From contig NZ_JANFMV010000001.1 of the NCBI RefSeq assembly GCF_024385575.1, positions 372,001-436,000 of the forward strand: a stretch of DNA of 64,000 bases, read 5' to 3'. This stretch comes from Rhizobium sp. NRK18. Lineage in GTDB: Bacteria; Pseudomonadota; Alphaproteobacteria; Rhizobiales; Rhizobiaceae. Both the position numbers and the translations under genes were made by a program. This document shows positions 1-64,000 of this stretch, in pieces; position 1 is the first letter of the stretch; every line of letters begins with the position of its first letter. The notes below the pieces were generated by a model, which saw nothing but the letters and a program-made list of their open reading frames with translations, was not told the origin of the DNA and searched no databases.

Positions 1-1
1 G

Positions 2-349
2 AAAATGTACATCCACCCCGAGGTCGCTCCATCATGCCTCCTACTGATGGGGATCACCGATCTCGCACCCGGCAGCATCTGGAACACCATGCCCCCGCAC
101 CTGCATGAGCGGCGCATGGAGGCCTATTGCTATTTCGACCTCGACGAGGCCGACCGGGTGATCCATCTCATGGGCCGGCCGGACGAGACACGCAACCTCA
201 TCGTCGCCAACGGCGACGTGGTACTGTCGCCCGCCTGGTCGATCCATATGGGCGCCGGCACCGGCCCCTACGCCTTCGTCTGGGGCATGACCGGCGAAAA
301 CCAGGCCTATACCGACGTCAACCCGGTTCCTGTGGCGGATTTGAAATGA
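2..349 (+). CDS. kduI: 5-dehydro-4-deoxy-D-glucuronate isomerase, C-terminal part (5' end outside window)
   Basis: Only the last ~115 residues are present; the reading frame is open to the left edge, so the start lies upstream. KduI converts 5-keto-4-deoxyuronate (from unsaturated uronates released by lyases) to 2,5-diketo-3-deoxygluconate. The visible part holds the zinc site: two His and a Glu in PHLHERRMEA and a further His in WSIHMGAG. Their spacing (2, 5 and 42 residues) is identical to the second, complete kduI at 9363-10187. Its stop codon overlaps the ATG of the next gene (ATGA), so the two are translationally coupled. It is a divergent paralogue of the second copy, not an identical duplication. 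Confidence 0.93.
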   Translation, partial: KMYIHPEVAPSCLLLMGITDLAPGSIWNTMPPHLHERRMEAYCYFDLDEADRVIHLMGRPDETRNLIVANGDVVLSPAWSIHMGAGTGPYAFVWGMTGENQAYTDVNPVPVADLK

Positions 350-2877
350 ACGTGGCGATGAAGACCGTGACCGAACAAGACCACCTGCGCCGTCCCCTGC
401 CGGCCGGCGCGCCCGTCACCTACTGGCAGCTCGGCGCGACCGCCGAGGCGCGTTACGATGTGCCGGACCAGCCGATGAAGGGGGAAATGGATCCCTTCTT
501 CTTCCTGACGAAGCACAAGAATTTCATCCCGCACGAATATCCCTGCCGCACGGCCTTTGCCGCAGAGCGCAGAGGCAAGCGACCGGAGGTCGCCGGACAA
601 TTCGCGCTGTCGCGCTTCTGGATGCCCTTCGCTTCCCCACGGGTCGATCTCTCCGGCTTCTGGTTCCGTCCGACGGTCATCGGCACCTGGGCGCGCACCA
701 TGATCTCGGTGAAGGAAGCGGGCACTGCGACGCTCCGGCTCGGCACCTGTGGCGGCGCTGTCCTCTTCGTCAATGGAGCGGAAGCCGGCTGGATGGCCGA
801 CTATGTCCGCAATCTGGAAGCCAAGAAGGAATTTACGGTCGAGCTTGCCGCCGGCGAGAACGAGATCGCGATCTTCTTCGACGATCTCGCCGAGCGTGAT
901 GCTCGCTACTTCTTCCAGCTGGATTACGTCTCCGGCCCCGAGGCCGAGCAGGCGCTGCCGGTTCCGGTCGACGGTGCCGTGGCTGCCGAAATTGAGGTCG
1001 CTCTCGACCGTATGCATTTCGAACGGCCGGTCTATCGCACCGGCGAGGTGGCGCTGACGACATCGGCCGGCATCTCCGTCGATGCCGAGGCGACGGTGAC
1101 GATCGCCGGCGATTTCATGTCGCGCGAAGAGCCAATGAAGGTGTCGCGGACACTGAAGGCCGGGCAATCGCGCATTGCGGTCGGCGAGACGGAAAACCTG
1201 CCGTCCGACTTCCGCCACTTCCATGTCGATCTGTCCGTCGGCGGGTTCACGGCAAGCCGGGTCTTCGGTGTCGAGATCTGCCATGGCGAGCGGCAGGGTG
1301 TCGCGGCATCAGACATTCCCGGTCGTATCCGGGAGACGCTGGACGAGATTTCAGACTACGGGGAACCGGACAATGTGACGGCGCTCGCGCGTCTCGCCTC
1401 GGGCCGCTACGGCACCGACACGGACCGCATGATCGCCGAAACGCTGCCGACCATCGTCGATTGCCACGACTGCGCCGATTTCGCGCTTGTGCCGCTTTTG
1501 TGGTGCCGCACTGCCTATGGCGCCCATATCGCGCCGGAAGTGGTCGCGAAGATCGACGAGGCGATCCTGTCCTACCGTTACTGGATGGATGAACCCGGCA
1601 ACGACGTGCAGTGGTACTTTTCGGAAAACCACGCGCTGCTGTTCCACACGGCCGCCTATCTCGCCGGCGCATTGCTGCCGGACGCGACCTTCCGGCGCTC
1701 GAGACGTTCCGGACGCGATCAGTCCGCGACGGGGCTCGCCCGTGTCCGCGCCTGGCTCGATCACTTCGAAAAGTGGGAAATGGCCGAGTTCAATTCGGCA
1801 CCCTATTTCCCGATCGACCTGAAGGGCCTGACGGCGCTCTTTGCGCTGGCGCCGGATGCGGATGTCCGCGAGCGGGCGCGCAAGGCGATCGTTCGGCTGG
1901 TGACCATCGTCGCGCGCTCGGCGCATCACGGTATCCTGACGGGTGCGCAGGGGCGTTCCTACGAGCACACGCTGCGGGCGGCGGGATCGCTGGAGCTTTC
2001 CGGCATTGCCCGGCTGATCTGGGGGACCGGCAATTACGGTCGCCGGGTGCATGCGCTGCCGCAGATGGCGGTCTGCCTTCGCGATCACGGCCTGGAAATC
2101 CCCGCCGAGCTCGCCGCTGTTGCCGACTGGCGGTCGAACGATGCGCAGGAATGGGTGTTCGCGCAGGGCGAAAACCGCATGGCGCGTCTCTATCACTACA
2201 AGACCGAAGCCTATTCCATCGGCACGGCGGCGCATTACCGCTGGAACGAATGGGGGTATCAGGAAACCGTCCTGCATGTGCGCCTCGGCGACGATCCGGA
2301 TGCGCAGATCTGGATCAACCATCCGGGCGAAACCATTCATTCGGGTTACGGCCGTCCATCCTATTGGGGCGGCTCCGGCAGCCTGCCGCGGCTCTGGCAC
2401 TATCGCGGCCTGGCGGTGGCGATCTTCGAATGCGCACCTGAACAGCCGGACTTCACCCATGCCTGGTTCCCGCGCCAGATCTTCGGTTCTTCGACTGTCG
2501 AGGGTGAGGTTGCGTTTGCCACGTCCGGCAAGGGGCTGGTGCTGCTGAAGGGCGGCTCGGCGCTTCAGCTGGTCGGAGAAGGTCCGACGGCGGGCAACGA
2601 ATTGCGGCTTGCCGGACACAGGGGGACCTGGATCGTCCGTCTCGGCAGCACGGATCACGATGGAGATCAGTCGGCGTTCGCCAAACGCTTCGGTGGTCTC
2701 GCGGTCAAGGAAAATGCCGATGGGACGCTTTCCATCGATGACCCGGAATATGGCCTGGTGACGCTTCATGCCGACGGGCGGATCAGCGCCGAAGGGCGCG
2801 TGCTCGATCCGGCCGGCTGGAGCGTCGAGGGCCATGCAGAAGTTCTGCCGCAGGGGGCGATCGCCACCCGCGGATGA
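346..2877 (+). CDS. Unrecognised 843-aa protein, possible glycan-active enzyme
   Basis: I cannot assign a family with certainty. The start is the ATG that overlaps the kduI stop. There is no signal peptide, so it is probably cytoplasmic. Residues ~70-210 look like a beta-sandwich of the carbohydrate-binding or jelly-roll type (for example FVNG and AAGENEIAIFFDDLAERDAR). Residues ~350-650 look helical and rich in aromatic and acidic residues (for example DVQWYFSENHALLF and GRSYEHTLRAAGSLELSG), like an alpha/alpha-toroid lyase or hydrolase. The C-terminus looks beta-rich again. This layout resembles large polysaccharide lyases and glycoside hydrolases. Its place between kduI and an ABC sugar importer suggests it cleaves an imported oligosaccharide to give unsaturated uronate (inference). 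Confidence 0.6.
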   Translation: MNVAMKTVTEQDHLRRPLPAGAPVTYWQLGATAEARYDVPDQPMKGEMDPFFFLTKHKNFIPHEYPCRTAFAAERRGKRPEVAGQFALSRFWMPFASPRVDLSGFWFRPTVIGTWARTMISVKEAGTATLRLGTCGGAVLFVNGAEAGWMADYVRNLEAKKEFTVELAAGENEIAIFFDDLAERDARYFFQLDYVSGPEAEQALPVPVDGAVAAEIEVALDRMHFERPVYRTGEVALTTSAGISVDAEATVTIAGDFMSREEPMKVSRTLKAGQSRIAVGETENLPSDFRHFHVDLSVGGFTASRVFGVEICHGERQGVAASDIPGRIRETLDEISDYGEPDNVTALARLASGRYGTDTDRMIAETLPTIVDCHDCADFALVPLLWCRTAYGAHIAPEVVAKIDEAILSYRYWMDEPGNDVQWYFSENHALLFHTAAYLAGALLPDATFRRSRRSGRDQSATGLARVRAWLDHFEKWEMAEFNSAPYFPIDLKGLTALFALAPDADVRERARKAIVRLVTIVARSAHHGILTGAQGRSYEHTLRAAGSLELSGIARLIWGTGNYGRRVHALPQMAVCLRDHGLEIPAELAAVADWRSNDAQEWVFAQGENRMARLYHYKTEAYSIGTAAHYRWNEWGYQETVLHVRLGDDPDAQIWINHPGETIHSGYGRPSYWGGSGSLPRLWHYRGLAVAIFECAPEQPDFTHAWFPRQIFGSSTVEGEVAFATSGKGLVLLKGGSALQLVGEGPTAGNELRLAGHRGTWIVRLGSTDHDGDQSAFAKRFGGLAVKENADGTLSIDDPEYGLVTLHADGRISAEGRVLDPAGWSVEGHAEVLPQGAIATRG

Positions 2878-2957
2878 CGAATGCGGTGATGGCCATGGGA
2901 AGGGGCCCTCGCCGGATGCAACCGACGGCACAACGCCGTTCATCGAAGGAGGAGACG

Positions 2958-4223
2958 ATGATGAAGAACAAGACCATAATTGCAGCCGCCGCCATGGCGC
3001 TGATGTCCACGACGGCGGCCTTTGCCGGCGACGTCCGCATCATGTGGTATTCCGATGGCGTCGAAGGAGAGGTTCTCAAGGACCTCATCAGCCGGTTTGA
3101 AAAGGACAATCCGGACATTCACGTCACGATCGACGAGGTGGCCTATTCGGTCATCAAGGAGCAGCTTCCGGTGCAGCTGGCGGCTGGCAACGGGCCCGAC
3201 ATCGCCCGCGTGACGAACCTGAAGTCGCTGTCGCAGTACTGGCTCGACCTGACGCCCTATCTCAAGGACGTCGATTTCTGGAAGAAGAACTACGGTGACC
3301 AGCTCGACTGGATGCGTCCGGACGGATCCGACATCATTCCCGGTTTCATGACGCAGATCACGCTGACCGGCGGTTTTGCCAACAAGACGCTGTTCGACCA
3401 GGCCGGCGTTGCCCTTCCGGGCCCGGATGCGACCTGGGAAGACTGGGCCAAGGCCACGCAAAAGGTCGCCGAGAGCCAGCAGATTCCCTACGCCTTCGCG
3501 ATCGACCGCTCCGGCCACCGCATCACCGGGCCGATGATTTCCTATGGCGCGAACTATATCGGTGCCGACGGCATGCCGGCGCCGCTGGACGACAAGGGCA
3601 AGAAGTTCATCTCCGACCTCGTGGGCTGGACGAAGGACGGCATTGCGGAACGGGACGTCTGGGTTTCTGCTGCAGGAACCACCTACCGTGCGGCAGCCGA
3701 CGACTTCATCAATTCGCAGGTCGCCTTCTACTATGCCGGTTCGTGGCAGATCCCGAACTTCATGACCAAGATCGGCACGGACTTCGACTGGGTCGCCACC
3801 GGAAGCCCCTGTGGCCCGGCTGCCTGCACCGGCATGCCCGGCGGCGCTGGCCTCGTTGCCATGAAGGCCACGAAAAACCCGGAGGACGTCGCCAAGGTGA
3901 TGGATTACCTGGCCTCCACTCCGGTCGCCAAGGAGTTCGCCGAACGGACGCTGTTCCTGCCGTCGAACAAGGAAGTCATCGCCGGCGGCCTCGACTTCAA
4001 GACGGACAACCAGTTCGCCAAGGAAGCGCTCAATACCTTCGTGAAGGCGTCTTCGACGACCGCTCCGGAAGCATTGAAGCTGCCGGGCTGGAAGTGGTCT
4101 GACGCCTATTACGGCGCCCTTGTCAGCCGCGTCAGCCAGGTCATGGCCGGTGAAATGAGCCTCGATGAAGCCTATGGCCGCATCGATCAGGACATTGCCG
4201 ACAAGGTGAAGGAAGCGAAGTAA
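2958..4223 (+). CDS. ABC transporter sugar-binding protein (family 1)
   Basis: 421-aa periplasmic solute-binding protein that delivers a sugar or oligosaccharide to the permeases encoded next. The start at 2958 follows GGAGGAGACG and gives a clean signal peptide (MMKNKTIIAAAAMALMSTTAAFA, cleavage after residue 23); longer readings of the frame add a non-signal leader. The mature part begins GDVRIMWYSDG and has the usual family 1 features, including GNGPDIARV. A Cys pair in CGPAACTGM may form a disulfide. It is the first gene of a binding protein-permease-permease-ATPase set, separated from the permease by a stable hairpin. The genes around it point to uronate- or rhamnose-containing oligosaccharides as substrate (inference). 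Confidence 0.9.
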   Translation: MMKNKTIIAAAAMALMSTTAAFAGDVRIMWYSDGVEGEVLKDLISRFEKDNPDIHVTIDEVAYSVIKEQLPVQLAAGNGPDIARVTNLKSLSQYWLDLTPYLKDVDFWKKNYGDQLDWMRPDGSDIIPGFMTQITLTGGFANKTLFDQAGVALPGPDATWEDWAKATQKVAESQQIPYAFAIDRSGHRITGPMISYGANYIGADGMPAPLDDKGKKFISDLVGWTKDGIAERDVWVSAAGTTYRAAADDFINSQVAFYYAGSWQIPNFMTKIGTDFDWVATGSPCGPAACTGMPGGAGLVAMKATKNPEDVAKVMDYLASTPVAKEFAERTLFLPSNKEVIAGGLDFKTDNQFAKEALNTFVKASSTTAPEALKLPGWKWSDAYYGALVSRVSQVMAGEMSLDEAYGRIDQDIADKVKEAK

Positions 4224-4244
4224 ATCCTCCCTGTCCGACACCAA

Positions 4245-4269
4245 ACGCCGGCGCATCGTGCGCCGGCGT
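4245..4269 (+). other. Intergenic hairpin between binding protein and permease
   Basis: Perfect 11-bp inverted repeat (4245-4255 with 4259-4269) around a TCG loop, made of ACGCCGGCGCA and its complement. No T-run follows, so it is not a classic terminator. Such hairpins after binding-protein genes usually stabilise the upstream message or limit read-through, so that more binding protein than permease is made (inference). Confidence 0.7.
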
Positions 4270-4286
4270 GAAGGAAAGTTTTGATC

Positions 4287-5311
<1,025 letters not shown>

Positions 5312-5312
<1 letters not shown>

Positions 5313-6364
5313 TGTCGGCCATCTCGCGCTTCATTTTCCGCCGCCGTGGTGGCGACGGCTGGCACTGGACCGATATCGTCACCTGGGTGTGGCTGATCGG
5401 CGGGCTGATCATCATGTTCGGTCCGGCTGTCTGGCTGACGCTCTCTTCCTTCAAGTCGCCGGCGGCGCTTTCCAAGTTTCCGCCGACGGTCCTGCCCTAT
5501 GTGACGCAGGAAGTGAAGGTCGAAGGCTTCGACAAGCCGCTGCCGCTCTATGAGGTCACCCTGCCGGACGGCACGACGGCGAAGCTCGTGGAGAAGCGCC
5601 GTGTCGGGATCGTCGCGCAGATGATCGATCCGAAGAACCCGTCGACGGTCTACAAGATCAATATCAACAACCGCAAACCGGTCGACATGATCGAGTTCGC
5701 GACCGAGAACTACACCGAGCCCTTCATCCAGTTCGATTTCCTGCGCTATCTCTGGAACTCGGTGTTCGTGACCGTGATGGCCACCATCATCACGCTGGCA
5801 ATCAATTCGATGGCCGCTTTCGCGCTGTCGAAATACAAGTTCCGTGGCCAGAGCCTGATCCTGATCATCATCGTCGGAACGCTGATGGTACCGCTCGGCG
5901 TCATCATGGTGCCGCTCTATTCGATCGTGTCGGCGCTCGGCCTGTTCAACAATCTCTGGGGCGTGATCCTGCCGACGGTGGCGACGCCGACCGGCGTCTT
6001 CCTGCTGCGCCAGTACATGCTGACGATCCCGGACGAGCTCATCGATGCGGCCCGCATGGACAAGGCGTCGGAGTGGCAGATCTACTGGCGCATCGTGCTG
6101 CCGCTGGCCACGCCGGCGCTTGCCGTGCTTGCGATCTTCTCGGTCGTCTGGCGCTGGAACGATTTCCTCTGGCCGCTGATCGTGCTCAGCCGATCCTCGC
6201 TCTACACGCTGCAGGTCGGCCTGAATGTCTATGCCGGCCAGCTCAACGTCCAATGGCAATACATACTGGCGATGACCGTCGTCACCATGATCCCCGTCGT
6301 CCTCGTGTTCGTGTTCCTGCAGAAGTTCATCACACGCGGCATTGCGACATCGGGTTTGAAGTAG
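5312..6364 (+). CDS. ABC sugar transporter permease (MalG type) with periplasmic insertion
   Basis: 350-aa partner permease, started by an ATG overlapping the previous stop. The EAA loop is present (IDAARMDKASEWQIYWRIVL). Unlike ordinary MalG-type subunits of ~280 aa, it carries a hydrophilic insertion at about residues 55-130 between the first membrane segment and the transport core. The insertion is rich in charged and beta-type sequence (VTLPDGTTAKLVEKRRVG). It would sit in the periplasm and could help dock the binding protein or a bulky oligosaccharide (inference). The ATPase gene follows after 10 bases. Confidence 0.92.
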
Positions 6365-6374
6365 GGAGTGCGGC

Positions 6375-7457
6375 ATGGGCCGGATCACACTGGAAAAAAT
6401 CACCAAGTCCTTCGGCGCGATCAACGTGTTGCATGGCATCGATCTCGATATCCAGGACGGCGAGTTCGTCGTCTTCGTGGGGCCGTCCGGGTGTGGGAAG
6501 TCGACGCTGCTGCGCCAGATCGCCGGCCTCGACAAGCCGACCAGCGGCAAGATCACGATCGACGAGAAGGTTGTCACCGACGTGCCGGCCGCAGACCGCG
6601 GGCTTGCCATGGTGTTTCAGTCCTATGCGCTCTATCCGCATATGAGCGTTCGCCAGAACCTCGCCTTCGGGCTCGAGAACGCCCGCATGCCGAAGTCCGA
6701 GATCGAAAGCCGGATCGCAGAAGCGGCGCGCATGCTTGAGATCGGCGACTATCTGGAGCGGCGGCCGGGGCAGCTTTCCGGCGGCCAGCGCCAGCGCGTG
6801 GCGATCGGCCGCGCGATTGTGCGCAATCCAACGGCGTTTCTGCTTGACGAGCCGCTGTCGAACCTCGATGCGGAACTGCGGATATCGATGCGTGCCGAAC
6901 TTTCCGCCCTGCACAAGCGGCTGAAGACGACGATGATCTACGTCACCCACGATCAGGTCGAGGCCATGACTCTGGCAAACCGCATCGTGGTTCTCCGCAA
7001 GGGGCAGATCGAACAGGTCGGCACGCCTCTGGAGCTCTACAACCGGCCTGCGAACCGCTTCGTCGCCGGCTTCATCGGGGCGCCCAGCATGAACTTCCTG
7101 TCGGGCAGCATCATCGGCACAGGCGCCGAAGGGACGACGATCCGCATTCTCGGCGAGGAAACGCTGACCGTTCCGGTGAAGGCAATGACTGGTGGTGAAG
7201 ACGTGACGATCGGTGTCCGGCCGCAGCACATCCGTCTTGCCGGACCGGATGAGGCCAGCATCGCCGTGACCATCGATCTCGTCGAGGCGCTGGGATCGGA
7301 AACCGTGGTGCATTGCCGGCTATCGACCGGCGAGATCATGCTCGCGGTGCTGGCCGGCCAGCACGAGCTCGTCGCCGGAGATGAAATCCGGCTGAGCTTC
7401 GAGCCGAAGCATCTGCATCTTTTCGACAAGGACGGCTTGCGGCTCGCCGAACTCTGA
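6375..7457 (+). CDS. ABC sugar transporter ATP-binding protein (MalK/UgpC type)
   Basis: 360-aa cytoplasmic ATPase that powers the two permeases just upstream. Walker A is GPSGCGKST (residues 36-44), followed by the signature LSGGQRQRVA, Walker B FLLDEPLSNLD and the switch His in THDQ. The C-terminal ~120 residues form the TOBE-type regulatory domain usual in the MalK/UgpC group. The length is typical. It closes the transporter operon. The downstream 87 bases hold a palindromic hairpin shared with the convergent aldolase gene. Confidence 0.95.
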   Translation: MGRITLEKITKSFGAINVLHGIDLDIQDGEFVVFVGPSGCGKSTLLRQIAGLDKPTSGKITIDEKVVTDVPAADRGLAMVFQSYALYPHMSVRQNLAFGLENARMPKSEIESRIAEAARMLEIGDYLERRPGQLSGGQRQRVAIGRAIVRNPTAFLLDEPLSNLDAELRISMRAELSALHKRLKTTMIYVTHDQVEAMTLANRIVVLRKGQIEQVGTPLELYNRPANRFVAGFIGAPSMNFLSGSIIGTGAEGTTIRILGEETLTVPVKAMTGGEDVTIGVRPQHIRLAGPDEASIAVTIDLVEALGSETVVHCRLSTGEIMLAVLAGQHELVAGDEIRLSFEPKHLHLFDKDGLRLAEL

Positions 7458-7500
7458 TCTCGGAGGGCCGGCGCCGGCCGGCTGATCTTGCCGACACAAG

Positions 7501-7535
7501 AACGGGGAGGCGATGGATCCATCGCCTCGCCGTTT
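7501..7535. terminator. Bidirectional hairpin between convergent operons
   Basis: Long inverted repeat: AACGG and GAGGCGATG on the left pair with CATCGCCTC and CCGTT on the right, with one G-G mismatch and a GATC loop. It lies exactly between the converging ATPase and aldolase genes. T-runs are short on both sides, so it may act as a weak or Rho-assisted bidirectional terminator. Confidence 0.6.
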
Positions 7536-7544
7536 CGTCAGACA

Positions 7545-8357
7545 TTACCAGCCGTAGGACGCGCCCGGCTTCTTGAGAGGAGCAGCCTCGGTGCCGAGAG
7601 ACTGGTCGCGCTCGGCGGCGGCCTGCCGGGCGCCGTTGATCAGCAGCGAGACATCGTTCGGGCCGACCACGAAACGATAGCCGATCTCCTTGAGGTCGGC
7701 CCAGCTGCGGCCGGCGCCGGCGATCGTCGCCAGCAGCTTGCCTTTCGCCAGGCAGCCTTCTTCCGCGCGCTGAATGAGCGCCTGCGGCTCGGCTTCCGTC
7801 AGCCGCTCGAGATGGTTGACCGAGCCCGCGAGATCGTTGGGGCCGATGAAGATCGCGTCGATGCCGTCGATGGAGGCGATTGCGGCAATGTTCTCGACCG
7901 CCTGCACATGTTCGCACTGGACCATCACGAGGACGTCGTCATGCGCTTCCTTCAGGGCGTAGTCGGGCCGCGCGCTGTAATTGGAGGCCCTCAGAATTGG
8001 GGCGGCATAGCCGCGATTGCCACGCGGCGGATAGCGGCAGGCATCGGCGATGATCTGTGCTTCTTCGGGCGTGTTGACGCGCGGCACGATGATCGAACGG
8101 ATGCCGCGGTCGAGGATCTTGTTCAGCATCCAGGGCTGGCTGTTGGGTACGCGCAGGACCGCATGGCCGCCGGCCGCCTCGATGGCGCGCGACATGCCGA
8201 CCCAGGTTTCGAGATCGCCGATGCCATGTTCGCCGTCGATGACGATGACGGGCCAGCCGTTGTAGACCATGACCTCGGCGTTGTCGGCGGAGCCCATCTC
8301 CGCCCAGGCTGCCGATATGAACTCACCGGCCAGAAGCCGCTGCTTTAACGCGTTCAT
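7545..8357 (-). CDS. HpcH/HpaI-family aldolase
   Basis: 270-aa class II aldolase of the HpcH/HpaI (GarL-like) family, which splits 2-keto-3-deoxy acids into pyruvate and an aldehyde with a divalent metal. The family core is visible: VIDGEHGIGDLETW near the N-terminus, VMVQCEHVQAVEN with the metal-binding Glu, and DAIFIGPNDLAGS. The ATG at 8357 follows AAGGA at good spacing; a TTG one codon upstream is also in frame. Next to kduD, whose product is 2-keto-3-deoxygluconate, it may cleave that compound directly or a related rhamnose-derived keto acid (inference). No kdgK-type kinase is in the window. Confidence 0.85.
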   Translation of the reverse strand: MNALKQRLLAGEFISAAWAEMGSADNAEVMVYNGWPVIVIDGEHGIGDLETWVGMSRAIEAAGGHAVLRVPNSQPWMLNKILDRGIRSIIVPRVNTPEEAQIIADACRYPPRGNRGYAAPILRASNYSARPDYALKEAHDDVLVMVQCEHVQAVENIAAIASIDGIDAIFIGPNDLAGSVNHLERLTEAEPQALIQRAEEGCLAKGKLLATIAGAGRSWADLKEIGYRFVVGPNDVSLLINGARQAAAERDQSLGTEAAPLKKPGASYGW

Positions 8358-8376
8358 CAAGAATGTCCTTTATGCC

Positions 8377-8401
8377 GGCGACAGTTTTCGACGCTGTCGC
8401 C
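8377..8401 (-). other. Hairpin in the leader of the aldolase gene
   Basis: GGCGACAG (8377-8384) pairs perfectly with CTGTCGCC (8394-8401) across a 9-base loop. It lies 20 bases upstream of the aldolase start, in the 262-base gap behind kduD. It could be a weak terminator after kduD, a message-stabilising structure or an operator half; the sequence does not decide. Confidence 0.4.
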
Positions 8402-8619
8402 CTTGAGAATGACTTGGGATTTTCACCACGTGGCGAGCCGGCACCGATGGCGGTTCGTCCGGGAGACCAAGTCAGGTTTCGGGATCATAGCGATACCCAT
8501 TTTCAGACAGAATTGCATCATGGAATCAGCTTCGGGATGCCAAAATGCGGCAGGGGCGCCTTGGACAGGAAACCGGTCTCGACACCCCAACCTATACCCT
8601 TGTCGACGAAGCCGAGCGA

Positions 8620-9363
8620 CTACCGCGCCAGCCAGCCGCCGTCGACGTTCAGAACCGCGCCGGTCACGTATTTCGCCGCCCGCGAGCAGAGGTAGACCGC
8701 GGTGCCGGCGATGTCCTCAGCCTCGCCCCAACGGCCGGCCGGGATGCGATCGAGGATCGCCTTGGATCGCTCCGGGTCGTTGCGCAGGGCTTCCGTGTTG
8801 TTGGTGACGATATAGCCCGGAGCGATCGCGTTGACCGTGATGCCGAACTTCGCCCATTCGTTGGCAAGGCCCTTGGTGACGCCGGCCACGCCATGCTTGG
8901 AGGCCGTGTAGGACGGAACGCGGATACCGCCTTGGAAGCTCAGGAGCGAGGCGATGTTGACGATCGCACCCGGCTTTCCTTTTGCGATCAGTTCGCGGCC
9001 GAACGCCTGGCAGGTGAAGAACAAGGCCTTCAGATTGGTGTCGATCACGTCGTCCCAATCCTGTTCGGAAAAATTGACGGCATCCTCGCGGCGGATGATA
9101 CCGGCATTGTTGACGAGCAGGTCGAAGCCGGCATCCTTGAAGATGTCTCTGGCGGCCAACGGGTCGGCGAAGTCGATCAGCAGGCTTTCGGCCGTGCCTC
9201 CGGCCTTTTCGATACTGGCGACGGTTTCATCACAGGCGCGGCGTCCGGCGCAGACAACATGAGCACCGCTGGCGGCCATGGCTTCAGCGATAGCCTGTCC
9301 GATGCCCGTATTGGCGCCGGTGACCAGGGCCTTGCGGCCCTCGAGAGAAAAAAGGTTGAGCAT
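8620..9363 (-). CDS. kduD: 2-dehydro-3-deoxy-D-gluconate 5-dehydrogenase
   Basis: 247-aa short-chain dehydrogenase that reduces 2,5-diketo-3-deoxygluconate to 2-keto-3-deoxygluconate, the step after KduI. NAD(P)-binding TGANTGIG is at residues 15-22, NNAG at 85-88, and the catalytic residues are about Ser139, Tyr152 and Lys156 (YTASK). Length and sequence fit KduD rather than a general SDR. Its ATG overlaps the stop of the upstream kduI, so the pair is translationally coupled. A 262-base gap separates it from the aldolase downstream. Confidence 0.93.
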   Translation of the reverse strand: MLNLFSLEGRKALVTGANTGIGQAIAEAMAASGAHVVCAGRRACDETVASIEKAGGTAESLLIDFADPLAARDIFKDAGFDLLVNNAGIIRREDAVNFSEQDWDDVIDTNLKALFFTCQAFGRELIAKGKPGAIVNIASLLSFQGGIRVPSYTASKHGVAGVTKGLANEWAKFGITVNAIAPGYIVTNNTEALRNDPERSKAILDRIPAGRWGEAEDIAGTAVYLCSRAAKYVTGAVLNVDGGWLAR

Positions 9364-10187
9364 CAGCGCAGGTCCATAGGTTGGATGAAGTCCATGTCGG
9401 TGTAGTCGACATTATCGCCTGCCATCGCCCAGATGAAGGTGTATTTGCCGATGCCGGCGCCGGAATGGATGGACCATGGCGGCGAGATTGCGCCTTCCTC
9501 GTTGCCGATGAAGAGGTGGCGGGTTTCCTGCGGCTCGCCCATCAGGTGCAGCACGCGGGACTTCTCGTCCATGCCCCAGTAGAGATAGGCCTCCATGCGG
9601 CGGTCGTGGATGTGCGAGGGAATGGTGTTCCAGACGGAGCCGTCCTCGAGCGAGGTGTATCCGAGGATCAGCTGGCAGCTTTCCATGACCTTCGGGTGGA
9701 TGAACTGCTTGATGGTGCGCTTGTTGGAATTTTCCACGTCACCCATCTTCACTTCCAGGCAATCGGCCAGCGTGACGAGCTTGGACGGGAAGGTGCGGTG
9801 TGCCGGCGCGGAGGTGATGTAGAAGCGTCCGGCGCCGCTGAAGGTGACCGGGCCCGAGCCCATGCCGAGATAGAGGACGTCGCCGCGCGCCATCTCGTAG
9901 GTCTTGCCGTCGGAAACGACCGTGCCGGCGTCGCCGATGTTGACGATGCCCATTTCGCGGCGGTCGAGGAAGCCGGGCGTCTTTGTCTCGTCCACGTGGT
10001 CGAGCGTCAGCGACTTGCCGGCCGGTACCGCGCCGCCCATGACGAAGCGGTCGTAGTGGGTGTAGATCAGGCGGATCTCGCCATCGGCGAATATGCCCTC
10101 TGCGAGGAAGTTCTTCCGCAGCGCTTGCGTGTCCATGGACTTGGCGTGTTCGGGGTGAATGGCGTGACGTGTCTCGACCTTCAGCAT
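9363..10187 (-). CDS. kduI: 5-dehydro-4-deoxy-D-glucuronate isomerase (second copy, complete)
   Basis: 274-aa cupin-fold zinc isomerase of unsaturated-uronate breakdown. Zinc ligands by spacing are His192, His194, Glu199 and His241 (SHIHDRRMEA and WSIHSGAG), matching the family pattern. The ATG at 10187 is preceded by GGAGG eight bases upstream; the open frame extends further but without a ribosome site. It is coupled to kduD by an overlapping stop and start. This is the second KduI in the window; the partial one at the left edge is clearly diverged, which suggests two parallel uptake routes feeding one pathway. Confidence 0.95.
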   Translation of the reverse strand: MLKVETRHAIHPEHAKSMDTQALRKNFLAEGIFADGEIRLIYTHYDRFVMGGAVPAGKSLTLDHVDETKTPGFLDRREMGIVNIGDAGTVVSDGKTYEMARGDVLYLGMGSGPVTFSGAGRFYITSAPAHRTFPSKLVTLADCLEVKMGDVENSNKRTIKQFIHPKVMESCQLILGYTSLEDGSVWNTIPSHIHDRRMEAYLYWGMDEKSRVLHLMGEPQETRHLFIGNEEGAISPPWSIHSGAGIGKYTFIWAMAGDNVDYTDMDFIQPMDLR

Positions 10188-10574
10188 CGGGGCATCCTCC
10201 TGGTTCCTGTTTCCTTCCCAGGGCTGTTCAGGGGCCGTCGGCCTCAAGAAACCTGCTGCCCTGGCCGCCGGAAAACCACGATGCGGCGTCATTCAATCCG
10301 CCCGTGAAATTTCGGCATCGGCGTTTCAAGTGTCAGAGGCTAGATAGTTCAGTTTGCCCGGAATGTCTGCACCCGAAGGGCAAGAATTCGTCTCTACATC
10401 AATGAAAATATTTTTCTTTTTGTCTTTTCAATTGGGCCAAATCCGTACCTGTTTCTTGGCGCCGCTCTGTAAACTCTGGATTATGGGTCTGCGCAATCGT
10501 CCAAAGCTCATGCAAAAATATTTCACTGCAGCCGATATGCGCAGCCTTGCCTGCCGCGATGAATCCTGTCGACG
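10188..10574. other. 387-base non-coding gap between rhaK and kduI
   Basis: No convincing gene on either strand. The stretch 10390-10440 is AT-rich, unlike its surroundings, and holds AATGAAAATATTTTTC (10401-10416), a near-palindrome that loosely resembles KdgR-type operators upstream of kdu genes in enterobacteria. It probably contains the kduI promoter and the end of the rha transcript. No strong terminator hairpin was found. Confidence 0.4.
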
Positions 10575-11942
10575 TCAGGCCTCCGCGTTGACCGCAGCTT
10601 TCCAGCGTTCCGCGTAATCGGTCATGTCGGTCTCCGGCAGATATCGGCGGCCGGTTTCCTTCGCCTTCTCGTGGACATGCCGTCCGGTCAGCAATGCGGC
10701 GCCGCCGCTCGTGCCGGTGCCGGAAACCGCATGCACCGGGCGTCCCGTCGCAGATGCCAGCATGGCGCAATAGGCGGCATTGGCGGCAAACGGTCCCTCC
10801 ACGAGGACGGGGCCGGTCGCGCCGGTGATCGCAAGGCCGGTCGCCGTCATCAAGGCGAGATAGAAGGAGACCGTGGCGTGGCGTTCCCCAGGAGCCATCT
10901 GGTTCTCGTCGCAACTCCAGGAGAAGGTCCAGCCCTGGAAGGGCCCTGACTGCGTCTCGACTGCGGGAAACAGCATGACGCTGTCGTCCAGCACCCTGTC
11001 GATTTCGGTATCGGTGGCGGGCTGATAGCTGGCGCCGATCAGGCGTTCGAATTCGCGTCCGCCCATGAAACGGGCGGAAGGGACGGGATCGCCCAGCGCG
11101 TTGACGTTGACCAGCGTATCGCGGGCGGGATCGAGATGGCCGCTGTCGCCGCCGATCGCCATGGATATGACCCAGGTGCCGGTCGAAACGACGGCGAACG
11201 GCGCCGCTCGCTCCGCAAGATGGGCGTAAAGCGAGGCGTTGGAATCGTGGATGCCGCAGTAGATCGGCGTCTCGGGTGCCAAGCCGGCATAGGCGGCGAT
11301 ATCCGGCAGGATGGTGCCGAGCCGGTCGGTTGCCCGCGCAGGCGGCGCCATCAGGTCTGTCCAGCCTTCGCGCTCGACCAGCGAGGAAAAGCGACGGGCG
11401 TTCGGGTGCCACAGGTCGGTATGACAGCCGAGCGAGGTGACTTCGTTGACGGCGACGCCGCAGAGCCGATAGGTCCAGTATTGCGGATAGGTGAGGATCC
11501 GCGCTGTCCTGGCTTTCATCTCCGGCCAGGTGTGGAATTGCCAGAAGAGTTGCGCCCCGAGATTAAGGCCCATCGGCAGGCGCGGCGAACCGGTTTCGGC
11601 AAAGACCGGACGCACGGCATCATAGTCTGCGGCGAGGCTGTCCGGGCCGTCGTGCTCATAGTCGAGGACGGGTGCGGCCAGATCGCCGCTCGCGTCGAGC
11701 AGGACCGCCGATGCGCCATGGGTCGTGACGGTGATCGCATCGATGCCGTGATCGGCCTGCAGCGATTTCAGGGCGTCGACGATGAAGGTCCACAGGCCGT
11801 CAATGTCGTAGTGCGGATAGGGTGGCCCGGCGAGAACGGTGTTCGGACGGCGGGCGACGGATATTTCGGCGAGACTGTCCATGTCCACCAGCGCCACCTT
11901 GGCGTTGGTCTTGCCGATATCGATGACGGCGGTGTGGGCCAT
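10575..11942 (-). CDS. rhaK: Rhamnose pathway sugar kinase, FGGY family
   Basis: 455-aa FGGY carbohydrate kinase, last gene of the rha operon. The N-terminal phosphate loop is IDIGKTNAK, and the C-terminal half has the family glycine-rich segments (VVSTGTWVISM, VSGTGTSGGAA). It phosphorylates the keto sugar made by RhaI so that RhaD can cleave it. In R. leguminosarum the RhaK of the same gene order is also needed for transport by the rhamnose ABC system (known). It starts 4 bases after rhaU. The call rests on both sequence and exact gene order. Confidence 0.9.
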   Translation of the reverse strand: MAHTAVIDIGKTNAKVALVDMDSLAEISVARRPNTVLAGPPYPHYDIDGLWTFIVDALKSLQADHGIDAITVTTHGASAVLLDASGDLAAPVLDYEHDGPDSLAADYDAVRPVFAETGSPRLPMGLNLGAQLFWQFHTWPEMKARTARILTYPQYWTYRLCGVAVNEVTSLGCHTDLWHPNARRFSSLVEREGWTDLMAPPARATDRLGTILPDIAAYAGLAPETPIYCGIHDSNASLYAHLAERAAPFAVVSTGTWVISMAIGGDSGHLDPARDTLVNVNALGDPVPSARFMGGREFERLIGASYQPATDTEIDRVLDDSVMLFPAVETQSGPFQGWTFSWSCDENQMAPGERHATVSFYLALMTATGLAITGATGPVLVEGPFAANAAYCAMLASATGRPVHAVSGTGTSGGAALLTGRHVHEKAKETGRRYLPETDMTDYAERWKAAVNAEA

Positions 11943-11946
11943 GGCG

Positions 11947-12276
11947 TCAGTCCATGTGGAAGACGGGCGTCAGGTCGATGGCGATCGGCTCGTTCTTTTC
12001 GTTGGTCGCCATGATGTCGGCCATATGGGCCCACCATTTCTGCATGACGGCCGTGTTCGGCAAATCGGCCATGCTATGGTCCTTGCGCCGCCAGAGGACA
12101 CCGAACAGCACATTCGTTTCCTCGTCCAGAAAGATCGAATAGTCGGAGACACCGGCGTTGTGCAGAAGGTCCACCAGTTCCGGCCAGATCTCGTCATGGC
12201 GGCGCTTGTATTCCGCCGTCATGCCGGGGTTCAGGAACATCTTGAAGGCGTGCTTTTCCATCGTGTCGCTGGTCAT
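11947..12276 (-). CDS. rhaU: L-rhamnose mutarotase
   Basis: 109-aa small dimeric enzyme that interconverts alpha and beta anomers of L-rhamnose. It is recognisable by [12 protein letters not shown], the [12 protein letters not shown] segment holding the catalytic His region, and the C-terminal WWAHMADIM. The start codon overlaps the rhaQ stop (ATGA) and rhaK follows 4 bases later. The enterobacterial name is rhaM; rhaU is the rhizobial name. Confidence 0.93.
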
Positions 12277-13274
12277 GCGCGCCGCTCCTTGATCTTGCGA
12301 TAGACGATCGGCAGGGCGATGACGAATATCAAGAGTGCACCGATGAAGATCGACATGACGATGCCCGGCACGTTCAGGAGACCGAGACCGAAGGTGACGA
12401 GGCCCATGATGAAGGCGGCGATCACCACGCCCTGAATGGTTCCGGCTCCGCCGAGGATGGAAACGCCGCCGAGCACGACCATGGTGACGGCTTCCAGTTC
12501 CCAGCCGACGGCGATCGAAGGGCGAGTGGAGGCCAGCCTCGAGGTGAGCAGCACGGCCGCGATGCCGGACATGATGCCGGTCAGGCAGAACAGCAGGAAT
12601 TTGACCCTCTGCACGCGGATGCCCGAGAACTGGGCTGCGACCGGATTGTTGCCGATGGCAAAGACGTGGCGGCCGAAATTGGTGCGGTGCAGGAGCACGT
12701 AGTAGAGAAGCGCGAAGACGAGAAACAGCACGAATTCAAACGAGAACACCCACCAGACATAGCCCTGGCCGAAAAACGCGAAGCTTTCCGGATAGCCTTT
12801 GAAGGCCTGGTCGCCAAGGATGATGTAGGAAATGCCGCGAAAGAAACTCATCGTACCGATGGTGACGACGATCGACGGCAGGCCGAGACCGGTGACCAGA
12901 AAGCCGTTGAACATGCCGCAGACGATGCCGGTGACGATGCCGATGGAGACGAGGCCGGGTGTGTCGACGCCATATTGCAGGGCAAGGCCCATCATCGTCG
13001 ATGCGAGCGCGATGATGGACGCGACCGAGAGGTCGATCTCACCGGCAATGATCAGCAAGGCCATGGCAAGCGCGATCAGCGCCTTTTCCGTGAAGTTGAA
13101 GGTCGCATCCGAGAGCGACCAGGGCGACAGGAAATAGGGCGAGGCGAAGGAGTTGACGATGAAAAGGATCACGCCCACGGCGAGAAGCAGTGTCGGCCAG
13201 GAGAAGAAAGCCGAGCGCCAGGGCTTTTCCAGCCGATCGGGTATGAACCTGGTTTCGTGCGATATCTCGGTCAC
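12273..13274 (-). CDS. rhaQ: Rhamnose ABC transporter permease 2
   Basis: 333-aa inner-membrane permease of the ribose/xylose (BPD_transp_2) type, with about ten hydrophobic segments. Typical family text includes [10 protein letters not shown] and [12 protein letters not shown]. The start is a GTG directly after the rhaP stop, with GGAGAG at good spacing. Together with rhaP it forms the membrane channel for L-rhamnose. It overlaps rhaU by 4 bases. Confidence 0.9.
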
Positions 13275-14252
13275 TTATGCACTCTCCGCATTCTTGAGGA
13301 TCAGTCGTGCGCCGCGCTTTTCACCACGGCTGTTCAGCACCACTGCCAGGATGATGGCTGCGCCGGAAATCGCCATCTGCCAGAAGGGCGAGATGTTGAT
13401 GACGGGCAGCGCCACGTTGATGACACCGAGGAACAGCGAGCCGAGGACGGCGCCGGCCACATTGCCGACCCCGCCGGAGATCGAGATGCCGCCGATGACG
13501 CAGGCGGCGACGATGGTCAGCTCGTAGCCCTTGGCGACTTCCACCGAGCCGATGACATAGCGCGACACCCAGAGATAGCCGCAGAAGCCGGACAGAAGGC
13601 CGGACAGACAGAAGGCCCAGAAGGTCGTCTTGCCGACATTGATGCCGGCATAAACTGCCGCCGTCGGATTGACGCCTATGGCGTAGAATGCACGGCCCAG
13701 CGATGTGCGGGTCATCAGCACGTAGAATGCGGCGATGATCGCCACGGCATACCAGATCAGCAGCGGCAGGCCGAGCATTTCGATGCGGGTCAGCGCGACG
13801 AAATCCGGCGTGAAGGCATCGGCATTCACCCACTGTCCCCCGGCAATCAGGAAGATGACGCCGCGATAGATGGTGAGCGTGCCAAGCGTGACGACGATGG
13901 CCGGGATGCCCAGACGCCAGACGAAGAGGCCGTTGAAGGCGCCGAGAAGCAGGCCTGACAGCGTCGCAATCGCCATGAGACCCGGTACCGGAACGCCAGG
14001 GTAATACTGGTTGATCAAGGCAACGATCATGCCGGACAAAGCGAGGTTCGATGCCATCGACAGATCGATGGAGCGGGTCAGGATGACGATCATCTGGCCG
14101 AGCGCCAGGATGGCGAGGATCGAGGAATCCTCCAGGATGTCTTCAAGCCGCGGCAGGGATGCAAAGCCGGGGGCGCGCAGGTCGGTTGCGAAGATCATCG
14201 CGGCGATGACGAGCAGCAGCCAGATTTCGCGCGAGCGGAACAGGGACTTCAT
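13275..14252 (-). CDS. rhaP: Rhamnose ABC transporter permease 1
   Basis: 325-aa permease paralogous to rhaQ, with the same membrane pattern and conserved pieces (TRSIDLSMASNLALSGM, VVTLGTLTIYRGV, GGISISGGVGN). Its ATG overlaps the rhaT stop and it ends one base before the rhaQ GTG, so the transporter genes are tightly coupled. The C-terminal region is basic and cytoplasmic. Confidence 0.9.
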   Translation of the reverse strand: MKSLFRSREIWLLLVIAAMIFATDLRAPGFASLPRLEDILEDSSILAILALGQMIVILTRSIDLSMASNLALSGMIVALINQYYPGVPVPGLMAIATLSGLLLGAFNGLFVWRLGIPAIVVTLGTLTIYRGVIFLIAGGQWVNADAFTPDFVALTRIEMLGLPLLIWYAVAIIAAFYVLMTRTSLGRAFYAIGVNPTAAVYAGINVGKTTFWAFCLSGLLSGFCGYLWVSRYVIGSVEVAKGYELTIVAACVIGGISISGGVGNVAGAVLGSLFLGVINVALPVINISPFWQMAISGAAIILAVVLNSRGEKRGARLILKNAESA

Positions 14253-15769
14253 GCGGCTTCTCCAATGCCTGCTGCCGCACGGACCAGCATCTCCGGTTTC
14301 AGCTCCTTGTTATTGTCGAAATCGGCGACGATGCGGCCCTCGCGCATGATGATGATGCGGTCGCTCATGCCCATGACCTCCGGCAGTTCGGAGGAGACCA
14401 TGATGACGGCGAGGCCCTGCGAGGCGAGTTCGCTCATGAATTCATGAACGGCGGCCTTGGAGCCGATGTCGATGCCCTTGGTCGGTTCGTCGAGGATGAT
14501 GACCCGCGGCTTCGTCGCCAGCCATTTGGCGATGACGACCTTCTGCTGGTTGCCGCCGGAAAGATTGCCGACATTCTGGTCGAGGGATGCAGCGCGCAAG
14601 TCCAGCCGCTCGGCATATTCGCGCGCCAGCCTGAATTCCTCGGCGAGGCGCAGGAAGCCGTTCTTCGATGTCGACGACAGGGAGGGCAGGGTGATGTTCT
14701 GATAGATCGGCATGCCGGTCACGGCGCCCTGCTTGCCGCGGTCTTCCGGCACGTAGACGATGCCATGGGCGACCGCTTCGGCGGGAGAGCGGATGACGGC
14801 GACCCGGCCGTCAATGTTGATGGCGCCCTTCGACGGCCTGGTGATGCCGAAGAGGGCCTGCATGAATTCGCTGCGACCGGCGCCAACCAGACCGTAGAAG
14901 CCGAGGATTTCCCCCTCACGCAGCGAAAATCCGATGTCGGCGAATTCCGTCGGATGACAGTAGCCGGCGACCCGCAGCACTTCGCGGCCCGGCTCGACCG
15001 GTTTCTTCGGGAAGACCTGATCGACGGCCCGACCGACCATCATCCTGACGATCTCGTCCTGCGAGGTGTCCTTGAGCAGGCCGTGTCCGACCATCTCGCC
15101 GTCGCGGAAGACGGTGTAGCGGTCGGCGATCCGGTAGATCTCGTCGAACTTGTGCGAAATGAACAGGATTGCCTTGCCTTGTGATTTCAGCAGTTCGACC
15201 AGTGCGAACAGGTCCTGGATTTCCTTGTGCGACAGCGCCGCCGTCGGCTCGTCCATGATGACGATTTCGGCGTTGATCGACAGTGCGCGGGCAACGGCGA
15301 CGAGGTGTTTGTTGGCAATGCTCAGGTCTTTCAGCCGGGCTTCCGGGTGGATATGACCGGCGCCGATATCTTCAAGCAGCGTGCGAGCGCGCTTGTTCAT
15401 CGCGTGCCAGTCGATCATCCTGAAACGGGTCTTCGGCGCATGGCCGACAAAAATGTTCTCGGCCACCGACAATTCGTCGAAAAGGACGGTTTCCTGATGG
15501 ATGGCGGTGATGCCGGCCTGGAAGGCGGCGTGCGGCGAGGCGAGCGTCACTGGCCGGCCGTTGACGCGGATTTCACCGTCGTCCGGCTGGTAGATGCCGG
15601 TCATGGTCTTGACCAGCGTCGACTTTCCGGCGCCGTTCTCGCCGATCAGCGCGGTCACTTCACCGGGATAGAGATCGAGCGCGACGCGGTGCAGTGCGCG
15701 GACGCCCGGAAAGCTCTTCGATATGCCCGAGAGCGTGATCTTTGGTTGCTTTGTGGTGTGCATGGTCAT
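14249..15769 (-). CDS. rhaT: Rhamnose ABC transporter ATPase, two ABC domains
   Basis: 506-aa monosaccharide-type ATPase (RbsA-like) with two fused ABC domains. Domain 1 has a full Walker A (GENGAGKST) and Walker B (IVIMDEPTAAL). Domain 2 has a changed Walker A (GLVGAGRSE) but a good signature (LSGGNQQKV) and Walker B (VIILDEPTKGID), as is usual in this subfamily. The start is uncertain: ATGs at 15769 and 15763 both fit the homologous boundary, and neither has an obvious ribosome site. rhaS ends about 100 bases upstream, a wider gap than elsewhere in the operon. Confidence 0.88.
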   Translation of the reverse strand: MTMHTTKQPKITLSGISKSFPGVRALHRVALDLYPGEVTALIGENGAGKSTLVKTMTGIYQPDDGEIRVNGRPVTLASPHAAFQAGITAIHQETVLFDELSVAENIFVGHAPKTRFRMIDWHAMNKRARTLLEDIGAGHIHPEARLKDLSIANKHLVAVARALSINAEIVIMDEPTAALSHKEIQDLFALVELLKSQGKAILFISHKFDEIYRIADRYTVFRDGEMVGHGLLKDTSQDEIVRMMVGRAVDQVFPKKPVEPGREVLRVAGYCHPTEFADIGFSLREGEILGFYGLVGAGRSEFMQALFGITRPSKGAINIDGRVAVIRSPAEAVAHGIVYVPEDRGKQGAVTGMPIYQNITLPSLSSTSKNGFLRLAEEFRLAREYAERLDLRAASLDQNVGNLSGGNQQKVVIAKWLATKPRVIILDEPTKGIDIGSKAAVHEFMSELASQGLAVIMVSSELPEVMGMSDRIIIMREGRIVADFDNNKELKPEMLVRAAAGIGEAA

Positions 15770-15875
15770 CGCGCGGGAAATCGGAGCGTCGTCGGCAGTG
15801 CCGAACATTCGGCAGCCGGAAAACAGGGGGACCTGACCGGCGGAACGAGGTCCGCCGGCCGGTGTCTCGCAGATA

Positions 15876-16865
15876 TCAGTAGATCTTGGAGAACTTTTCG
15901 ATGTTCGACTTGTCGAACGTGTACGGCGCAGCCATGGCAGCCGAGTTCGTATCGTCAAGCTTGATCTCGCCGACCTTGCCGATCGAGAAGGTTTCGCCCG
16001 GCTTGGCTTCCTTGCCCTTGATCAGCTGGTCCGAGAGATAGACGGCGGAGTAGCCGAGATCGATCGGGTTCCAGAGTGCCACGGCCTGCGACGCGCCATT
16101 GTCGATGAACTTCTTGAATTCGGACGGCAGCGCCAGACCGGTGACGTTGATCTTGCCGATCAGGTTCTGGTCGGTGACGACCTGTGCAGCGGCAACGACG
16201 CCGACGGTGGTCGGTGCGATGATCGCCTTGAGGTTCGGATAGGTGGAGATCAGGCCCTTGGCTTCATTGGTGGACTTGACGGAATCGTCGTCACCGTAGA
16301 CCACGGCGTCGAGCTTGATGTTCGGGAACTTCTCCGGAAGCACTTTCTTGGCGGCATCGATCCAGGCGTTCTGGTTGGTTGCCGTCGAGGCGGCGGACAG
16401 GATTGCCACTTCACCGCCGTCCGGCATGTAGTCGGCGGCGAGCTTGATGATCGTTTCGCCGATCAGGTTGGTGTCGGACGGGTTCAGGTGCAGCATGCGG
16501 CCGTCCTGGGCAACGCCGGAATCCCAGGAGATCACCTTGATGCCGCGGTCCATGGCCTTCTTCAAGGCCGGGACGAGGGCGTCCGGGTCGTTGGCGGAAA
16601 TCGCGATCGCATCGACCTTCTGGGCGATCAGCGAGTTGATGATCTCGATCTGCCCTTCTGCGGTCGCCGACGTCGGGCCCGTGTAGATCACTTCCACATC
16701 GCCCAGTTCCTTGGCTGCTTCCTCGGCGCCCTTGGCTGCGGCATCGAAGAAGCCGTTGCCGAGCGACTTGACGACGAGCGCGATCCGCTCGGCGGCCATG
16801 GCCTGGGTGGTCATCATTGCCGCGGCGATCGCGGTGGTCATTGCCAGTTTCTTCAGCAGACTCAT
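15876..16865 (-). CDS. rhaS: Rhamnose ABC transporter substrate-binding protein
   Basis: 329-aa periplasmic binding protein of the ribose/LacI-like fold. The ATG at 16865 follows GGGAGGACCAAG and yields a signal peptide ending TTQAMA (residue 24), before AERIALVVKSLGNGFF. The ligand-binding motif region AIAISANDPDALVP and a hinge typical for sugar binders are present. It lies 38 bases after rhaR. In R. leguminosarum the equivalent gene is required for rhamnose uptake (known). Confidence 0.92.
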   Translation of the reverse strand: MSLLKKLAMTTAIAAAMMTTQAMAAERIALVVKSLGNGFFDAAAKGAEEAAKELGDVEVIYTGPTSATAEGQIEIINSLIAQKVDAIAISANDPDALVPALKKAMDRGIKVISWDSGVAQDGRMLHLNPSDTNLIGETIIKLAADYMPDGGEVAILSAASTATNQNAWIDAAKKVLPEKFPNIKLDAVVYGDDDSVKSTNEAKGLISTYPNLKAIIAPTTVGVVAAAQVVTDQNLIGKINVTGLALPSEFKKFIDNGASQAVALWNPIDLGYSAVYLSDQLIKGKEAKPGETFSIGKVGEIKLDDTNSAAMAAPYTFDKSNIEKFSKIY

Positions 16866-16903
16866 CTTGGTCCTCCCTTGCTGATAAATTTGCCTTCCCG
16901 GGC

Positions 16904-17707
16904 TCATGCCACGGACGAAGGCTGCTCCCTTGCAGTCTTATCCGCGACTATGAGCGACACGCCTGCATCCTCCAGCATGCGGCGGTCTTCGTCGCGAATT
17001 CCGTTGTCTGTGATAATGGTGGTGATGCGTTCCAGCCGGCACAGGATGAGGCTCGAGCGCTTCCTGAACTTCGACGAATCGATCAGCACGACGAGTTCGT
17101 CCGCCTGGTCGATGAGTTTCTGCTCCGCCTGGATGAGAAGCGGGTCGGCCTCCATCAGTCCCAGGTGGCTCAGGCCCTGTGCGCCCATGAACATCCGCTT
17201 TGCGTAGAAGTTGCGCGTCACGTCGTTCTCGAAGGGACTCAAGATGATGTTCTGCTCGCGGTAGATGACTCCACCCGACAGCATGATCGTGTTCTTCGAA
17301 TGCTTCAGAAGATGTTCGGCGATCGGAAACGAGTTGGTGAAGATCTGCATGCGGCGGTTGGCGAGCGGATGCACCATCTGGAAGGTCGTCGTGCCGCCGT
17401 TGATGATGATCGGGTCGCCGTCATTGCAGAGTTCGACCGCCTTGAGGGCGATTGCGCGCTTCTGCGCGATGTTGATCGTTTCGTTGACGGAAAAGGGGCG
17501 TCCGGCAAGGCCGGGAAACTGTGGCGGATTGATCGCCTCGGCGCCGCCACGCACCCGGCGCAGCTTCTTCTGCACGTGAAGCGTCGCGATATCGCGCCGG
17601 ATCGTCGCTTCAGACGATTCCGTCAGGTCGACCATTTCGGCCACGGTCACGACAGGCTTTTCCTGGACCGCGGACAGAATGATGCGATGGCGTTCCTTCT
17701 CGTGCAT
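16904..17707 (-). CDS. rhaR: DeoR-family repressor of rhamnose genes
   Basis: 267-aa regulator. The N-terminal winged helix (residues ~1-55, ETVTVAEM-type helix followed by SSEATIRRDIATLH) binds DNA. The DeoRC effector domain follows (NGGTTTFQMVHPL, LSGGVIYREQN). The start has AGGAGGAGCCC in front. It is the first gene of the leftward operon and is divergent from rhaD. The large palindrome between them is its probable operator, so it likely represses both units and itself until a rhamnose intermediate is present. Confidence 0.92.
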   Translation of the reverse strand: MHEKERHRIILSAVQEKPVVTVAEMVDLTESSEATIRRDIATLHVQKKLRRVRGGAEAINPPQFPGLAGRPFSVNETINIAQKRAIALKAVELCNDGDPIIINGGTTTFQMVHPLANRRMQIFTNSFPIAEHLLKHSKNTIMLSGGVIYREQNIILSPFENDVTRNFYAKRMFMGAQGLSHLGLMEADPLLIQAEQKLIDQADELVVLIDSSKFRKRSSLILCRLERITTIITDNGIRDEDRRMLEDAGVSLIVADKTAREQPSSVA

Positions 17708-17749
17708 GGGCTCCTCCTGATCATGATGCTTTCATCAAACGGTCATTCT

Positions 17750-17820
17750 GTCAATCAAGATCAATCAAAATAAATCATATTGCACTGCGATATGATTGTT
17801 ATTGACCATTTATGATTGAC
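17750..17820. promoter_or_regulatory. Large AT-rich operator palindrome between rhaR and rhaD
   Basis: Two 31-base arms, 17750-17780 and 17790-17820, are imperfect reverse complements around a 9-base centre; the first and last 8 bases of the arms match exactly (GTCAATCA with TGATTGAC, AATCATAT with ATATGATT). Inside lie repeated TCAATCA / TGATTG units, typical of DeoR-family operators. The region is far more AT-rich than the flanking genes and lies in the divergent promoter region. Confidence 0.75.
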
Positions 17821-17887
17821 TGGCATCCGTATTTGGGGCATCCCTAGATCAAAATCACGTGGTCTGCATGGATGCAGGGAGGAAACG

Positions 17888-19990
17888 ATGGCGGAGAAGC
17901 AAGCCGGTTCGCGGCTCGAAAATCTGTGGGATGGCAGCCGTGCTGCAGGGATGAGCGAGCCGGAACTGCTGCTCTACCGGTCCAATCTTCTCGGTTCCGA
18001 CAAGCGCGTCACGAATTACGGCGGCGGCAACACGTCGGCCAAGGTGATGCAGAAGGATCCGCTGACCGGCGACACGGTCGAGGTGCTCTGGGTCAAGGGG
18101 TCCGGCGGCGATGTCGGTACCATCAAGATGGACGGTTTCTCGACCCTCTACATGGACAAGCTGCGGGCGTTGAAGAACCTCTATCGCGGCGTCGAATTCG
18201 AAGACGAGATGGTCGGCTACCTGCCGCATTGCACCTTCAATCTCAACCCGCGGGCGGCCTCGATCGACACGCCGCTGCATGCCTATGTGCCCAGGAAGCA
18301 TGTCGACCACATGCATCCGGACGCGATCATCGCGATCGCCGCCTCCGCCAACAGCCGCGAACTGACGCAGACGATCTTCGGCGACGATATCGGCTGGCTG
18401 CCCTGGAAGCGCCCCGGCTATGAACTGGGCCTGTGGCTCGAGAAGTTCTGCCTGGACAACCCGAATGCAAAGGGGGTCGTCCTGGAAAGCCACGGCTTGT
18501 TCACCTGGGCGGATACGGCGGAAGATTGCTATGCCCTCACCATCGAGATCATCAATCAGGCGATCGCCTGGTTCGAAACCGAAACAGCCGGGAAAGCCGC
18601 TTTCGGCGGCGTCAAGCACAAAACGCTTGAAGCCGAGCAGCGGCGGGAAGTTGCTGCGAGCCTGATGCCGGCCATTCGCGGCATGGTGTCCGGCGAAGTC
18701 CATATGGTGGGGCACTTCGACGATTCCGATGCCGTACTGCAGTTCGTCTGCTCGAAGGACATGGAAGCGCTCGCGGCCCTCGGCACCAGCTGCCCGGACC
18801 ACTTCCTGCGCACCAAGATCCGCCCGCTGGTGGTCGAGTTCGACCCGGCGAAACCGGACATCGATGCGACGCTCGCCGGCATTTCTCCGAGCGTCGAGCA
18901 GTATCGGAAGGACTATGCGGCCTATTACGAGCGCTGCAAGCATGACAACAGCCCGGCCATGCGCGATCCGAACGCGATCGTCTATCTGGTGCCCGGCGTC
19001 GGCATGATCACCTTCGCAAAGGACAAGGCGACGGCGCGCATCTCCGGCGAATTCTACACCAACGCCATCAATGTCATGCGTGGCGCGTCCGCCGTGTCGG
19101 AATATTGCGGTCTGCCCGAGCAGGAAGCCTTCGACATCGAATACTGGCTGCTCGAAGAGGCGAAGCTGCAGCGCATGCCGAAGCCGAAGAGCCTCGCCGG
19201 ACGCGTGGCGATCGTCACCGGCGGTGCCGGCGGCATCGGCTCGGCGACGGCGGCTCGGCTTCTTTCGGAAGGTGCCTGCGTGGTGCTGGCCGATATCGAT
19301 GCGGCGGCACTTGAAAAGACGGCCGCGCAGCTCTCAGCTTCCTATTCGAAGGATGTGGTGCGCACCGTCGACATGAATGTGACGGACGAGGCTGCGGTCG
19401 CCAGCGCCTATGGCGAAATGGCGGTGCAGTTCGGCGGCGTTGACATCGTCGTTTCCAATGCCGGCATTGCATCGTCCGCGCCGGTCGAGGAGACCTCGCT
19501 CGAACTCTGGAACCGCAACATGTCGATCCTGTCGACGGGCTATTTCCTGGTGGCGCGCGAAGCCTTCAAGATGCTGCGCAAGCAGGGAATGGGCGGCTCG
19601 ATGATCTTCATCGCCTCGAAGAACGGCCTTGCCGCCTCGCCGAATGCATCGGCCTACTGCACGGCCAAGGCGTCCGAGATCCATCTGGCCCGTTGCCTGG
19701 CTCTGGAAGGGGCGGAAGCGGGTATCCGGGTCAACGTCGTCAATCCCGACGCGGTGCTTCGTGGCTCCAAGATCTGGTCCGGCGAATGGCTTGACCAGCG
19801 CGCCTCGACCTACAAGACGGACAAGGAAGGGCTTGAGGAAATGTACCGCCAGCGTTCCATGCTGAAGCGCTCGGTCCTGCCCGAGGATATCGCCGAAGCC
19901 GTCTACTTCTTCGGATCGGAAGCGTCCGCCAAGTCGACCGGCAATATCATCAACGTCGACGCGGGCAATGTGCAGGCGTTCACGCGCTAG
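17888..19990 (+). CDS. rhaD: Bifunctional rhamnulose-1-phosphate aldolase / alcohol dehydrogenase
   Basis: 700-aa fusion. Residues ~1-430 are a class II (zinc) aldolase domain that splits L-rhamnulose 1-phosphate into dihydroxyacetone phosphate and L-lactaldehyde (HVDHMHPDAIIAIA with metal-binding His; VLESHGLFTW). Residues ~435-700 are a short-chain dehydrogenase (VTGGAGGIG, NAGIASSA, catalytic Tyr590 and Lys594 in YCTAK) that acts on the lactaldehyde. The start at 17888 follows AGGGAGGAAACG. It is the first gene of the rightward rhaDI unit, under the operator shared with rhaR. Confidence 0.95.
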   Translation: MAEKQAGSRLENLWDGSRAAGMSEPELLLYRSNLLGSDKRVTNYGGGNTSAKVMQKDPLTGDTVEVLWVKGSGGDVGTIKMDGFSTLYMDKLRALKNLYRGVEFEDEMVGYLPHCTFNLNPRAASIDTPLHAYVPRKHVDHMHPDAIIAIAASANSRELTQTIFGDDIGWLPWKRPGYELGLWLEKFCLDNPNAKGVVLESHGLFTWADTAEDCYALTIEIINQAIAWFETETAGKAAFGGVKHKTLEAEQRREVAASLMPAIRGMVSGEVHMVGHFDDSDAVLQFVCSKDMEALAALGTSCPDHFLRTKIRPLVVEFDPAKPDIDATLAGISPSVEQYRKDYAAYYERCKHDNSPAMRDPNAIVYLVPGVGMITFAKDKATARISGEFYTNAINVMRGASAVSEYCGLPEQEAFDIEYWLLEEAKLQRMPKPKSLAGRVAIVTGGAGGIGSATAARLLSEGACVVLADIDAAALEKTAAQLSASYSKDVVRTVDMNVTDEAAVASAYGEMAVQFGGVDIVVSNAGIASSAPVEETSLELWNRNMSILSTGYFLVAREAFKMLRKQGMGGSMIFIASKNGLAASPNASAYCTAKASEIHLARCLALEGAEAGIRVNVVNPDAVLRGSKIWSGEWLDQRASTYKTDKEGLEEMYRQRSMLKRSVLPEDIAEAVYFFGSEASAKSTGNIINVDAGNVQAFTR

Positions 19991-20022
19991 CACCGTTTCG
20001 GACCGACTGGGAGGAGATCGAG

Positions 20023-21303
20023 ATGATTGAAAAAGACGTCATCGCGCGCGTCAATGACAGCGCATCCGCGGCCCTGAAGGCCGATTACAAGGCACTCGGC
20101 GAGCAGCTTGCCCGCCGCGGCGTCAACATCGATGCGGTGAAGGCGAAGGTCGCCGCCTACGGTGTGGCCGTTCCGTCCTGGGGCGTGGGCACCGGCGGTA
20201 CCCGGTTTGCCCGTTTTCCCGGTACCGGGGAGCCGCGCAACATTTTCGACAAGATGGACGACTGTGCCGTCATCCATCAGCTGACGGGGGCGACGCCGTC
20301 GGTGTCTCTACATATTCCGTGGGACAAGGCCGATCCGGCCGATCTGAAGGCGAAGGCTGAGGAAACCGGCCTGAGCTTCGACGCCATGAACTCGAACACG
20401 TTTCAGGACCAGGCCGACCAGGCGCATTCCTACAAGTTCGGTTCGCTGAGCAACGCCGATGGCGCAACGCGCCAGCAGGCCGTCGAGCACAACATCGAAT
20501 GCATCGAGATCGGCAAGGCGATCGGCTCGAAGGCCCTGACGGTCTGGATCGGCGACGGCTCGAACTTCCCGGGCCAGACGAATTTCACGCGGCAGTTCGA
20601 ACGTTATCTCGACGCCATGCGCTCGGTCTACAAGGCTCTGCCGGACGACTGGCGCATCTTCACCGAACACAAGATGTATGAGCCGGCCTTCTATTCGACG
20701 GTCGTGCAGGACTGGGGCACCAATTATATGATTGCCCAGGAACTGGGCGACAGGGCCTATTGTCTCGTCGATCTCGGCCACCATGCACCGAACGTCAACA
20801 TCGAGATGATCGTTGCCCGACTCATCCAGTTCGGAAAGCTTGGCGGCTTCCACTTCAACGATTCGAAATATGGCGACGACGACCTGGATACGGCATCGAT
20901 CGATCCGTACCGGCTGTTCCTGGTTTTCAACGAGCTCGTGGATGCGGAACTGCGTCAGCCCAGGGGTTTCAACCCTGCCCACATGCTCGACCAGTCGCAC
21001 AATGTGACCGACCCGATCGAAAGCCTGATGGTTTCGGCGATGGAGGTGCAGCGTGCCTATGCAGCCGCCCTGCTGGTCGACCGCAAGGCGCTGGAAGGTT
21101 TCCAGGAAGGCAATGACGCGCTGATGGCGACGGCGACGCTGAAGCAGGCCTTCCGCACCGATGTCGAGCCGATCCTCGCCATGGCGCGGCTGGAAAAGGG
21201 CGCCGCCATCGATCCGGTCTCGGCCTATCGTGCCGCTGGCTATCGCGCCAAGGTCGCCGATGAGCGCCCGGCCGTATCCGGTGGAGGTGGCGGCATCGTC
21301 TGA
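20023..21303 (+). CDS. rhaI: L-rhamnose isomerase
   Basis: 426-aa TIM-barrel, metal-dependent isomerase that converts L-rhamnose to L-rhamnulose. Of the two known types it matches the Pseudomonas/rhizobial one. Metal-site regions are seen in FTEHKMYEPAFYSTV, VDLGHHAPNVNIE and GGFHFNDSKYGDDDLD. GGGAGGAG precedes the ATG, 32 bases after rhaD. The C-terminus ends in a glycine run. A good terminator hairpin follows about 80 bases downstream. Confidence 0.95.
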   Translation: MIEKDVIARVNDSASAALKADYKALGEQLARRGVNIDAVKAKVAAYGVAVPSWGVGTGGTRFARFPGTGEPRNIFDKMDDCAVIHQLTGATPSVSLHIPWDKADPADLKAKAEETGLSFDAMNSNTFQDQADQAHSYKFGSLSNADGATRQQAVEHNIECIEIGKAIGSKALTVWIGDGSNFPGQTNFTRQFERYLDAMRSVYKALPDDWRIFTEHKMYEPAFYSTVVQDWGTNYMIAQELGDRAYCLVDLGHHAPNVNIEMIVARLIQFGKLGGFHFNDSKYGDDDLDTASIDPYRLFLVFNELVDAELRQPRGFNPAHMLDQSHNVTDPIESLMVSAMEVQRAYAAALLVDRKALEGFQEGNDALMATATLKQAFRTDVEPILAMARLEKGAAIDPVSAYRAAGYRAKVADERPAVSGGGGGIV

Positions 21304-21380
21304 GGTCTCTCCAACCTTTGTTCGGTTCCCGGACAAATTGGGTTTGACTTCGAGGCCCTGTTCCTGTGTCTTGAAGATGA

Positions 21381-21410
21381 CGCCCGGCCGAAAGGTCGGG
21401 CGAGTCCTTT
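21381..21410 (+). terminator. Rho-independent terminator of rhaDI
   Basis: CGCCCGGCC pairs with GGTCGGGCG (9 bp, one G-U) around a GAAA loop, followed by AGTCCTTTT. It lies between rhaI and nagA and separates the two transcripts. Confidence 0.8.
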
Positions 21411-21434
21411 TCATAACGAGCGGACAGTTGAGAC

Positions 21435-22589
21435 ATGACCCAGCCCATTGCCTATCATGCATCCAGAATCTTCGATGGGGAGCGCTTCCATGAGGATGCC
21501 GCTCTCCTCGTGAATGACGGAAGCATCACGGGCATTTTGCCGCGCGCACGAGTTCCCGCGGAGTTTCAGGTTGTCGAAGCGGAAGGGCTGATCGTGCCAG
21601 GTTTCGTCGACCTGCAGGTCAATGGCGGCGGCGGGGTCCTTTTCAATAACGATCCAACGGCGGACGGTATCAGGACGATCTGTGCTGCGCATGCGAAGTA
21701 CGGCACGACGGCGCTGATGGTGACGTTGATCACCGATACCCCGGCGGTGCGGGACATGGCGCTCGACGCTGGCCGGTCGGCCGCTGAGGCCCAGGTGCCG
21801 GGCTATCTCGGGCTGCATCTGGAAGGGCCGCATCTCTCCGTTGCACGCAAGGGAACGCATGATCCGAGCCTCATCCGGGAGATGACGGCGGGTGATCTGG
21901 CGGCGCTGACATCAGCTGCGGGCACCTTCGGCGTCGCCAAGACGACGATCGCACCGGAAAATGTCACCGCAGACCAGGTCCGGGCGCTCGTAGCCGCAGG
22001 ATATCATGTCAGTCTCGGCCACACCGATTGTAATGCGGAGACCGCTTTCGCCTATGTGGAGGCGGGGGCAACGCTCGTTACCCATATCTTCAATGCGATG
22101 AGTCAGCTGCAGAACCGCGAGCCGGGGCTGGTTGGCGCGGCGCTTTCAGCGCCCGAACTCCATTGCGGCCTGATTGCCGACGGACATCACGTGGACTGGA
22201 CGACGACCGCCGTCGCCATGCGGGCCAAGGTCGGTCCCGGGCGCATCTTCGTCGTCACCGACGCCATGTCCTGCATCGGCACCGAGGAGGAGACCTTCAC
22301 CCTCAACGGCCGGACGATCTACCGCCGCGACGGACGGTTGACGCTCGCAGACGGAACGCTAGCCGGCGCGGACATCGACATGCTCGCCTGCCTGCGGCTT
22401 GTCCATGAAAGGTTGGAGCTTTCACTCGAAGAGGCGCTGCGCATGGTGGCGCTCTATCCTGCTCACGCCATTGGCGCCGACAGCAAGGGACACTTGTCGG
22501 AAGGTGCCGACGCGGATTTCGTGGTGCTTACCGACGATTTGCGGCTTCGGTCGACCTGGATTGGCGGCACGTGCGTCCACTCGGCCTAG
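21435..22589 (+). CDS. nagA: N-acetylglucosamine-6-phosphate deacetylase
   Basis: 384-aa amidohydrolase that removes acetate from GlcNAc-6-phosphate in chitin and cell-wall sugar use. Family motifs: PGFVDLQVNGGGG near the N-terminus, metal-binding Glu in LHLEGPHLS, His in VSLGHTDCNAE and THIFNAM, and the catalytic Asp in VTDAMSC. No strong ribosome site is seen before the ATG. It stands alone on the plus strand, convergent with anmK, and no other nag gene is in the window. Confidence 0.93.
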   Translation: MTQPIAYHASRIFDGERFHEDAALLVNDGSITGILPRARVPAEFQVVEAEGLIVPGFVDLQVNGGGGVLFNNDPTADGIRTICAAHAKYGTTALMVTLITDTPAVRDMALDAGRSAAEAQVPGYLGLHLEGPHLSVARKGTHDPSLIREMTAGDLAALTSAAGTFGVAKTTIAPENVTADQVRALVAAGYHVSLGHTDCNAETAFAYVEAGATLVTHIFNAMSQLQNREPGLVGAALSAPELHCGLIADGHHVDWTTTAVAMRAKVGPGRIFVVTDAMSCIGTEEETFTLNGRTIYRRDGRLTLADGTLAGADIDMLACLRLVHERLELSLEEALRMVALYPAHAIGADSKGHLSEGADADFVVLTDDLRLRSTWIGGTCVHSA

Positions 22590-22607
22590 GAACTGAGGCG
22601 AAGGTGC

Positions 22608-23723
22608 TCAACCTGCGAGGCGTCCGCCCGTCAGAGGTTTCGGCACGCCGGTCGTCGTCGGGAAGCTGATGGGCAGTCCGCGCAGCACGCGAACGGCGAG
22701 GAAGGCGAAGCACTCCGCTTCCACGGCGTCGCCGCGCCAGCCGAGCACTTCGGCGGGCTGGACGTCGACCCGAGCCCGTTCGGTCAGCATCTTCATAAGT
22801 GTCGGGTTGTGCCGGCCGCCGCCGCTGACATAGATCGAAGTCGGCCTTTGCGGCAGAAGGTCGAGCGCCTTGCCGACGGCGCTCGCCGTAAAGGCGGTCA
22901 GCGTCGCCGCTCCGTCCTCCAGGCCAAGCCCGTCCGCCATGTCCGCGGTGAAGGAAAACCGGTCCAGCGACTTGGGGTAGGGGGCGGTCAGATAGGGATG
23001 TTGCAGAAGACGGCCAAGGCGCTCCTCGTCGACCTTGCCTGCGCCTGCGAAGCGTCCGTCGATGTCCATCTCGCCCTTGCCGTGGCGCTTGACGAAGTCG
23101 TTGATCGGCGCATTGGCGGGGCCGGTGTCAAAGGCGACGAGCTGGCCTGCGCCGTCCGTCCAGGTGACGTTGCCGACTCCGCCGAGATTGAGAATGGCCG
23201 CGCGGCCGTTGCTGTCGGCGGTCGCAAGCAGGGCGGCATGATAGGCGGCGGCGAGCGGCGCACCCTGTCCGCCGGTTCTGACATCGATGCTGCGGAAATC
23301 ATAGGCAACCTTGACGCCGAGGAGTTCGCTCATCAGGGCGCCATCGCCAAGCTGCCGGGTGGCGCCGATGCGGCCGGGTTGCGGCGCTCTATGGAGAACG
23401 GTCTGGCCGTGAAAGCCGACGATGCCGATGTCGCTCATCGACAGACCGGCGTCCCGGACCAAGGCGGCGACGGCGGCCGATTGCGCCCGCGTCAGGGTCT
23501 CTTCGGCCTTTGCAAAGATCTCGGGTTCGGGTCCGTCGAAGTTCCAGGCACGCGCCTGCCGAAGGGTCTCTTCAAGCAGCTCGCGGGTTTCCGCCGGATA
23601 AGGAGCCAGTGTGTAGGATCCGAAAGCCTCGACGCTTTCCCCGTCTGTCTTCAACAAGGCGACGTCGATATTTCCGTCGAGCACCGTGCCCGTCATCAGT
23701 CCGACAGCCCAAATTGGGTCCAC
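22608..23723 (-). CDS. anmK: Anhydro-N-acetylmuramic acid kinase
   Basis: 371-aa kinase of peptidoglycan recycling. It opens the 1,6-anhydro ring of anhMurNAc and phosphorylates it to MurNAc-6-phosphate. The N-terminal ATP motif [17 protein letters not shown] and the ATP-site segment [10 protein letters not shown] are present, with [13 protein letters not shown] holding the catalytic Asp region. The start is a GTG preceded by AGAGGA. It converges on nagA, a functional neighbour. It follows the response regulator by 74 bases in the same direction, so read-through is possible. Confidence 0.93.
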
Positions 23724-23797
23724 GCTTCAATCCTCTAGAACGATGACGGCCGCCCGTTTCCGCGCGGCCTGCAGTTCGAATGCGCCGGCTAGCGTCC

Positions 23798-24235
23798 TCA
23801 GGGAAGCTGCATCACCGAGAAGAACAGTCCCAGCTGCCGGATCGCGTTGGCAAAGCTCTCATATTCGACCGGCTTGGTGATGTAGACGTTGGCGCCGAGG
23901 TCGTAGCAGCGCTGGATTTCCATCTCGTCGTCCGTGGTGGTCAGGATGACGATCGGCAGCCGTTTTGTGTGCTGGTTGTTCTTGACCTGCTCCAGGATTT
24001 CCGTCCCGGACATGTCCGGCAGATTGAGGTCGAGCAGGATCAACAGGTAGCGGTCGGCGGATACTTCGCCGCTCCGATCCTCGCCGAGAATATAGTCCAT
24101 CGCAGACGTGCCGTCGGTAAACGGCATGATCTGGTTGCTGACGCCGGCCCGGCGGATGTTCTTCTCGATCAGTTTCGCATGGCCTTCGTCGTCCTCGACC
24201 ATGACGATGGTCACTTCCTTGCCGCTTGCCTTCAT
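23798..24235 (-). CDS. Single-domain response regulator (Rcp1-like)
   Basis: 145-aa stand-alone receiver. Phospho-acceptor is Asp69 (LILLDLNLPDMSG), the acidic pocket is EDD at 14-16, and the switch residues are Thr99/100 and Lys121. No output domain, so it acts by protein contact or phosphotransfer. The ATG at 24235 has GAGGAG nine bases upstream; a TTG at 24241 overlaps the kinase stop. The tight coupling with the CHASE3 kinase just upstream makes them a cognate pair. Confidence 0.9.
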   Translation of the reverse strand: MKASGKEVTIVMVEDDEGHAKLIEKNIRRAGVSNQIMPFTDGTSAMDYILGEDRSGEVSADRYLLILLDLNLPDMSGTEILEQVKNNQHTKRLPIVILTTTDDEMEIQRCYDLGANVYITKPVEYESFANAIRQLGLFFSVMQLP

Positions 24236-24237
24236 AC

Positions 24238-25722
24238 TCAAACACTCCTCAGGACCTGCGTCAGGTCGGCTGGTATTCTCAAAGTAAACGTCGATCCGAC
24301 GCCTGGTTCGGACCGGACAGAGATATCGCCGCCGAGGTTTCGCGCCAGGGATCGGACATGCGCAAGACCGATGCCTTCACCTGTCTGGTCCTGCGGGCCC
24401 GCCCGACGGAATAGCTCGAACACGCGTTCCATGTCGTCGGCGCCGATACCGCGGCCGTTGTCGATCACTTCGGCTTCGAGCATCTTCCCCTTCAGGCTTG
24501 CCTTGATGACAACCTGCGGCGGACGATTCTTGTTCCGGTACTTCAAAGCATTATCGATGAGGTTGGTAAATATCTGCTCAAGAGAAAGCCGGTCGCTGAC
24601 AACAAACATCGGTGGAGACTGGACTTCGATCGAGCCATCGGCGGAATCGGCAATATGGTGGAGGCTGGCCGCGCTGTTGTCGAGAATCTCCTTCAGGTTG
24701 AAGCGCTCCGGCTTCAACTGGCGTCGGCCGTCCCGGGAGATTTTCAGGATGGCGCTGATCAGCCCGTCCATCTTCGAGGTCGACGAGCGGATGAAGGCGA
24801 GGGCTTCGGGCACATCCTCCCTCGCGGCGTTCCGCGCATCGGTGATTTCCTGCTCGCTGAGCGGTTCTCCGTCGGCCAGTACATAGGCCTGCAACTGCTT
24901 GAGCGACATCTCCAGTTCGCTGGTGAAACCCATGATGTTGACCAGAGGCGCGCGCAGGTCATGGGTCACGATATAGGCATAGCGCTGGATTTCCTGGTTG
25001 GCCTTGACCAGATCGTCCGTTCGCTCGACCACGCGCTGTTCGAGATCCTCGTTCAGCCTCAGCACTTCGCGGCGCGTGGCATTGATCGACTGGATATGGC
25101 GCATGATCACGAAGATGGCGCCGCCGAGCACGATGACGATTGCGACGCCGGCGCCGAGCACGATCCACTTCAGCGTGACCGAACCGCGGAGCTGCTTGGC
25201 AATGTTGGCCTGGATATGGGTATCGGAGATGTCGATGATATTCTGCATCCGGGTACGAATGCCTTCCATGACCTTCTGGCCGAAGCCCTGTTGGACGACC
25301 CGGATCGCCTGCTGGGTATCTCCTGATTTCGCCAGCCTGATGGTGCTGGCCATTTCCTGCAGCTTGGAGTCGATCAGCTCGTATAGCGGCTGCATGTCGC
25401 CCTGATAGGACTGGTCTCCCGCGATCAGTCCGGAAAGCTTGGCTTCCGCGGTGCGGATCTCGCCGACGGCCTCGTTATAGGGTGTCAGAAAATCCTCGTT
25501 CAGTGTCAGAAGATATCCACGCTGACCGGTTTCTGCGTCCTGCAGCAGGCTGAACAGGTCGGCAGCCGAACTCCGGATCGCGCGCTCGTCGACCAGTGTC
25601 TGGAAGGAATCGTGTGTTCGCTGGACGAGAAGAAGTGCGGAACCGATGATCGCAAGCAGCATCGCAAGACCGAATATGATCATCAGCAGCGATATGCGCA
25701 CGAAGCTCTTGTTGAACGTCAT
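24238..25722 (-). CDS. CHASE3 membrane histidine kinase
   Basis: 494-aa sensor kinase. A membrane segment at ~10-33 is followed by a periplasmic CHASE3-type helical domain (~35-175, with DAETGQRGYLLT), a second membrane segment (~185-207), a coiled coil, HisKA with His254 (VTHDLRAPL) and a HATPase domain (NALKYRN, DNGRGIG, GEGIGLAHVR). The ATG at 25722 is chosen because AAAGGA precedes it and it places the signal-anchor helix correctly; the frame extends 38 codons further without support. It resembles phytochrome-associated or bacteriophytochrome-type kinases coupled to Rcp1-like regulators. The stimulus is unknown. Confidence 0.9.
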   Translation of the reverse strand: MTFNKSFVRISLLMIIFGLAMLLAIIGSALLLVQRTHDSFQTLVDERAIRSSAADLFSLLQDAETGQRGYLLTLNEDFLTPYNEAVGEIRTAEAKLSGLIAGDQSYQGDMQPLYELIDSKLQEMASTIRLAKSGDTQQAIRVVQQGFGQKVMEGIRTRMQNIIDISDTHIQANIAKQLRGSVTLKWIVLGAGVAIVIVLGGAIFVIMRHIQSINATRREVLRLNEDLEQRVVERTDDLVKANQEIQRYAYIVTHDLRAPLVNIMGFTSELEMSLKQLQAYVLADGEPLSEQEITDARNAAREDVPEALAFIRSSTSKMDGLISAILKISRDGRRQLKPERFNLKEILDNSAASLHHIADSADGSIEVQSPPMFVVSDRLSLEQIFTNLIDNALKYRNKNRPPQVVIKASLKGKMLEAEVIDNGRGIGADDMERVFELFRRAGPQDQTGEGIGLAHVRSLARNLGGDISVRSEPGVGSTFTLRIPADLTQVLRSV

Positions 25723-25850
25723 CGAATTCCTTTCCGATCGTCCCCAACTCGCGGATTTATCCGACGCGGCGTTCCCGGCCGGGGGCGTTTCATCCATATG
25801 TGGCAACACTTTATCCATCCGCCCGACTGTTTCCACCCCCCTTCAGCAAC

Positions 25851-25882
25851 AAAACCGCGCCCCCTGGTGGAGAGGGCGCGGT
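25851..25882 (-). terminator. Terminator of csbD-like gene
   Basis: On the minus strand ACCGCGCCC (25882-25874) pairs with GGGCGCGGT (25862-25854) across an 11-base loop and runs into TTTTG. It lies 32 bases after the csbD stop. Confidence 0.8.
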
Positions 25883-25913
25883 CATGCTTGGGAGGATGTA
25901 GTCGGGGCCAGGC

Positions 25914-26111
25914 TTAGTGGCGGCCGAGCCAGGTGTCGATTTCCTTTTCAGCCTCTTCCTGGCTCTTGCCGTAGGCTTCCTGGATGCGGCCGGCGAGCTG
26001 CTTACGGTTGCCGGCCACGACGTCGAGATCGTCGTTGGTCAGCTTGCCCCACTGGCTCTGGACCTTGCCTTTGAATTGTTCCCAGTTTCCTTCGATCTGA
26101 TTCCAGTTCAT
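25914..26111 (-). CDS. CsbD-family stress protein
   Basis: 65-aa hydrophilic protein with the CsbD pattern: WNQIEGNWEQFKGKVQSQWGKL followed in the second half by a helical AGRIQEAYGKSQEEAEKEI. It is a general-stress marker in many bacteria; the molecular role is unknown. GGAGA precedes the ATG. An exact EcfG-type promoter lies 46 bases upstream and a terminator follows, so it is a single-gene stress unit. Confidence 0.92.
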   Translation of the reverse strand: MNWNQIEGNWEQFKGKVQSQWGKLTNDDLDVVAGNRKQLAGRIQEAYGKSQEEAEKEIDTWLGRH

Positions 26112-26156
26112 GGGTGTCTCCTTTGTATAGTTGGCAGAATTTCATTCGCCCTCATC

Positions 26157-26181
26157 AACGTTGCCGCCTGTCTTTCGTTCC
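26157..26181 (-). promoter_or_regulatory. EcfG-type promoter for csbD-like gene
   Basis: On the minus strand GGAAC (26181-26177), a 16-base spacer and CGTT (26160-26157). This is the consensus of the alphaproteobacterial general stress sigma factor. It is back to back with the promoter at 26228. Confidence 0.85.
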
Positions 26182-26227
26182 CGGTGAGCGTGCATCTTTG
26201 ATGTTGGAGATTCGGTGGACAGTGGAA

Positions 26228-26252
26228 GGAACAAAGCGCGACGGTCGGCGTT
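26228..26252 (+). promoter_or_regulatory. EcfG-type promoter for DUF883 gene
   Basis: GGAAC (26228-26232), 16-base spacer, CGTT (26249-26252), about 43 bases before the ATG of the DUF883 gene. Likely drives the DUF883, holin-like and dps genes. Confidence 0.85.
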
Positions 26253-26294
26253 GTCCTGTCAGTTATCAATGCAAACCAACGACAGGAGACGCAC

Positions 26295-26630
26295 ATGGCT
26301 ACTGCCACTGTTCTGAAGAATAATGCGAAGACCGATTATGCCAGCGCTGCTGATATTGAAGAGCAGCTGCAGAAGCTGAGCGCCGACGTCGCGGCGCTGA
26401 CCAAGACGATGGCGGACTTCGGCAACGGCAAGATGGATGAAGCCGTCAAGCAGGCCCGCACGCTCAAGGACGATATGGTCGAACGGTCCGCTGTGGTTGC
26501 CGCCGACACCAAAAAGCGCCTCGTCAGCGCCGAGAGCGATTTCGAAGATCAGGTTCGCGCCCATCCGCTGGCAGCCATCGGCATTGCCGCCGGTGTCGGC
26601 TTTCTCGCGGCGCTCATGTCCAAAAGGTGA
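26295..26630 (+). CDS. DUF883 (ElaB/YqjD-like) membrane-anchored protein
   Basis: 111-aa protein with a long amphipathic helical region (residues ~18-80) and a C-terminal glycine/alanine-rich membrane anchor (AAIGIAAGVGFLAALMSKR). This is the layout of ElaB/YqjD proteins, which tie ribosomes to the membrane in stationary-phase E. coli (known for the family; not shown here). AGGAG lies near the ATG. It overlaps the ribosome site of the following holin-like gene and is headed by an EcfG-type promoter. Confidence 0.9.
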   Translation: MATATVLKNNAKTDYASAADIEEQLQKLSADVAALTKTMADFGNGKMDEAVKQARTLKDDMVERSAVVAADTKKRLVSAESDFEDQVRAHPLAAIGIAAGVGFLAALMSKR

Positions 26631-26634
26631 GTTC

Positions 26635-27072
26635 GTGACTTCAATCGCGGGACTCATCACCCGAACGCTCGTCGGCAGTTTTCTGCCGACGACGGAGAAG
26701 GTTCAACGAAACGCGCTCGGCGGCGCGATTATCGCGGTGCTGGTCATTACGGCCTACATCGCCTCGATGATCGGCGCCTGGTTCGCCCTGTTGCCGTACT
26801 ACGGCCCTGCAATCAGCTGTGCGCTCATCGCGGCCGGCACGCTCTTCGTCGCGCTGATCGTTTGGGGCGTCACCGCCGAACTCAACCGGCGGGCTCGTCA
26901 CAAACTGCAACTGGAGCGCCAGGCGCGGGCGGCGTCGATCGACAGCCAGCTCGTTCAGGGTGCGATGTCGACGATGCCGGCGATGCTTCGGGAAAGTCCT
27001 GTCGCCACGCTCGTCTTCGTATCCGGCCTTGCCTATGCACTGATGAAATCCCAGCGCGCCGATCCGAAATAG
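26635..27072 (+). CDS. Holin-like membrane protein (phage holin family / YqjE-like)
   Basis: 145-aa protein with two adjacent hydrophobic segments (residues ~30-50 and ~58-80), a basic stretch (NRRARHKLQLERQARA) and a weak third segment near the end (VATLVFVSGLAYALM). The GTG at 26635 is preceded by AGGTGAG. It follows the DUF883 gene by 4 bases, the same order as yqjD-yqjE in enterobacteria. No phage genes are nearby, so a lysis role is unlikely; it belongs to the stress operon. Confidence 0.82.
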   Translation: MTSIAGLITRTLVGSFLPTTEKVQRNALGGAIIAVLVITAYIASMIGAWFALLPYYGPAISCALIAAGTLFVALIVWGVTAELNRRARHKLQLERQARAASIDSQLVQGAMSTMPAMLRESPVATLVFVSGLAYALMKSQRADPK

Positions 27073-27157
27073 GGTCAAAACGCTCGCGCATTCATCGCGC
27101 AGGTTGGCCGACAGAGGAAACACTCACGCTTCCATGATGGAACGAAAGGATAAGACA

Positions 27158-27670
27158 ATGGCTACGACCGCAAAGGTCCTTCAGGCGCATTCTCATGCGG
27201 AAGACATCGATATCGGCTTGACGAAGGCTTACCGCAAGGAAATGGCCGGTCACCTCACCGAAATCTTGAACGGCACGTACAAGCTGACGATCAAGAGCCA
27301 TATCTATCACTGGAACGTCGTCGGGCCGCTGTTCAAGCCGTTGCACGAACTGACGGAAGCGCATTACGAGGCGCTTTTTGCAGCGGCCGACGTCATTGCC
27401 GAGCGTATCCGTGCGATCGGTCACCTGGCCCCGGTCGACATGGGCGCCACCGCCAACTTCACGCCGAAGGCCGGCGATACCGCGCATGACACCGCCAAGG
27501 GCATGGTCGCCGACCTCATCGCCGACCATGAAGATGCGGTCAAGAAGATGCGCAAGGCAGGCGAGAAGGCCGGAGACGCCGGCGACCTCGTGACTGAAGA
27601 CATGCTTACCCAGCATCTGACCTTCCACGAGAAGGCTCTTTGGATGCTGCGTGCCATCATTTCCGAGTGA
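27158..27670 (+). CDS. dps: Dps-family DNA-protecting ferritin-like protein
   Basis: 170-aa Dps protein that forms a dodecamer, oxidises and stores iron and shields DNA during starvation and peroxide stress. The ferroxidase signature is complete: SHIYHWNVVGPLFKPLHELT followed by a Tyr/Glu helix and AAADVIAERIRAIGH. The ATG at 27158 has AAAGGA eight bases before it; a longer frame starting at 27104 lacks one. It sits 85 bases after the holin-like gene and is probably in the same EcfG-driven transcript. Confidence 0.95.
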   Translation: MATTAKVLQAHSHAEDIDIGLTKAYRKEMAGHLTEILNGTYKLTIKSHIYHWNVVGPLFKPLHELTEAHYEALFAAADVIAERIRAIGHLAPVDMGATANFTPKAGDTAHDTAKGMVADLIADHEDAVKKMRKAGEKAGDAGDLVTEDMLTQHLTFHEKALWMLRAIISE

Positions 27671-27693
27671 TGGCCTGAAAGACGCACGCACTT

Positions 27694-27717
27694 TCGACGG
27701 CGGGATGCCGCCGTCGA
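27694..27717 (+). other. Hairpin downstream of dps
   Basis: TCGACGGCGG pairs perfectly with CCGCCGTCGA across a GATG loop (10 bp). No T-run follows, so it is more likely a message-protecting 3' structure or processing site than a strong terminator. Confidence 0.5.
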
Positions 27718-27756
27718 TCCCCGGACGTGAAATCCGACACTGAAAGGAGGCCGACA

Positions 27757-28005
27757 ATGGAACATGATCTGTTGCGCCAGGCGAAAGCCGTCAGGGACGA
27801 TTCGGCGCTGAATGACCAGGACAAGATCGCAAAGTTGCGGGAGCTCTATGAATACGCCCGTAGTGAACAGCGCGCCGCAAGCGAAAGTTCGATGGTCGAC
27901 GATGACGGTCTGAACGATGCGTTGCGCACCATCGAGATGGCGCTTGCCGATCTCGGTGACGACGGACTGAGCGATGCCGAGGAAAAAAGCGCCGCGACGC
28001 TTTAG
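27757..28005 (+). CDS. Small acidic helical protein, unknown function
   Basis: 82-aa protein with no family I recognise. It is hydrophilic, acidic and helical, with no signal peptide or membrane segment; the C-terminal third carries DLGDDGLSDAEEKSA. The ATG at 27757 is preceded by AAAGGAGG at ideal spacing, so it is well translated; an upstream frame extension lacks support. It ends 8 bases before the convergent nepR stop. Its position in the dps cluster suggests a stress-regulated gene. Confidence 0.75.
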   Translation: MEHDLLRQAKAVRDDSALNDQDKIAKLRELYEYARSEQRAASESSMVDDDGLNDALRTIEMALADLGDDGLSDAEEKSAATL

Positions 28006-28013
28006 CAGATGAA

Positions 28014-28211
28014 CTACTTGCGCTTCTCGACTGCCGCTTTTTCTGCGGCGTCGAGTTTCTCGAGAAGGTCGAGAAGCTTGTCGGGAGTTCCTTCTTCGAC
28101 AATGCCATCATAGAAGGTTCTCAGGCTGCCTTCGATAAGCCCGGTCGCCTTCTCGGTGATGAACTTTTCCGGTGGGTCGCCGTTTTCGCTGCCGGTGTTA
28201 TTAGACGCCAT
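28014..28211 (-). CDS. nepR: NepR-family anti-sigma factor (copy 1)
   Basis: 65-aa NepR-type anti-sigma factor that sequesters EcfG until phosphorylated PhyR removes it. The family core is clear in residues ~28-60: LIEGSLRTFYDGIVEEG then TPDKLLDLLEKLDAAEK. The ATG at 28211 has GGGG upstream. It is divergent from phyR. Its promoter region shares an inverted repeat with the phyR promoter. A second nepR lies directly upstream of ecfG at 35341. Confidence 0.88.
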   Translation of the reverse strand: MASNNTGSENGDPPEKFITEKATGLIEGSLRTFYDGIVEEGTPDKLLDLLEKLDAAEKAAVEKRK

Positions 28212-28292
28212 TATGCCCCGTCCGTTGAGATGATTTCGAGGCCATTTATCCACCAAAAGGCGGCCGGCCGCACTTAATAATCGATGAGTTGA

Positions 28293-28321
28293 AAAAAAGT
28301 TCCGATGAAGGGAACTTTTTT
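28293..28321. promoter_or_regulatory. Inverted repeat carrying mirrored GGAAC elements between nepR and phyR
   Basis: AAAAAAGTTCC (28293-28303) and GGAACTTTTTT (28311-28321) are perfect reverse complements 7 bases apart, so both strands present a GGAAC -35 element. On the plus side a perfect EcfG promoter results. On the minus side CGAT follows at 15 bases, a weaker match, so nepR expression from it is uncertain. The hairpin with a T-run could also attenuate transcription. Confidence 0.6.
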
Positions 28322-28335
28322 CTGGACCAGACGTT
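28311..28335 (+). promoter_or_regulatory. EcfG-type promoter for phyR
   Basis: GGAAC (28311-28315), 16-base T-rich spacer, CGTT (28332-28335), about 46 bases before the phyR ATG. It implies positive feedback of the general stress response on its own activator. Confidence 0.85.
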
Positions 28336-28380
28336 TTCTTCCGGATTGAGTCTTGGTTTCCTAATCTGGAGATATTTCAT

Positions 28381-29175
28381 ATGTCGCTGACTGCACGCGT
28401 CGCTACCCACCTTCCATACCTCCGACGCTTTGCCCGGGCCGTAACCGGTTCTCAGACTTCTGGCGACGCCTATGTCGCCGCCATGCTCGAGGCTCTCATC
28501 GAGGATCTCTCGCTTTTCTGCGATACCGGCAATGACCGGGTCAGCCTCTACAGGCTGTTTGTTCAGATCTTCGAACGTCTGGATGTCGAGGTCGCGCCGC
28601 TGGAATCGCCCTTCGCCTGGGAAAAGCGGGCCGCGGCAAATCTTGCCAACCTGCCGAAGACGGAGCGCATTGCGTTCCTGCTCATCTCGGTTGAAGCATT
28701 TTCCCCCTCCGACGCCGCCAAGATTCTCGACGTTGACGAAGCGCAGTTCTCGCGCCTGATCGAGGAAGCCTCGCGACAGATTTCCCAGCAGGTTGCGACC
28801 GACATCATGATCATCGAGGACGAGCCGCTCATCGCGCTCGACATCGAGCAGATGGTCGAGGACCTCGGCCACCGGGTGACCGGCGTGGCGCGCACGCACA
28901 CGGAAGCCGTCGCTCTCTTCAAGAAGAGCGCGCCGAAGATGATCCTCGCCGACATCCAGCTTGCCGACGGCAGCTCCGGTATCGACGCGGTCAACGATAT
29001 CCTTAAAGAGGACATGATGCCGGTGATCTTCATCACGGCATTCCCGGAACGGCTGCTGACGGGGGAACGTCCCGAGCCGGCGTTCCTCGTGACCAAGCCG
29101 TTCAACCCGGACATGGTGAAGGCTCTGATCAGCCAGGCTCTGTTCTTCAACGAGAAGGTGAAGGAACAGGCGTAA
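28381..29175 (+). CDS. phyR: PhyR, general stress response anti-anti-sigma regulator
   Basis: 264-aa protein with the diagnostic PhyR layout: an N-terminal sigma-like domain (residues ~1-135, sigma4-like LPKTERIAFLLISVEAFS) fused to a C-terminal receiver (~140-258). Phospho-acceptor is Asp191 (ILADIQLADGSSG); switch residues are Thr219 and Lys239. When phosphorylated it binds NepR and frees EcfG. It is divergent from nepR copy 1, has its own EcfG-type promoter and is followed by a HWE-type kinase that is the likely partner. Confidence 0.96.
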   Translation: MSLTARVATHLPYLRRFARAVTGSQTSGDAYVAAMLEALIEDLSLFCDTGNDRVSLYRLFVQIFERLDVEVAPLESPFAWEKRAAANLANLPKTERIAFLLISVEAFSPSDAAKILDVDEAQFSRLIEEASRQISQQVATDIMIIEDEPLIALDIEQMVEDLGHRVTGVARTHTEAVALFKKSAPKMILADIQLADGSSGIDAVNDILKEDMMPVIFITAFPERLLTGERPEPAFLVTKPFNPDMVKALISQALFFNEKVKEQA

Positions 29176-29261
29176 TAAATCGGCTGCGCAAACCGGTTTC
29201 GAAAGTTCATTTGCGGCACCGTCGGCGATGGTCGACGGGCGCCCCACAGAGGGTTTGACTG

Positions 29262-30254
29262 GTGCATAGATTGTCGTGGGTTGAGTCGGGGGAGATTGAC
29301 GCGTTGTCGCGCGATTTCTTCATCCATGCTCTTCTCGATATGGGCGCCTGCTATCTGCTCTACGACGAGAGCGACAAGTGCATCTGCATAACCCGCCTGC
29401 CGGATCCGTGGACGCGCACGCTTGTCGAGACGCCGACCGATCTCAGCCTTTTCGGTCCCGAAATCGCCGATCGGCTGAGCGCGCTGAAGAAGGGGTTGAC
29501 AAATCCCGGCATGCAGGACCGCATCGATGTCAGTCCCGACGAGGAGACCGTCTTCGAATTTCGCTGCCGAAAGGTCGATATTCCCGAGCGCGGCCTCTAT
29601 TACATCACGTCGATCACCGACAAGTCCGAAGAGCGCCAGCGTGAAAAACTCCTGCGAACGCTGCTGCTGGAAGTCAGTCATCGCTCGAAGAACCTGCTTG
29701 CGGTGGTGCAGGGGATCGCCTCGCAGACCGCACGGTTTTCCGGATCGCTCGATTCGTTCCTGCAGAAATTCAGGGGCAGGCTTTATGCGCTGTCCCAGTC
29801 GCAGGATCTGGTGACCGAATCGAGCTGGAAGGGCGCCACTTTCCTGGATCTGCTGCGCGGTCAACTGTCTCGCTATGTTGCCGACACTTCGACCGCCATA
29901 GAGGTCTCTGCCGAGAACATCCTTCTGTCTCCTAACGCGGCGATGCATGTGGGGCTTGCCCTGCATGAACTGATCATCAATGCCATCAGCCATGGTGACA
30001 TCCTGAAAGGCACCGGAACGGTTCGTGTCAGCTGTCACCGCATCCAGACGGCCGCCGGGAGTGAGATCAAGATCGTCTGGACCGAGCAGCCGTCGTCGGG
30101 GACGTTCGAGGAGGCGAAGTCGATCGAGGGCCAGTTCGGCAGCACGGTCCTGCAGAAGGTCGTGCCTGCCTCCGTCAACGGCCGCGCGATCCACCGGGTC
30201 GACGAGAGCGGCATCCACTACGAGCTGACATTCCCGGCAGACGTCCGCGACTGA
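29262..30254 (+). CDS. HWE/HisKA_2 histidine kinase
   Basis: 330-aa soluble kinase without membrane segments. The N-terminal ~120 residues are PAS-like. The phosphoacceptor is His140 in EVSHRSKNLLAVVQG, of the HWE/HisKA_2 group. The ATPase domain has GLALHELIINAISHG and the WTE motif that names the HWE group. The start appears to be the GTG at 29262 with GAGGG upstream. Kinases of this group phosphorylate PhyR in other alphaproteobacteria; its position right after phyR supports that role here. Confidence 0.88.
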   Translation: MHRLSWVESGEIDALSRDFFIHALLDMGACYLLYDESDKCICITRLPDPWTRTLVETPTDLSLFGPEIADRLSALKKGLTNPGMQDRIDVSPDEETVFEFRCRKVDIPERGLYYITSITDKSEERQREKLLRTLLLEVSHRSKNLLAVVQGIASQTARFSGSLDSFLQKFRGRLYALSQSQDLVTESSWKGATFLDLLRGQLSRYVADTSTAIEVSAENILLSPNAAMHVGLALHELIINAISHGDILKGTGTVRVSCHRIQTAAGSEIKIVWTEQPSSGTFEEAKSIEGQFGSTVLQKVVPASVNGRAIHRVDESGIHYELTFPADVRD

Positions 30255-30281
30255 ATTCGGACTGGGACACACTTTCACAAA

Positions 30282-30306
30282 GGAACAAACACGGCTCCCG
30301 TTCGTT
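30282..30306 (+). promoter_or_regulatory. EcfG-type promoter for AI-2E-type transporter gene
   Basis: GGAAC (30282-30286), 16-base spacer, CGTT (30303-30306). The -10 element overlaps an earlier possible GTG start at 30305, so translation must begin at the later ATG (30332). Confidence 0.85.
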
Positions 30307-30331
30307 GTCCGTGGCCTTGGGGACACAGACA

Positions 30332-31432
30332 ATGATCACCGTCAGACGGTCGAACTACAGCCATAAGAGAATCAATCTGGACAGCCTTCTCAATCTTCTT
30401 GCGAGGCTGTCATTGATCGTGCTCGCCTTGTTTGCCTGCATCGCGGCGATGGACTATGCGCAGGTCATCATCGCGCCGGTCGTGCTGGCGATCGTGATCG
30501 GGCTGATGCTCGCGCCGCTCGGCTTGCGGCTGGAACGGATCGGCTGTTCGCCCTGGCTCTCGTCCGGAGTGGTGGTCCTGGCGCTTCTCATTCTGATCAT
30601 GGGTACGATCATTGCTTTCTCAGTTCCGATTTCCGCGTGGGTGGATAAGGCGCCGGAGATATGGCAGTCGCTGCAATTGCGCATTTCCGACTGGCGATCG
30701 ACGATCTCCTCGCTGAATGCGTTCTGGGAACGGCTCGGCCAGGTCGCCGGCGACGCGAGCAAGATGAAGGTCAGCGTGGACGGCAACAGCGGCGTCGAAA
30801 CGGTGATCACACTCGCGCCGGCCTATGTCGCGGAGATCATCCTCTTTCTGCTCAGCCTCTATTTCTTCCTCGCGACGCGCGATAATTTCCGTGTGCTTGT
30901 ATTGTCTCTCTGCATAACCCGACCGCTGCGCTGGCGCGCGGCACGGATTTTTCGCGACGCCGAACGTCTGATGTCGCGCTATCTGCTGTCTATCTCCATC
31001 GTCAATATCGGCCTTGGCATCGTCGTCGGCCTGGCGCTCTGGCTGATCGGAGTTCCGTCGGCCTTCCTATGGGGCATGCTGGCGGCGGTTCTCAACTACG
31101 TCGTCTATGTCGGGCCGGCCCTGATGACGGTGATCCTGCTGGCGGTCGCGCTCGCAACGAATGACACGATGGGTGCTACCCTGTTGCCGCCGTTCGTCTA
31201 CCTTTCGATCAACTTCATCGAATCGCAGTTCGTCACACCGCGCGTGCTCGGCTCGTCGGTGACGCTCAATCCCTTTCTGATCTTTCTGGCGCTCACATTC
31301 TGGCTCTGGCTGTGGGGTCCGATCGGCGGTTTCATCGCCGTTCCGTCGCTGCTCATCTGCTCGGCGATCCTGACCAACATCATCCCGACGCTGGCCATCG
31401 GAGAGCCGACATCTCCCAGGAGAAACCCGTGA
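30332..31432 (+). CDS. AI-2E family transporter (PerM/TqsA-like)
   Basis: 366-aa membrane protein of the AI-2 exporter superfamily with about seven to eight hydrophobic segments. A hydrophilic middle region (residues ~100-170) lies between the second and third blocks, and the late segments are typical (PSAFLWGMLAAVLNYVVYVG and the LGSSVTLNPFLIFLALTFW block). Family members export autoinducer-2 or act in stress tolerance or Na+/H+ exchange; the substrate here is unknown. The start was chosen downstream of the EcfG promoter. Its stop overlaps the GTG of the metallopeptidase gene. Confidence 0.87.
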   Translation: MITVRRSNYSHKRINLDSLLNLLARLSLIVLALFACIAAMDYAQVIIAPVVLAIVIGLMLAPLGLRLERIGCSPWLSSGVVVLALLILIMGTIIAFSVPISAWVDKAPEIWQSLQLRISDWRSTISSLNAFWERLGQVAGDASKMKVSVDGNSGVETVITLAPAYVAEIILFLLSLYFFLATRDNFRVLVLSLCITRPLRWRAARIFRDAERLMSRYLLSISIVNIGLGIVVGLALWLIGVPSAFLWGMLAAVLNYVVYVGPALMTVILLAVALATNDTMGATLLPPFVYLSINFIESQFVTPRVLGSSVTLNPFLIFLALTFWLWLWGPIGGFIAVPSLLICSAILTNIIPTLAIGEPTSPRRNP

Positions 31433-32436
31433 AAATCTTCAAATGCAGCAATTGCAACAATGACGTCCATTTCGACAATCACGTCTGCGTCAATTGCGGC
31501 GCGTCGCTCGGATACAGCCACGAAACATTCGAGATGCTTGCCTTTACGGAGCAGCTGCCAGCAGGGCGAATTCGCTGCGCGAATGCGGATGCGGCCAGCT
31601 GCAACTGGCTCGTCGATGCGGATGAGGGCCATCCCTTCTGCGTCGCCTGCCGGCTGAACCTGATGGTGCCGAACCTCTCCAATCCGGAGCATGCCGAGCG
31701 CTGGCGGCGGCTGGAGAGCGCCAAGCGCCAGTTTCTCTACGGTCTGATGCGCCTCGGCCTGCCGATCGTGTCGCGCGAGGAGGATCCCGAAGAGGGGCTC
31801 GCCTTCGAACTCTTGGCCGATCAGCCAGGCGACGACAGCGGTGCGGTGATGACCGGGCACGACAATGGCCTGATCACAATCAACATCGCCGAGGGCAGCG
31901 ATCCTGAGCGCGAGGCACGCCGGGAAGCTTTGGGCGAGCCGTTGCGCACGATGATAGGGCATTTCCGCCACGAATCCGGCCACTATTACTGGAACCGCCT
32001 GGTGCGCGACCGGGGCAAGATCCCGGAGGCGCGCCCGATTTTCGGGGATGAGAGCGAGGATTACGCCGAGGCGCTGCAGCGCTATTATGCCAATGGTCCG
32101 GCGCCCGCCTGGCAGGACCATTTCATCAGCGCCTATGCCTCAAGCCATCCCTGGGAGGATTTCGCCGAAAGCTGGGCGCATTACCTCCATATCGTCGACG
32201 GGTTGGAGACGGCGCAGTCGTACGGGCTGAAATCCACCAACGCGGCCATGCCTTATGATCCCTACGATGCCGCCCAGCCGGTCGAAGAGATGGTCAACGC
32301 CTGGGTCTCGCTGTCGATTGCCGTCAACGCGGTTAACCGGAGCATCGGGCAGCCGGATCTTTATCCCTTCGTGTTCTCCGAGGATGTGATCGCAAAGCTT
32401 GGCTTCATCCACCACCTGGTGCACGCCCAGGCCTGA
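31429..32436 (+). CDS. Putative zinc-binding metallopeptidase with N-terminal zinc ribbon
   Basis: 335-aa protein. The N-terminus has a zinc-ribbon-like pair of CxxC motifs (CSNCNN, CVNCGAS), with more Cys later (CRLNL region). The central motif HFRHESGHYYW is an HExxH metallopeptidase site, and EDFAESWAHYLH downstream may supply the third ligand. No signal peptide, so it is cytoplasmic. The start is a GTG overlapping the transporter stop (GTGA) with AGGAG seven bases upstream. It matches the family annotated as putative zinc-binding peptidase; the target is unknown. Co-transcribed with the AI-2E transporter under EcfG. Confidence 0.82.
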   Translation: MKIFKCSNCNNDVHFDNHVCVNCGASLGYSHETFEMLAFTEQLPAGRIRCANADAASCNWLVDADEGHPFCVACRLNLMVPNLSNPEHAERWRRLESAKRQFLYGLMRLGLPIVSREEDPEEGLAFELLADQPGDDSGAVMTGHDNGLITINIAEGSDPEREARREALGEPLRTMIGHFRHESGHYYWNRLVRDRGKIPEARPIFGDESEDYAEALQRYYANGPAPAWQDHFISAYASSHPWEDFAESWAHYLHIVDGLETAQSYGLKSTNAAMPYDPYDAAQPVEEMVNAWVSLSIAVNAVNRSIGQPDLYPFVFSEDVIAKLGFIHHLVHAQA

Positions 32437-32439
32437 AAA

Positions 32440-32464
32440 GGAACAAAACTTCGCCATGGCCGTT
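32440..32464 (+). promoter_or_regulatory. EcfG-type promoter for small secreted-type protein
   Basis: GGAAC (32440-32444), 16-base spacer, CGTT (32461-32464), 28 bases before the ATG at 32493 and only 3 bases after the metallopeptidase stop. Confidence 0.85.
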
Positions 32465-32492
32465 TCTTCATCATGGAAAAACGGAGGCGGCT

Positions 32493-32831
32493 ATGAGCGG
32501 CTTTGCAGCAATTCTGGTTTTGGTGGCTTGCCCGGTGGGATATGGCGAATGCGTTCGCGAACCTGTCCGCGTGGTATCCTACGAAAGCGTCGCGGAATGC
32601 GACAGAAGACTTCCGATCGAGACCAAGCGGGCTGGGAAATACGGGATGAAGATCTACGGATCGTGCAACATCGTTGATGCCAATCTGGTGACAACGCGCA
32701 CCCCGATCAATTTCACGGCGGGCGCTAGTGCCTACAAGACTGCCCGTGTCACTGCCGCGCCGACAGGCCAGGCTATGAGTTTCTCTACGTCCGAATTTGA
32801 AAGGACCCTGGCCCAGCGCGCTTCCAACTAG
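32493..32831 (+). CDS. Small protein with N-terminal hydrophobic segment, unknown function
   Basis: 112-aa protein; no family recognised. A short hydrophobic start (MSGFAAILVLVACPVG) suggests a signal or anchor, and Cys residues in CPVGYGECV, ECDRR and GSCN could form disulfides in the periplasm. The rest is polar with basic residues. GGAGG precedes the ATG. It is directly behind an EcfG-type promoter and 20 bases ahead of another small gene, so both belong to the stress regulon. Confidence 0.75.
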   Translation: MSGFAAILVLVACPVGYGECVREPVRVVSYESVAECDRRLPIETKRAGKYGMKIYGSCNIVDANLVTTRTPINFTAGASAYKTARVTAAPTGQAMSFSTSEFERTLAQRASN

Positions 32832-32851
32832 ACGCCGTACAGGAGACGATC

Positions 32852-33034
32852 ATGACAAATTCCAGTGAGAAAGACTTCGAAATCCGCAAGATGGCTCAGG
32901 ATGCCCAGCTCGACGAGGACCTGGAATCGATGGTTCCGCCGACCTGGAAGCGCTCGACATCTTTCTTCATGGCTGTTCTCTTCTGCCTGATCGCGCTTGC
33001 GCTGATCGCAATTCTCTACGTTTCCATCGGCTGA
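32852..33034 (+). CDS. Small single-pass membrane protein
   Basis: 60-aa protein: a charged N-terminal half (residues 1-33, many Asp/Glu/Lys) followed by one strong membrane helix at ~37-58 (STSFFMAVLFCLIALALIA). AGGAGACG lies before the ATG. It follows the previous small gene by 20 bases and is likely co-transcribed from the EcfG promoter at 32440. Function unknown. Confidence 0.75.
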   Translation: MTNSSEKDFEIRKMAQDAQLDEDLESMVPPTWKRSTSFFMAVLFCLIALALIAILYVSIG

Positions 33035-33108
33035 CGATTTCCGACGAACAAGCATTCGCTTAAGCTGGCAGTCCGTCCGCCCCTTCCTCTTTTGGAGTTC
33101 GAGAACGC

Positions 33109-34887
33109 ATGGATCTGGCTGGCTTCGTCCAGGCGCATGGCGCCGTTATTTGCCTTGTCATTCTTGCCGCCCTGTTTGCCGCTTTCGTCTCGGAGAAATT
33201 GCCCGCTTCGGCAGTTGCGACGATCGGGGCGAGCCTGATCGTTGCCCTTGGTCTGGTGACGACAGATGAAGCGCTTGCCGTCTTCTCGAACAGTGCGGTC
33301 ATCACGATCTGCGGCATGCTGATCCTCTCGGCCAGCCTCGTGCGGACCGGCGTGCTGGAAGCGTTGGCCGGGTATGTTGTTGCGGCCGCTTCAAGCCGAC
33401 CCCGCAGCGCGCTGGCCATGATGCTTGGCGGTTCCGTCCTGTTTTCCTCCCTCGTCAACAGTACGCCGGTGGTGATTGTCCTCATTCCGCTGATGAAGAA
33501 TCTCGCGTCCGCGCTCGGCACCAATTCCAAGCGATTGCTCATCCCCTTGTCCTACGCGGCGATCCTCGGCGGCACCTGCACGTTGATCGGGACCTCGACG
33601 AACCTTCTGGTCGACAGCGTCGGCAGGCAGGCCGGATTGCCGGCCTTCGGGATTTTCGACATCACGCCCGTGGGGCTGATCACGGCAGCCGCCGGTCTGA
33701 CGTTCATGCTGCTTTTCGGTGCGCGGCTTCTGCCGGCGGACAGGGAGAGCGACGACGACACGATCGTGCGCCCGGACATCATCACCGAATTGCGTCTGCG
33801 CGATACCTTCGCGTCGCTCGGCAAGCGTTATGGCGATATTTCGGAGCTGAAGCCGCGCGGCGTCAAGATTGTCGCGATCTACCGCAACCGGGTGAAGCTC
33901 GATCAGGAGGACGCCGCGACGGTGGCGGAGGCCGGGGACCGTCTTGTGCTGCGGACAACGGCTGAGGAACTCGCCACGCTGCGCACCGTCGAAGGTGTGC
34001 GCGTCGGGCTCAGCGTGCGTGGCCGGTTCAATCCCGAAGACGAGATCCTGCGCGTGAGCATAGCGCCGCAAAGTCCGGCCATCGGATCGACGCTGCCGAA
34101 TGCAACCTTCTTTTCCCGCTCGGCTGTCACGGTCGTCGGCGCCAGCCGCTTCCGCAATCTCGCCGGCCCGGACCTGTCGGGCCTGATCCTGAAACCAGGC
34201 GACCGGCTTTGGGTCAGCGGTCCGAAGGAGGAGCTTGCGACGCTTGCGCGCGACCGGTCTCTGATCGCGTCCGAAAGCGGGCTGGCTCCGCCTTTCCGTC
34301 GCAACAAGGCAATTCTCGCCATCCTTGCCCTGGTCTTCGTCGTCGTGCTGGCCGCATTCAATGTGATGCCGATCGTGGGGCTGGTCATCATCGCGGTCGG
34401 TTTTCTGCTCCTCATCCGCGGCCTGGACGCAAAGGATGCATGGCCCGCCGTCAACGGCGAGGTGGTCATGCTGATCTTCGGCATGCTTGTGGTGGGGACT
34501 GCGATGGAAAAATCCGGCGCGGCGCAGCTGATCGTCGACACCCTGTTGCCGTATCTGAAGGGCCTGTCGCCTTTCATGGTGCTGATCGCCTTTTATGTCC
34601 TGATTTCATTCCTGACCGAGATCATCTCGAATGCCGCGGTCGCCATCCTGATGGGCCCGATCGCGGTGTCGGCGGCGGAAGGATTGGACCTGCCGCCGGT
34701 CGCGCTCCTGGTGGTCGTGATGTTTGCCGCCAGCGCCAGCTTCGCCACGCCCATCGGCTACCAGACCAACACGCTCGTCTATGGCGCGGCCGACTATCGC
34801 TTTGTCGATTTCCTGAAGATCGGTGTCCCCATGAACATCATCTGCGGTCTGGCCTCCTGCACGGCGATCTATTTCTTCTTCGTCTGA
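33109..34887 (+). CDS. SLC13/DASS-family permease with TrkA-C domains
   Basis: 592-aa transporter. Two membrane halves (residues ~10-205 and ~395-590) flank a cytoplasmic part with two TrkA-C-like domains (~210-385, for example DQEDAATVAEAGDRLVLR and GLILKPGDRLWVSGP). The paired family motifs appear as VNSTPVVIVLIPL / GTSTNLLVDS in the first half and the SNAAVAILMGPIAVS / ATPIGYQTNTLVYG block in the second. Such proteins carry dicarboxylates, sulfate or other anions; the substrate is not evident. A strong terminator follows 48 bases downstream. Confidence 0.88.
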   Translation: MDLAGFVQAHGAVICLVILAALFAAFVSEKLPASAVATIGASLIVALGLVTTDEALAVFSNSAVITICGMLILSASLVRTGVLEALAGYVVAAASSRPRSALAMMLGGSVLFSSLVNSTPVVIVLIPLMKNLASALGTNSKRLLIPLSYAAILGGTCTLIGTSTNLLVDSVGRQAGLPAFGIFDITPVGLITAAAGLTFMLLFGARLLPADRESDDDTIVRPDIITELRLRDTFASLGKRYGDISELKPRGVKIVAIYRNRVKLDQEDAATVAEAGDRLVLRTTAEELATLRTVEGVRVGLSVRGRFNPEDEILRVSIAPQSPAIGSTLPNATFFSRSAVTVVGASRFRNLAGPDLSGLILKPGDRLWVSGPKEELATLARDRSLIASESGLAPPFRRNKAILAILALVFVVVLAAFNVMPIVGLVIIAVGFLLLIRGLDAKDAWPAVNGEVVMLIFGMLVVGTAMEKSGAAQLIVDTLLPYLKGLSPFMVLIAFYVLISFLTEIISNAAVAILMGPIAVSAAEGLDLPPVALLVVVMFAASASFATPIGYQTNTLVYGAADYRFVDFLKIGVPMNIICGLASCTAIYFFFV

Positions 34888-34935
34888 CGCTTCTCTGCGG
34901 CCTGCCTTCGGGAGGGCCTGAACTGCGCATAAAGA

Positions 34936-34964
34936 AATGCCCGGCGTCATGCCGGGCATTTTTT
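34936..34964 (+). terminator. Rho-independent terminator after SLC13 permease gene
   Basis: AATGCCCGGC pairs perfectly with GCCGGGCATT around a GTCAT loop and is followed by TTTT. Strong canonical form; it also faces the convergent DUF1328 gene. Confidence 0.93.
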
Positions 34965-34986
34965 GGTCCGTCGGTTGACGGGGCGG

Positions 34987-35154
34987 TTAGACGCCCCGGC
35001 GGAACCCGCCGAAGATCAGCGAGAGGACGAACAGGATGATGAAGACGAAGAAAAGGATCTTCGCGATGCCGACCGATGCACCGGCGATGCCGCCGAAACC
35101 GAGGGCTGCTGCAACAAGGGCGATAACCAGAAATACCAGGGCGTAGTAAAGCAT
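34987..35154 (-). CDS. DUF1328 (YtjA-like) small membrane protein
   Basis: 55-aa, very hydrophobic protein with two membrane helices ([19 protein letters not shown] and [20 protein letters not shown]), the full DUF1328 family length. The start at 35154 follows AAGGAGAAGTGAC; a longer frame lacks a ribosome site. An exact EcfG-type promoter lies 30 bases upstream. Function unknown; it is commonly a stress-regulon member in alphaproteobacteria. Confidence 0.92.
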
Positions 35155-35183
35155 GTCACTTCTCCTTTGACAGATGCTTGCTA

Positions 35184-35208
35184 AACGCGCCGGACACGAA
35201 GTCGTTCC
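35184..35208 (-). promoter_or_regulatory. EcfG-type promoter for DUF1328 gene
   Basis: On the minus strand GGAAC (35208-35204), 16-base spacer, CGTT (35187-35184). Confidence 0.85.
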
Positions 35209-35279
35209 CATGGACTTATAAAGGAATTCGTTCATTGTATGGAATTTGCGGGAGGCTGACGAAATTGCAATTCCTGCGG

Positions 35280-35305
35280 GGAACTTTCACCCCACGGGCA
35301 CCGTT
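35280..35305 (+). promoter_or_regulatory. EcfG-type promoter for nepR2-ecfG
   Basis: GGAAC (35280-35284), 17-base spacer, CGTT (35302-35305), 35 bases before the nepR copy 2 ATG. It means EcfG activates its own operon together with its inhibitor. Confidence 0.85.
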
Positions 35306-35340
35306 AGGGTGAAAACAGAAACAAAGATACGTGGTTCGAA

Positions 35341-35562
35341 ATGCGCAAAACAGATTCCAGACAAGTTGGCGGGACGGCCGGCGGGGCCGACGCGTCAACA
35401 GATTTCGCCCATGACGGCATAGCCTCCAAGCTCAAGGAGTTTTACGGGGTCCTCGAAGACGAGGGTATTCCCGACAACCTCGTTCAGCTCCTGGAAAAGC
35501 TTGATGCCGCCGAAAAGGCCGGCGCCAAAGTTCAGACTTCAAAGGGTACAGTCGATGGTTGA
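35341..35562 (+). CDS. nepR: NepR-family anti-sigma factor (copy 2)
   Basis: 73-aa anti-sigma factor encoded directly before ecfG. The NepR core is at residues ~24-57: HDGIASKLKEFYGVLEDEG then IPDNLVQLLEKLDAAEK. It matches copy 1 in the LLEKLDAAEK core but differs elsewhere. No strong ribosome site is seen before its ATG, so it may be weakly translated. It overlaps the ecfG start by 8 bases, a classic coupled anti-sigma/sigma pair. Confidence 0.88.
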   Translation: MRKTDSRQVGGTAGGADASTDFAHDGIASKLKEFYGVLEDEGIPDNLVQLLEKLDAAEKAGAKVQTSKGTVDG

Positions 35563-36118
35563 CAAGACCAAAGCCGGATTTGATTTCAAGAGCCAGCTGC
35601 TGACCACCATTCCCAGCTTGCGGGCGTTCGCCGTGTCATTGAGCGGCCAACACGATCGGGCGGACGACCTTGTCCAGGAGACCGTGGTGAAGGCATGGTC
35701 GAAGCAGGAATCGTTCGAGCCGGGCACCAATCTCAAGGCCTGGCTGTTTACCATTCTGCGCAACGAATTCTATTCTCAGATGCGGAAGAAGGGGCGGGAA
35801 GTTTCCGATCCCGACGATTATTATACCTCGCAGATGTCCGTCCACCCAAACCAGTACGGATCCGTCGACATGAAGGATTTCCTGCATGCGCTGAAACAGA
35901 TCAGTGAAGATCAGCGCGAAGCGATCGTCCTGGTCTGCGCGTCCGGTTTTTCCTACGAGGAAGCGGCCGAGATCTGCGGTTGCGCGGTCGGCACCATCAA
36001 GAGCCGCATCAACCGGGCAAGAAGCCGCCTTCAGGAACTTCTCGGCGTCAGCGGTGAAGCAGATTATGGCCCGGACGCCCATAGCGCTGCCGTCATCAAG
36101 CAGACTCTGACCGCGTAA
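35555..36118 (+). CDS. ecfG: EcfG, general stress response sigma factor (ECF group 15)
   Basis: 187-aa ECF sigma factor. Sigma2 spans residues ~20-90 (DRADDLVQETVVKAWSK, GTNLKAWLFTILRNEF). Sigma4 spans ~115-170 (ISEDQREAIVLVCASGFSYE, CAVGTIKSRINRARSRL). The ATG at 35555 overlaps the nepR copy 2 stop, as expected for the EcfG/RpoE2 locus of rhizobia. It reads GGAAC-N16/17-CGTT promoters, ten exact copies of which were found between 26 and 45.4 kb. A hairpin lies just beyond the stop. Confidence 0.96.
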   Translation: MVDKTKAGFDFKSQLLTTIPSLRAFAVSLSGQHDRADDLVQETVVKAWSKQESFEPGTNLKAWLFTILRNEFYSQMRKKGREVSDPDDYYTSQMSVHPNQYGSVDMKDFLHALKQISEDQREAIVLVCASGFSYEEAAEICGCAVGTIKSRINRARSRLQELLGVSGEADYGPDAHSAAVIKQTLTA

Positions 36119-36128
36119 CAACAGGCAA

Positions 36129-36148
36129 ACGGGGCCGTCAGGCCCCGT
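36129..36148. terminator. Hairpin between ecfG and degenerate receiver gene
   Basis: ACGGGGCC pairs perfectly with GGCCCCGT around a GTCA loop. The stop codon of the convergent receiver-like gene lies inside the loop. No T-run on either side, so probably a weak bidirectional end. Confidence 0.55.
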
Positions 36149-36497
36149 ACAAGCCTTCCAGAAATGCCCGTATGGCATCATCGGTAAACGGTATGTCGAT
36201 GACGGGGTAACTGGTTTCCGCGCGCAATTTTTCCCGGATATTCGGATTGGCCGTCAGGAAAGCGACTTGCGAGCCCGCTTTCATGATCCTCTCTGCCTGC
36301 TCGCAACATTCCTGGAACGTGGCGCCAGCCTCGACGAGCACGAGATCGCGCTGGGAATGCGCCAGCATGTCATCGAGGTGATCGCGCCGACAGAGGCTGA
36401 TCTCGCAGTCGAGCAGTTCGCGCACAGCCCTTTCCGCGTCCATTGCAATGAAAAACTCGTTCTCGGCAATCAGAATCTGGCGGCGGCGTTGGGTCAT
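36138..36497 (-). CDS. Degenerate receiver-domain protein
   Basis: 119-aa protein that follows the receiver fold and resembles the PhyR receiver (ILIAENEFFIAMDAERAVREL against PhyR IMIIEDEPLIALDIE). The phosphorylation site is altered: the acceptor Asp position is Glu56 (LVLVEAG), the acidic pocket reads ENE, and the conserved Lys before Pro-Phe is Ile102 (VIDIPF). It is therefore probably not phosphorylated and may act as a fixed partner or decoy. The ATG at 36497 is chosen from the domain boundary and an AGGATG upstream. Convergent with ecfG. Confidence 0.75.
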   Translation of the reverse strand: MTQRRRQILIAENEFFIAMDAERAVRELLDCEISLCRRDHLDDMLAHSQRDLVLVEAGATFQECCEQAERIMKAGSQVAFLTANPNIREKLRAETSYPVIDIPFTDDAIRAFLEGLYGA

Positions 36498-36659
36498 CTC
36501 ATCCTGCGAATCGTTGTCGTCTACACGGTCGAGAACTGTGTGGCGGAGTGAAAGTCTGCAGTTCTCGAGGCGGGGGCCGGGGAGCAACTACGATTGGCGA
36601 CACGAAAGACCGAGTTGGGCAACAAGTCATTTAAATATGACATGTGAAATCGCTTTTGC

Positions 36660-36684
36660 GGAACAAACCCGCAGCATCGGCGTT
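36660..36684 (+). promoter_or_regulatory. EcfG-type promoter for Crp-type regulator
   Basis: GGAAC (36660-36664), 16-base spacer, CGTT (36681-36684), 27 bases before the GTG start at 36712. Confidence 0.85.
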
Positions 36685-36711
36685 CATGAGAGTTGAACAG
36701 GAGATCCCGTC

Positions 36712-37464
36712 GTGGACACAAAAGTTGACACCAGGCCGTCGCAGGATTGCAAGAATTGCAGCCTGCGCAAACTGTCGGGCCTCAGGCCGCTGTCGGTGCC
36801 GGAACTGAAGTTCGTCCAGGATTTCAAGTCCGGAGAACTCGCCTGCGATCCCGGCATGACGTTGATCGCCGAGAGTGCCTACAGCCCGCATCTCTACACG
36901 GTTCTCGACGGCTGGGGCTTCCGTTACAAGACGCTTGAGGATGGCCGTCGCCAGATCCTCAATTTTGTCGTTCCCGGAGATATGGTGGGCCTGCAGGGCG
37001 CCGTTCTCAAATACATGGATCACAGCGTCGAGGCCCTGACGCCCATGCGCCTGTGCGTGTTCGAACGGGAACGCTTCTTTTCTCTGTTCGAGCAGCATGC
37101 CGATCTGGCATTCGACGTGACCTGGATCGCTTCGCGGGAAGAATGCATCCTCGATGAGCATCTGCTGAGCGTTGGCCGTCGTTCCGCGCTGGAGAGGTCC
37201 GCCTATCTGCTGGCCTTTCTTTATTACAGGGGCCTCACCTCGGGTCTGATCTCGAAGGGCAGAGCACACCTTCCGGTCACGCAGGCGCTGATCGCCGACA
37301 CGCTCGGACTGTCGATCGTGCATACCAACAAGACCCTGAAGAAGCTCGCCGCCCGCAAGCTCGTGGCCTGGAAGGAAAAGGGGTGCGAAATCCTTGACGC
37401 CGACGGCCTCTGCGCGGTCGCACAATGGGAACCAAGAGCCGAAGCTGAACGGCCGTTCATCTAG
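36712..37464 (+). CDS. Crp/Fnr-family transcription regulator
   Basis: 250-aa regulator with an N-terminal cyclic-nucleotide-type beta domain (residues ~30-145, GRRQILNFVVPGDMVGLQ) and a C-terminal winged helix (~155-235, ALIADTLGLSIVHTNKTLKKL). The start is a GTG with AGGAGATCCC in front. A CxxC (Cys13, Cys16) occurs near the N-terminus, but the full Fnr cluster set is not seen. It is under an EcfG-type promoter, so it is probably a second-tier regulator of the stress response. Confidence 0.88.
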   Translation: MDTKVDTRPSQDCKNCSLRKLSGLRPLSVPELKFVQDFKSGELACDPGMTLIAESAYSPHLYTVLDGWGFRYKTLEDGRRQILNFVVPGDMVGLQGAVLKYMDHSVEALTPMRLCVFERERFFSLFEQHADLAFDVTWIASREECILDEHLLSVGRRSALERSAYLLAFLYYRGLTSGLISKGRAHLPVTQALIADTLGLSIVHTNKTLKKLAARKLVAWKEKGCEILDADGLCAVAQWEPRAEAERPFI

Positions 37465-37528
37465 ATTTTCTCTTATCTATTTGAATTGTAATAATAAAAT
37501 AAAAAGAAAAATTCTGCCGATGATTTCA

Positions 37529-37554
37529 GGAACCTTTAAAGAGCTCATCACGTT
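37529..37554 (+). promoter_or_regulatory. EcfG-type promoter for PRC-barrel protein
   Basis: GGAAC (37529-37533), 17-base spacer, CGTT (37551-37554), 80 bases before the ATG at 37634. An AT-rich stretch (37465-37515) lies just upstream. Confidence 0.85.
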
Positions 37555-37633
37555 TACCTCCTGTAACCGGTCGGAAAGACAAGAAACCTCCCAAGCCTGA
37601 CCGGATAGAGAGAGAAACCAAAGGAGACATCCC

Positions 37634-38170
37634 ATGTTTCGTGCACTTATTGCTTCGACCTTTCTGACCGCTGCCGTTGCCTTCCCGGTCATGGCGCAGA
37701 GCACCAACACCGACGCCGGCGCAAGCGGTGCCGCGACGATGGATTCCGGTGCTGCAACCGGCACCATGGACACCAAGCCGGCCGTTCCGGGCGTCGGCAC
37801 TGCCGGTACCGCCGATGTTACGGCTGACGCCCAGGCCAAGCCGATGATGAACTTGGAAGGCAAGGAATTTGCTGCCAACCAGCTGATCGGCACCTCGATC
37901 ACCGATGGCAACGATGAGAGCATCGGCGAAATCGGCGACATCATCCTCTCCACCGAGGGTGGCGTACAGTCCTACATCGTCAATGTCGGCGGTTTCCTGG
38001 GTATCGGCGACAAACCGGTTGCCATTGCCCCCGACCAGTTGACCATCATGGCTGATGCCGACGGCAACTTCTCCGTCAAGACGGCGATGACCAAGGAACA
38101 GCTGGAATCGGCCCCGCAGTTCGATGCGACCAAGTATCCGATGGATGCGGCCGCTCCGGCTACGAAATAA
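37634..38170 (+). CDS. Secreted PRC-barrel domain protein
   Basis: 178-aa exported protein. The signal peptide ends at AFPVMA (residue ~21). A low-complexity Ala/Gly/Thr/Met linker (~22-70) follows, then a PRC-barrel domain (~75-150, LIGTSITDGNDESIGEIGDI and YIVNVGGFLGIGDKPVAI). AAGGAGA precedes the ATG. Such proteins are frequent general-stress or periplasmic proteins of rhizobia with unknown biochemical role. It has its own EcfG promoter and a strong terminator, so it is a single-gene unit. Confidence 0.9.
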   Translation: MFRALIASTFLTAAVAFPVMAQSTNTDAGASGAATMDSGAATGTMDTKPAVPGVGTAGTADVTADAQAKPMMNLEGKEFAANQLIGTSITDGNDESIGEIGDIILSTEGGVQSYIVNVGGFLGIGDKPVAIAPDQLTIMADADGNFSVKTAMTKEQLESAPQFDATKYPMDAAAPATK

Positions 38171-38192
38171 CAATAAGACATTCTGACAATTC

Positions 38193-38220
38193 GCCGGCGT
38201 CGCAAGACGCCGGCTTTTTT
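38193..38220 (+). terminator. Rho-independent terminator after PRC-barrel gene
   Basis: GCCGGCGTC pairs perfectly with GACGCCGGC around a GCAA loop, followed by TTTTTT. The last T's are shared with the stop codon of the convergent kinase gene. Confidence 0.93.
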
Positions 38221-39259
38221 ATTCCGGCTTGGCGAGCGTCACGATCACTTCCGCGACCGTGCCGCGGTCGGTCTCCGGATAACGGATGCCGCTGCCGATG
38301 GTGTCGGCCATCGTCTTGACGATCTTGCGTCCAAGTCCGGTCGACGCGGCGCTCGGCTGGGCGGCATTGACCCCCACACCGTCATCTTCGACCGCAAGCC
38401 GGGCGGAGGTTTCGTCGCTCTGGTTGAACAGAACGCGGATTTCACCCTGCTGGCTTTCGGAATAGGCGTATTTCAACGCATTCGTCACCAGCTCGGTGAC
38501 GATCATGCCGGCGGAGACCGCCTTGTCGGCGGGTAGCAGGATGCGATCGACATCGATGCTGATCGACGTCGACGAGCCCTTCGCGGCAGTCGCGGTAATG
38601 TCCTTGACCAGTGCGTTCAAGTAAGGCTGCATCTCGACGTTGCGAACATCGTCCGTCGTGTAGAGGCTGCGGTGCATTCCGGCGATGGCCGAAATGCGGG
38701 CCTGCGTCTCTTCCAGCGCTTCCTTGACTTCGGGATTGCCGGAATTGTTGGCCTGCAGGCGCAGAAGACCGGCGACGAGCGCCAGGCTGTTGGCGACGCG
38801 ATGGTTCATTTCCGCGAGCAGGGCTTCGGCCCTTTCCTTGGCGAGCCGTGTTTCCTCGTCGGCGCGGGCCTTCGCCTCGCGCAACCGCGCATTGCTGACC
38901 GTCTGGTTGATCGCATCGACCAGAAGGGGGAAGAAATCCTCGCTGACGCTTTTCAGCACATAGTCGGATGCGCCGGACTTCAACGCATCGATGGCGATGC
39001 GCGCCTCGTGCGAGCCGGTTATGTAGACCACCGGGATGCCGATGCCGAGCTCCTGAAAGCGCTTCAGCATGTCGTGGCCGGTCATGTTGCTCAGGTAGTG
39101 ATCCAGAACGATCACGTCGAAAGACTGCTCGCGAAGGTAGCTGATCGCGATTTCCGGGTCATGCGTGTGCGTGACATCGTGACTCGCCCGGCCAAGATTT
39201 CTCTTGACCAAACTCGCGAGGGCAAGGTCGTCATCAATGTAGAGTATGCGTGTTTCCAT
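38219..39259 (-). CDS. Receiver-HisKA_2 hybrid kinase
   Basis: 346-aa soluble protein with the order receiver then kinase. The N-terminal receiver has Asp53 (VIVLDHYLSNMTG) and the pocket IDDD. After a helical linker (~120-150) comes a HisKA_2 domain with His153 (AEMNHRVANSLALVAG) and a HATPase domain (VTELVTNALKYAYSE, DDGVGV, STGLGRKIV). The ATG at 39259 is set by the domain start; the frame extends 21 codons further. Ribosome site is weak. HisKA_2 kinases often feed the PhyR system, and its location fits that, but no EcfG promoter was seen before it. Confidence 0.88.
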   Translation of the reverse strand: METRILYIDDDLALASLVKRNLGRASHDVTHTHDPEIAISYLREQSFDVIVLDHYLSNMTGHDMLKRFQELGIGIPVVYITGSHEARIAIDALKSGASDYVLKSVSEDFFPLLVDAINQTVSNARLREAKARADEETRLAKERAEALLAEMNHRVANSLALVAGLLRLQANNSGNPEVKEALEETQARISAIAGMHRSLYTTDDVRNVEMQPYLNALVKDITATAAKGSSTSISIDVDRILLPADKAVSAGMIVTELVTNALKYAYSESQQGEIRVLFNQSDETSARLAVEDDGVGVNAAQPSAASTGLGRKIVKTMADTIGSGIRYPETDRGTVAEVIVTLAKPE

Positions 39260-39360
39260 ATAAGCCGCTAGCGTCTGTCCTGCAGGGGCATACCCCTTGA
39301 CCGGTCTCCTCGAAGGCCGCACGTTAGCGCGCCGCGGATTGAATTCCTAGTTGCATGTGA

Positions 39361-40311
39361 TCAACGGTCAGACAAAAGTTCACCGAAAACGGATGAATTT
39401 TCAGAGGTGTCTCGCTTCGGCACGAGTACTCGCAATGCCTTCGGGTGAAGCTGGATAACAACCTCGCCTTCAAACAGCACAATTTCTCCGTCCATGACCA
39501 CATGGGTCTTGCGGCGGCTGTCGAGAAGCTTCAGGCTGACTTCGCGCGCCGACGAAATATCTATGTCGGGATCGTCGAGCCAGTGGCCCCTGATCAGGCC
39601 GAAGGAAAGCTTGATGAGCGTGCCGAAGGTGGCCGGCGGCAGCGTGTAGAGGCCGAGAATGCCTTCGTCGAGCCTGTCGGAATATGGCAGGTGACCGGCG
39701 CCATACATGTTGTTCGACACGGCCACCAGGCTGAAGCGGCCGCTCTTTTTCGGCACGCCGTCGCACAGGATCTGCATCTTGATGCGCGGCGCACGCCGGA
39801 AGACCGTCAGCGCGGCACGCATGCTCGCCAGGATCTTGCCGATGCGCGAGCGAAAGGGCAGCGATTCGCGCAGGCGGACCATCTTGGGGTGAATCCCGGC
39901 GGCGAACTGATGGATGAACGGCTTGTCGTTCGCGGTTGCAATGTCGACGCGCTTTTCCTCGCCGGTGGCGAGCGCCTCGACCGCGGCAAATATGTCGGTG
40001 GGAAGCTCCAGCGACTTGGCGAAGAAGTTCATGGTACCGGCGGGGACAACGGCCAGAAGCTTCTCATGCTTCCAGGCGGCGGCTGCGCCGAGCGACAGCG
40101 TTCCGTCGCCGCCGGCGACGATGATGCCGTCAAGGCGAGGGTCTGTCGTCACCCGTTCGACGGCCTCCACCACATCCTTGCCGGACGCCATGACGATTTC
40201 GACCTCATGGCCCGCCTCAGTGAAAGCGGTCTCGATATGCCGGGTGAACTGCTCGACGTCGATCGTGCGCAGCGTTCCGCCTGCGGCATTCACGATGGCT
40301 GCAAAACGCAT
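39361..40311 (-). CDS. Diacylglycerol/sphingosine kinase-like protein (YegS/DagK family)
   Basis: 316-aa lipid kinase-like protein. The nucleotide-binding motif GGDGTLSLGA and the PAGTMNFFAKSL segment identify the DAGK catalytic family; the C-terminal beta sandwich ends VQLHPKALRVLVP. It would phosphorylate a membrane lipid at the inner face. A GGAAC-N16-CATT sequence upstream (40390-40414, minus strand) is one base from the EcfG consensus, so stress control is possible but unproven. Confidence 0.87.
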   Translation of the reverse strand: MRFAAIVNAAGGTLRTIDVEQFTRHIETAFTEAGHEVEIVMASGKDVVEAVERVTTDPRLDGIIVAGGDGTLSLGAAAAWKHEKLLAVVPAGTMNFFAKSLELPTDIFAAVEALATGEEKRVDIATANDKPFIHQFAAGIHPKMVRLRESLPFRSRIGKILASMRAALTVFRRAPRIKMQILCDGVPKKSGRFSLVAVSNNMYGAGHLPYSDRLDEGILGLYTLPPATFGTLIKLSFGLIRGHWLDDPDIDISSAREVSLKLLDSRRKTHVVMDGEIVLFEGEVVIQLHPKALRVLVPKRDTSENSSVFGELLSDR

Positions 40312-40466
40312 GGCGGCTCCCCCTTGGTTCCCATGTCGCCGCCGGACACAATGCGGCGAGGGGCGACCATCTGGTACGCCCCAACCAAGAATGCTTCCGA
40401 TGGGGAATGGTTCCCCAAACGCTTAAATTTTCGCGGTCGACGTGATCGCTGCGACGTCAGCTCGTT

Positions 40467-41639
40467 CTATTCTCCGGCGTCGAGTTCGTTGTCCCCGATA
40501 TCCGGCGACAGGTCCTGGCTTGCCTCGTCGGTGTTTTGCCGGGTGAAACCCTTCACGCCTTCCGCCGTCGGCGAAAAGTCGCGGGTGATGGCCACCGGGC
40601 TTGTCACATAGGCGGTGATCAGTTCGGAGAGCGAGCGCAGCGCATGCAGATGGATGCGCTCATAGCCGTGTGAGGCGTCTACGCCGAAGGTGATCAGAGC
40701 GGTACGCACATCGGCGCCGGCCTCAAGCGCGCTGGCGGAGTCCGACCGATAATAGCGGAAGATATCCTTCTGGTAGCGGATATCGTTTTCCCGGCAGAGG
40801 TCGACCAGCTTCTTGGTCAGGTGATAATCGAAGGGACCGGTCTGGTCTGCCATGGCGATGGTGACGCCGAACTCGGAGGAGTTCTGACCGGGGGCCGAGG
40901 TGCCGTTGTCGACGGCGATCATGGAGGCCACTTCCGGGGTCAGCACCGAGGCCGCACCGACGCCGACCTCTTCTGCAATCGTGAACAGGAAGTGGATGTC
41001 GACCGGCGTGCGGACCTTTTCGTCCTGCAGGGCCTTCAGCGCGGCAAGTTCGACGGCAACGCCTGCCTTGTTGTCGAGGTGGCGAGAGACGATGAATCCG
41101 TTGTCGATGAATTCCGGCTGCGGATCGATGGCGACCATGTCGCCGATATCGATGCCAAGCTTTTCCAAATCCTCCGCGCTTCTCGACATCGCGTCGACGC
41201 GCATTTCGACATAGTCCCAGCCGATCGGCATCGTGTCGACTTCGTCATTGTAGGTGTGGCCGGACGCCTTCAGCGGCAGGATGGTGCCGCGATAGGAGCC
41301 CTTTTCTGTGAAGATGGTCGCCCGCGCGCCCTCGGCGAAGCGGGCGGACCAATGGCCGACCGGCACCAGCGCGGCCCGGCCGTTGGGTTTCAGCGCCTTG
41401 ATCTGGGCGCCCAGCGTATCGAGATGCGTTACCACGGCGCGCGCGCCCTGACGGCGAGATCCTTGCCTGACGGCGCGGATTGCGCCGCGACGGGTTAGCT
41501 CGGCTTCAAGGCCAAGCTTCTGAAGTTCCCCGGTTACATAGCGTACGATCGTATCCGTGTAGCCCGTCGGGCTCGGAATGGTGAGCAGGTCTTTCAAAAC
41601 CTTGATGAGATAGTCGCTGTCGATCGTCAGCCGTCTCAT
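40467..41639 (-). CDS. M42-family metallopeptidase of the NAGGN operon
   Basis: 390-aa M42 (glutamyl aminopeptidase/endoglucanase-type) metal-dependent peptidase. Metal-binding regions are VVTHLDTLG, RHLDNKAGVA, TIAEEVGVGA and the late HGYERIHLHA. It is the third gene of the asnO-ngg set, 9 bases after ngg, as in other bacteria that make N-acetylglutaminylglutamine amide; it may process or recycle that dipeptide (inference). The acidic C-terminal tail (residues ~370-390) is unusual. Confidence 0.88.
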   Translation of the reverse strand: MRRLTIDSDYLIKVLKDLLTIPSPTGYTDTIVRYVTGELQKLGLEAELTRRGAIRAVRQGSRRQGARAVVTHLDTLGAQIKALKPNGRAALVPVGHWSARFAEGARATIFTEKGSYRGTILPLKASGHTYNDEVDTMPIGWDYVEMRVDAMSRSAEDLEKLGIDIGDMVAIDPQPEFIDNGFIVSRHLDNKAGVAVELAALKALQDEKVRTPVDIHFLFTIAEEVGVGAASVLTPEVASMIAVDNGTSAPGQNSSEFGVTIAMADQTGPFDYHLTKKLVDLCRENDIRYQKDIFRYYRSDSASALEAGADVRTALITFGVDASHGYERIHLHALRSLSELITAYVTSPVAITRDFSPTAEGVKGFTRQNTDEASQDLSPDIGDNELDAGE

Positions 41640-41648
41640 GTGTCCTCC

Positions 41649-43454
41649 TCAAATTCCCGTCCGGCGCATGGCCTGCCGTACAGATTCCGGCATGGAGAGC
41701 GGAAACAGCAGGTCGATGAAGCGTTCGACGGTGGGTTGCGGCTCGTGGTTGGCAAGCCCCGGTCGTTCATTCGCCTCGATGAAGGCATAGTCGGCTTCAT
41801 GCGGCGACTTCACCATAAGGTCGATGCCTGTCACCGGTATGTCAATCGCGCGGGCCGCCTTTACCGCCGCTTCGATCAGGACCGGGTGCACCTCCTCGGT
41901 CACGTCATGGATGGTACCGCCTGTGTGCAGGTTGGCCGTTCGCCGCACCATGACTTCTTGATCTGCCGGTATGACGCTTTTCAACGAATAGCCGGCGGCC
42001 GCAAGTGTCCGCCGGGTTTCCGCATCCACCGGTATCTCGGATTCGCCGCCCGTCGCGGCGGCCCGCCTGCGACTTTGTGCGGCAATCAGTTCTGCGGCGG
42101 TGCTGCGTCCGTCGCCAACGATGATCGGCGGGCGCCGGATCGCGGCGGCGACCAGCCGATAGTTGATGACGACAAGACGCAGGTCCTGCCCTTCGATCAT
42201 TGCCTCGATGAGCACGTCGTTGGAAACCGTCTTCGCCTCGGCGACGGCTGCCGCAACCTCTTCTTCTGTCGTCAAGCCGATGGAGATGCCGCGCCCCTGT
42301 TCGCCGCGGGCCGGCTTGACCACCACGGAGCCATGTTCGACAAGAAATGCGCTGATCGCATCGTTGCCGGCGTCGCCGCTGACCTGCGGCGGTACCGTCA
42401 CACCCGCCTGTTCGACGATCCGCCGTGTGGTCGCCTTGTCATCGCAGATCGACATGGCGACAGCGGACGTCAGCTCCGACAGGCTTTCCCGGCAGCGGAT
42501 GGAGACGCCGCCATGCGTCAGGCGGAAAAAGCCGCCGCCGGCGTCCATGATGTCGACCTGGATGCCGCGTCGGCGCGCTTCCTTGACGATGATCGCCGCA
42601 TAGGGGTTCAGCCCTTCATCGGTTTCCGGCCGGGTGAAGAGCCGCTCGTTGATGGAGTTCTTGCGCTTGACCGAAAAGAACGGCACGCGCTGGAAACCGA
42701 GCTTTTCGTAGAGTGCGATCGCCTGCTCGTTGTCGTGCAGGACGGAGAGATCAAGGAAGCTCGCGCCGCGGGCGGCATAGTACTCCGCCAGCCGGCGCAC
42801 CAGCGCCTCGCCGATGCCCGGGTGGCGGGCCTGCGGATCGACGGCCAAGCACCACAGCGACGAGCCGCGTTCGCCGTCGTTGAAGGCGCGCGCATGGTCG
42901 ACGCCGGTCACCGTACCGATGATCTGGCCGGTGCGCTCGTCTTCGGCGACGAAATAGATGATCGCCCGCGCATCGCGCTTCGACCAGAAAAACTCCGGCG
43001 GCACCTGCACCATGGCCCGCGAGGCATAGATCCGGTTGATGGCGATCGCATCCTGCTGGGAGGTCAGCCGGCGGATGAAATAGCCCTTCGGCGTTCGTTT
43101 CGACGGGCGGTAACCGGCAAGATCGAGCCGATAGGTGTGCGAGGGATCGAGAAAGATCTCCTGCGGTGCGCTGGCCAGCAGCACATGCGGGTCGCGGACG
43201 TAAAGCGCGATGTCGCGGCGGTCCGCCTTTTCTTCGCGGAGCGCGCCGGCGAGCGCATCCGGACTGTTGAAGGTCTGGGCGAAGACCAGACGCCCCCAGC
43301 CGCAGTCGAGGGCAAAATCCGATTCCGCCTTCTGGTCCTCGTCGGGCTGCGGATGCGCGATCGGCGGCTTCAGCCCCTGATCGCGCATCCGCTTCAGCCG
43401 GTGTCCGTCGCGACCGCGCTGGTTCACGGGCGTCGTCTTCTTTGTATCCGACAT
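41649..43454 (-). CDS. ngg: N-acetylglutaminylglutamine synthetase
   Basis: 601-aa two-domain enzyme. A GNAT acetyltransferase domain covers ~100-275 (LWCLAVDPQARHPGIGEALV) and an ATP-grasp ligase covers ~320-600 (HGSVVVKPARGEQGRGISIG, FIEANERPGLANH). In S. meliloti the homologue joins and acetylates glutamine units to form N-acetylglutaminylglutamine, then amidated by AsnO to the osmoprotectant NAGGN (known). It sits 9 bases after asnO and 9 bases before the M42 peptidase gene, a compact operon. Confidence 0.94.
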   Translation of the reverse strand: MSDTKKTTPVNQRGRDGHRLKRMRDQGLKPPIAHPQPDEDQKAESDFALDCGWGRLVFAQTFNSPDALAGALREEKADRRDIALYVRDPHVLLASAPQEIFLDPSHTYRLDLAGYRPSKRTPKGYFIRRLTSQQDAIAINRIYASRAMVQVPPEFFWSKRDARAIIYFVAEDERTGQIIGTVTGVDHARAFNDGERGSSLWCLAVDPQARHPGIGEALVRRLAEYYAARGASFLDLSVLHDNEQAIALYEKLGFQRVPFFSVKRKNSINERLFTRPETDEGLNPYAAIIVKEARRRGIQVDIMDAGGGFFRLTHGGVSIRCRESLSELTSAVAMSICDDKATTRRIVEQAGVTVPPQVSGDAGNDAISAFLVEHGSVVVKPARGEQGRGISIGLTTEEEVAAAVAEAKTVSNDVLIEAMIEGQDLRLVVINYRLVAAAIRRPPIIVGDGRSTAAELIAAQSRRRAAATGGESEIPVDAETRRTLAAAGYSLKSVIPADQEVMVRRTANLHTGGTIHDVTEEVHPVLIEAAVKAARAIDIPVTGIDLMVKSPHEADYAFIEANERPGLANHEPQPTVERFIDLLFPLSMPESVRQAMRRTGI

Positions 43455-43463
43455 GTCTGCACC

Positions 43464-45239
43464 TCAGATGTCGTGGGCCTGCAGCCACATTTCGAGGAGG
43501 GCGGCCTGCCACAGTTCCGAACCGCGCAGCGGCGTGATGTGGGCTGCGGGGTCGGCGAAGAGCTGGTCGAGCCACTGCTTCTGGAAGAGACCGCGCTCGC
43601 GTGCCTTCTGCGAGGTCAGGGCGTCGCGCACCATGTCGAGGAACGGACCCTGGATGTATTTGAGCTGCGGGACGGGGAAGTAGCCCTTCTTGCGGTCGAT
43701 CACTTCGCTCGGGATCACCTGGCGGGCGGCGTCCTTGAGGATGCCCTTGCCCTGGTCGGCGAGCTTCAGTTCCGGCGGAACGGTGGCGGCCAGTTCGACG
43801 AGTTCGTGGTCGAGGAAGGGCACGCGGGCCTCGAGGCCCCAGGCCATCGTCATGTTGTCGACGCGCTTGACCGGATCATCGACCAGCATCACCTGCGAAT
43901 CGAGGCGCAGGGCACGATCGACGGGCGTGGCTGCACCGGACATCATCAGATGGTCGCGCACCAGCTCGAAGCTTTCGTCGCGGTCGGCCATCCATTCGCC
44001 CGACAGCTGCGTGGCCAACGTCTCATGGCTGCGGTCGAAGAATACCTTGCCGTAATCGCCGACGACATCGTTGGAGCCCATCAGCGGCGGATACCAGTGA
44101 TAGCCGGCAAACACTTCGTCGGCGCCCTGGCCGGACTGGACGACCTTGATGTGCTTGGAGACTTCGCGCGACAGCAGGTAGAAGCCGATATTGTCATAGG
44201 AGACCATCGGTTCCGACTGGGCGCGGATCGTGTCGGGCAGATGACCCATCAGGTCTTCTGCCGGAACGAAGATCTTGTGGTGATCCGTTTCGAAGCGCTT
44301 GGCGATCAGGTCGGAATAGACGAACTCGTCGCCCTTCTCTCCGTTTGCTTCTTCAAAGCCGATGGAGAAGGTCATCAGGTCCTTCTGACCTTCTTCCGCA
44401 AGCAGGCCGACGATCAGGCTGGAATCGACGCCCCCCGACAGCAGGACGCCGACCGGTACGTCGGCCACCATGCGGCGGCGTACGGCGACGCGAAGGGCTT
44501 CCAGCACGCGCTCGCGCCACTGTTCGCGGGAAAGGCCGCTGTCTTCCTCGCGGCGCTCATAGACCGGCTGCCAGTAGCGGCGCTCGCGGCTCGTGCCGTC
44601 CTGCTCGATCCGGCGGACGGTCGCCGGCGGCAGCTTGCGCACGCCCTTGAGGATCGTGCGCGGCGGCGGCACGACGGCGTGAAAGCTCATGTAGTTGTGG
44701 AGCGCGGCCTTGTCGATGCCGGTGTCGATGTCGCCACCGGCAACCAGTGCCGGAAGGCTGGAGGCAAAGCGCAGGCGCTTGCCGTCTTCGGAAATGTAGA
44801 AGGGCTTGATGCCGAAGCGGTCGCGCGCCAGCGTCACGGCGCCCGTGTCGCGCTCGTGGATGGCGAAGGCGAACATGCCGTGAAGGCGGTCGACGCAGGC
44901 CTCGCCCCACTTGTGGAAGGCCTTGAGGATGACCTCGGTGTCGCCTTCGGAAAAGAAGCGGTAGCCGGCTTCCTGCAGTTCCTTGCGCAGCTCGGGGTAG
45001 TTGTAGATGCAGCCGTTGAATGTGATGGTCAGGCCGAGATCGGGGTCCGTCATCGGCTGGGCGGCCTTTTCGGAAAGATCGATGATCTTCAGCCGCCTGT
45101 GGCCGAAGGCTATCCGTCCTCTCGACACCACACCTGCACCATCCGGACCACGAGGTGCCAGCACCTCCATCATCCTGCCGACAGCCGAGGCATTGGCAAA
45201 CGAATCATCAAAACGGACTTCTCCGGCAATTCCACACAT
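43464..45239 (-). CDS. asnO: N-acetylglutaminylglutamine amidotransferase (asparagine synthase-like)
   Basis: 591-aa asparagine-synthetase-type enzyme. The glutaminase nucleophile is Cys2 (MCGIAGEVRF). The N-terminal class II amidotransferase domain covers ~1-210 and the synthetase domain follows with the ATP loop VLLSGGVDSSLIVG. Beside ngg it makes the terminal amide of NAGGN, the osmoprotectant of rhizobia and pseudomonads, rather than asparagine. It is the first gene of the operon, with an EcfG-type promoter about 92 bases upstream, consistent with stress induction. Confidence 0.94.
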   Translation of the reverse strand: MCGIAGEVRFDDSFANASAVGRMMEVLAPRGPDGAGVVSRGRIAFGHRRLKIIDLSEKAAQPMTDPDLGLTITFNGCIYNYPELRKELQEAGYRFFSEGDTEVILKAFHKWGEACVDRLHGMFAFAIHERDTGAVTLARDRFGIKPFYISEDGKRLRFASSLPALVAGGDIDTGIDKAALHNYMSFHAVVPPPRTILKGVRKLPPATVRRIEQDGTSRERRYWQPVYERREEDSGLSREQWRERVLEALRVAVRRRMVADVPVGVLLSGGVDSSLIVGLLAEEGQKDLMTFSIGFEEANGEKGDEFVYSDLIAKRFETDHHKIFVPAEDLMGHLPDTIRAQSEPMVSYDNIGFYLLSREVSKHIKVVQSGQGADEVFAGYHWYPPLMGSNDVVGDYGKVFFDRSHETLATQLSGEWMADRDESFELVRDHLMMSGAATPVDRALRLDSQVMLVDDPVKRVDNMTMAWGLEARVPFLDHELVELAATVPPELKLADQGKGILKDAARQVIPSEVIDRKKGYFPVPQLKYIQGPFLDMVRDALTSQKARERGLFQKQWLDQLFADPAAHITPLRGSELWQAALLEMWLQAHDI

Positions 45240-45296
45240 AACGGTGACACCTTCCTGTTCTGCAGGGCTGTCGACCCTGCGCTGTTGCAGTCAAAA

Positions 45297-45325
45297 CAAA
45301 AAAGGCGCGGACCAAGCCGCGCCTT
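45297..45325 (-). terminator. Terminator-like hairpin upstream of asnO
   Basis: On the minus strand AAGGCGCGG (45325-45317) and CCGCGCCTT (45310-45302) pair perfectly across a 6-base loop and continue into a T-run (45303-45298). It lies beyond the TRAP transporter operon, which it could end, but also exactly where a transcript from the EcfG promoter at 45331 would begin. Confidence 0.85.
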
Positions 45326-45330
45326 CTGGT

Positions 45331-45355
45331 AACGGGTTTCTATAGAAAGAGTTCC
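45331..45355 (-). promoter_or_regulatory. EcfG-type promoter for asnO-ngg-M42 operon
   Basis: On the minus strand GGAAC (45355-45351), 16-base spacer, CGTT (45334-45331). The expected start point is about 6-8 bases further, at the foot of the hairpin. Confidence 0.82.
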
Positions 45356-45399
45356 CCGAATTCAAATTTCGGCGGGAACTTTTCCGGATTGCGCTTCGG

Positions 45400-46674
45400 C
45401 TACCGGTACCAGAGCGTCGGCAGATAAAGCGTGATGGACGGGAAAATGCTGATGGCGGCCAGCACCAGAAGCAGCGGGATGAGGAAGGGTGCGGTCGCCC
45501 TGATCGTCTTTTCGACCGACAGGCCGGAGATGCGCGACAGCACGAACAGCACCATTCCGACCGGCGGTGTCAGCAGGCCGATCATCAGGTTCAGCACCAT
45601 GATGACACCGAACTGGACGGGGTCGATGCCGACATGAACCACCACCGGCATGAGCACCGGCACGAGGATCGAAATCGCGGCGATCGTTTCCATGAAGCAG
45701 CCGACGATCAGCACCAGGATGTTGATGATCAGCAGGATGATCAGCGGATTGTCGCTGACGCCGAGCAGGAAGTTGGTCACAAGCGTCGTCACCTGCGTCA
45801 CCGTCAGCACCCAGGAAAACAGCGATGCAGCGGCGACGATGATGAGGACGCTGGCCGTGGTTTCGATGGTCTGGATGCTGATCTTGTAGAAGCGGCGGAA
45901 GGTGAGCGTGCGGTAGAAGACGAAGCCGAGGAGCAGTGCCCAGGCGCAGGCGGCGATCGCCGCTTCCGTCGGGGTGAAGGCGCCGGACGACATGCCGCCG
46001 ATGATGATCACCGGGGTCATCAATGCCGGAACGGCGGAGACGAAGGTGCGGCCGAGCGTGGTGACGCGGAAGGCCTGGTCTCGGCCGATGCCTTTGCGGT
46101 GCGAATACCACGTGACGTAGAGCATCAGCGCGAAGGCCATCAGCAGGCCTGGAATGAAGCCCGCGGCAAACAGCTGGCCGATCGAGACGTTGGCCATGAC
46201 GCCGAAGACGACCATCGGCAGGGATGGCGGCATGATCGGGCCGATCGTCGACGAGGCGGCAGTGATGCCGACGGACAGGTTGTCGTCATAGCCACGGTCG
46301 CGCATGGCCTTGATCTCGATGGTGCCAAGGCCGCCGGCATCGGCGACGGCTGCGCCCGACATGCCGGCAAAGATCACCGAGGCAAGCACGTTGACGTGGC
46401 CGAGGCCGCCGCGCAGCCAGCCGACGGCGGCGGTGGCGAAGTCGAAGATGCGGTTGGTGATGCCGGCCGAATTCATCAGGTTTCCGGCGAGAATGAAGAA
46501 CGGCACGGCGATCAGCGGGAAGCTGTCGACGCCGCCCGCCATGCGGTGCAGGACGACGAAGGCCGGGATATGACCGATGAAATAGACATAGGCGAGCGAG
46601 GCTGCGCCCAGCGAGACGAAGACCGGCACGCCGATGATGAGCAGACCGAAGAAGACGGTGAGTAGGAGAAGCAT
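45400..46674 (-). CDS. TRAP transporter large permease (DctM type)
   Basis: 424-aa membrane protein of the TRAP DctM family with about twelve hydrophobic segments and the family texts FFILAGNLMNSAGI and LMIGLLTPPVGM. It forms the proton- or sodium-driven channel of a tripartite importer with the small subunit and binding protein encoded before it. It starts 8 bases after the DctQ gene. Acid sugars or other carboxylates are typical substrates; here unknown. Confidence 0.93.
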   Translation of the reverse strand: MLLLLTVFFGLLIIGVPVFVSLGAASLAYVYFIGHIPAFVVLHRMAGGVDSFPLIAVPFFILAGNLMNSAGITNRIFDFATAAVGWLRGGLGHVNVLASVIFAGMSGAAVADAGGLGTIEIKAMRDRGYDDNLSVGITAASSTIGPIMPPSLPMVVFGVMANVSIGQLFAAGFIPGLLMAFALMLYVTWYSHRKGIGRDQAFRVTTLGRTFVSAVPALMTPVIIIGGMSSGAFTPTEAAIAACAWALLLGFVFYRTLTFRRFYKISIQTIETTASVLIIVAAASLFSWVLTVTQVTTLVTNFLLGVSDNPLIILLIINILVLIVGCFMETIAAISILVPVLMPVVVHVGIDPVQFGVIMVLNLMIGLLTPPVGMVLFVLSRISGLSVEKTIRATAPFLIPLLLVLAAISIFPSITLYLPTLWYR

Positions 46675-46682
46675 CGTGAACC

Positions 46683-47249
46683 TCAGTCTATGATCAGCGG
46701 GGTGCTGTTTTCATCTTCGCGCCAGCCGCGACGGGCGCTCGCAATGAAGCTCGTGACGGCGCGCCAGAGCATCATCAGGCAGCCGATCGCGATGCCCGCG
46801 TAGACGACCTGCATGGAGATGTCGAAGACGGTCATGCGCTGGATCTTCATCTTCTCCATCACGGTCCAGGAGAAGACGACCAGCAGCCCGACGAAAGCCA
46901 GTGTGATCGTGTCGGAAAGCACCCGCAGCACCCGCCCGGCCTTTTCCGGCAGCATGTAGGGCAGGATGTCGACGGCGATGTTCGAGCGGCGGCGGAAGAC
47001 GACGCTGGCGCCGATGAAGGTCAGCCACATCAGGAGATAGCGGTCTATCTCTTCCGTCCAGGCATAGGAATCGTTCAGCACGTAGCGGCTGAAGAACTGC
47101 AGGAAGGTGACGATCGCCATTCCCCAGAACAGCAGGAAGGACAGCCAGTCGTCGAAATGATGTTCGATCGGCCCGTCCTGTTCGTCTTCCATGTGCAGGG
47201 CCTGTGCTGCGCTCAGCTCTTCCTGCGGCTTGTCGTCGTCCATCGCCAT
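46683..47249 (-). CDS. TRAP transporter small permease (DctQ type)
   Basis: 188-aa subunit with four membrane helices after an acidic N-terminal tail (~30 residues, EELSAAQALHMEDEQDG). The DctQ signature is visible in FSRYVLNDSYAWTEEIDRYL. The start with GGAAGAG upstream is ATG 47249; an ATG two codons later is possible. It lies between the binding-protein and DctM genes, the normal order. Confidence 0.92.
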   Translation of the reverse strand: MAMDDDKPQEELSAAQALHMEDEQDGPIEHHFDDWLSFLLFWGMAIVTFLQFFSRYVLNDSYAWTEEIDRYLLMWLTFIGASVVFRRRSNIAVDILPYMLPEKAGRVLRVLSDTITLAFVGLLVVFSWTVMEKMKIQRMTVFDISMQVVYAGIAIGCLMMLWRAVTSFIASARRGWREDENSTPLIID

Positions 47250-47366
47250 GCGGCTCTTCCCCCATCCATTATCGGCTTCCGCGATTGCGGATTGTCCTGA
47301 CTTCCCGCCGGTCCCGAAGCGCCCTGTCGGGTCGCCTCTGGGCCGGCGGTGTCGACGGCGGATGCC

Positions 47367-48353
47367 TTACAGAGCCTGCAGGGCGTCGTACTGTTCCTTG
47401 GTCCAGCCGGCGCCGGAGTCGGGATCGTTGTGCAGAGGCTTGGCCGCTTCGATGAACGGACCGCGATCGACTTCGACGACGGTGTTGCCCTGCTCGGTGA
47501 ACCAGGCGGCGAGCTTGCCTTCGGCATCGCGGATCTGGTCCGTTGCCTTTGCAGCGGCTTCACGGAGAACGTCCTCGAAGATCTTCTTCTGGTCGTCCGA
47601 AAGCTGCGACCAGACATGCGGGCCGACGATGGTCAGAAGCGATTCCGTGATGTGCTGGGTGAGCATGATGTGGCTCTGCACTTCGTAGAACTTCTTCGCC
47701 TTGATGGTCGGCAGCGGATTTTCCTGGCCGTCGACCGTGCCCTGCTGCAGGGCGAGATAGACTTCCGAGAAGGCGATGGGGGTGGCGTTGGCGCCGACCG
47801 ACTTGGTGAACATCAGGAACAGCGGCGCCGGCGGCACGCGCAGCTTCATGCCCTTCATGTCTTCCGGCTTGGTAATCGCCTTGTTGGCGGTCAGGTCGCG
47901 CTGGCCGTAATAGGTCAGAGCAACGGCATGGTTGCCGGAGGCATCATTGTAGCCGCCGGTCAGATCCTGGAAAAGCTGCGAGTCTCGGTAAGCCTTCCAA
48001 TGGTCGAAGTCGCGCAGGATGAACGGCGCGTTGGAGATCGCCATCGGCTTGTAGATCGAGCCGGCGAAGGCGACGCCGGTATAGATGATGTCGACCGTGC
48101 CGAGACCGAGGCCTTCGTTGATCTGGTTTTCGTTGCCGAGCTGGGACGCCGGGAAGACAGAGATGGAAATCTCGCCATTGGTCCGCTTCTTGATCTCCTC
48201 GGCGGCCCAGAGCGCCTGTTCATGGTAGGGTTCGGACGTCTCGTAGACGTGTGCCCATTTCAGTTCCATGGCGGCCTTGGCCGGAACGGACAGAGCCGTC
48301 GACAGCGACAGGGCGGCGAGGCCGAACGTGGCCGTTCTGCGTGTAATCTTCAT
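47367..48353 (-). CDS. TRAP transporter substrate-binding protein (DctP type)
   Basis: 328-aa periplasmic binding protein. The ATG at 48353 follows GGAGGAGGGAAACC and gives a signal peptide ending VPAKA (residue 27) with a twin-Arg start (ITRRTATFG), so Tat export is possible. The mature domain has ELKWAHVYETSEPYHEQALW and the conserved Arg region GMKLRVPPAPLF that binds the substrate carboxylate. The 117-base gap to DctQ is longer than within the permeases. The neighbouring alcohol dehydrogenase may act on the imported compound. Confidence 0.92.
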   Translation of the reverse strand: MKITRRTATFGLAALSLSTALSVPAKAAMELKWAHVYETSEPYHEQALWAAEEIKKRTNGEISISVFPASQLGNENQINEGLGLGTVDIIYTGVAFAGSIYKPMAISNAPFILRDFDHWKAYRDSQLFQDLTGGYNDASGNHAVALTYYGQRDLTANKAITKPEDMKGMKLRVPPAPLFLMFTKSVGANATPIAFSEVYLALQQGTVDGQENPLPTIKAKKFYEVQSHIMLTQHITESLLTIVGPHVWSQLSDDQKKIFEDVLREAAAKATDQIRDAEGKLAAWFTEQGNTVVEVDRGPFIEAAKPLHNDPDSGAGWTKEQYDALQAL

Positions 48354-48433
48354 GGTTTCCCTCCTCCTAGGGTGCCGCCTTCGGCGGACAATTCCACCGG
48401 CAGGCGTCTCCTCCAAGACGTTAACTGCCAGTG

Positions 48434-48476
48434 GACAAACTATCTTGTCTGATAACTTCCGCAAAAATTACGGAAG
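48434..48476. promoter_or_regulatory. Inverted repeats upstream of the TRAP operon
   Basis: Two short inverted repeats lie in the gap before the DctP gene: GACAA-N6-TTGTC (48434-48449) and CTTCCG-N9-CGGAAG (48456-48476). They sit in an AT-richer stretch and could be operator sites of a GntR- or LacI-type regulator. No regulator gene is adjacent. Confidence 0.35.
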
Positions 48477-48572
48477 CATCACCCATTCCCAACAGGTGAT
48501 TGCTTCAACTCATAGTATGAAATTCGAGGCCAATCAATTGCACTTGTCATATTGTGGCAAGCGCGCTGACAG

Positions 48573-49589
48573 CTATCTGCTGATGACCACTTTCAATGCG
48601 TCACGGTGCGAATCCCAGTAGGGCAGCGCGGATTCCGCCTCGGTAAAGGGCACGACCCTGGAGACCAGCAGGTCTGGTGTGTCGCCCGCCGATTCGAGGT
48701 AGGAAATCACCGACCGGAAGTCCGCCATGGTGGCATTGCGGGAGCCCATGATGTCCAGTTCCTTCAGGTTGAAGAACTGCGTCTGATAGGTGACCGGCGC
48801 CTTGGAGTATCCGACATAGACCACGCGCCCGGCAAAGCAGGCGAGATCGACGGCCTGGGTGAAGGTCTGCGGCAGGCCGACGGCCTCGAAGGCGACATCG
48901 ACGCCGTCGCCATCCGTCAGGTCGTAGACGGCCTTGACCAGTTCCTCGGCGCCCGAGGGCAGGGCATGCGCGGCGCCGAAGCGCTTTGCCAATTCGCGCT
49001 TCTGTTCGCTCGGATCGATGGCGATGACCTCGGCACCGCGCGACGCAGCCGCGATGACCGCGCCCATGCCGATCATGCCGCAGCCGATGACGGCGACGCG
49101 GTCGCCCTTGGCGACCCGGCCGCGCTCGACGGCGTGAAAGCCCACGGACAGCGGCTCGACCAGCGCCAGATGCAGCGGCTTCAGGGTGTCGTTGAGAATG
49201 ACCTTTTCGGCCGGCAGGACGATCTCGTCGGCAAGACCGCCATTCTGCTGGACGCCCAGGGTCTTGTTGTAGCGGCAGGCGTTGAGGCGGCCCTTGCGGC
49301 AGGATGAGCAGTTGCCGCAATTGGTGTAGGGCATGACGATGACGCGCTTGCCGGGCTGGTAGGCCGGATCGACCGCTGCGCCCGTCTCGATGATCTCGCC
49401 ACCGATCTCGTGACCGGGAATGCGCGGCAGCTCGACGAGGGGATTGAGGCCTTTGAAGGTGTTGAGATCGCTGCCGCAGAGACCGACGTGCCGGACTGCG
49501 ATCCGCACCTGGCCCTCGCCCATGGGCGAGGGCTCAATATCATGGAAAACGGTCGTGTTTTCCCGTTCGATCATCAGCGCGCGCACCAT
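48573..49589 (-). CDS. Zinc-dependent alcohol dehydrogenase (sorbitol/idonate dehydrogenase-like)
   Basis: 338-aa medium-chain dehydrogenase. Catalytic zinc region CGSDLNTFKG and GHEIGGEIIE; structural zinc Cys cluster in NCGNCSSCRKGRLNAC; NAD(P)-binding GCGMIGMGAVIAA. Polyol or aldonate 5-dehydrogenases are the nearest groups. Two ATGs (49595 and 49589) are possible; the second has GGAGG at better spacing. It lies between the NicB-like gene and the TRAP operon, all leftward, so either could be its partner. Confidence 0.88.
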   Translation of the reverse strand: MVRALMIERENTTVFHDIEPSPMGEGQVRIAVRHVGLCGSDLNTFKGLNPLVELPRIPGHEIGGEIIETGAAVDPAYQPGKRVIVMPYTNCGNCSSCRKGRLNACRYNKTLGVQQNGGLADEIVLPAEKVILNDTLKPLHLALVEPLSVGFHAVERGRVAKGDRVAVIGCGMIGMGAVIAAASRGAEVIAIDPSEQKRELAKRFGAAHALPSGAEELVKAVYDLTDGDGVDVAFEAVGLPQTFTQAVDLACFAGRVVYVGYSKAPVTYQTQFFNLKELDIMGSRNATMADFRSVISYLESAGDTPDLLVSRVVPFTEAESALPYWDSHRDALKVVISR

Positions 49590-49678
49590 AGTCATACTCC
49601 TCCAACAGGTTCCGGCTCGTTGTCCGATGCATACGCCAAAGCCTTGCAGGAAGAAACGGCTTTTTCGGATGCAATCGT

Positions 49679-52600
49679 TCAGTGGCGGATTTCTCCAAGG
49701 GCGTGCTCGACCCCGCTCCAGGCGGGCGTCCCCGGTGCGAAGCGGGCGCGGACATAACGGGCAAGCTCGCCGACCTGCTTGTCCGTCAGCGTCTGCCCGA
49801 AGGCCGGCATCGACATGATTTCCTCATGCGTGCCACCGGTCAGGTTTGCCAGACGGGCGGGGGCCTCGGCGCCGTTGACGATCGCCTGCAGGACATTGGC
49901 CGGATTGTCGCTGACAACGGCGGAGCGAAGGGCGAGCGGCGTCAGCAGATCATTATTCTCGTGGCAGGACGCACAGGCCCCGTCGAAGATCCGTTTGCCG
50001 CGCGGTTCGGCAAGAGCAGCCGCTTCAGCCGCGGCGTCGCTGACCGCTATCACAGCGTTCGGATCGACGGCCCGGTGCGCGCCACTGTTCAAGGCGTTGA
50101 GATAAGTCGCCATGGCGCGGATATCGCTGTCCGGAAGGGGTGCCAGCGAGGCGACCACCTCGGCCATCGGTCCGCCGGCGCCGCCGTGATTTTCGGAATA
50201 GCCGTGGCGCAGATAGGCGTAGAGGTCGTCGGCGGACCAGCCGGAGGGCGATTTCGATGCGCCGGTCAGAGCCGGGGCCTCCCAGCCATCGGCAAATCCA
50301 CCGGCAAGATGGTAAGCACCTGTCTTTTCCGCCTGCAGGACATTGCGCTCCGTGTGGCAGGCGGAGCAGTGGCCGAGCGTCTCAACCAGATAGGCGCCAC
50401 GGTTCCATTCGGCGCTCATTGCCGCATTCGCCGTGAATGGCTCGGGCTTGCGGAAGAGCGCATTCCAGCCGGCCATCAGCGTGCGGATGTTGAAGGGGAA
50501 GGCGAGTGCCGTTTCCGGCGCTTTCTGTGGGCTCGGCGTGACGCTGGTCATGTAGGCATAGAGCGCCTGCATGTCGTTTTCCTCAACGCCGGCAAACGAC
50601 GTGTAGGGGTGTGCGGGATAGAGGAAATGACCGTCACGGCGGACGCCTTCGCGCATGGCCCGGGCGAAAGCGGGATAGGACCACGCGCCGATGCCGGCGT
50701 CCGGATCGGGCGTGATGTTGGGCGCATGGATATTGCCGAACGGCGTTTCGAAGGCCCTGCCGCCGGCATAGGCGGTTCCGTCCGCACCGACGTGACAGAC
50801 GTTGCAGGCGCCTGCGGCGGCGACCAGCCGGCCGCGCTCCAACGTCTCGGCGCTGTAGACGCCGCTCTGCGGCTTCGCCACCGGGGCGATCGAGGCGGGA
50901 AAGGGCGATACCCATGAAAGACCGGCGAGCGTGGCGGCTATGCCGGCAAACGACAGGCCGGCGAGCAGCCCCTTCTTTCCCGGCTTCTCCGACTGAGGTT
51001 TTGCTTGCGGTTCTCCGCCTTTCAGCGCGGCGAGCACCTTCTCCGGCGTCAGCGGCAATTCCCGGAAGCGGATGCCGGTTGCATCATAAACTGCGTTGCA
51101 GATGGCGGCGGCGCTGGGCACGGAGGCGGATTCGCCGACGCCAAGCGGCGGCTCGTTCCGGCGCGGCATGAGCAGCACGTCGATATCCGGCACGTCCGGG
51201 AAGGTGATCAGCGGATAGCTGCCCCAATCCTTCGACACGACCTTCGTGTTGTCGAACTCAACCTGCTCTTTCAGCGTGCGGCTGACGGACTGGACGATGT
51301 TGCCGTGGATCTGGTGCTTCACGCCGTCCGGATTGATCATCAGGCCGGAATCCTGGCCGCAGATGACCTTGGTGACGGCGATCTCGCCGGTCTTGCGGTT
51401 GACGGCGACATCGGTCACCCAGGCGGCCCAGGCTGCGGCGACGCCGGGGAAGGTGCCGTGGACATAGACGGCGTAGGCAAAGCCGCGGCCATAGAGCAGG
51501 TCACCTTCACCGCCCATCGTTCCCCAGGTCGTGCGCGGCGTCCAAGAGGCGCGTTCGGCAGTCGCCTTGATGAGATCGATGGCGCGCTCGTCCTTCATGT
51601 AGCGCAGGCGGTATTCGATCGGGTCAACCTTGGCGGCGGCGGCGAGCTCGTCGATGAAGGATTCGTGCGCATAGGTGTTCGGCATCGATGAAACGCCGCG
51701 AAACCATGAGGCGCGGGCGATCGGCGGCATGTCGTGGACGGTCACGCGCACGGCGCCGAAATCATAGGGCGGAATGGCGGTGCGATCGCCCATCTGCAGC
51801 GTATCGGCGACAGGCGCGAGACGGCCGGTCAGGATCAGCGCCAGCGTCGGCGCGGCGTTCGACGGATAGCGGCTCTCGAAGTCATAGGCCGCCGGTCCGC
51901 CTTCGATATCGAGCGCGCCGCGCACGTCCATCACCTGGGCAGTACCCTTCGGCTCCCATTCATGCTCCTGCTCGCGCGTCAGCTGCACCCTGACCGGGCG
52001 TCCGCAGGCGCGCGACAGGAGGGCCGCATCGGCGGTGACGTCGTCGGCGCAGTTGCGGCCGTAGCAGCCTGCCGCCTCCAGCCGCTCCACGGTGATGAAG
52101 CTTTCCGGCACATGGAGGAGCTGGGCAAGATCGCGACGCATCCAGAACGGGTTCTGGGTACCGGACCAGACCGTCAGGCCATCCTCGCGCCAGTCGGCGA
52201 CGGCGCAGGAGGGGCCGATCGAGGCATGCATCTGGTAGGGCCAGACATAGCTGCGGGTGAGCGGCTCGGCGGCACCTTCCAGCACGCGGTCGACATTGCC
52301 CTTGTCCGCCAGCTTGCGGGCAATGCCCGGATTCTGGTGGAGCGGGTCGTAGGGGTCGTTGAGATCGGGCCGGGCGGGTGGCTCCTTCCAGTCGACCTTG
52401 AGGCGCTTCATCGCCGCGATCGCCTGCTCTTCGCGCTCCGCCACCAGACCGACGAAATCGCCTTCGGAAAAGACGCCGACCATGCCGGGGATATCGGCGA
52501 CGGACCCTTCGTCGATCGCGATCAGGCTGTTGCCGACATGCGGGCCCTGGTCGTAGCCGGCATAGGGCGGGCGCACGACGCGGCCATGCAGCATGCCGGG

Positions 52601-53191
52601 CAGGCGCACATCGTGGACATAGACCCAGGCGCCGCGTGCCTTTGCCGGAATGTCGCTGCGCCGTTGCGGCGTACCGACCAGGCGATAGGCCGACACGGAC
52701 TTGACCGGCGCGTCGCGGTCGAGAGGGATATCGATATGCCGGCCGGTAATGATCTCGCCGAAGCTTATCGAGCGGTTGCCGTCCTTCTCGCGGATGATCC
52801 CGTCATCGAAGACCAGCGCGTCGGGGCTGATTTCCAGACGCTCGGACGCTTCCTTGAGCAGATGTCGCCTCGCGGTCGCGGCGGCGAAGCGAAGGGGCTT
52901 AGCGGTGATCTGGATCGTTTCCGAGGCAATGGTCGCGCCCTGATCCGGAACGGAGCCGGTGGATCCTAGCACCATTTCGACCCTGGCGAAGGCGAGGTCC
53001 AGCTCTTCGGCGACGATCTGGGCAAGCGCCGTCCGGATACCGGTACCGAGATCGACATGGCCGTTGAAGGCCGTCACCGCACCATGTCCATCGATGGCTA
53101 TGTAAATGTCGGACCCGTCACCGCCGGTGACGAGGAGCATGTCGTCGCTGGCGAACCATGCGCTTTTGGGGAGATCGCGGCTGTCGCTCAT
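49679..53191 (-). CDS. Molybdenum hydroxylase large subunit fused to three-heme cytochrome c (NicB-like)
   Basis: 1170-aa protein. Residues ~1-735 form a molybdopterin-binding large subunit of the isoquinoline 1-oxidoreductase/nicotinate dehydrogenase type (GHVDLGTGIRTALAQIVAEE, PLGVGESASVPSAAAICNAV). A membrane anchor (~750-775) follows. Three CxxCH heme sites come next: CNVCH ~797, CSACH ~943 and CASCH ~1073. This is the layout of NicB of Pseudomonas putida, which passes electrons from nicotinate hydroxylation to the respiratory chain. It overlaps the [2Fe-2S] subunit gene by 4 bases. The substrate is inferred, not shown. Confidence 0.9.
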   Translation of the reverse strand: MSDSRDLPKSAWFASDDMLLVTGGDGSDIYIAIDGHGAVTAFNGHVDLGTGIRTALAQIVAEELDLAFARVEMVLGSTGSVPDQGATIASETIQITAKPLRFAAATARRHLLKEASERLEISPDALVFDDGIIREKDGNRSISFGEIITGRHIDIPLDRDAPVKSVSAYRLVGTPQRRSDIPAKARGAWVYVHDVRLPGMLHGRVVRPPYAGYDQGPHVGNSLIAIDEGSVADIPGMVGVFSEGDFVGLVAEREEQAIAAMKRLKVDWKEPPARPDLNDPYDPLHQNPGIARKLADKGNVDRVLEGAAEPLTRSYVWPYQMHASIGPSCAVADWREDGLTVWSGTQNPFWMRRDLAQLLHVPESFITVERLEAAGCYGRNCADDVTADAALLSRACGRPVRVQLTREQEHEWEPKGTAQVMDVRGALDIEGGPAAYDFESRYPSNAAPTLALILTGRLAPVADTLQMGDRTAIPPYDFGAVRVTVHDMPPIARASWFRGVSSMPNTYAHESFIDELAAAAKVDPIEYRLRYMKDERAIDLIKATAERASWTPRTTWGTMGGEGDLLYGRGFAYAVYVHGTFPGVAAAWAAWVTDVAVNRKTGEIAVTKVICGQDSGLMINPDGVKHQIHGNIVQSVSRTLKEQVEFDNTKVVSKDWGSYPLITFPDVPDIDVLLMPRRNEPPLGVGESASVPSAAAICNAVYDATGIRFRELPLTPEKVLAALKGGEPQAKPQSEKPGKKGLLAGLSFAGIAATLAGLSWVSPFPASIAPVAKPQSGVYSAETLERGRLVAAAGACNVCHVGADGTAYAGGRAFETPFGNIHAPNITPDPDAGIGAWSYPAFARAMREGVRRDGHFLYPAHPYTSFAGVEENDMQALYAYMTSVTPSPQKAPETALAFPFNIRTLMAGWNALFRKPEPFTANAAMSAEWNRGAYLVETLGHCSACHTERNVLQAEKTGAYHLAGGFADGWEAPALTGASKSPSGWSADDLYAYLRHGYSENHGGAGGPMAEVVASLAPLPDSDIRAMATYLNALNSGAHRAVDPNAVIAVSDAAAEAAALAEPRGKRIFDGACASCHENNDLLTPLALRSAVVSDNPANVLQAIVNGAEAPARLANLTGGTHEEIMSMPAFGQTLTDKQVGELARYVRARFAPGTPAWSGVEHALGEIRH

Positions 53192-53685
53192 CCGGCGGTG
53201 CTTTCGATCGGTGACGGCTCACGCATCAGGCCGGCGGCCTTCCGGACGGCGGCCAGAATTTCCATATGTGTACCGCAACGACAGAGATTGTGTTTCAGCG
53301 CCGCGCGGATTTCGTCTTCGCTCGGCGTCGGACAGCGTTTGAGAAGCGCTGTTGCGGCAATGATCATGCCGTTGAGGCAATATCCGCACTGGGCAGCGTT
53401 TTCCTCGATGAAGGCCTGCTGGACGGGGTGCGGCCGCTCTTCATCGCCAAGGCCTTCTATGGTGGTGAAGGCGCGGCCTGCGGCATCGCGGATTTTCACG
53501 GTGCAGGAACGCACGGCGCGATCGCCTGCAAGCACCATGCAGGCGCCGCATTCGCCGAGCCCGCAGCCGAATTTCGGACCGTTGAGCTGGAGATCGTTGC
53601 GCAGGATATAGAGGAGCGGCGTTTCGGGGTTGGCAGAGACGGTGACGGTCCTGCCATTGACGGTGATCTCATGGGGAATGCTCAT
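53188..53685 (-). CDS. [2Fe-2S] subunit of molybdenum hydroxylase (NicA-like)
   Basis: 165-aa iron-sulfur subunit. The plant-type cluster uses Cys in KFGCGLGECGACMVL with a further Cys in VRSC. The second cluster uses CGYCLNGMI and LCRCGTHMEI, the two-cluster pattern of xanthine-dehydrogenase-family small subunits. Together with the large subunit downstream it hydroxylates an aromatic N-heterocycle next to the ring nitrogen; NicA of P. putida has this size and partner. It follows hydantoinase B by 32 bases. Confidence 0.93.
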   Translation of the reverse strand: MSIPHEITVNGRTVTVSANPETPLLYILRNDLQLNGPKFGCGLGECGACMVLAGDRAVRSCTVKIRDAAGRAFTTIEGLGDEERPHPVQQAFIEENAAQCGYCLNGMIIAATALLKRCPTPSEDEIRAALKHNLCRCGTHMEILAAVRKAAGLMREPSPIESTAG

Positions 53686-53717
53686 GGATCGGTCACCCTG
53701 TTTGCCCCTCTTGTCCG

Positions 53718-55463
53718 TTATGTTCGAAGATGCGTCCGCAGGGCTTCGGTTTTCTGCCAGTCTGGCATGCCGCCGTCGGCGATGACAACGCCGAACAGCG
53801 TGCCGGCTTCCTCTCGCGTGTAGCGTTCCAGCCGCACGTCCTCGGCAACCAGCGCAGGGTCGCGGGTCAGGGGATCGCCGTAGCCGCCGCCGCCGGGTGT
53901 GCGCACCCGCACCCGGTCGCCCGGCCGCATCGGAATGTCCTGCGCCTTCGACAGGTGTTCCGGCGTCACCGGCTTGCCGTCCTGCCAGACGGTAACCTGG
54001 TTGACCTTGCCGTCGTGTCCTCCGAGCGCACCCTGCGGGCCGAAACGGCCGTGATCCATGACGAAGCTCGCCGTCGCCTGGCCGCGCCGGAGTTCGACTT
54101 CGTAGTCGAGGCCGAAGCCGCCGCGGTGCTTGCCGGCGCCGCCGGAGCCTTCGTGCAGCGCGTAGCGGTGATAGAGCACCGGGAACTGCTGCTCCATGAT
54201 CTCGACCGGAGGCGCCTTGGAGATGCCGATGGTCGAGCAGCCATTGGCGATGCCGTCGCCTTCCGCATTGCCGCCATAGCCGCCGCCGGAAATCTGATAC
54301 ATGACGAAGTTGCGGCCGCGCTCGGGATCGTATCCGCCGAGGCCGAAATTGCCGGACGAGCCGGCAGGGGCGGCGGTGACGCGGTCGGGCAGTGCCTCGA
54401 CGAGTGCGGCGAAGACCGCTTCGGCGATGCGCTGCGAGACTTCGGCGGCGCAGCCTGAAACGGGGCGCGGATATCGGGCATCGAGGAAGGTGCCTTCCGG
54501 GCGAACGATGCTGAGCGGCTCGAAGGCGCCGGCCGAAATCGGCACATCTGGGAAGATGTGGCGCATGGCCAGATAGACGGAGGAATGCGTCGTCGCCAGC
54601 ACCGAGTTCATCGGCCCCATGCAGGGCGCGGACGAGCCGGCGAAATCGAAGGTCAGCTCGCCATCCTTGGCCGTGACGGTGAGCCTGATCTCCAGTGGTT
54701 CGTTGATCACGCCGTCGCTGTCGACATAGGCGGTCGAGGTGTAGACGCCATCGGGGATGAGGCGGATGTTGGCGCGCATTTGCTCGGCGGCGCGGCGCTT
54801 CAGTTCGCCGATCGCCTCGGCCACGGTGTCATCGCCGTAACGGTCGAGAATCCGGTTCAATCGCTTTTCGCCGACGAGAAGAGCGGCGGCCTGCGCCTTG
54901 ACGTCGCCGATGCGCTGTTCGGCGACACGGATGTTGGAACAGATGATGGCGTAGATTTCCTTGTCGAGCACGCCCTTCTTGAAGAGACGGACCGGCGGAA
55001 GGCGCAGGCCTTCCTGCTCGACAGCGGTCGCGGAGGCGGAGAAGCCGCCCGGCACCGCGCCGCCGGTATCGGGCCAGTGGCCGGTGTTCGACAGCCAGCA
55101 GAAGATCTTGCCGTCGCGATAATAGGGCATGGCGAAGCGCACATCCATCAGATGCGTACCGCCGAGATAGGGGTCATTGACGATATAGATGTCGCCCGGC
55201 TGCGGTTCGGCCGCGTCGCCCGAGGCGATCATCTCGATCAGCGTGCGGGTGGAATACTGCATGGTGCCGACGAAGACCGGCAGGCCGCCGGCCCCTTGCG
55301 CGATCAGTGCGCCGTCTTCGGCCGAATAGATTCCGTCGGAGCGGTCGTTCGCCTCGGCGATGACCGGAGAGAAGGCCGCGCGCGAGAAGGTCAGGTCCAT
55401 CTCGTCGCAGACCTGCTGCAGGCCGTTCTGGATGACGGAGAGCGTGATCGGATCGATGGTCAT
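53718..55463 (-). CDS. Hydantoinase B / 5-oxoprolinase-type subunit
   Basis: 581-aa HyuB-family subunit that, with HyuA, performs ATP-dependent opening of cyclic amides (hydantoins, N-methylhydantoin, 5-oxoproline). Family text: FSRAAFSPVIAEANDRSDGI, VNDPYLGGTHLMD, WPDTGGAVPGGFS and the C-terminal RVRTPGGGGYGDP. It is full length. The ATG overlaps the hyuA stop by 4 bases. Located ahead of the NicA/NicB-like genes, it suggests a ring-opening step for a lactam produced after hydroxylation or reduction of the ring (inference). Confidence 0.93.
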   Translation of the reverse strand: MTIDPITLSVIQNGLQQVCDEMDLTFSRAAFSPVIAEANDRSDGIYSAEDGALIAQGAGGLPVFVGTMQYSTRTLIEMIASGDAAEPQPGDIYIVNDPYLGGTHLMDVRFAMPYYRDGKIFCWLSNTGHWPDTGGAVPGGFSASATAVEQEGLRLPPVRLFKKGVLDKEIYAIICSNIRVAEQRIGDVKAQAAALLVGEKRLNRILDRYGDDTVAEAIGELKRRAAEQMRANIRLIPDGVYTSTAYVDSDGVINEPLEIRLTVTAKDGELTFDFAGSSAPCMGPMNSVLATTHSSVYLAMRHIFPDVPISAGAFEPLSIVRPEGTFLDARYPRPVSGCAAEVSQRIAEAVFAALVEALPDRVTAAPAGSSGNFGLGGYDPERGRNFVMYQISGGGYGGNAEGDGIANGCSTIGISKAPPVEIMEQQFPVLYHRYALHEGSGGAGKHRGGFGLDYEVELRRGQATASFVMDHGRFGPQGALGGHDGKVNQVTVWQDGKPVTPEHLSKAQDIPMRPGDRVRVRTPGGGGYGDPLTRDPALVAEDVRLERYTREEAGTLFGVVIADGGMPDWQKTEALRTHLRT

Positions 55464-57568
55464 GCGAGCGCTCCCTTGAGGGTGATGATGATGTTGCCGT
55501 CGCGGTCCTGCGCGGCGGTGTCGCCGGGTTCGACGACGATCGTCGTGTCCATCTGTTCGATGATGGCGGGGCCGGTGACGGTGGCGACTGCCGGCAGATG
55601 GTCGCGCCAGTAGACCGGCGTCGTCACCCAGCCGTCGAACCAGACGGCGCGTTCGCCGGTCTTTGCCTCGGCGAGCGTCGCCTTGCGGCCCGACGCGTCG
55701 ATCAGCAGGGACAGGTCAATGTCCTTGCGGCGGCCGATGACCGAGGTGTTGACGTTGACGAGGCTCGGGCGGATTTCCGGGAGCTCGACGTGGAAGCGGT
55801 TGAAATAGGCGTCGGCGAAGCGCTGGCGCAGCTCCTCGCGGCTCGGCGTCGGCGTGTCCAGCGGCACGCGCAGGAGGTGGGTCTGGCCGATGAACTGCAT
55901 GTCGACCGAATAGATCTCCTTCAGTTCCTCGATCTCGACCGGCTCCTTGGCAATCAGCCGGCGTCCTTCTTCGCCCTGATGGGCAAACAGCGCATGGACG
56001 GCATCCATGTCGGCGAGATCGAGCGGCTTGTTGACGGTGTTGACGAAGTCGTGCCGGAGATCGGCGACGACGCAGCCGAGTGCATTGGTGATGCCCGGCC
56101 GGGAGGGACAAAGGACGCGCGGCACGCCGAGTTCGCGGGCGATTGCCACGGCATGCAGCGGGCCGGCGCCACCGAAGGCGAAGAGGGCGTAGTCGCGCGG
56201 ATCTTCGCCGAGGCTGACCGAGACCATGCGCACGGCGCCGGCCATCTTGGCGTTGGCGATCTGCAGCACGGCGGCGGCGGCACCTGTCGCATCGAGGCCG
56301 AGCGGCACGCCGAGGTCGCGTTCGAAGATCGCGCGGATGTCGTCGAGGGAGATTTTCGAGGAAACGGAGTTGAGCTTGTCCGGGTTCATGCGCCCGAGCA
56401 GAAGGTTGGCGTCCGAAATGGTCGGTCGCGTGCCGCCGCGGCCGTAACAGATCGGGCCGGGCGTGGCGCCGGCGCTTTCCGGTCCGACCTGCAGGAGGCC
56501 TGCGGCCGTCACCTTGGCGATCGAGCCGCCGCCCGCGCCGACGGTGCGCACATCGACCATCGGCACGTGGATCGGCATGGCGTATTCGATCTCGATCTCG
56601 TTGGAGACCGCCGGTTCCGCGCCCTTGATGAGCGCCACATCGGTCGAGGTGCCGCCCATGTCATAGGTCAGGAGATTGGTGATGCCGGCGCGCCGTCCGG
56701 TATAGGCTGCGGCCATGACGCCCGATGCCGGGCCGGACATGACGGTCTTGGCGGCTTCGTTGGAGACGTGCCGGGCCGAGACCATGCCGCCGTTGCCGTT
56801 CATCACCAGAACGTCGTTGCGATAGCCGCGCTCGGCGAGCTTGTCGGCCAGACGCTCGACATAGCGGCGCAGCAGTGGCTGGACAGAGGCGTTGACGGCC
56901 GCCGTCACGCCGCGTTCGAATTCGCGGCTTTCGGAGAGCAGGGCATGGCCCATGGTGATGTTGCCGTTCGGCCAGATGTCCGCGGCGATCTCGGCGGCAT
57001 GCAGCTCATGGGCGGGATTGGCGTAGGCATGCAGGAAATGGATGACGAGGGATTCGCAGCCCTTGGCGATCAGCGCCTGAAGAGCGGATTTCAGCGCGTC
57101 CTCATCGAGCGGGGTGACGACATTGCCGCCGGCGTCCATGCGCTCGGGGATCTCGAGGCGCAGGTCGCGCGGGATAATGGGCTGGAAGTCGCCCTTCATG
57201 CCGTAGGGATTGGGACGGGTGCGGCGGCCAAGTTCGAGGACGTCGCGGAAGCCGGTCGTCGTGATGAGGCCGGTCTTGGCGAGCGTGCGTTCCAGAACCG
57301 CGTTCGTCGTCGTCGTCGTGCCGTGGATGATGAGGTCGAGCGTATGGAGATCCGCGCCGGCCGCTTCCAGCGCGTTCAGCACGCCGCCGGCCTGATTGTC
57401 GAGCGTGGTCGGGGTCTTGGCGAGGCGAACCGTGCGGGTGGCGCTGTCGACAAGGACGAGGTCGGTAAAAGTGCCTCCGACGTCGATGCCGGCGACCTGG
57501 GACTGGACCGTTGGCGCCAAATCCACCGGTTTGCCCGCGTGATCGGCGGCCAGCACATCGTCCTGCAT
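55460..57568 (-). CDS. Hydantoinase A / 5-oxoprolinase-type subunit
   Basis: 702-aa HyuA-family ATPase subunit with actin-like folds: N-terminal phosphate loop GIDVGGTFTDLVLVD, then IIHGTTTTTNAVLERT and LTYDMGGTSTDVALI. It works with HyuB. The ATG at 57568 has GGGG six bases upstream; an ATG four codons earlier (57580) lacks a ribosome site and lies 7 bases from an operator-like repeat. It is the first gene of the leftward unit hyuA-hyuB-nicA-nicB-like, divergent from the reductase operon. Confidence 0.93.
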   Translation of the reverse strand: MQDDVLAADHAGKPVDLAPTVQSQVAGIDVGGTFTDLVLVDSATRTVRLAKTPTTLDNQAGGVLNALEAAGADLHTLDLIIHGTTTTTNAVLERTLAKTGLITTTGFRDVLELGRRTRPNPYGMKGDFQPIIPRDLRLEIPERMDAGGNVVTPLDEDALKSALQALIAKGCESLVIHFLHAYANPAHELHAAEIAADIWPNGNITMGHALLSESREFERGVTAAVNASVQPLLRRYVERLADKLAERGYRNDVLVMNGNGGMVSARHVSNEAAKTVMSGPASGVMAAAYTGRRAGITNLLTYDMGGTSTDVALIKGAEPAVSNEIEIEYAMPIHVPMVDVRTVGAGGGSIAKVTAAGLLQVGPESAGATPGPICYGRGGTRPTISDANLLLGRMNPDKLNSVSSKISLDDIRAIFERDLGVPLGLDATGAAAAVLQIANAKMAGAVRMVSVSLGEDPRDYALFAFGGAGPLHAVAIARELGVPRVLCPSRPGITNALGCVVADLRHDFVNTVNKPLDLADMDAVHALFAHQGEEGRRLIAKEPVEIEELKEIYSVDMQFIGQTHLLRVPLDTPTPSREELRQRFADAYFNRFHVELPEIRPSLVNVNTSVIGRRKDIDLSLLIDASGRKATLAEAKTGERAVWFDGWVTTPVYWRDHLPAVATVTGPAIIEQMDTTIVVEPGDTAAQDRDGNIIITLKGALA

Positions 57569-57586
57569 CGTGAACCCCATTTATCA

Positions 57587-57600
57587 TTTGTATACGAACA
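57587..57600. promoter_or_regulatory. GntR-type operator, copy 1 (hyuA side)
   Basis: TTTGTATACGAACA contains the palindromic core GTATAC within TNGTATACNA, the shape bound by FadR-group GntR regulators. It is repeated almost exactly at 57703-57717. Confidence 0.65.
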
Positions 57601-57702
57601 GACTATGAATGAAGCTGGACGACTGTCAAGCGTCACATTCGTCGTCGGAAACAATTTCTCCTCTGCGGAAAACAGACCGTTGACAGGTCTTCAAGTTAGA
57701 TG

Positions 57703-57717
57703 TTTGTATACGAACGA
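57703..57717. promoter_or_regulatory. GntR-type operator, copy 2 (reductase side)
   Basis: TTTGTATACGAACGA, in the same orientation as copy 1 and 116 bases away, about 29 bases before the GTG of the reductase gene. The two sites, one by each divergent start, suggest one regulator controls both operons. No GntR gene lies in the window. Confidence 0.65.
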
Positions 57718-57745
57718 ATGATGTTCAGGCGCATGGGAGCCGAAT

Positions 57746-59257
57746 GTGACGACTGCCCCCGATGTCAAGGCCGAGAAGATACGCTGCGATGCCTGTCCGG
57801 TGATGTGCTACATCGCCGACGGCCGCTCCGGAGCCTGCGACCGCTACGCCAATGAAGGCGGGCAGCTGATCCGTCTCGATCCCCTCGTTATCCTCGAAAA
57901 CCGTTCGGCAAGCGGCGGCGATGTCGTGCCCTTCCTGGAGCGCGACTGGGACGGCGACGTGGTGGGTGCCTCGAACAGTTTCGTGACTGCCGTCGGTGCC
58001 GGTACGACCTATCCCGATTACAAGCCGGCGCCCTTCATCGTCTCGTCAGAGGTCGATGGCGCCGACATGATTACCGTCGTCACCGAAGGCATCTTCTCTT
58101 ATTGCGGCGTGAAGGTGAAGATCGACACCGATCGCCACCTTGGTCACGAATGCGCCACCGTCCGCGTCGACGGCGAGCCTGTCGGTCATGTGACGACGGC
58201 GGAATATGGCAGCCAGATGCTGTCGCTCGGCGGCGTCAACCACTTGACGGGCGGTTCCAAGAAGGAAGGTCGCGTCACCTGCGATACGCTCTTGAAGCTC
58301 TGTAACGGCGAGGCGGTCGAAGTTTCGATCGACGAGGGTGCGACGCTCATTGTGGAGGCCGGCAAATCGCCGATCGTCAATGGCGTGGCCGAGAGCCGCA
58401 TGCGTGTCGGCTGCGGATCGGCGACGGTCGGCATGTTCGCGGCGCAATGGATGGGGTTGGTCGATGAAGTCGTCGTCGTCGATGATCACATCACCGGCGT
58501 CATGTCCGAGCATCAGGCCGGCAAGGTCATCGGCTGGCAGCCGACCGGCATCAAGATCAACGGTCGGCGTTCGACGCCCGGCCGATACTTTCAGGTGGCC
58601 GAACCCGGCACCGGCTGGGGCGGCACCGATCTCTCCGATCCGCTCACCATTCTCGGCAAGTTCGATCCCAAGGCGGCAAAGCCCGGCCAGTCGCTGCTGA
58701 TGGTCTCGACCACCGGCGAGCACGCCGCCTATTACGAACTCGACGAACACCTCTGTCCCATCGAAATGGAGATGCCGGAGCGGCTTCTCCCCTCGGTCAG
58801 GCGGATCGAGGAAAACTGTGAGCCGGCAATGACGTCCGTCCTGTTCATGGCGGGCGCCGGCGGATCGCTGCGCGCCGGTGCGACGCAAAACCCAGTTGGC
58901 CTCACGCGCTCGGTCCAGCAGGCGCTGACCTACGTCTCCTGCGGCGGCGCACCCGCCTATGTCTGGCCCGGCGGCGGTATTACGCTGATGGTCGACGTGA
59001 CGCGCATGCCGAAGAACTCCTTCGGCTACGTCCCGACCCCGGCGCTGGTCGCCCCGATCGAATTCACCATGCGCGCTGACGACTACGCAGCGCTTGGCGG
59101 ACACATGGACTACGTCATGCCGCTGATGGAAGCGCTTGGCGGCAAGACCGGGCGGCAGAACGACCATCTCCTGAAGGGCCGCCGCAACCTCTCCGCCAGC
59201 GGCGACAATCCCTGGCCGCCGCGCGCCAAACCCGCGCCTCAGAAGAAGGTGAGCTGA
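57746..59257 (+). CDS. 6-hydroxynicotinate reductase-like iron-sulfur protein
   Basis: 503-aa protein. The N-terminus carries a [4Fe-4S]-type Cys set (Cys14, 17, 21, 31 in CDACPVMCYIADGRSGAC). Later glycine-rich segments (RVGCGSATVGM, CGGAPAYVWPGGGITLM) belong to the family annotated as 6-hydroxynicotinate reductase, the ferredoxin-dependent enzyme that reduces 6-hydroxynicotinate to the tetrahydro-oxo form in Eubacterium barkeri and is proposed in Azorhizobium. The GTG start has GGGAG upstream. RAGAT (376-380) resembles the ApbE flavin-attachment motif. First gene of the rightward operon. Confidence 0.8.
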   Translation: MTTAPDVKAEKIRCDACPVMCYIADGRSGACDRYANEGGQLIRLDPLVILENRSASGGDVVPFLERDWDGDVVGASNSFVTAVGAGTTYPDYKPAPFIVSSEVDGADMITVVTEGIFSYCGVKVKIDTDRHLGHECATVRVDGEPVGHVTTAEYGSQMLSLGGVNHLTGGSKKEGRVTCDTLLKLCNGEAVEVSIDEGATLIVEAGKSPIVNGVAESRMRVGCGSATVGMFAAQWMGLVDEVVVVDDHITGVMSEHQAGKVIGWQPTGIKINGRRSTPGRYFQVAEPGTGWGGTDLSDPLTILGKFDPKAAKPGQSLLMVSTTGEHAAYYELDEHLCPIEMEMPERLLPSVRRIEENCEPAMTSVLFMAGAGGSLRAGATQNPVGLTRSVQQALTYVSCGGAPAYVWPGGGITLMVDVTRMPKNSFGYVPTPALVAPIEFTMRADDYAALGGHMDYVMPLMEALGGKTGRQNDHLLKGRRNLSASGDNPWPPRAKPAPQKKVS

Positions 59258-59259
59258 GA

Positions 59260-60141
59260 ATGGTGGCGGCAGGCGGCAAATCGGGTGCGATCGCGGTTCT
59301 GCTGCCGGACAGCCGCCGACTGCATCTTCAGCACGGACCGATAGATCTCGTCATCGAGGCCGTCGGATCGCCCGCCGATGTCCGGCAGGCCTACCAGCAG
59401 GCGCGGGCCGCATTCGATCCCCTGCTTGCCGATCTCGTTCTCGAATTGCCACGGTTGCGCTCCGCGAGCGGAGCGGAGCCCCATGGCGTGGTCGCCAGCC
59501 GTATGGCAGCGGCCGTTGCGCCCTATGCACCGGAATTCATCACGCCGATGGCGGCGGTGGCTGGCAGTGTTGCCGATCGCATTCTCGCGGCGATGCGGTT
59601 CGGAACCCGGCTCGAGCGCGCCTATGTCAACAATGGCGGTGACATCGCCATCCATCTTTCCGAAGGATCGTTCCGCATCCGCATCTGCGACAATCCCGAA
59701 ACCGGGGAGGCCGGCGGCACTGTCGAAATCCGGCCTGAAGACGGTATCGGCGGCATTGCCACCAGCGGCTGGCGCGGACGTTCGCATTCCCTTGGCATCG
59801 CCGACGCGGTGACCGTGCTGGCAAAAAGCGCCGCCGAGGCGGACGCCGCCGCGACCATGATCGCCAACAAGGTCGATCTGCCGCTGTCCGCCAAGGTAAC
59901 GCGCGTACCGGCCCGCGATCTTTCCCACGACAGCGACCTCGGCGATCGTCTGGTGACGACAGGCGTTGCCCCTCTTGATCGCGATGAAGTCGAAGAAGCC
60001 CTTTCGTCCGGCGAGCGGGCTGCCTATGGTTACCGTCAGCGCGGCCTGATCCGCGCCGCCTATCTCAGTCTTTCCGGCGAGCGCCGTACAGTGGATGCCG
60101 CGCCGAACCACAATAATCCCAGGGAGATCATCCATGCCTAA
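59260..60141 (+). CDS. UPF0280-family (ApbE-like) protein
   Basis: 293-aa protein of UPF0280, a family with an ApbE-like fold. Conserved stretches are PMAAVAGSVADRIL, YVNNGGDIAIHLS, GIATSGWRGRSHSLG and ADAVTVLAKSAAEADAAATM; the last three mirror ApbE flavin-transferase motifs (NxGGD, SG, D..T). The ATG follows the reductase stop by 2 bases with AAGGTGAG upstream, so the two are coupled. A role in flavin or other cofactor attachment to the reductase is an attractive inference. It overlaps the next gene by 8 bases. Confidence 0.85.
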   Translation: MVAAGGKSGAIAVLLPDSRRLHLQHGPIDLVIEAVGSPADVRQAYQQARAAFDPLLADLVLELPRLRSASGAEPHGVVASRMAAAVAPYAPEFITPMAAVAGSVADRILAAMRFGTRLERAYVNNGGDIAIHLSEGSFRIRICDNPETGEAGGTVEIRPEDGIGGIATSGWRGRSHSLGIADAVTVLAKSAAEADAAATMIANKVDLPLSAKVTRVPARDLSHDSDLGDRLVTTGVAPLDRDEVEEALSSGERAAYGYRQRGLIRAAYLSLSGERRTVDAAPNHNNPREIIHA

Positions 60142-60718
60142 GCCCGTCGTCCGCAAGAAGGCGATCATCGTCGAGGAAATCTTTCACGAGGGCGGTCCCG
60201 TTCCGGGGCGTACGCTGAAGCGTGCCGCCTGCCTCGCCGTGATCAAGAATCCCTTTGCAGGCCAGTATGTCGAGGAGATTGCCGGCTTCATGGACGACCT
60301 CAATCCTCTCGGGCTGGAAATGGCGCAGGACCTCGTCAATGCGCTGGGCGGCGACGCCTCCGTCATCGAAGGCTATGGCAAGGGCGCGATCGTCGGCTCT
60401 GCCGGTGAAATCGAGCACGGCGCGCTCTGGCATGTGCCGGGCGGCTATGCGATGCGCGAAATCCTGCCGAACTCGGCGGCGATCGTTCCGTCGACCAAGA
60501 AGGTCGGCGGTCCGGGCGCACGTCTCGACGTGCCGGTGACCCATACCAATGCCTCCTATGTCCGCTCGCATTTCGACGCCATGGAAGTCGGGTTGAACGA
60601 TTCTCCCAAGGCCGACGAAATCCTGCTGGCGCTGGTCATGACCACGGGTGCGCGCATTCACGAACGCGTCGGCGGCCTCAAGCACGCAGACGTCAAGGGG
60701 GAGGATGGCCTGCGGTGA
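60134..60718 (+). CDS. AA_synth-family protein (PF06684), copy 1
   Basis: 194-aa protein of the family labelled amino acid synthesis (formerly DUF1185), whose reaction is not established. Conserved core: RAACLAVIKNPFAGQYVEE, IEGYGKGAIVGSAGEIEHGA, AIVPSTKKVGGPGARLDVPV and HTNASYVRSHFDAMEV. The start at 60134 overlaps the UPF0280 gene and has GGGAG upstream. A paralogue follows directly. In this operon a hydrolytic or tautomerising step on the reduced ring is possible (inference only). Confidence 0.85.
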   Translation: MPKPVVRKKAIIVEEIFHEGGPVPGRTLKRAACLAVIKNPFAGQYVEEIAGFMDDLNPLGLEMAQDLVNALGGDASVIEGYGKGAIVGSAGEIEHGALWHVPGGYAMREILPNSAAIVPSTKKVGGPGARLDVPVTHTNASYVRSHFDAMEVGLNDSPKADEILLALVMTTGARIHERVGGLKHADVKGEDGLR

Positions 60719-61299
60719 TTGTGAAGATCCGCAAGATCGTTACCGTTCTTGAGGATGTGGCCTTCGAAATGGGCCAGCCGGTGACGCCGCATGCGCGCCG
60801 CGCGGTTGCGGCTGCCGTCATCGCCAACCCTTATGCCGGGCGCTATTCCGCCGATCTCGACCAACTGGTCGCGATCGGTGAGGAGCTCGGCGCATTGCTC
60901 GGTGAGAAATGCGTCGCCGCGCTCGGGATTTCGCCGGCGGAGGCGCAAGGCTACGGCAAGGCGGCTCTCGTCGGTGAGAACGGCGAGCTGGAACATGCCG
61001 CCGCCCTCCTGCATCCGAAGATGGGCGCCCCCTTGCGCAAGGCGGTCGAAAAGGGTGCCGCGCTGGTGCCGTCGAACAAGAAGATGGGCGCTCCCGGCCA
61101 GCCGCTCGACGTCCCGCTCGGCCACAAGGATGCGGCCTATGTCCGCTCGCATTTCGACGGCATGGAAATCCGTGTCGCCGACGCGCCGCGGGCCAATGAA
61201 ATACTGGTCGCCATCGCGGTCACGGCGGGCGGGCGCCCGCTGCCGCGAGTCGGTGGACTGAAGCATGAAGACGTAATTGGTGAAGACGGGTTGAGATAG
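60715..61299 (+). CDS. AA_synth-family protein (PF06684), copy 2
   Basis: 194-aa paralogue of the preceding gene with the same motifs (AQGYGKAALVGENGELEHAA, ALVPSNKKMGAPGQPLDVPL, KDAAYVRSHFDGMEIR) and the same ending HxDVxGEDGLR pattern. It starts with a GTG overlapping the previous stop. Equal length, overlap and divergence suggest an old tandem duplication whose products may form a heteromer. Confidence 0.85.
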   Translation: MIVKIRKIVTVLEDVAFEMGQPVTPHARRAVAAAVIANPYAGRYSADLDQLVAIGEELGALLGEKCVAALGISPAEAQGYGKAALVGENGELEHAAALLHPKMGAPLRKAVEKGAALVPSNKKMGAPGQPLDVPLGHKDAAYVRSHFDGMEIRVADAPRANEILVAIAVTAGGRPLPRVGGLKHEDVIGEDGLR

Positions 61300-61329
61300 A
61301 ACGAAGCGCTCGAACAAGGAGACGGATCC

Positions 61330-62397
61330 ATGGAGTTTGTCAGAAATGCCTGGTACGTGGCCGGTTGGTCGAAGGAAATCGATGCGGAACTCCGCCGGTT
61401 CACAATCCTTGACGAACACATCGTCATGTTCCGCAAATCCGACGGCTCGGTTGTTGCCCTGGAGGACCGCTGTCCCCATCGCCTTCTGCCGCTTTCCAAG
61501 GGCAAGCGTATCGGCGACACCGTCCAGTGCGGCTATCACGGGCTGACCTTCGACTGTTCGGGGAAATGCGTGCGGGTGCCGGGACAGAGCAACCTGCCGG
61601 CTTCCGCCTATGTCGAAGCCTTTCCGATCGTCGAGAAGAACGACATCGTCTGGATCTGGATGGGGGACAAGGACAAGGCGAATGCCGACGACGTGTTCGA
61701 CATGCCGGAATTCTACGACCCGAGCTGGCACGCCCATCAGGGCGAGGCGCTGCATCTCAAATCCAACTATCTGAATGTCGCTGAAAACCTGGTCGATCCG
61801 GCACATGTGAGCTTCGTGCATCCGACGACGCTCGGCAGCGCGGCCTCCGAGAACGTGCCGGTCCATGTCGTGACCGAAGGCAAGGCGATCGTCGCCTGGC
61901 GCTGGATCCGCGATGCCGAGCCGGTTGGCTTCTTCAAGAAGTTCGGCGGGTTTTCCGGCAATGTCGATCGCTGGCACTACTATTATCTCTACACGCCGTG
62001 CACGGCGGTCATCGATTTCGGCTCGGCGCCGGTGGAAGATCAGATCGCCGAGGACGAGCGCGACAAGGGCGTGCGCATCTTTGCGCTGCATTTCATGACG
62101 CCGGTGACCAGGAACTACACCATCGACCGGTGGATGCATCTGCGCAACCGGGCCGTCGGTGACGAAGAGGCGAGCGCGGCGATGGACGCCATGTTCCGGA
62201 TCGCCTTTAATGAAGACAAGGAGATCCTGGAAGCAGTCCAGGCGGAAGAGGAACGCCCCCTGAAACGCCGTCCGATCCGCATTGCCATCGACAAGGGACC
62301 GATGGTCTACCGCAAGCGGATCACCGAACTTCTGGAAAAGGAGCGGACACACGATATCGCGTCGGATCCGACACCGGCCTTTATCTATCACGACTAA
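61330..62397 (+). CDS. Rieske non-heme iron oxygenase (vanillate O-demethylase-type)
   Basis: 355-aa oxygenase alpha subunit. The Rieske cluster is CPHRLLPLSKG with CGYHGLTFD (C-x-H ... C-x2-H), and the mononuclear iron site is NLVDPAHVSFVHPTT (D-x3-H-x4-H pattern). This size and layout match VanA-like demethylases and phthalate-type oxygenases that work with a separate reductase, which is not in the window. CAAGGAGACGGATCC precedes the ATG. It closes the reductase operon before the ABC importer. Confidence 0.9.
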   Translation: MEFVRNAWYVAGWSKEIDAELRRFTILDEHIVMFRKSDGSVVALEDRCPHRLLPLSKGKRIGDTVQCGYHGLTFDCSGKCVRVPGQSNLPASAYVEAFPIVEKNDIVWIWMGDKDKANADDVFDMPEFYDPSWHAHQGEALHLKSNYLNVAENLVDPAHVSFVHPTTLGSAASENVPVHVVTEGKAIVAWRWIRDAEPVGFFKKFGGFSGNVDRWHYYYLYTPCTAVIDFGSAPVEDQIAEDERDKGVRIFALHFMTPVTRNYTIDRWMHLRNRAVGDEEASAAMDAMFRIAFNEDKEILEAVQAEEERPLKRRPIRIAIDKGPMVYRKRITELLEKERTHDIASDPTPAFIYHD

Positions 62398-62464
62398 ATC
62401 CGTAACAATCCGGCGCAGACCGGAATCACGAAAAGGCGAAAACAAGCCGTCAGAGGAGAACGAC

Positions 62465-63664
62465 ATGAAATTATTCAATAAATTGGCCGCAACAGGTCTG
62501 GCGGTGCTCGCCCTGTCGACGGCAGCATTGGCCGAAGACACGATCAAGATCGGCGAAATCAATCATTACAAGCGCATGGCGGCATTTGCCGAGCCCTACA
62601 AGCAGGGCATCGAGCTGGCGCTGAAGGAAATCAACGATGGCGGCGGCGTGCTCGGCAAGAAGCTCGAATTCGTCTACCGCGACGATGAAGGCAATCCCGG
62701 CAACGCCGTCAAGATCGCCGAAGAGCTTATGACGCGTGACGGCACCGTCATGCTGACAGGCTCGATCCTCTCGAATGTCGGCCTGGCGCTCTCCGCGCTC
62801 GCCGGCGAAAAGCACTACGTCTATCTCGCGTCCGAGCCGCTGGCCGACGAGCTGATCTGGAAGAATGGCAACCCCTACACCTTCCGCCTGCGCGCCTCGA
62901 CCTGGGTTCAGGCCGGCATGCTGGCCGAAGAAGCCGCCAAGACGGACGCCAAGCGCTATGCGACGATCGCGCCGAACTATGCCTATGGTACGGCCGCCGT
63001 CGAAGCCTTCAAGACGCAGCTGAAGAAGCTGAAGCCGGATGTCGAGTTCGTCGCCGAACAGTGGCCGGCACTCTTCAAGATCGACGCCGGTGCTGAAGTG
63101 CAGGCGATCGAGAAGGCCAAGCCCGATGCGATCTACAATGTCGAATTCGGGACCGACCTCGCCAAGTTCGTCCGCGAGGGCAATACGCGCGGGCTGTTCG
63201 AAGGCCGCAAGGTCTACGGTCTCCTGACCGGCGAGCCGGAATATCTCGATCCGCTCGGCGAAGAGGCGCCGGAAGGCTGGTTCGTGACCGGTTATCCCTG
63301 GTACGACATTCAGGATGGTCCGGGCAAAGCTTTCGTCGATGAATACAAGGCCGCTTACGGCGACGGGCCGAAGATCGGCAGCCTTGTCGGCTACATGACC
63401 GCCAAGAGCATTGCCGCACTTCTGACGAAAGCGGGCTCCACCGATACGCCGGCATTGCTTGAAGCGTTCAAGGATCTGAAGGTCGAAACGCCGGTCGGCG
63501 AAATCACCTATCGCGACATCGACCACCAGTCGACGATGGGTGCCTATGTCGGCACGACGGCCGTCAAGGATGGCAAGGGCGTGATGGTTGACTGGTCCTA
63601 CAAGGACCCGACCCCCTACATGCCGAGCGATGACGAAGTCAAAGCCATGCGTCCGGCCAACTGA
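62465..63664 (+). CDS. Branched-chain-amino-acid-type ABC transporter binding protein
   Basis: 399-aa periplasmic binding protein (LivJ-type, type I fold). The ATG at 62465 follows AGAGGAGAACGAC and the signal peptide ends TAALA (residue ~22). The mature protein begins EDTIKIGEINHYKR; GIELALKEINDGGGVLGKKLEF is the family hallmark. Such systems often carry aromatic and heterocyclic acids. It is followed by a livH-type permease gene, and its neighbours suggest an N-heterocycle or aromatic substrate (inference). Confidence 0.92.
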   Translation: MKLFNKLAATGLAVLALSTAALAEDTIKIGEINHYKRMAAFAEPYKQGIELALKEINDGGGVLGKKLEFVYRDDEGNPGNAVKIAEELMTRDGTVMLTGSILSNVGLALSALAGEKHYVYLASEPLADELIWKNGNPYTFRLRASTWVQAGMLAEEAAKTDAKRYATIAPNYAYGTAAVEAFKTQLKKLKPDVEFVAEQWPALFKIDAGAEVQAIEKAKPDAIYNVEFGTDLAKFVREGNTRGLFEGRKVYGLLTGEPEYLDPLGEEAPEGWFVTGYPWYDIQDGPGKAFVDEYKAAYGDGPKIGSLVGYMTAKSIAALLTKAGSTDTPALLEAFKDLKVETPVGEITYRDIDHQSTMGAYVGTTAVKDGKGVMVDWSYKDPTPYMPSDDEVKAMRPAN

Positions 63665-63681
63665 TCACGGTTGACGATCGA

Positions 63682-63710
63682 TCCGGCCGGTTTGCCACGA
63701 ACCGGCCGGA
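63682..63710 (+). other. Intergenic hairpin between binding protein and LivH-type permease
   Basis: Perfect 11-bp inverted repeat, TCCGGCCGGTT (63682-63692) with AACCGGCCGGA (63700-63710), 7-base loop, no T-run. Same position and style as the hairpin at 4245-4269 in the sugar transporter operon. Confidence 0.7.
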
Positions 63711-63743
63711 GCCAGCCCCTTCTCAGACATCGAGCGGACATCT

Positions 63744-64000
63744 ATGGGACTTCTGGTAGCGCAGCTCCTGACCGGGCTTGCAAACGCGGCGGCGCTTTTT
63801 CTCGTTGCCTCCGGGTTGTCACTGATCTTCGGTGTGACCCGCATCGTCAACTTCGCGCACGGCTCCTTCTACATGCTCGGAGCCTTTATCGGCGTCACGC
63901 TGATGCAGATCCTGCCCGGAGCCGTCGGCTTCTGGGGCTCGATCGTGCTGTCTGCGATCGCGGTCGGGCTGATCGGCGTGGTCGTGGAAATCCTGGTGCT
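63744..64000 (+). CDS. Branched-chain-amino-acid-type ABC permease LivH, N-terminal part (3' end outside window)
   Basis: The frame from ATG 63744 runs open to the window edge (about 85 residues). It begins MGLLVAQLLTGLANAAALFL and continues with the LivH hallmark GLSLIFGVTRIVNFAHGSFY. Hydrophobic throughout. It forms the membrane channel for the binding protein just upstream; the remaining subunits (livM, livG, livF types) would lie to the right. Confidence 0.93.
   Translation, partial: MGLLVAQLLTGLANAAALFLVASGLSLIFGVTRIVNFAHGSFYMLGAFIGVTLMQILPGAVGFWGSIVLSAIAVGLIGVVVEILV

Follow-up and report, generated by a model that had tools for sequence, protein, structure and literature searches.

A candidate nicotinate-type reductive gene cluster of Rhizobium sp. 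NRK18 in which HyuAB probably opens the ring in place of enamidase

The reductive nicotinate pathway is known from Eubacterium barkeri, and gene clusters for it occur in Azorhizobium caulinodans, Bradyrhizobium and Bradyrhizobiaceae SG-6C. A stretch of 64,000 nucleotides from Rhizobium sp. NRK18 (contig NZ_JANFMV010000001.1, positions 372,001 to 436,000; hereafter the window, from whose first letter all coordinates are counted) contains a related set of genes alongside an ATP-dependent hydantoinase pair, HyuAB, and raises the question of which enzyme would open the ring. Judged by gene content, the set is a version of the reductive 6-hydroxynicotinate cluster of the Azorhizobium/Bradyrhizobium type with a predicted HyuAB replacing enamidase. 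We consider it probable that it forms a single regulon through which an aerobe would process a nicotinate-type pyridine carboxylate, HyuAB rather than enamidase opening the lactam.

All genes named in the first-pass annotation are intact open reading frames of the families given there. The reverse strand encodes a NicB-like molybdopterin subunit of 1170 amino acids fused to a tri-haem cytochrome c (49679..53191; MoCoBD_1/2 and Cytochrom_C, with three CXXCH haem sites at 796, 942 and 1073), a NicA-like [2Fe-2S] subunit (53188..53685; Fer2, Fer2_2), HyuB (53718..55463) and HyuA (55460..57580). On the forward strand lie Hnr, a 6-hydroxynicotinate-reductase-like Fe-S enzyme with a GTG start (57746..59257), a UPF0280 protein (59260..60141), two AA_synth (DUF1185) proteins (60134..60718, start codon at 60134, and 60715..61299; PF06684, 227.7 and 240.5 bits), a Rieske oxygenase (61330..62397) and a Liv-type substrate-binding protein (62465..63664; Peripla_BP_6), whose ATG at 62465 precedes a stretch that by eye resembles a signal peptide. 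The cluster extends about 4.6 kb beyond the window end, with a fused LivH-LivM permease (63744-65606, forward strand, 63744..64000 being in the window; BPD_transp_2 in two stretches, L004:245-2107), LivG and then LivF, a MarR regulator (67110-67556, reverse strand) and a ferredoxin-NADP reductase (67835-68635, forward strand).

The name Hnr is taken from sources in the protein search and from plasmid annotation: all 8000 of the 8000 candidates scored are relatives, several of them named 6-hydroxynicotinate reductase by their sources, and no Pfam or NCBIfam family matched above cut-off. A molybdenum hydroxylase is encoded beside this protein, and the earlier reading of the gene set as a nicotinate-type reductive pathway is supported. 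The NicB-like protein is 54-63% identical to Hnr-adjoining NicB of Bosea, Bradyrhizobium, Azorhizobium and R. rhizogenes loci, and the NicA-like subunit 58-70% identical to its counterparts in loci with a NicAB-type hydroxylase. Within the stretches fetched around Hnr, UPF0280 is present in 77 of 80 loci and AA_synth in 75 of 80, indicating that the gene set is not a chance assembly. Joint conservation of the two operons held in part: HyuA adjoins Hnr in a definite subset (15/80 loci), and a molybdenum hydroxylase was matched in 66/80, often of another type. The clusters are common, with Hnr in 68 of 385 genomes of the class, and are also plasmid-borne (26 plasmid records), which points to a possibly widespread route for pyridine compounds from plants and algae. 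Two neighbours were rejected as members on conservation over the 80 related loci, namely the TRAP transporter genes and a Zn-alcohol dehydrogenase (48573-49595; one match, at 27% identity). The latter gene adjoins the TRAP transporter operon.

The proposed ring opener has the features expected of a predicted ATP-dependent lactamase. HyuA, the predicted ATP-binding subunit (Hydantoinase_A, 286 bits), carries the ATP motifs DVGGTFTD, DMGGT and GATPGP. HyuB, the predicted metal-dependent hydrolysing subunit (Hydantoinase_B, 543 bits), has D43, H104, D107 and H129 at the positions of the CapB metal ligands Asp41, His99, Asp102 and His124, and all four are kept in 28 of 28 aligned rows, its own included. 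Against the NCBIfam caprolactamase CapAB equivalogs, HyuA and HyuB reach 490 and 322 bits, below the curated cut-off of 1000. To our knowledge, no role has been assigned to the Hnr-associated HyuAB subfamily.

Enamidase is the known ring opener of the reductive pathway, and the gene that HyuAB replaces is a relative of it, giving 351 bits to PDB 2VUN, named ENAMIDASE. The NRK18 genome, rated 100% complete, has HyuA, and a whole-genome search at E 0.001 found no enamidase in it. Among 50 genomes with the cluster, the enamidase query that drew a blank in NRK18 finds a match in 36, and 15 have HyuA, one having both and none neither. The 68 Hnr-holding genomes of the class divide into 29 with enamidase, 37 with HyuA, none with both and two, 70% and 86% complete, with neither; the identity cuts behind these counts (60% for enamidase, 55% for HyuA) were chosen after gaps had been seen, the raw tallies being 32/68 and 45/68. 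Weaker enamidase-like proteins (35-39%) are found in three of the HyuA genomes. On the 26 Hnr plasmids the split is 16 to 10, with neither overlap nor gap, and all ten plasmid HyuA genes lie within 8 kb of Hnr. HyuA is more than 10 kb from Hnr or off its contig in 15 of the 37 HyuA genomes of the class (on another contig in 10 of the 15), and HyuA at 59-62% identity is present on seven Hnr-less plasmids, six from Sinorhizobium medicae and one from Rhizobium. Mutual exclusion in three sets thus favours the first-pass suggestion that HyuAB is the likely substitute for enamidase.

Mapped on the Hnr tree, the ring-opener state needs nine changes, five of them forced by starred branches, so the swap appears to have recurred. 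In a tree-corrected test with six independent pairs on starred branches, HyuA changed opposite to enamidase in about five and the same way in none; with a median p of 0.0625, this phylogeny-corrected test is not significant by itself. Taken together, mutual exclusion and recurrence make it most likely that HyuAB opens the same ring as enamidase, with ATP.

The exclusion might instead mirror a change of substrate, HyuAB clusters serving a different pyridine such as homarine/picolinate, an N-methyl-pyridone or some other lactam. A homarine pathway has been published (Nat Microbiol 2026, as cited in the available part of PMC13390433), and one half of the Hnr tree, with 41 rows, is mostly HyuAB (33), its HyuAB loci often having one or no AA_synth within the stretch. 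Hydroxylase type, Rieske gene and importer subfamily, however, are each seen with both ring openers, and on the tree, where pairs are few, no link of HyuAB to Rieske or hydroxylase type was seen, suggesting that mainly the ring-opening step changed. The NRK18 sequence itself belongs to a 14-row HyuAB clade inside a group of 28 whose remaining 14 rows are enamidase (support 89), and its NicB is 57-58% identical to NicB of Bradyrhizobium loci. The available part of PMC3511419 assigns the Bradyrhizobium cluster to nicotinate by homology. Glutaryl-CoA dehydrogenase, moreover, lies near Hnr in both cluster types (7/141 loci, four HyuAB and two enamidase), which fits a common product; the cluster-linked enzyme gives 716 bits to 3GNC, and NRK18 has a 70% identical gene located away from the cluster.

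The regulator bears on the same alternative. It matches two structures, 6pcp and 6pco, which from residue numbers we take to be BpsR (E 1.5e-26; 96 bits to 6pcp). BpsR of Bordetella binds 6-hydroxynicotinate through Tyr15, His23, Arg26 and His32; the NRK18 protein keeps the Tyr, the Arg and His32, three of the four contacts, and has Tyr in place of His23. It thereby retains the carboxylate, ring-nitrogen and hydroxyl contacts, which argues against a different pyridine here. Thirteen of 55 MarR proteins, every one of them from a HyuAB locus, have Asn where the NRK18 protein has the His that contacts the ring nitrogen. This replacement, with the Tyr at the fourth contact of the NRK18 protein, leaves room for an inducer that may differ. 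On balance we regard a different substrate for the HyuAB clusters as unlikely, and the "different lactam or pyridine" of the first-pass annotation as less likely than a nicotinate derivative.

More improbable still is an unrelated hydantoinase or carboxylase role for HyuAB, with ring opening left to an enzyme that escaped detection. The family of HyuA is large, includes carboxylases and is represented by paralogues in several of these genomes, but the Hnr-associated proteins form a distinct subfamily (56-83% identity, against mostly 41-46% for paralogues), and the exclusion of enamidase in three sets also speaks against this reading. A downstream amidohydrolase (77202-78416) was rejected as a hidden enamidase, being NagA-like (219 bits, against 22 bits to enamidase); it was matched in none of the other loci compared. 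The AA_synth pair, offered earlier as an alternative opener, is probably not involved in that role, and that it acts by itself or jointly with HyuAB is very improbable, since within the fetched stretches of at least 12 kb, copies elsewhere in those genomes lying outside the count, AA_synth accompanies enamidase in 65/68 loci and is missing from 14/47 HyuAB loci.

A putative operator, TTTGTATACGAAC, joins both operons and the regulator. Two exact copies stand between the operons (57587..57599 and 57703..57715, forward strand), and these are the sole matches in the window at up to two mismatches (0.24 expected). A third site lies at 67727-67740, in the divergent promoter of the MarR and ferredoxin-reductase genes. 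Of 137 loci, 42 have a similar site (up to three mismatches) in the 260 bases preceding Hnr, compared with a mean of 3.8 and a largest value of 7 in 20 shuffled runs, and this operator type is also found upstream of Hnr in enamidase-bearing Bradyrhizobium loci.

Two further genes suggest roles around the central steps. Hnr has Cys14, 17, 21 and 31 invariant across 32 aligned sequences; its predicted structure is poor (pLDDT 64.8) and uninformative. The Hnr of E. barkeri reportedly carries a covalent flavin. We know of no role assigned to UPF0280 (NCBIfam PRK04334.1-2, 353.9 bits, cut-off 290), which matched no Pfam family, PF02424 (ApbE) included, and yet is a remote relative of the ApbE flavin transferase: hhalign against the ApbE profile gave 94.8% probability (E 5.4e-8, 223 columns), with 12 control families all at or below 1.1% and a single ApbE sequence at 1.3% only. 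The two share the IATSG and ADA.AT motifs at about 19% identity, and UPF0280 may perhaps attach the flavin of Hnr. The Rieske protein (Rieske, VanA_C) shares its domain family with the VanA/DdmC demethylases, as well as the Rieske ligand motif and a D..H....H mononuclear-iron motif (2-His-1-carboxylate), its best PDB match being dicamba O-demethylase (147.6 bits). What sets it apart from them is its co-occurrence with one importer subfamily, which suggests that it may N-demethylate imported trigonelline.

What the computations show is the gene content, the shared operator, the exclusion between HyuA and enamidase, the catalytic motifs, the relation to ApbE and a glutaryl-CoA dehydrogenase near some clusters; each reaction, the substrate and the link through ferredoxin in the following scheme are inferred. 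The Liv-type ABC importer would bring the substrate in, and the Rieske enzyme, where present as here, would strip an N-methyl group, most likely converting trigonelline to nicotinate and formaldehyde. NicAB would then hydroxylate C6 and pass electrons to its haems, and Hnr, with electrons supplied through the ferredoxin-NADP reductase and ferredoxin and with its flavin attached by UPF0280, would reduce 6-hydroxynicotinate to 1,4,5,6-tetrahydro-6-oxonicotinate (THON). HyuA would activate the lactim oxygen with ATP for hydrolysis at the metal site of HyuB, giving an enamine that would break down to 2-formylglutarate and ammonia, the product continuing via glutarate and glutaryl-CoA. More tentatively, and with rather less than even confidence, we propose the full combination of a repeated exchange of enamidase for ATP-driven HyuAB at the same step, leaving almost all Hnr-bearing genomes and plasmids with one of the two, a trigonelline-to-glutarate unit with the Rieske enzyme and importer, and UPF0280 as a dedicated Hnr flavin transferase.

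A single pathway step would then be filled by two unrelated, mutually exclusive enzymes, and the HyuAB subfamily and UPF0280 are each offered a testable function. Ring opening paid for with ATP would be one-way and may suit scarce substrates. Among known lactamases, CapAB of P. jessenii and OplAB of P. putida have in common with HyuAB the two subunits, the ATP motifs and the four metal ligands, but the CapB pocket has vicinal cysteines whereas HyuB is without any CC, and the gene neighbours of HyuAB differ from those of both. OplAB hydrolyses the six-membered delta-valerolactam in vitro, according to the available part of PMC11033972. With the reductive nicotinate cluster, as described in the part of PMC3511419 already cited, the NRK18 locus shares the molybdenum hydroxylase, Hnr, conserved proteins of unknown function and the importer; it differs in having HyuAB for enamidase and an extra Rieske oxygenase.

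Gene calls, family searches and translations bore out the gene assignments of the first-pass annotation. Two divergent operons begin in a 165-base gap (57581-57745). On the minus strand lie the hydantoinase genes HyuA (55460-57580) and HyuB (53718-55463), then NicA-like and NicB-like genes, and on the plus strand the 6-hydroxynicotinate-reductase-like Fe-S enzyme (Hnr, 57746-59257), UPF0280, two AA_synth genes, a Rieske oxygenase, a Liv binding protein and a fused LivHM. LivG and LivF follow past the window end, and then a MarR gene (-) and a ferredoxin-NADP reductase gene (+), mutually divergent. Right behind the cluster are a second Liv-type ABC importer and a short-chain dehydrogenase (68702-74908 in window numbering; L004:5203-11409 in the fetched locus). 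Downstream of NicB, the TRAP transporter genes DctP, DctQ and DctM (45400-48464, -) and an adjoining Zn-alcohol dehydrogenase gene (48573-49595), which has a counterpart in 1 of 80 related loci, apparently form an operon separate from the nicotinate-type cluster. An asparagine synthase with a glutamine amidotransferase domain is encoded at 43464-45239 (-).

A scan of named genomes yielded at least 582 confirmed Hnr relatives. Among the best 80 of these, kept as loci with stretches of up to 10 kb, Hnr is found in 80, UPF0280 in 77, AA_synth in 75, the Rieske oxygenase in 26, HyuA in 15 and HyuB in 14. NicB matched in 66 and NicA in 64 of the best 80, many of these matches being another, xanthine-dehydrogenase-like hydroxylase at roughly 25-49% identity. 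A further gene family turns up in 34 of the 80 loci, the 15 HyuA loci all lacking it; its representative protein scores 351 bits against PDB 2VUN, an enamidase, the usual ring opener of the reductive 6-hydroxynicotinate pathway. Where stretches reach at least 12 kb, AA_synth is present in two, one or no copies in 45, 20 and 3 of 68 enamidase loci and in 17, 16 and 14 of 47 HyuAB loci. Four alphaproteobacterial loci (L009, L010, L021 and L023, two named Puniceispirillum) have three extra conserved genes, families c31-c33, behind UPF0280, with AA_synth more distant or absent from the stretch.

Whole genomes were searched with one enamidase (L048) and the HyuA of this strain as queries. In a first, hand-picked set, the source genomes for 50 of the 80 loci, 36 contain enamidase (E 1e-30), 15 HyuA (E 1e-200) and none lacks both; the single genome with both, R. 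rhizogenes (L085), carries its enamidase on a different contig, in a divergent form of 54% identity. In a second set, 68 of 385 genomes of the class contain Hnr, of which 29 have enamidase at 60% identity or more, 37 HyuA at 55% or more (this strain included), none both and two neither, the latter being 70% (G276) and 86% (G363) complete. These cuts were picked once gaps had been seen; without them the counts are 32 and 45 of 68, the extras resting on 35-39% identity for enamidase and 41-46% for HyuA. By coordinate comparison, 22 of the 37 HyuA genomes have HyuA and Hnr no more than 10 kb apart. The two sets overlap by at least one genome (G038 in the first and G327 in the second, with identical coordinates). 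On 26 Hnr plasmids, which include several near-copies (12 Sulfitobacter), enamidase is carried by 16 and HyuA, at 60.9-82.4% identity, by the remaining 10; the best 30 of 490 HyuA records include none of the 16 enamidase plasmids. HyuA at 59-62% identity was also found on 7 Hnr-less plasmids. Annotation places HyuAB and Rieske on Pseudosulfitobacter pSMR1-2 and in Sagittula E-37, an amidohydrolase and Rieske in Sulfitobacter pontiacus, and Hnr, two unnamed proteins, HyuA and HyuB (named acetophenone carboxylase) and NicR on Pleomorphomonas pSM30-1.

The ring-opener label requires nine changes on a 122-row Hnr tree (shuffle average 39), five of them forced by starred branches; this was a quick tree with two long rows flagged, 17 unlabelled rows left out and two short ones skipped. 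The Hnr of this strain falls within a clade of 14 HyuAB rows, which together with 14 enamidase rows makes up a 28-row group, and R. rhizogenes (three rows) and L115 with L116 form further separate HyuAB groups in the same half of the tree. Genome-level data cover 109 rows (56 with enamidase alone, 50 with HyuA alone, 1 with both and 2 with neither), on which enamidase needs 8 changes and HyuA 10. Of six independent pairs on starred branches, about five are opposite and none is the same (median p 0.0625). The pattern is thus clear-cut, yet the phylogeny-corrected test misses 0.05.

Since the Rieske oxygenase, with 10 changes on the Hnr tree, and the hydroxylase type, with 7, show no visible link to HyuA, ring opening appears to be mainly the step that changes. 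The Liv binding protein tracks the Rieske: it is 63-82% identical to that of this strain in 23 other loci with a Rieske at 50% or more, and 53-62% identical in 41 of the 44 loci without one. The exceptions are L118, which carries a 45% Rieske, and L014 and L012, in whose genomes a search for this Rieske at E 1e-40 found nothing. Because the binding protein follows it, we read the Rieske as a putative peripheral first step acting on the imported compound. Its nearest solved relative is dicamba O-demethylase, which demethylates an aromatic acid, and for this reason we infer that trigonelline could be its substrate. Elsewhere in the genome (G000:C1:4016827-4017840), another VanA-type Rieske oxygenase is encoded, with 44% identity to this one.

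Hnr would make 1,4,5,6-tetrahydro-6-oxonicotinate (THON), a lactam with a six-membered ring, from 6-hydroxynicotinate, and the HyuAB motifs fit an active ATP-dependent lactamase. In such enzymes, activation of the lactam at the expense of ATP is ascribed to the A subunit and its hydrolysis to the B subunit (passage in PMC8453981); OplAB has strong activity on delta-valerolactam (PMC11033972, in part), and the E. barkeri enamidase converts THON to 2-formylglutarate (PMC9304392, in part). The UPF0280 profile scores 94.8% against that of ApbE, compared with 0.1-1.1% for 12 control families. Alhapel's 2006 work reportedly found a covalent flavin in the E. barkeri Hnr; if so, UPF0280, which adjoins Hnr, would be a natural flavin transferase. 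In R. rhizogenes (L085), an acyl-CoA dehydrogenase adjoining HyuB (716 bits to 3GNC) is, judged from the nearest solved structures, a predicted glutaryl-CoA dehydrogenase. Relatives at least 50% identical occur in 7 of 141 stretches, four HyuAB (L081, L083, L085, L140), two enamidase (L037, L054) and one unlabelled (L044), so the same later step is found beside either ring opener, though in few loci. This strain has a 70% identical gene away from the cluster, and in A. caulinodans the pathway continues through glutarate (PMC3511419, in part). On a Sulfitobacter pontiacus plasmid (L195, 1-4809), genes for an acyl-CoA dehydrogenase, enoyl-CoA hydratase, 3-hydroxyacyl-CoA dehydrogenase and AMP-binding protein adjoin an enamidase-type cluster, a set that would be consistent with the product taking a CoA route.

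The gap between the two operons contains two exact copies of TTTGTATACGAAC, which at up to two mismatches occurs nowhere else in the window (0.24 expected; equally many in 1 of 100 shuffles). A third site, between the MarR and ferredoxin reductase genes, departs from the palindrome at a single position (expectation for that locus 0.09; one present in 17 of 200 shuffles). Within 260 bases upstream of Hnr, sites were found in 42 of 137 loci when up to three mismatches were allowed (shuffles averaged 3.8, at most 7) and in 32 of 137 when up to two were (0.15 on average, at most 1), enamidase-bearing Bradyrhizobium loci among them; the same search inside Hnr gave 2 of 137. The cluster MarR protein matches 6pcp/6pco, taken here as structures of BpsR, the Bordetella regulator that binds 6-hydroxynicotinate through Tyr15, His23, Arg26 and His32 (PMC6837509, in part). 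Equivalents of these Tyr and Arg residues are present in all 55 cluster MarR proteins, of His32 in 42 and of His23 in 8. The His32 equivalent is Asn in 13 of 55, all from HyuAB loci (e.g. L007, L012), this strain excepted, whose MarR has Tyr, Tyr, Arg and His at the four positions.

We found no description of an exchange of enamidase for HyuAB in the literature searched. The reductive nicotinate pathway and its gene cluster are already known, and Alhapel's 2006 work is said to have noted nine Proteobacteria with genes for the first three enzymes of the E. barkeri pathway. The homarine pathway of a 2026 paper may overlap part of this cluster family.
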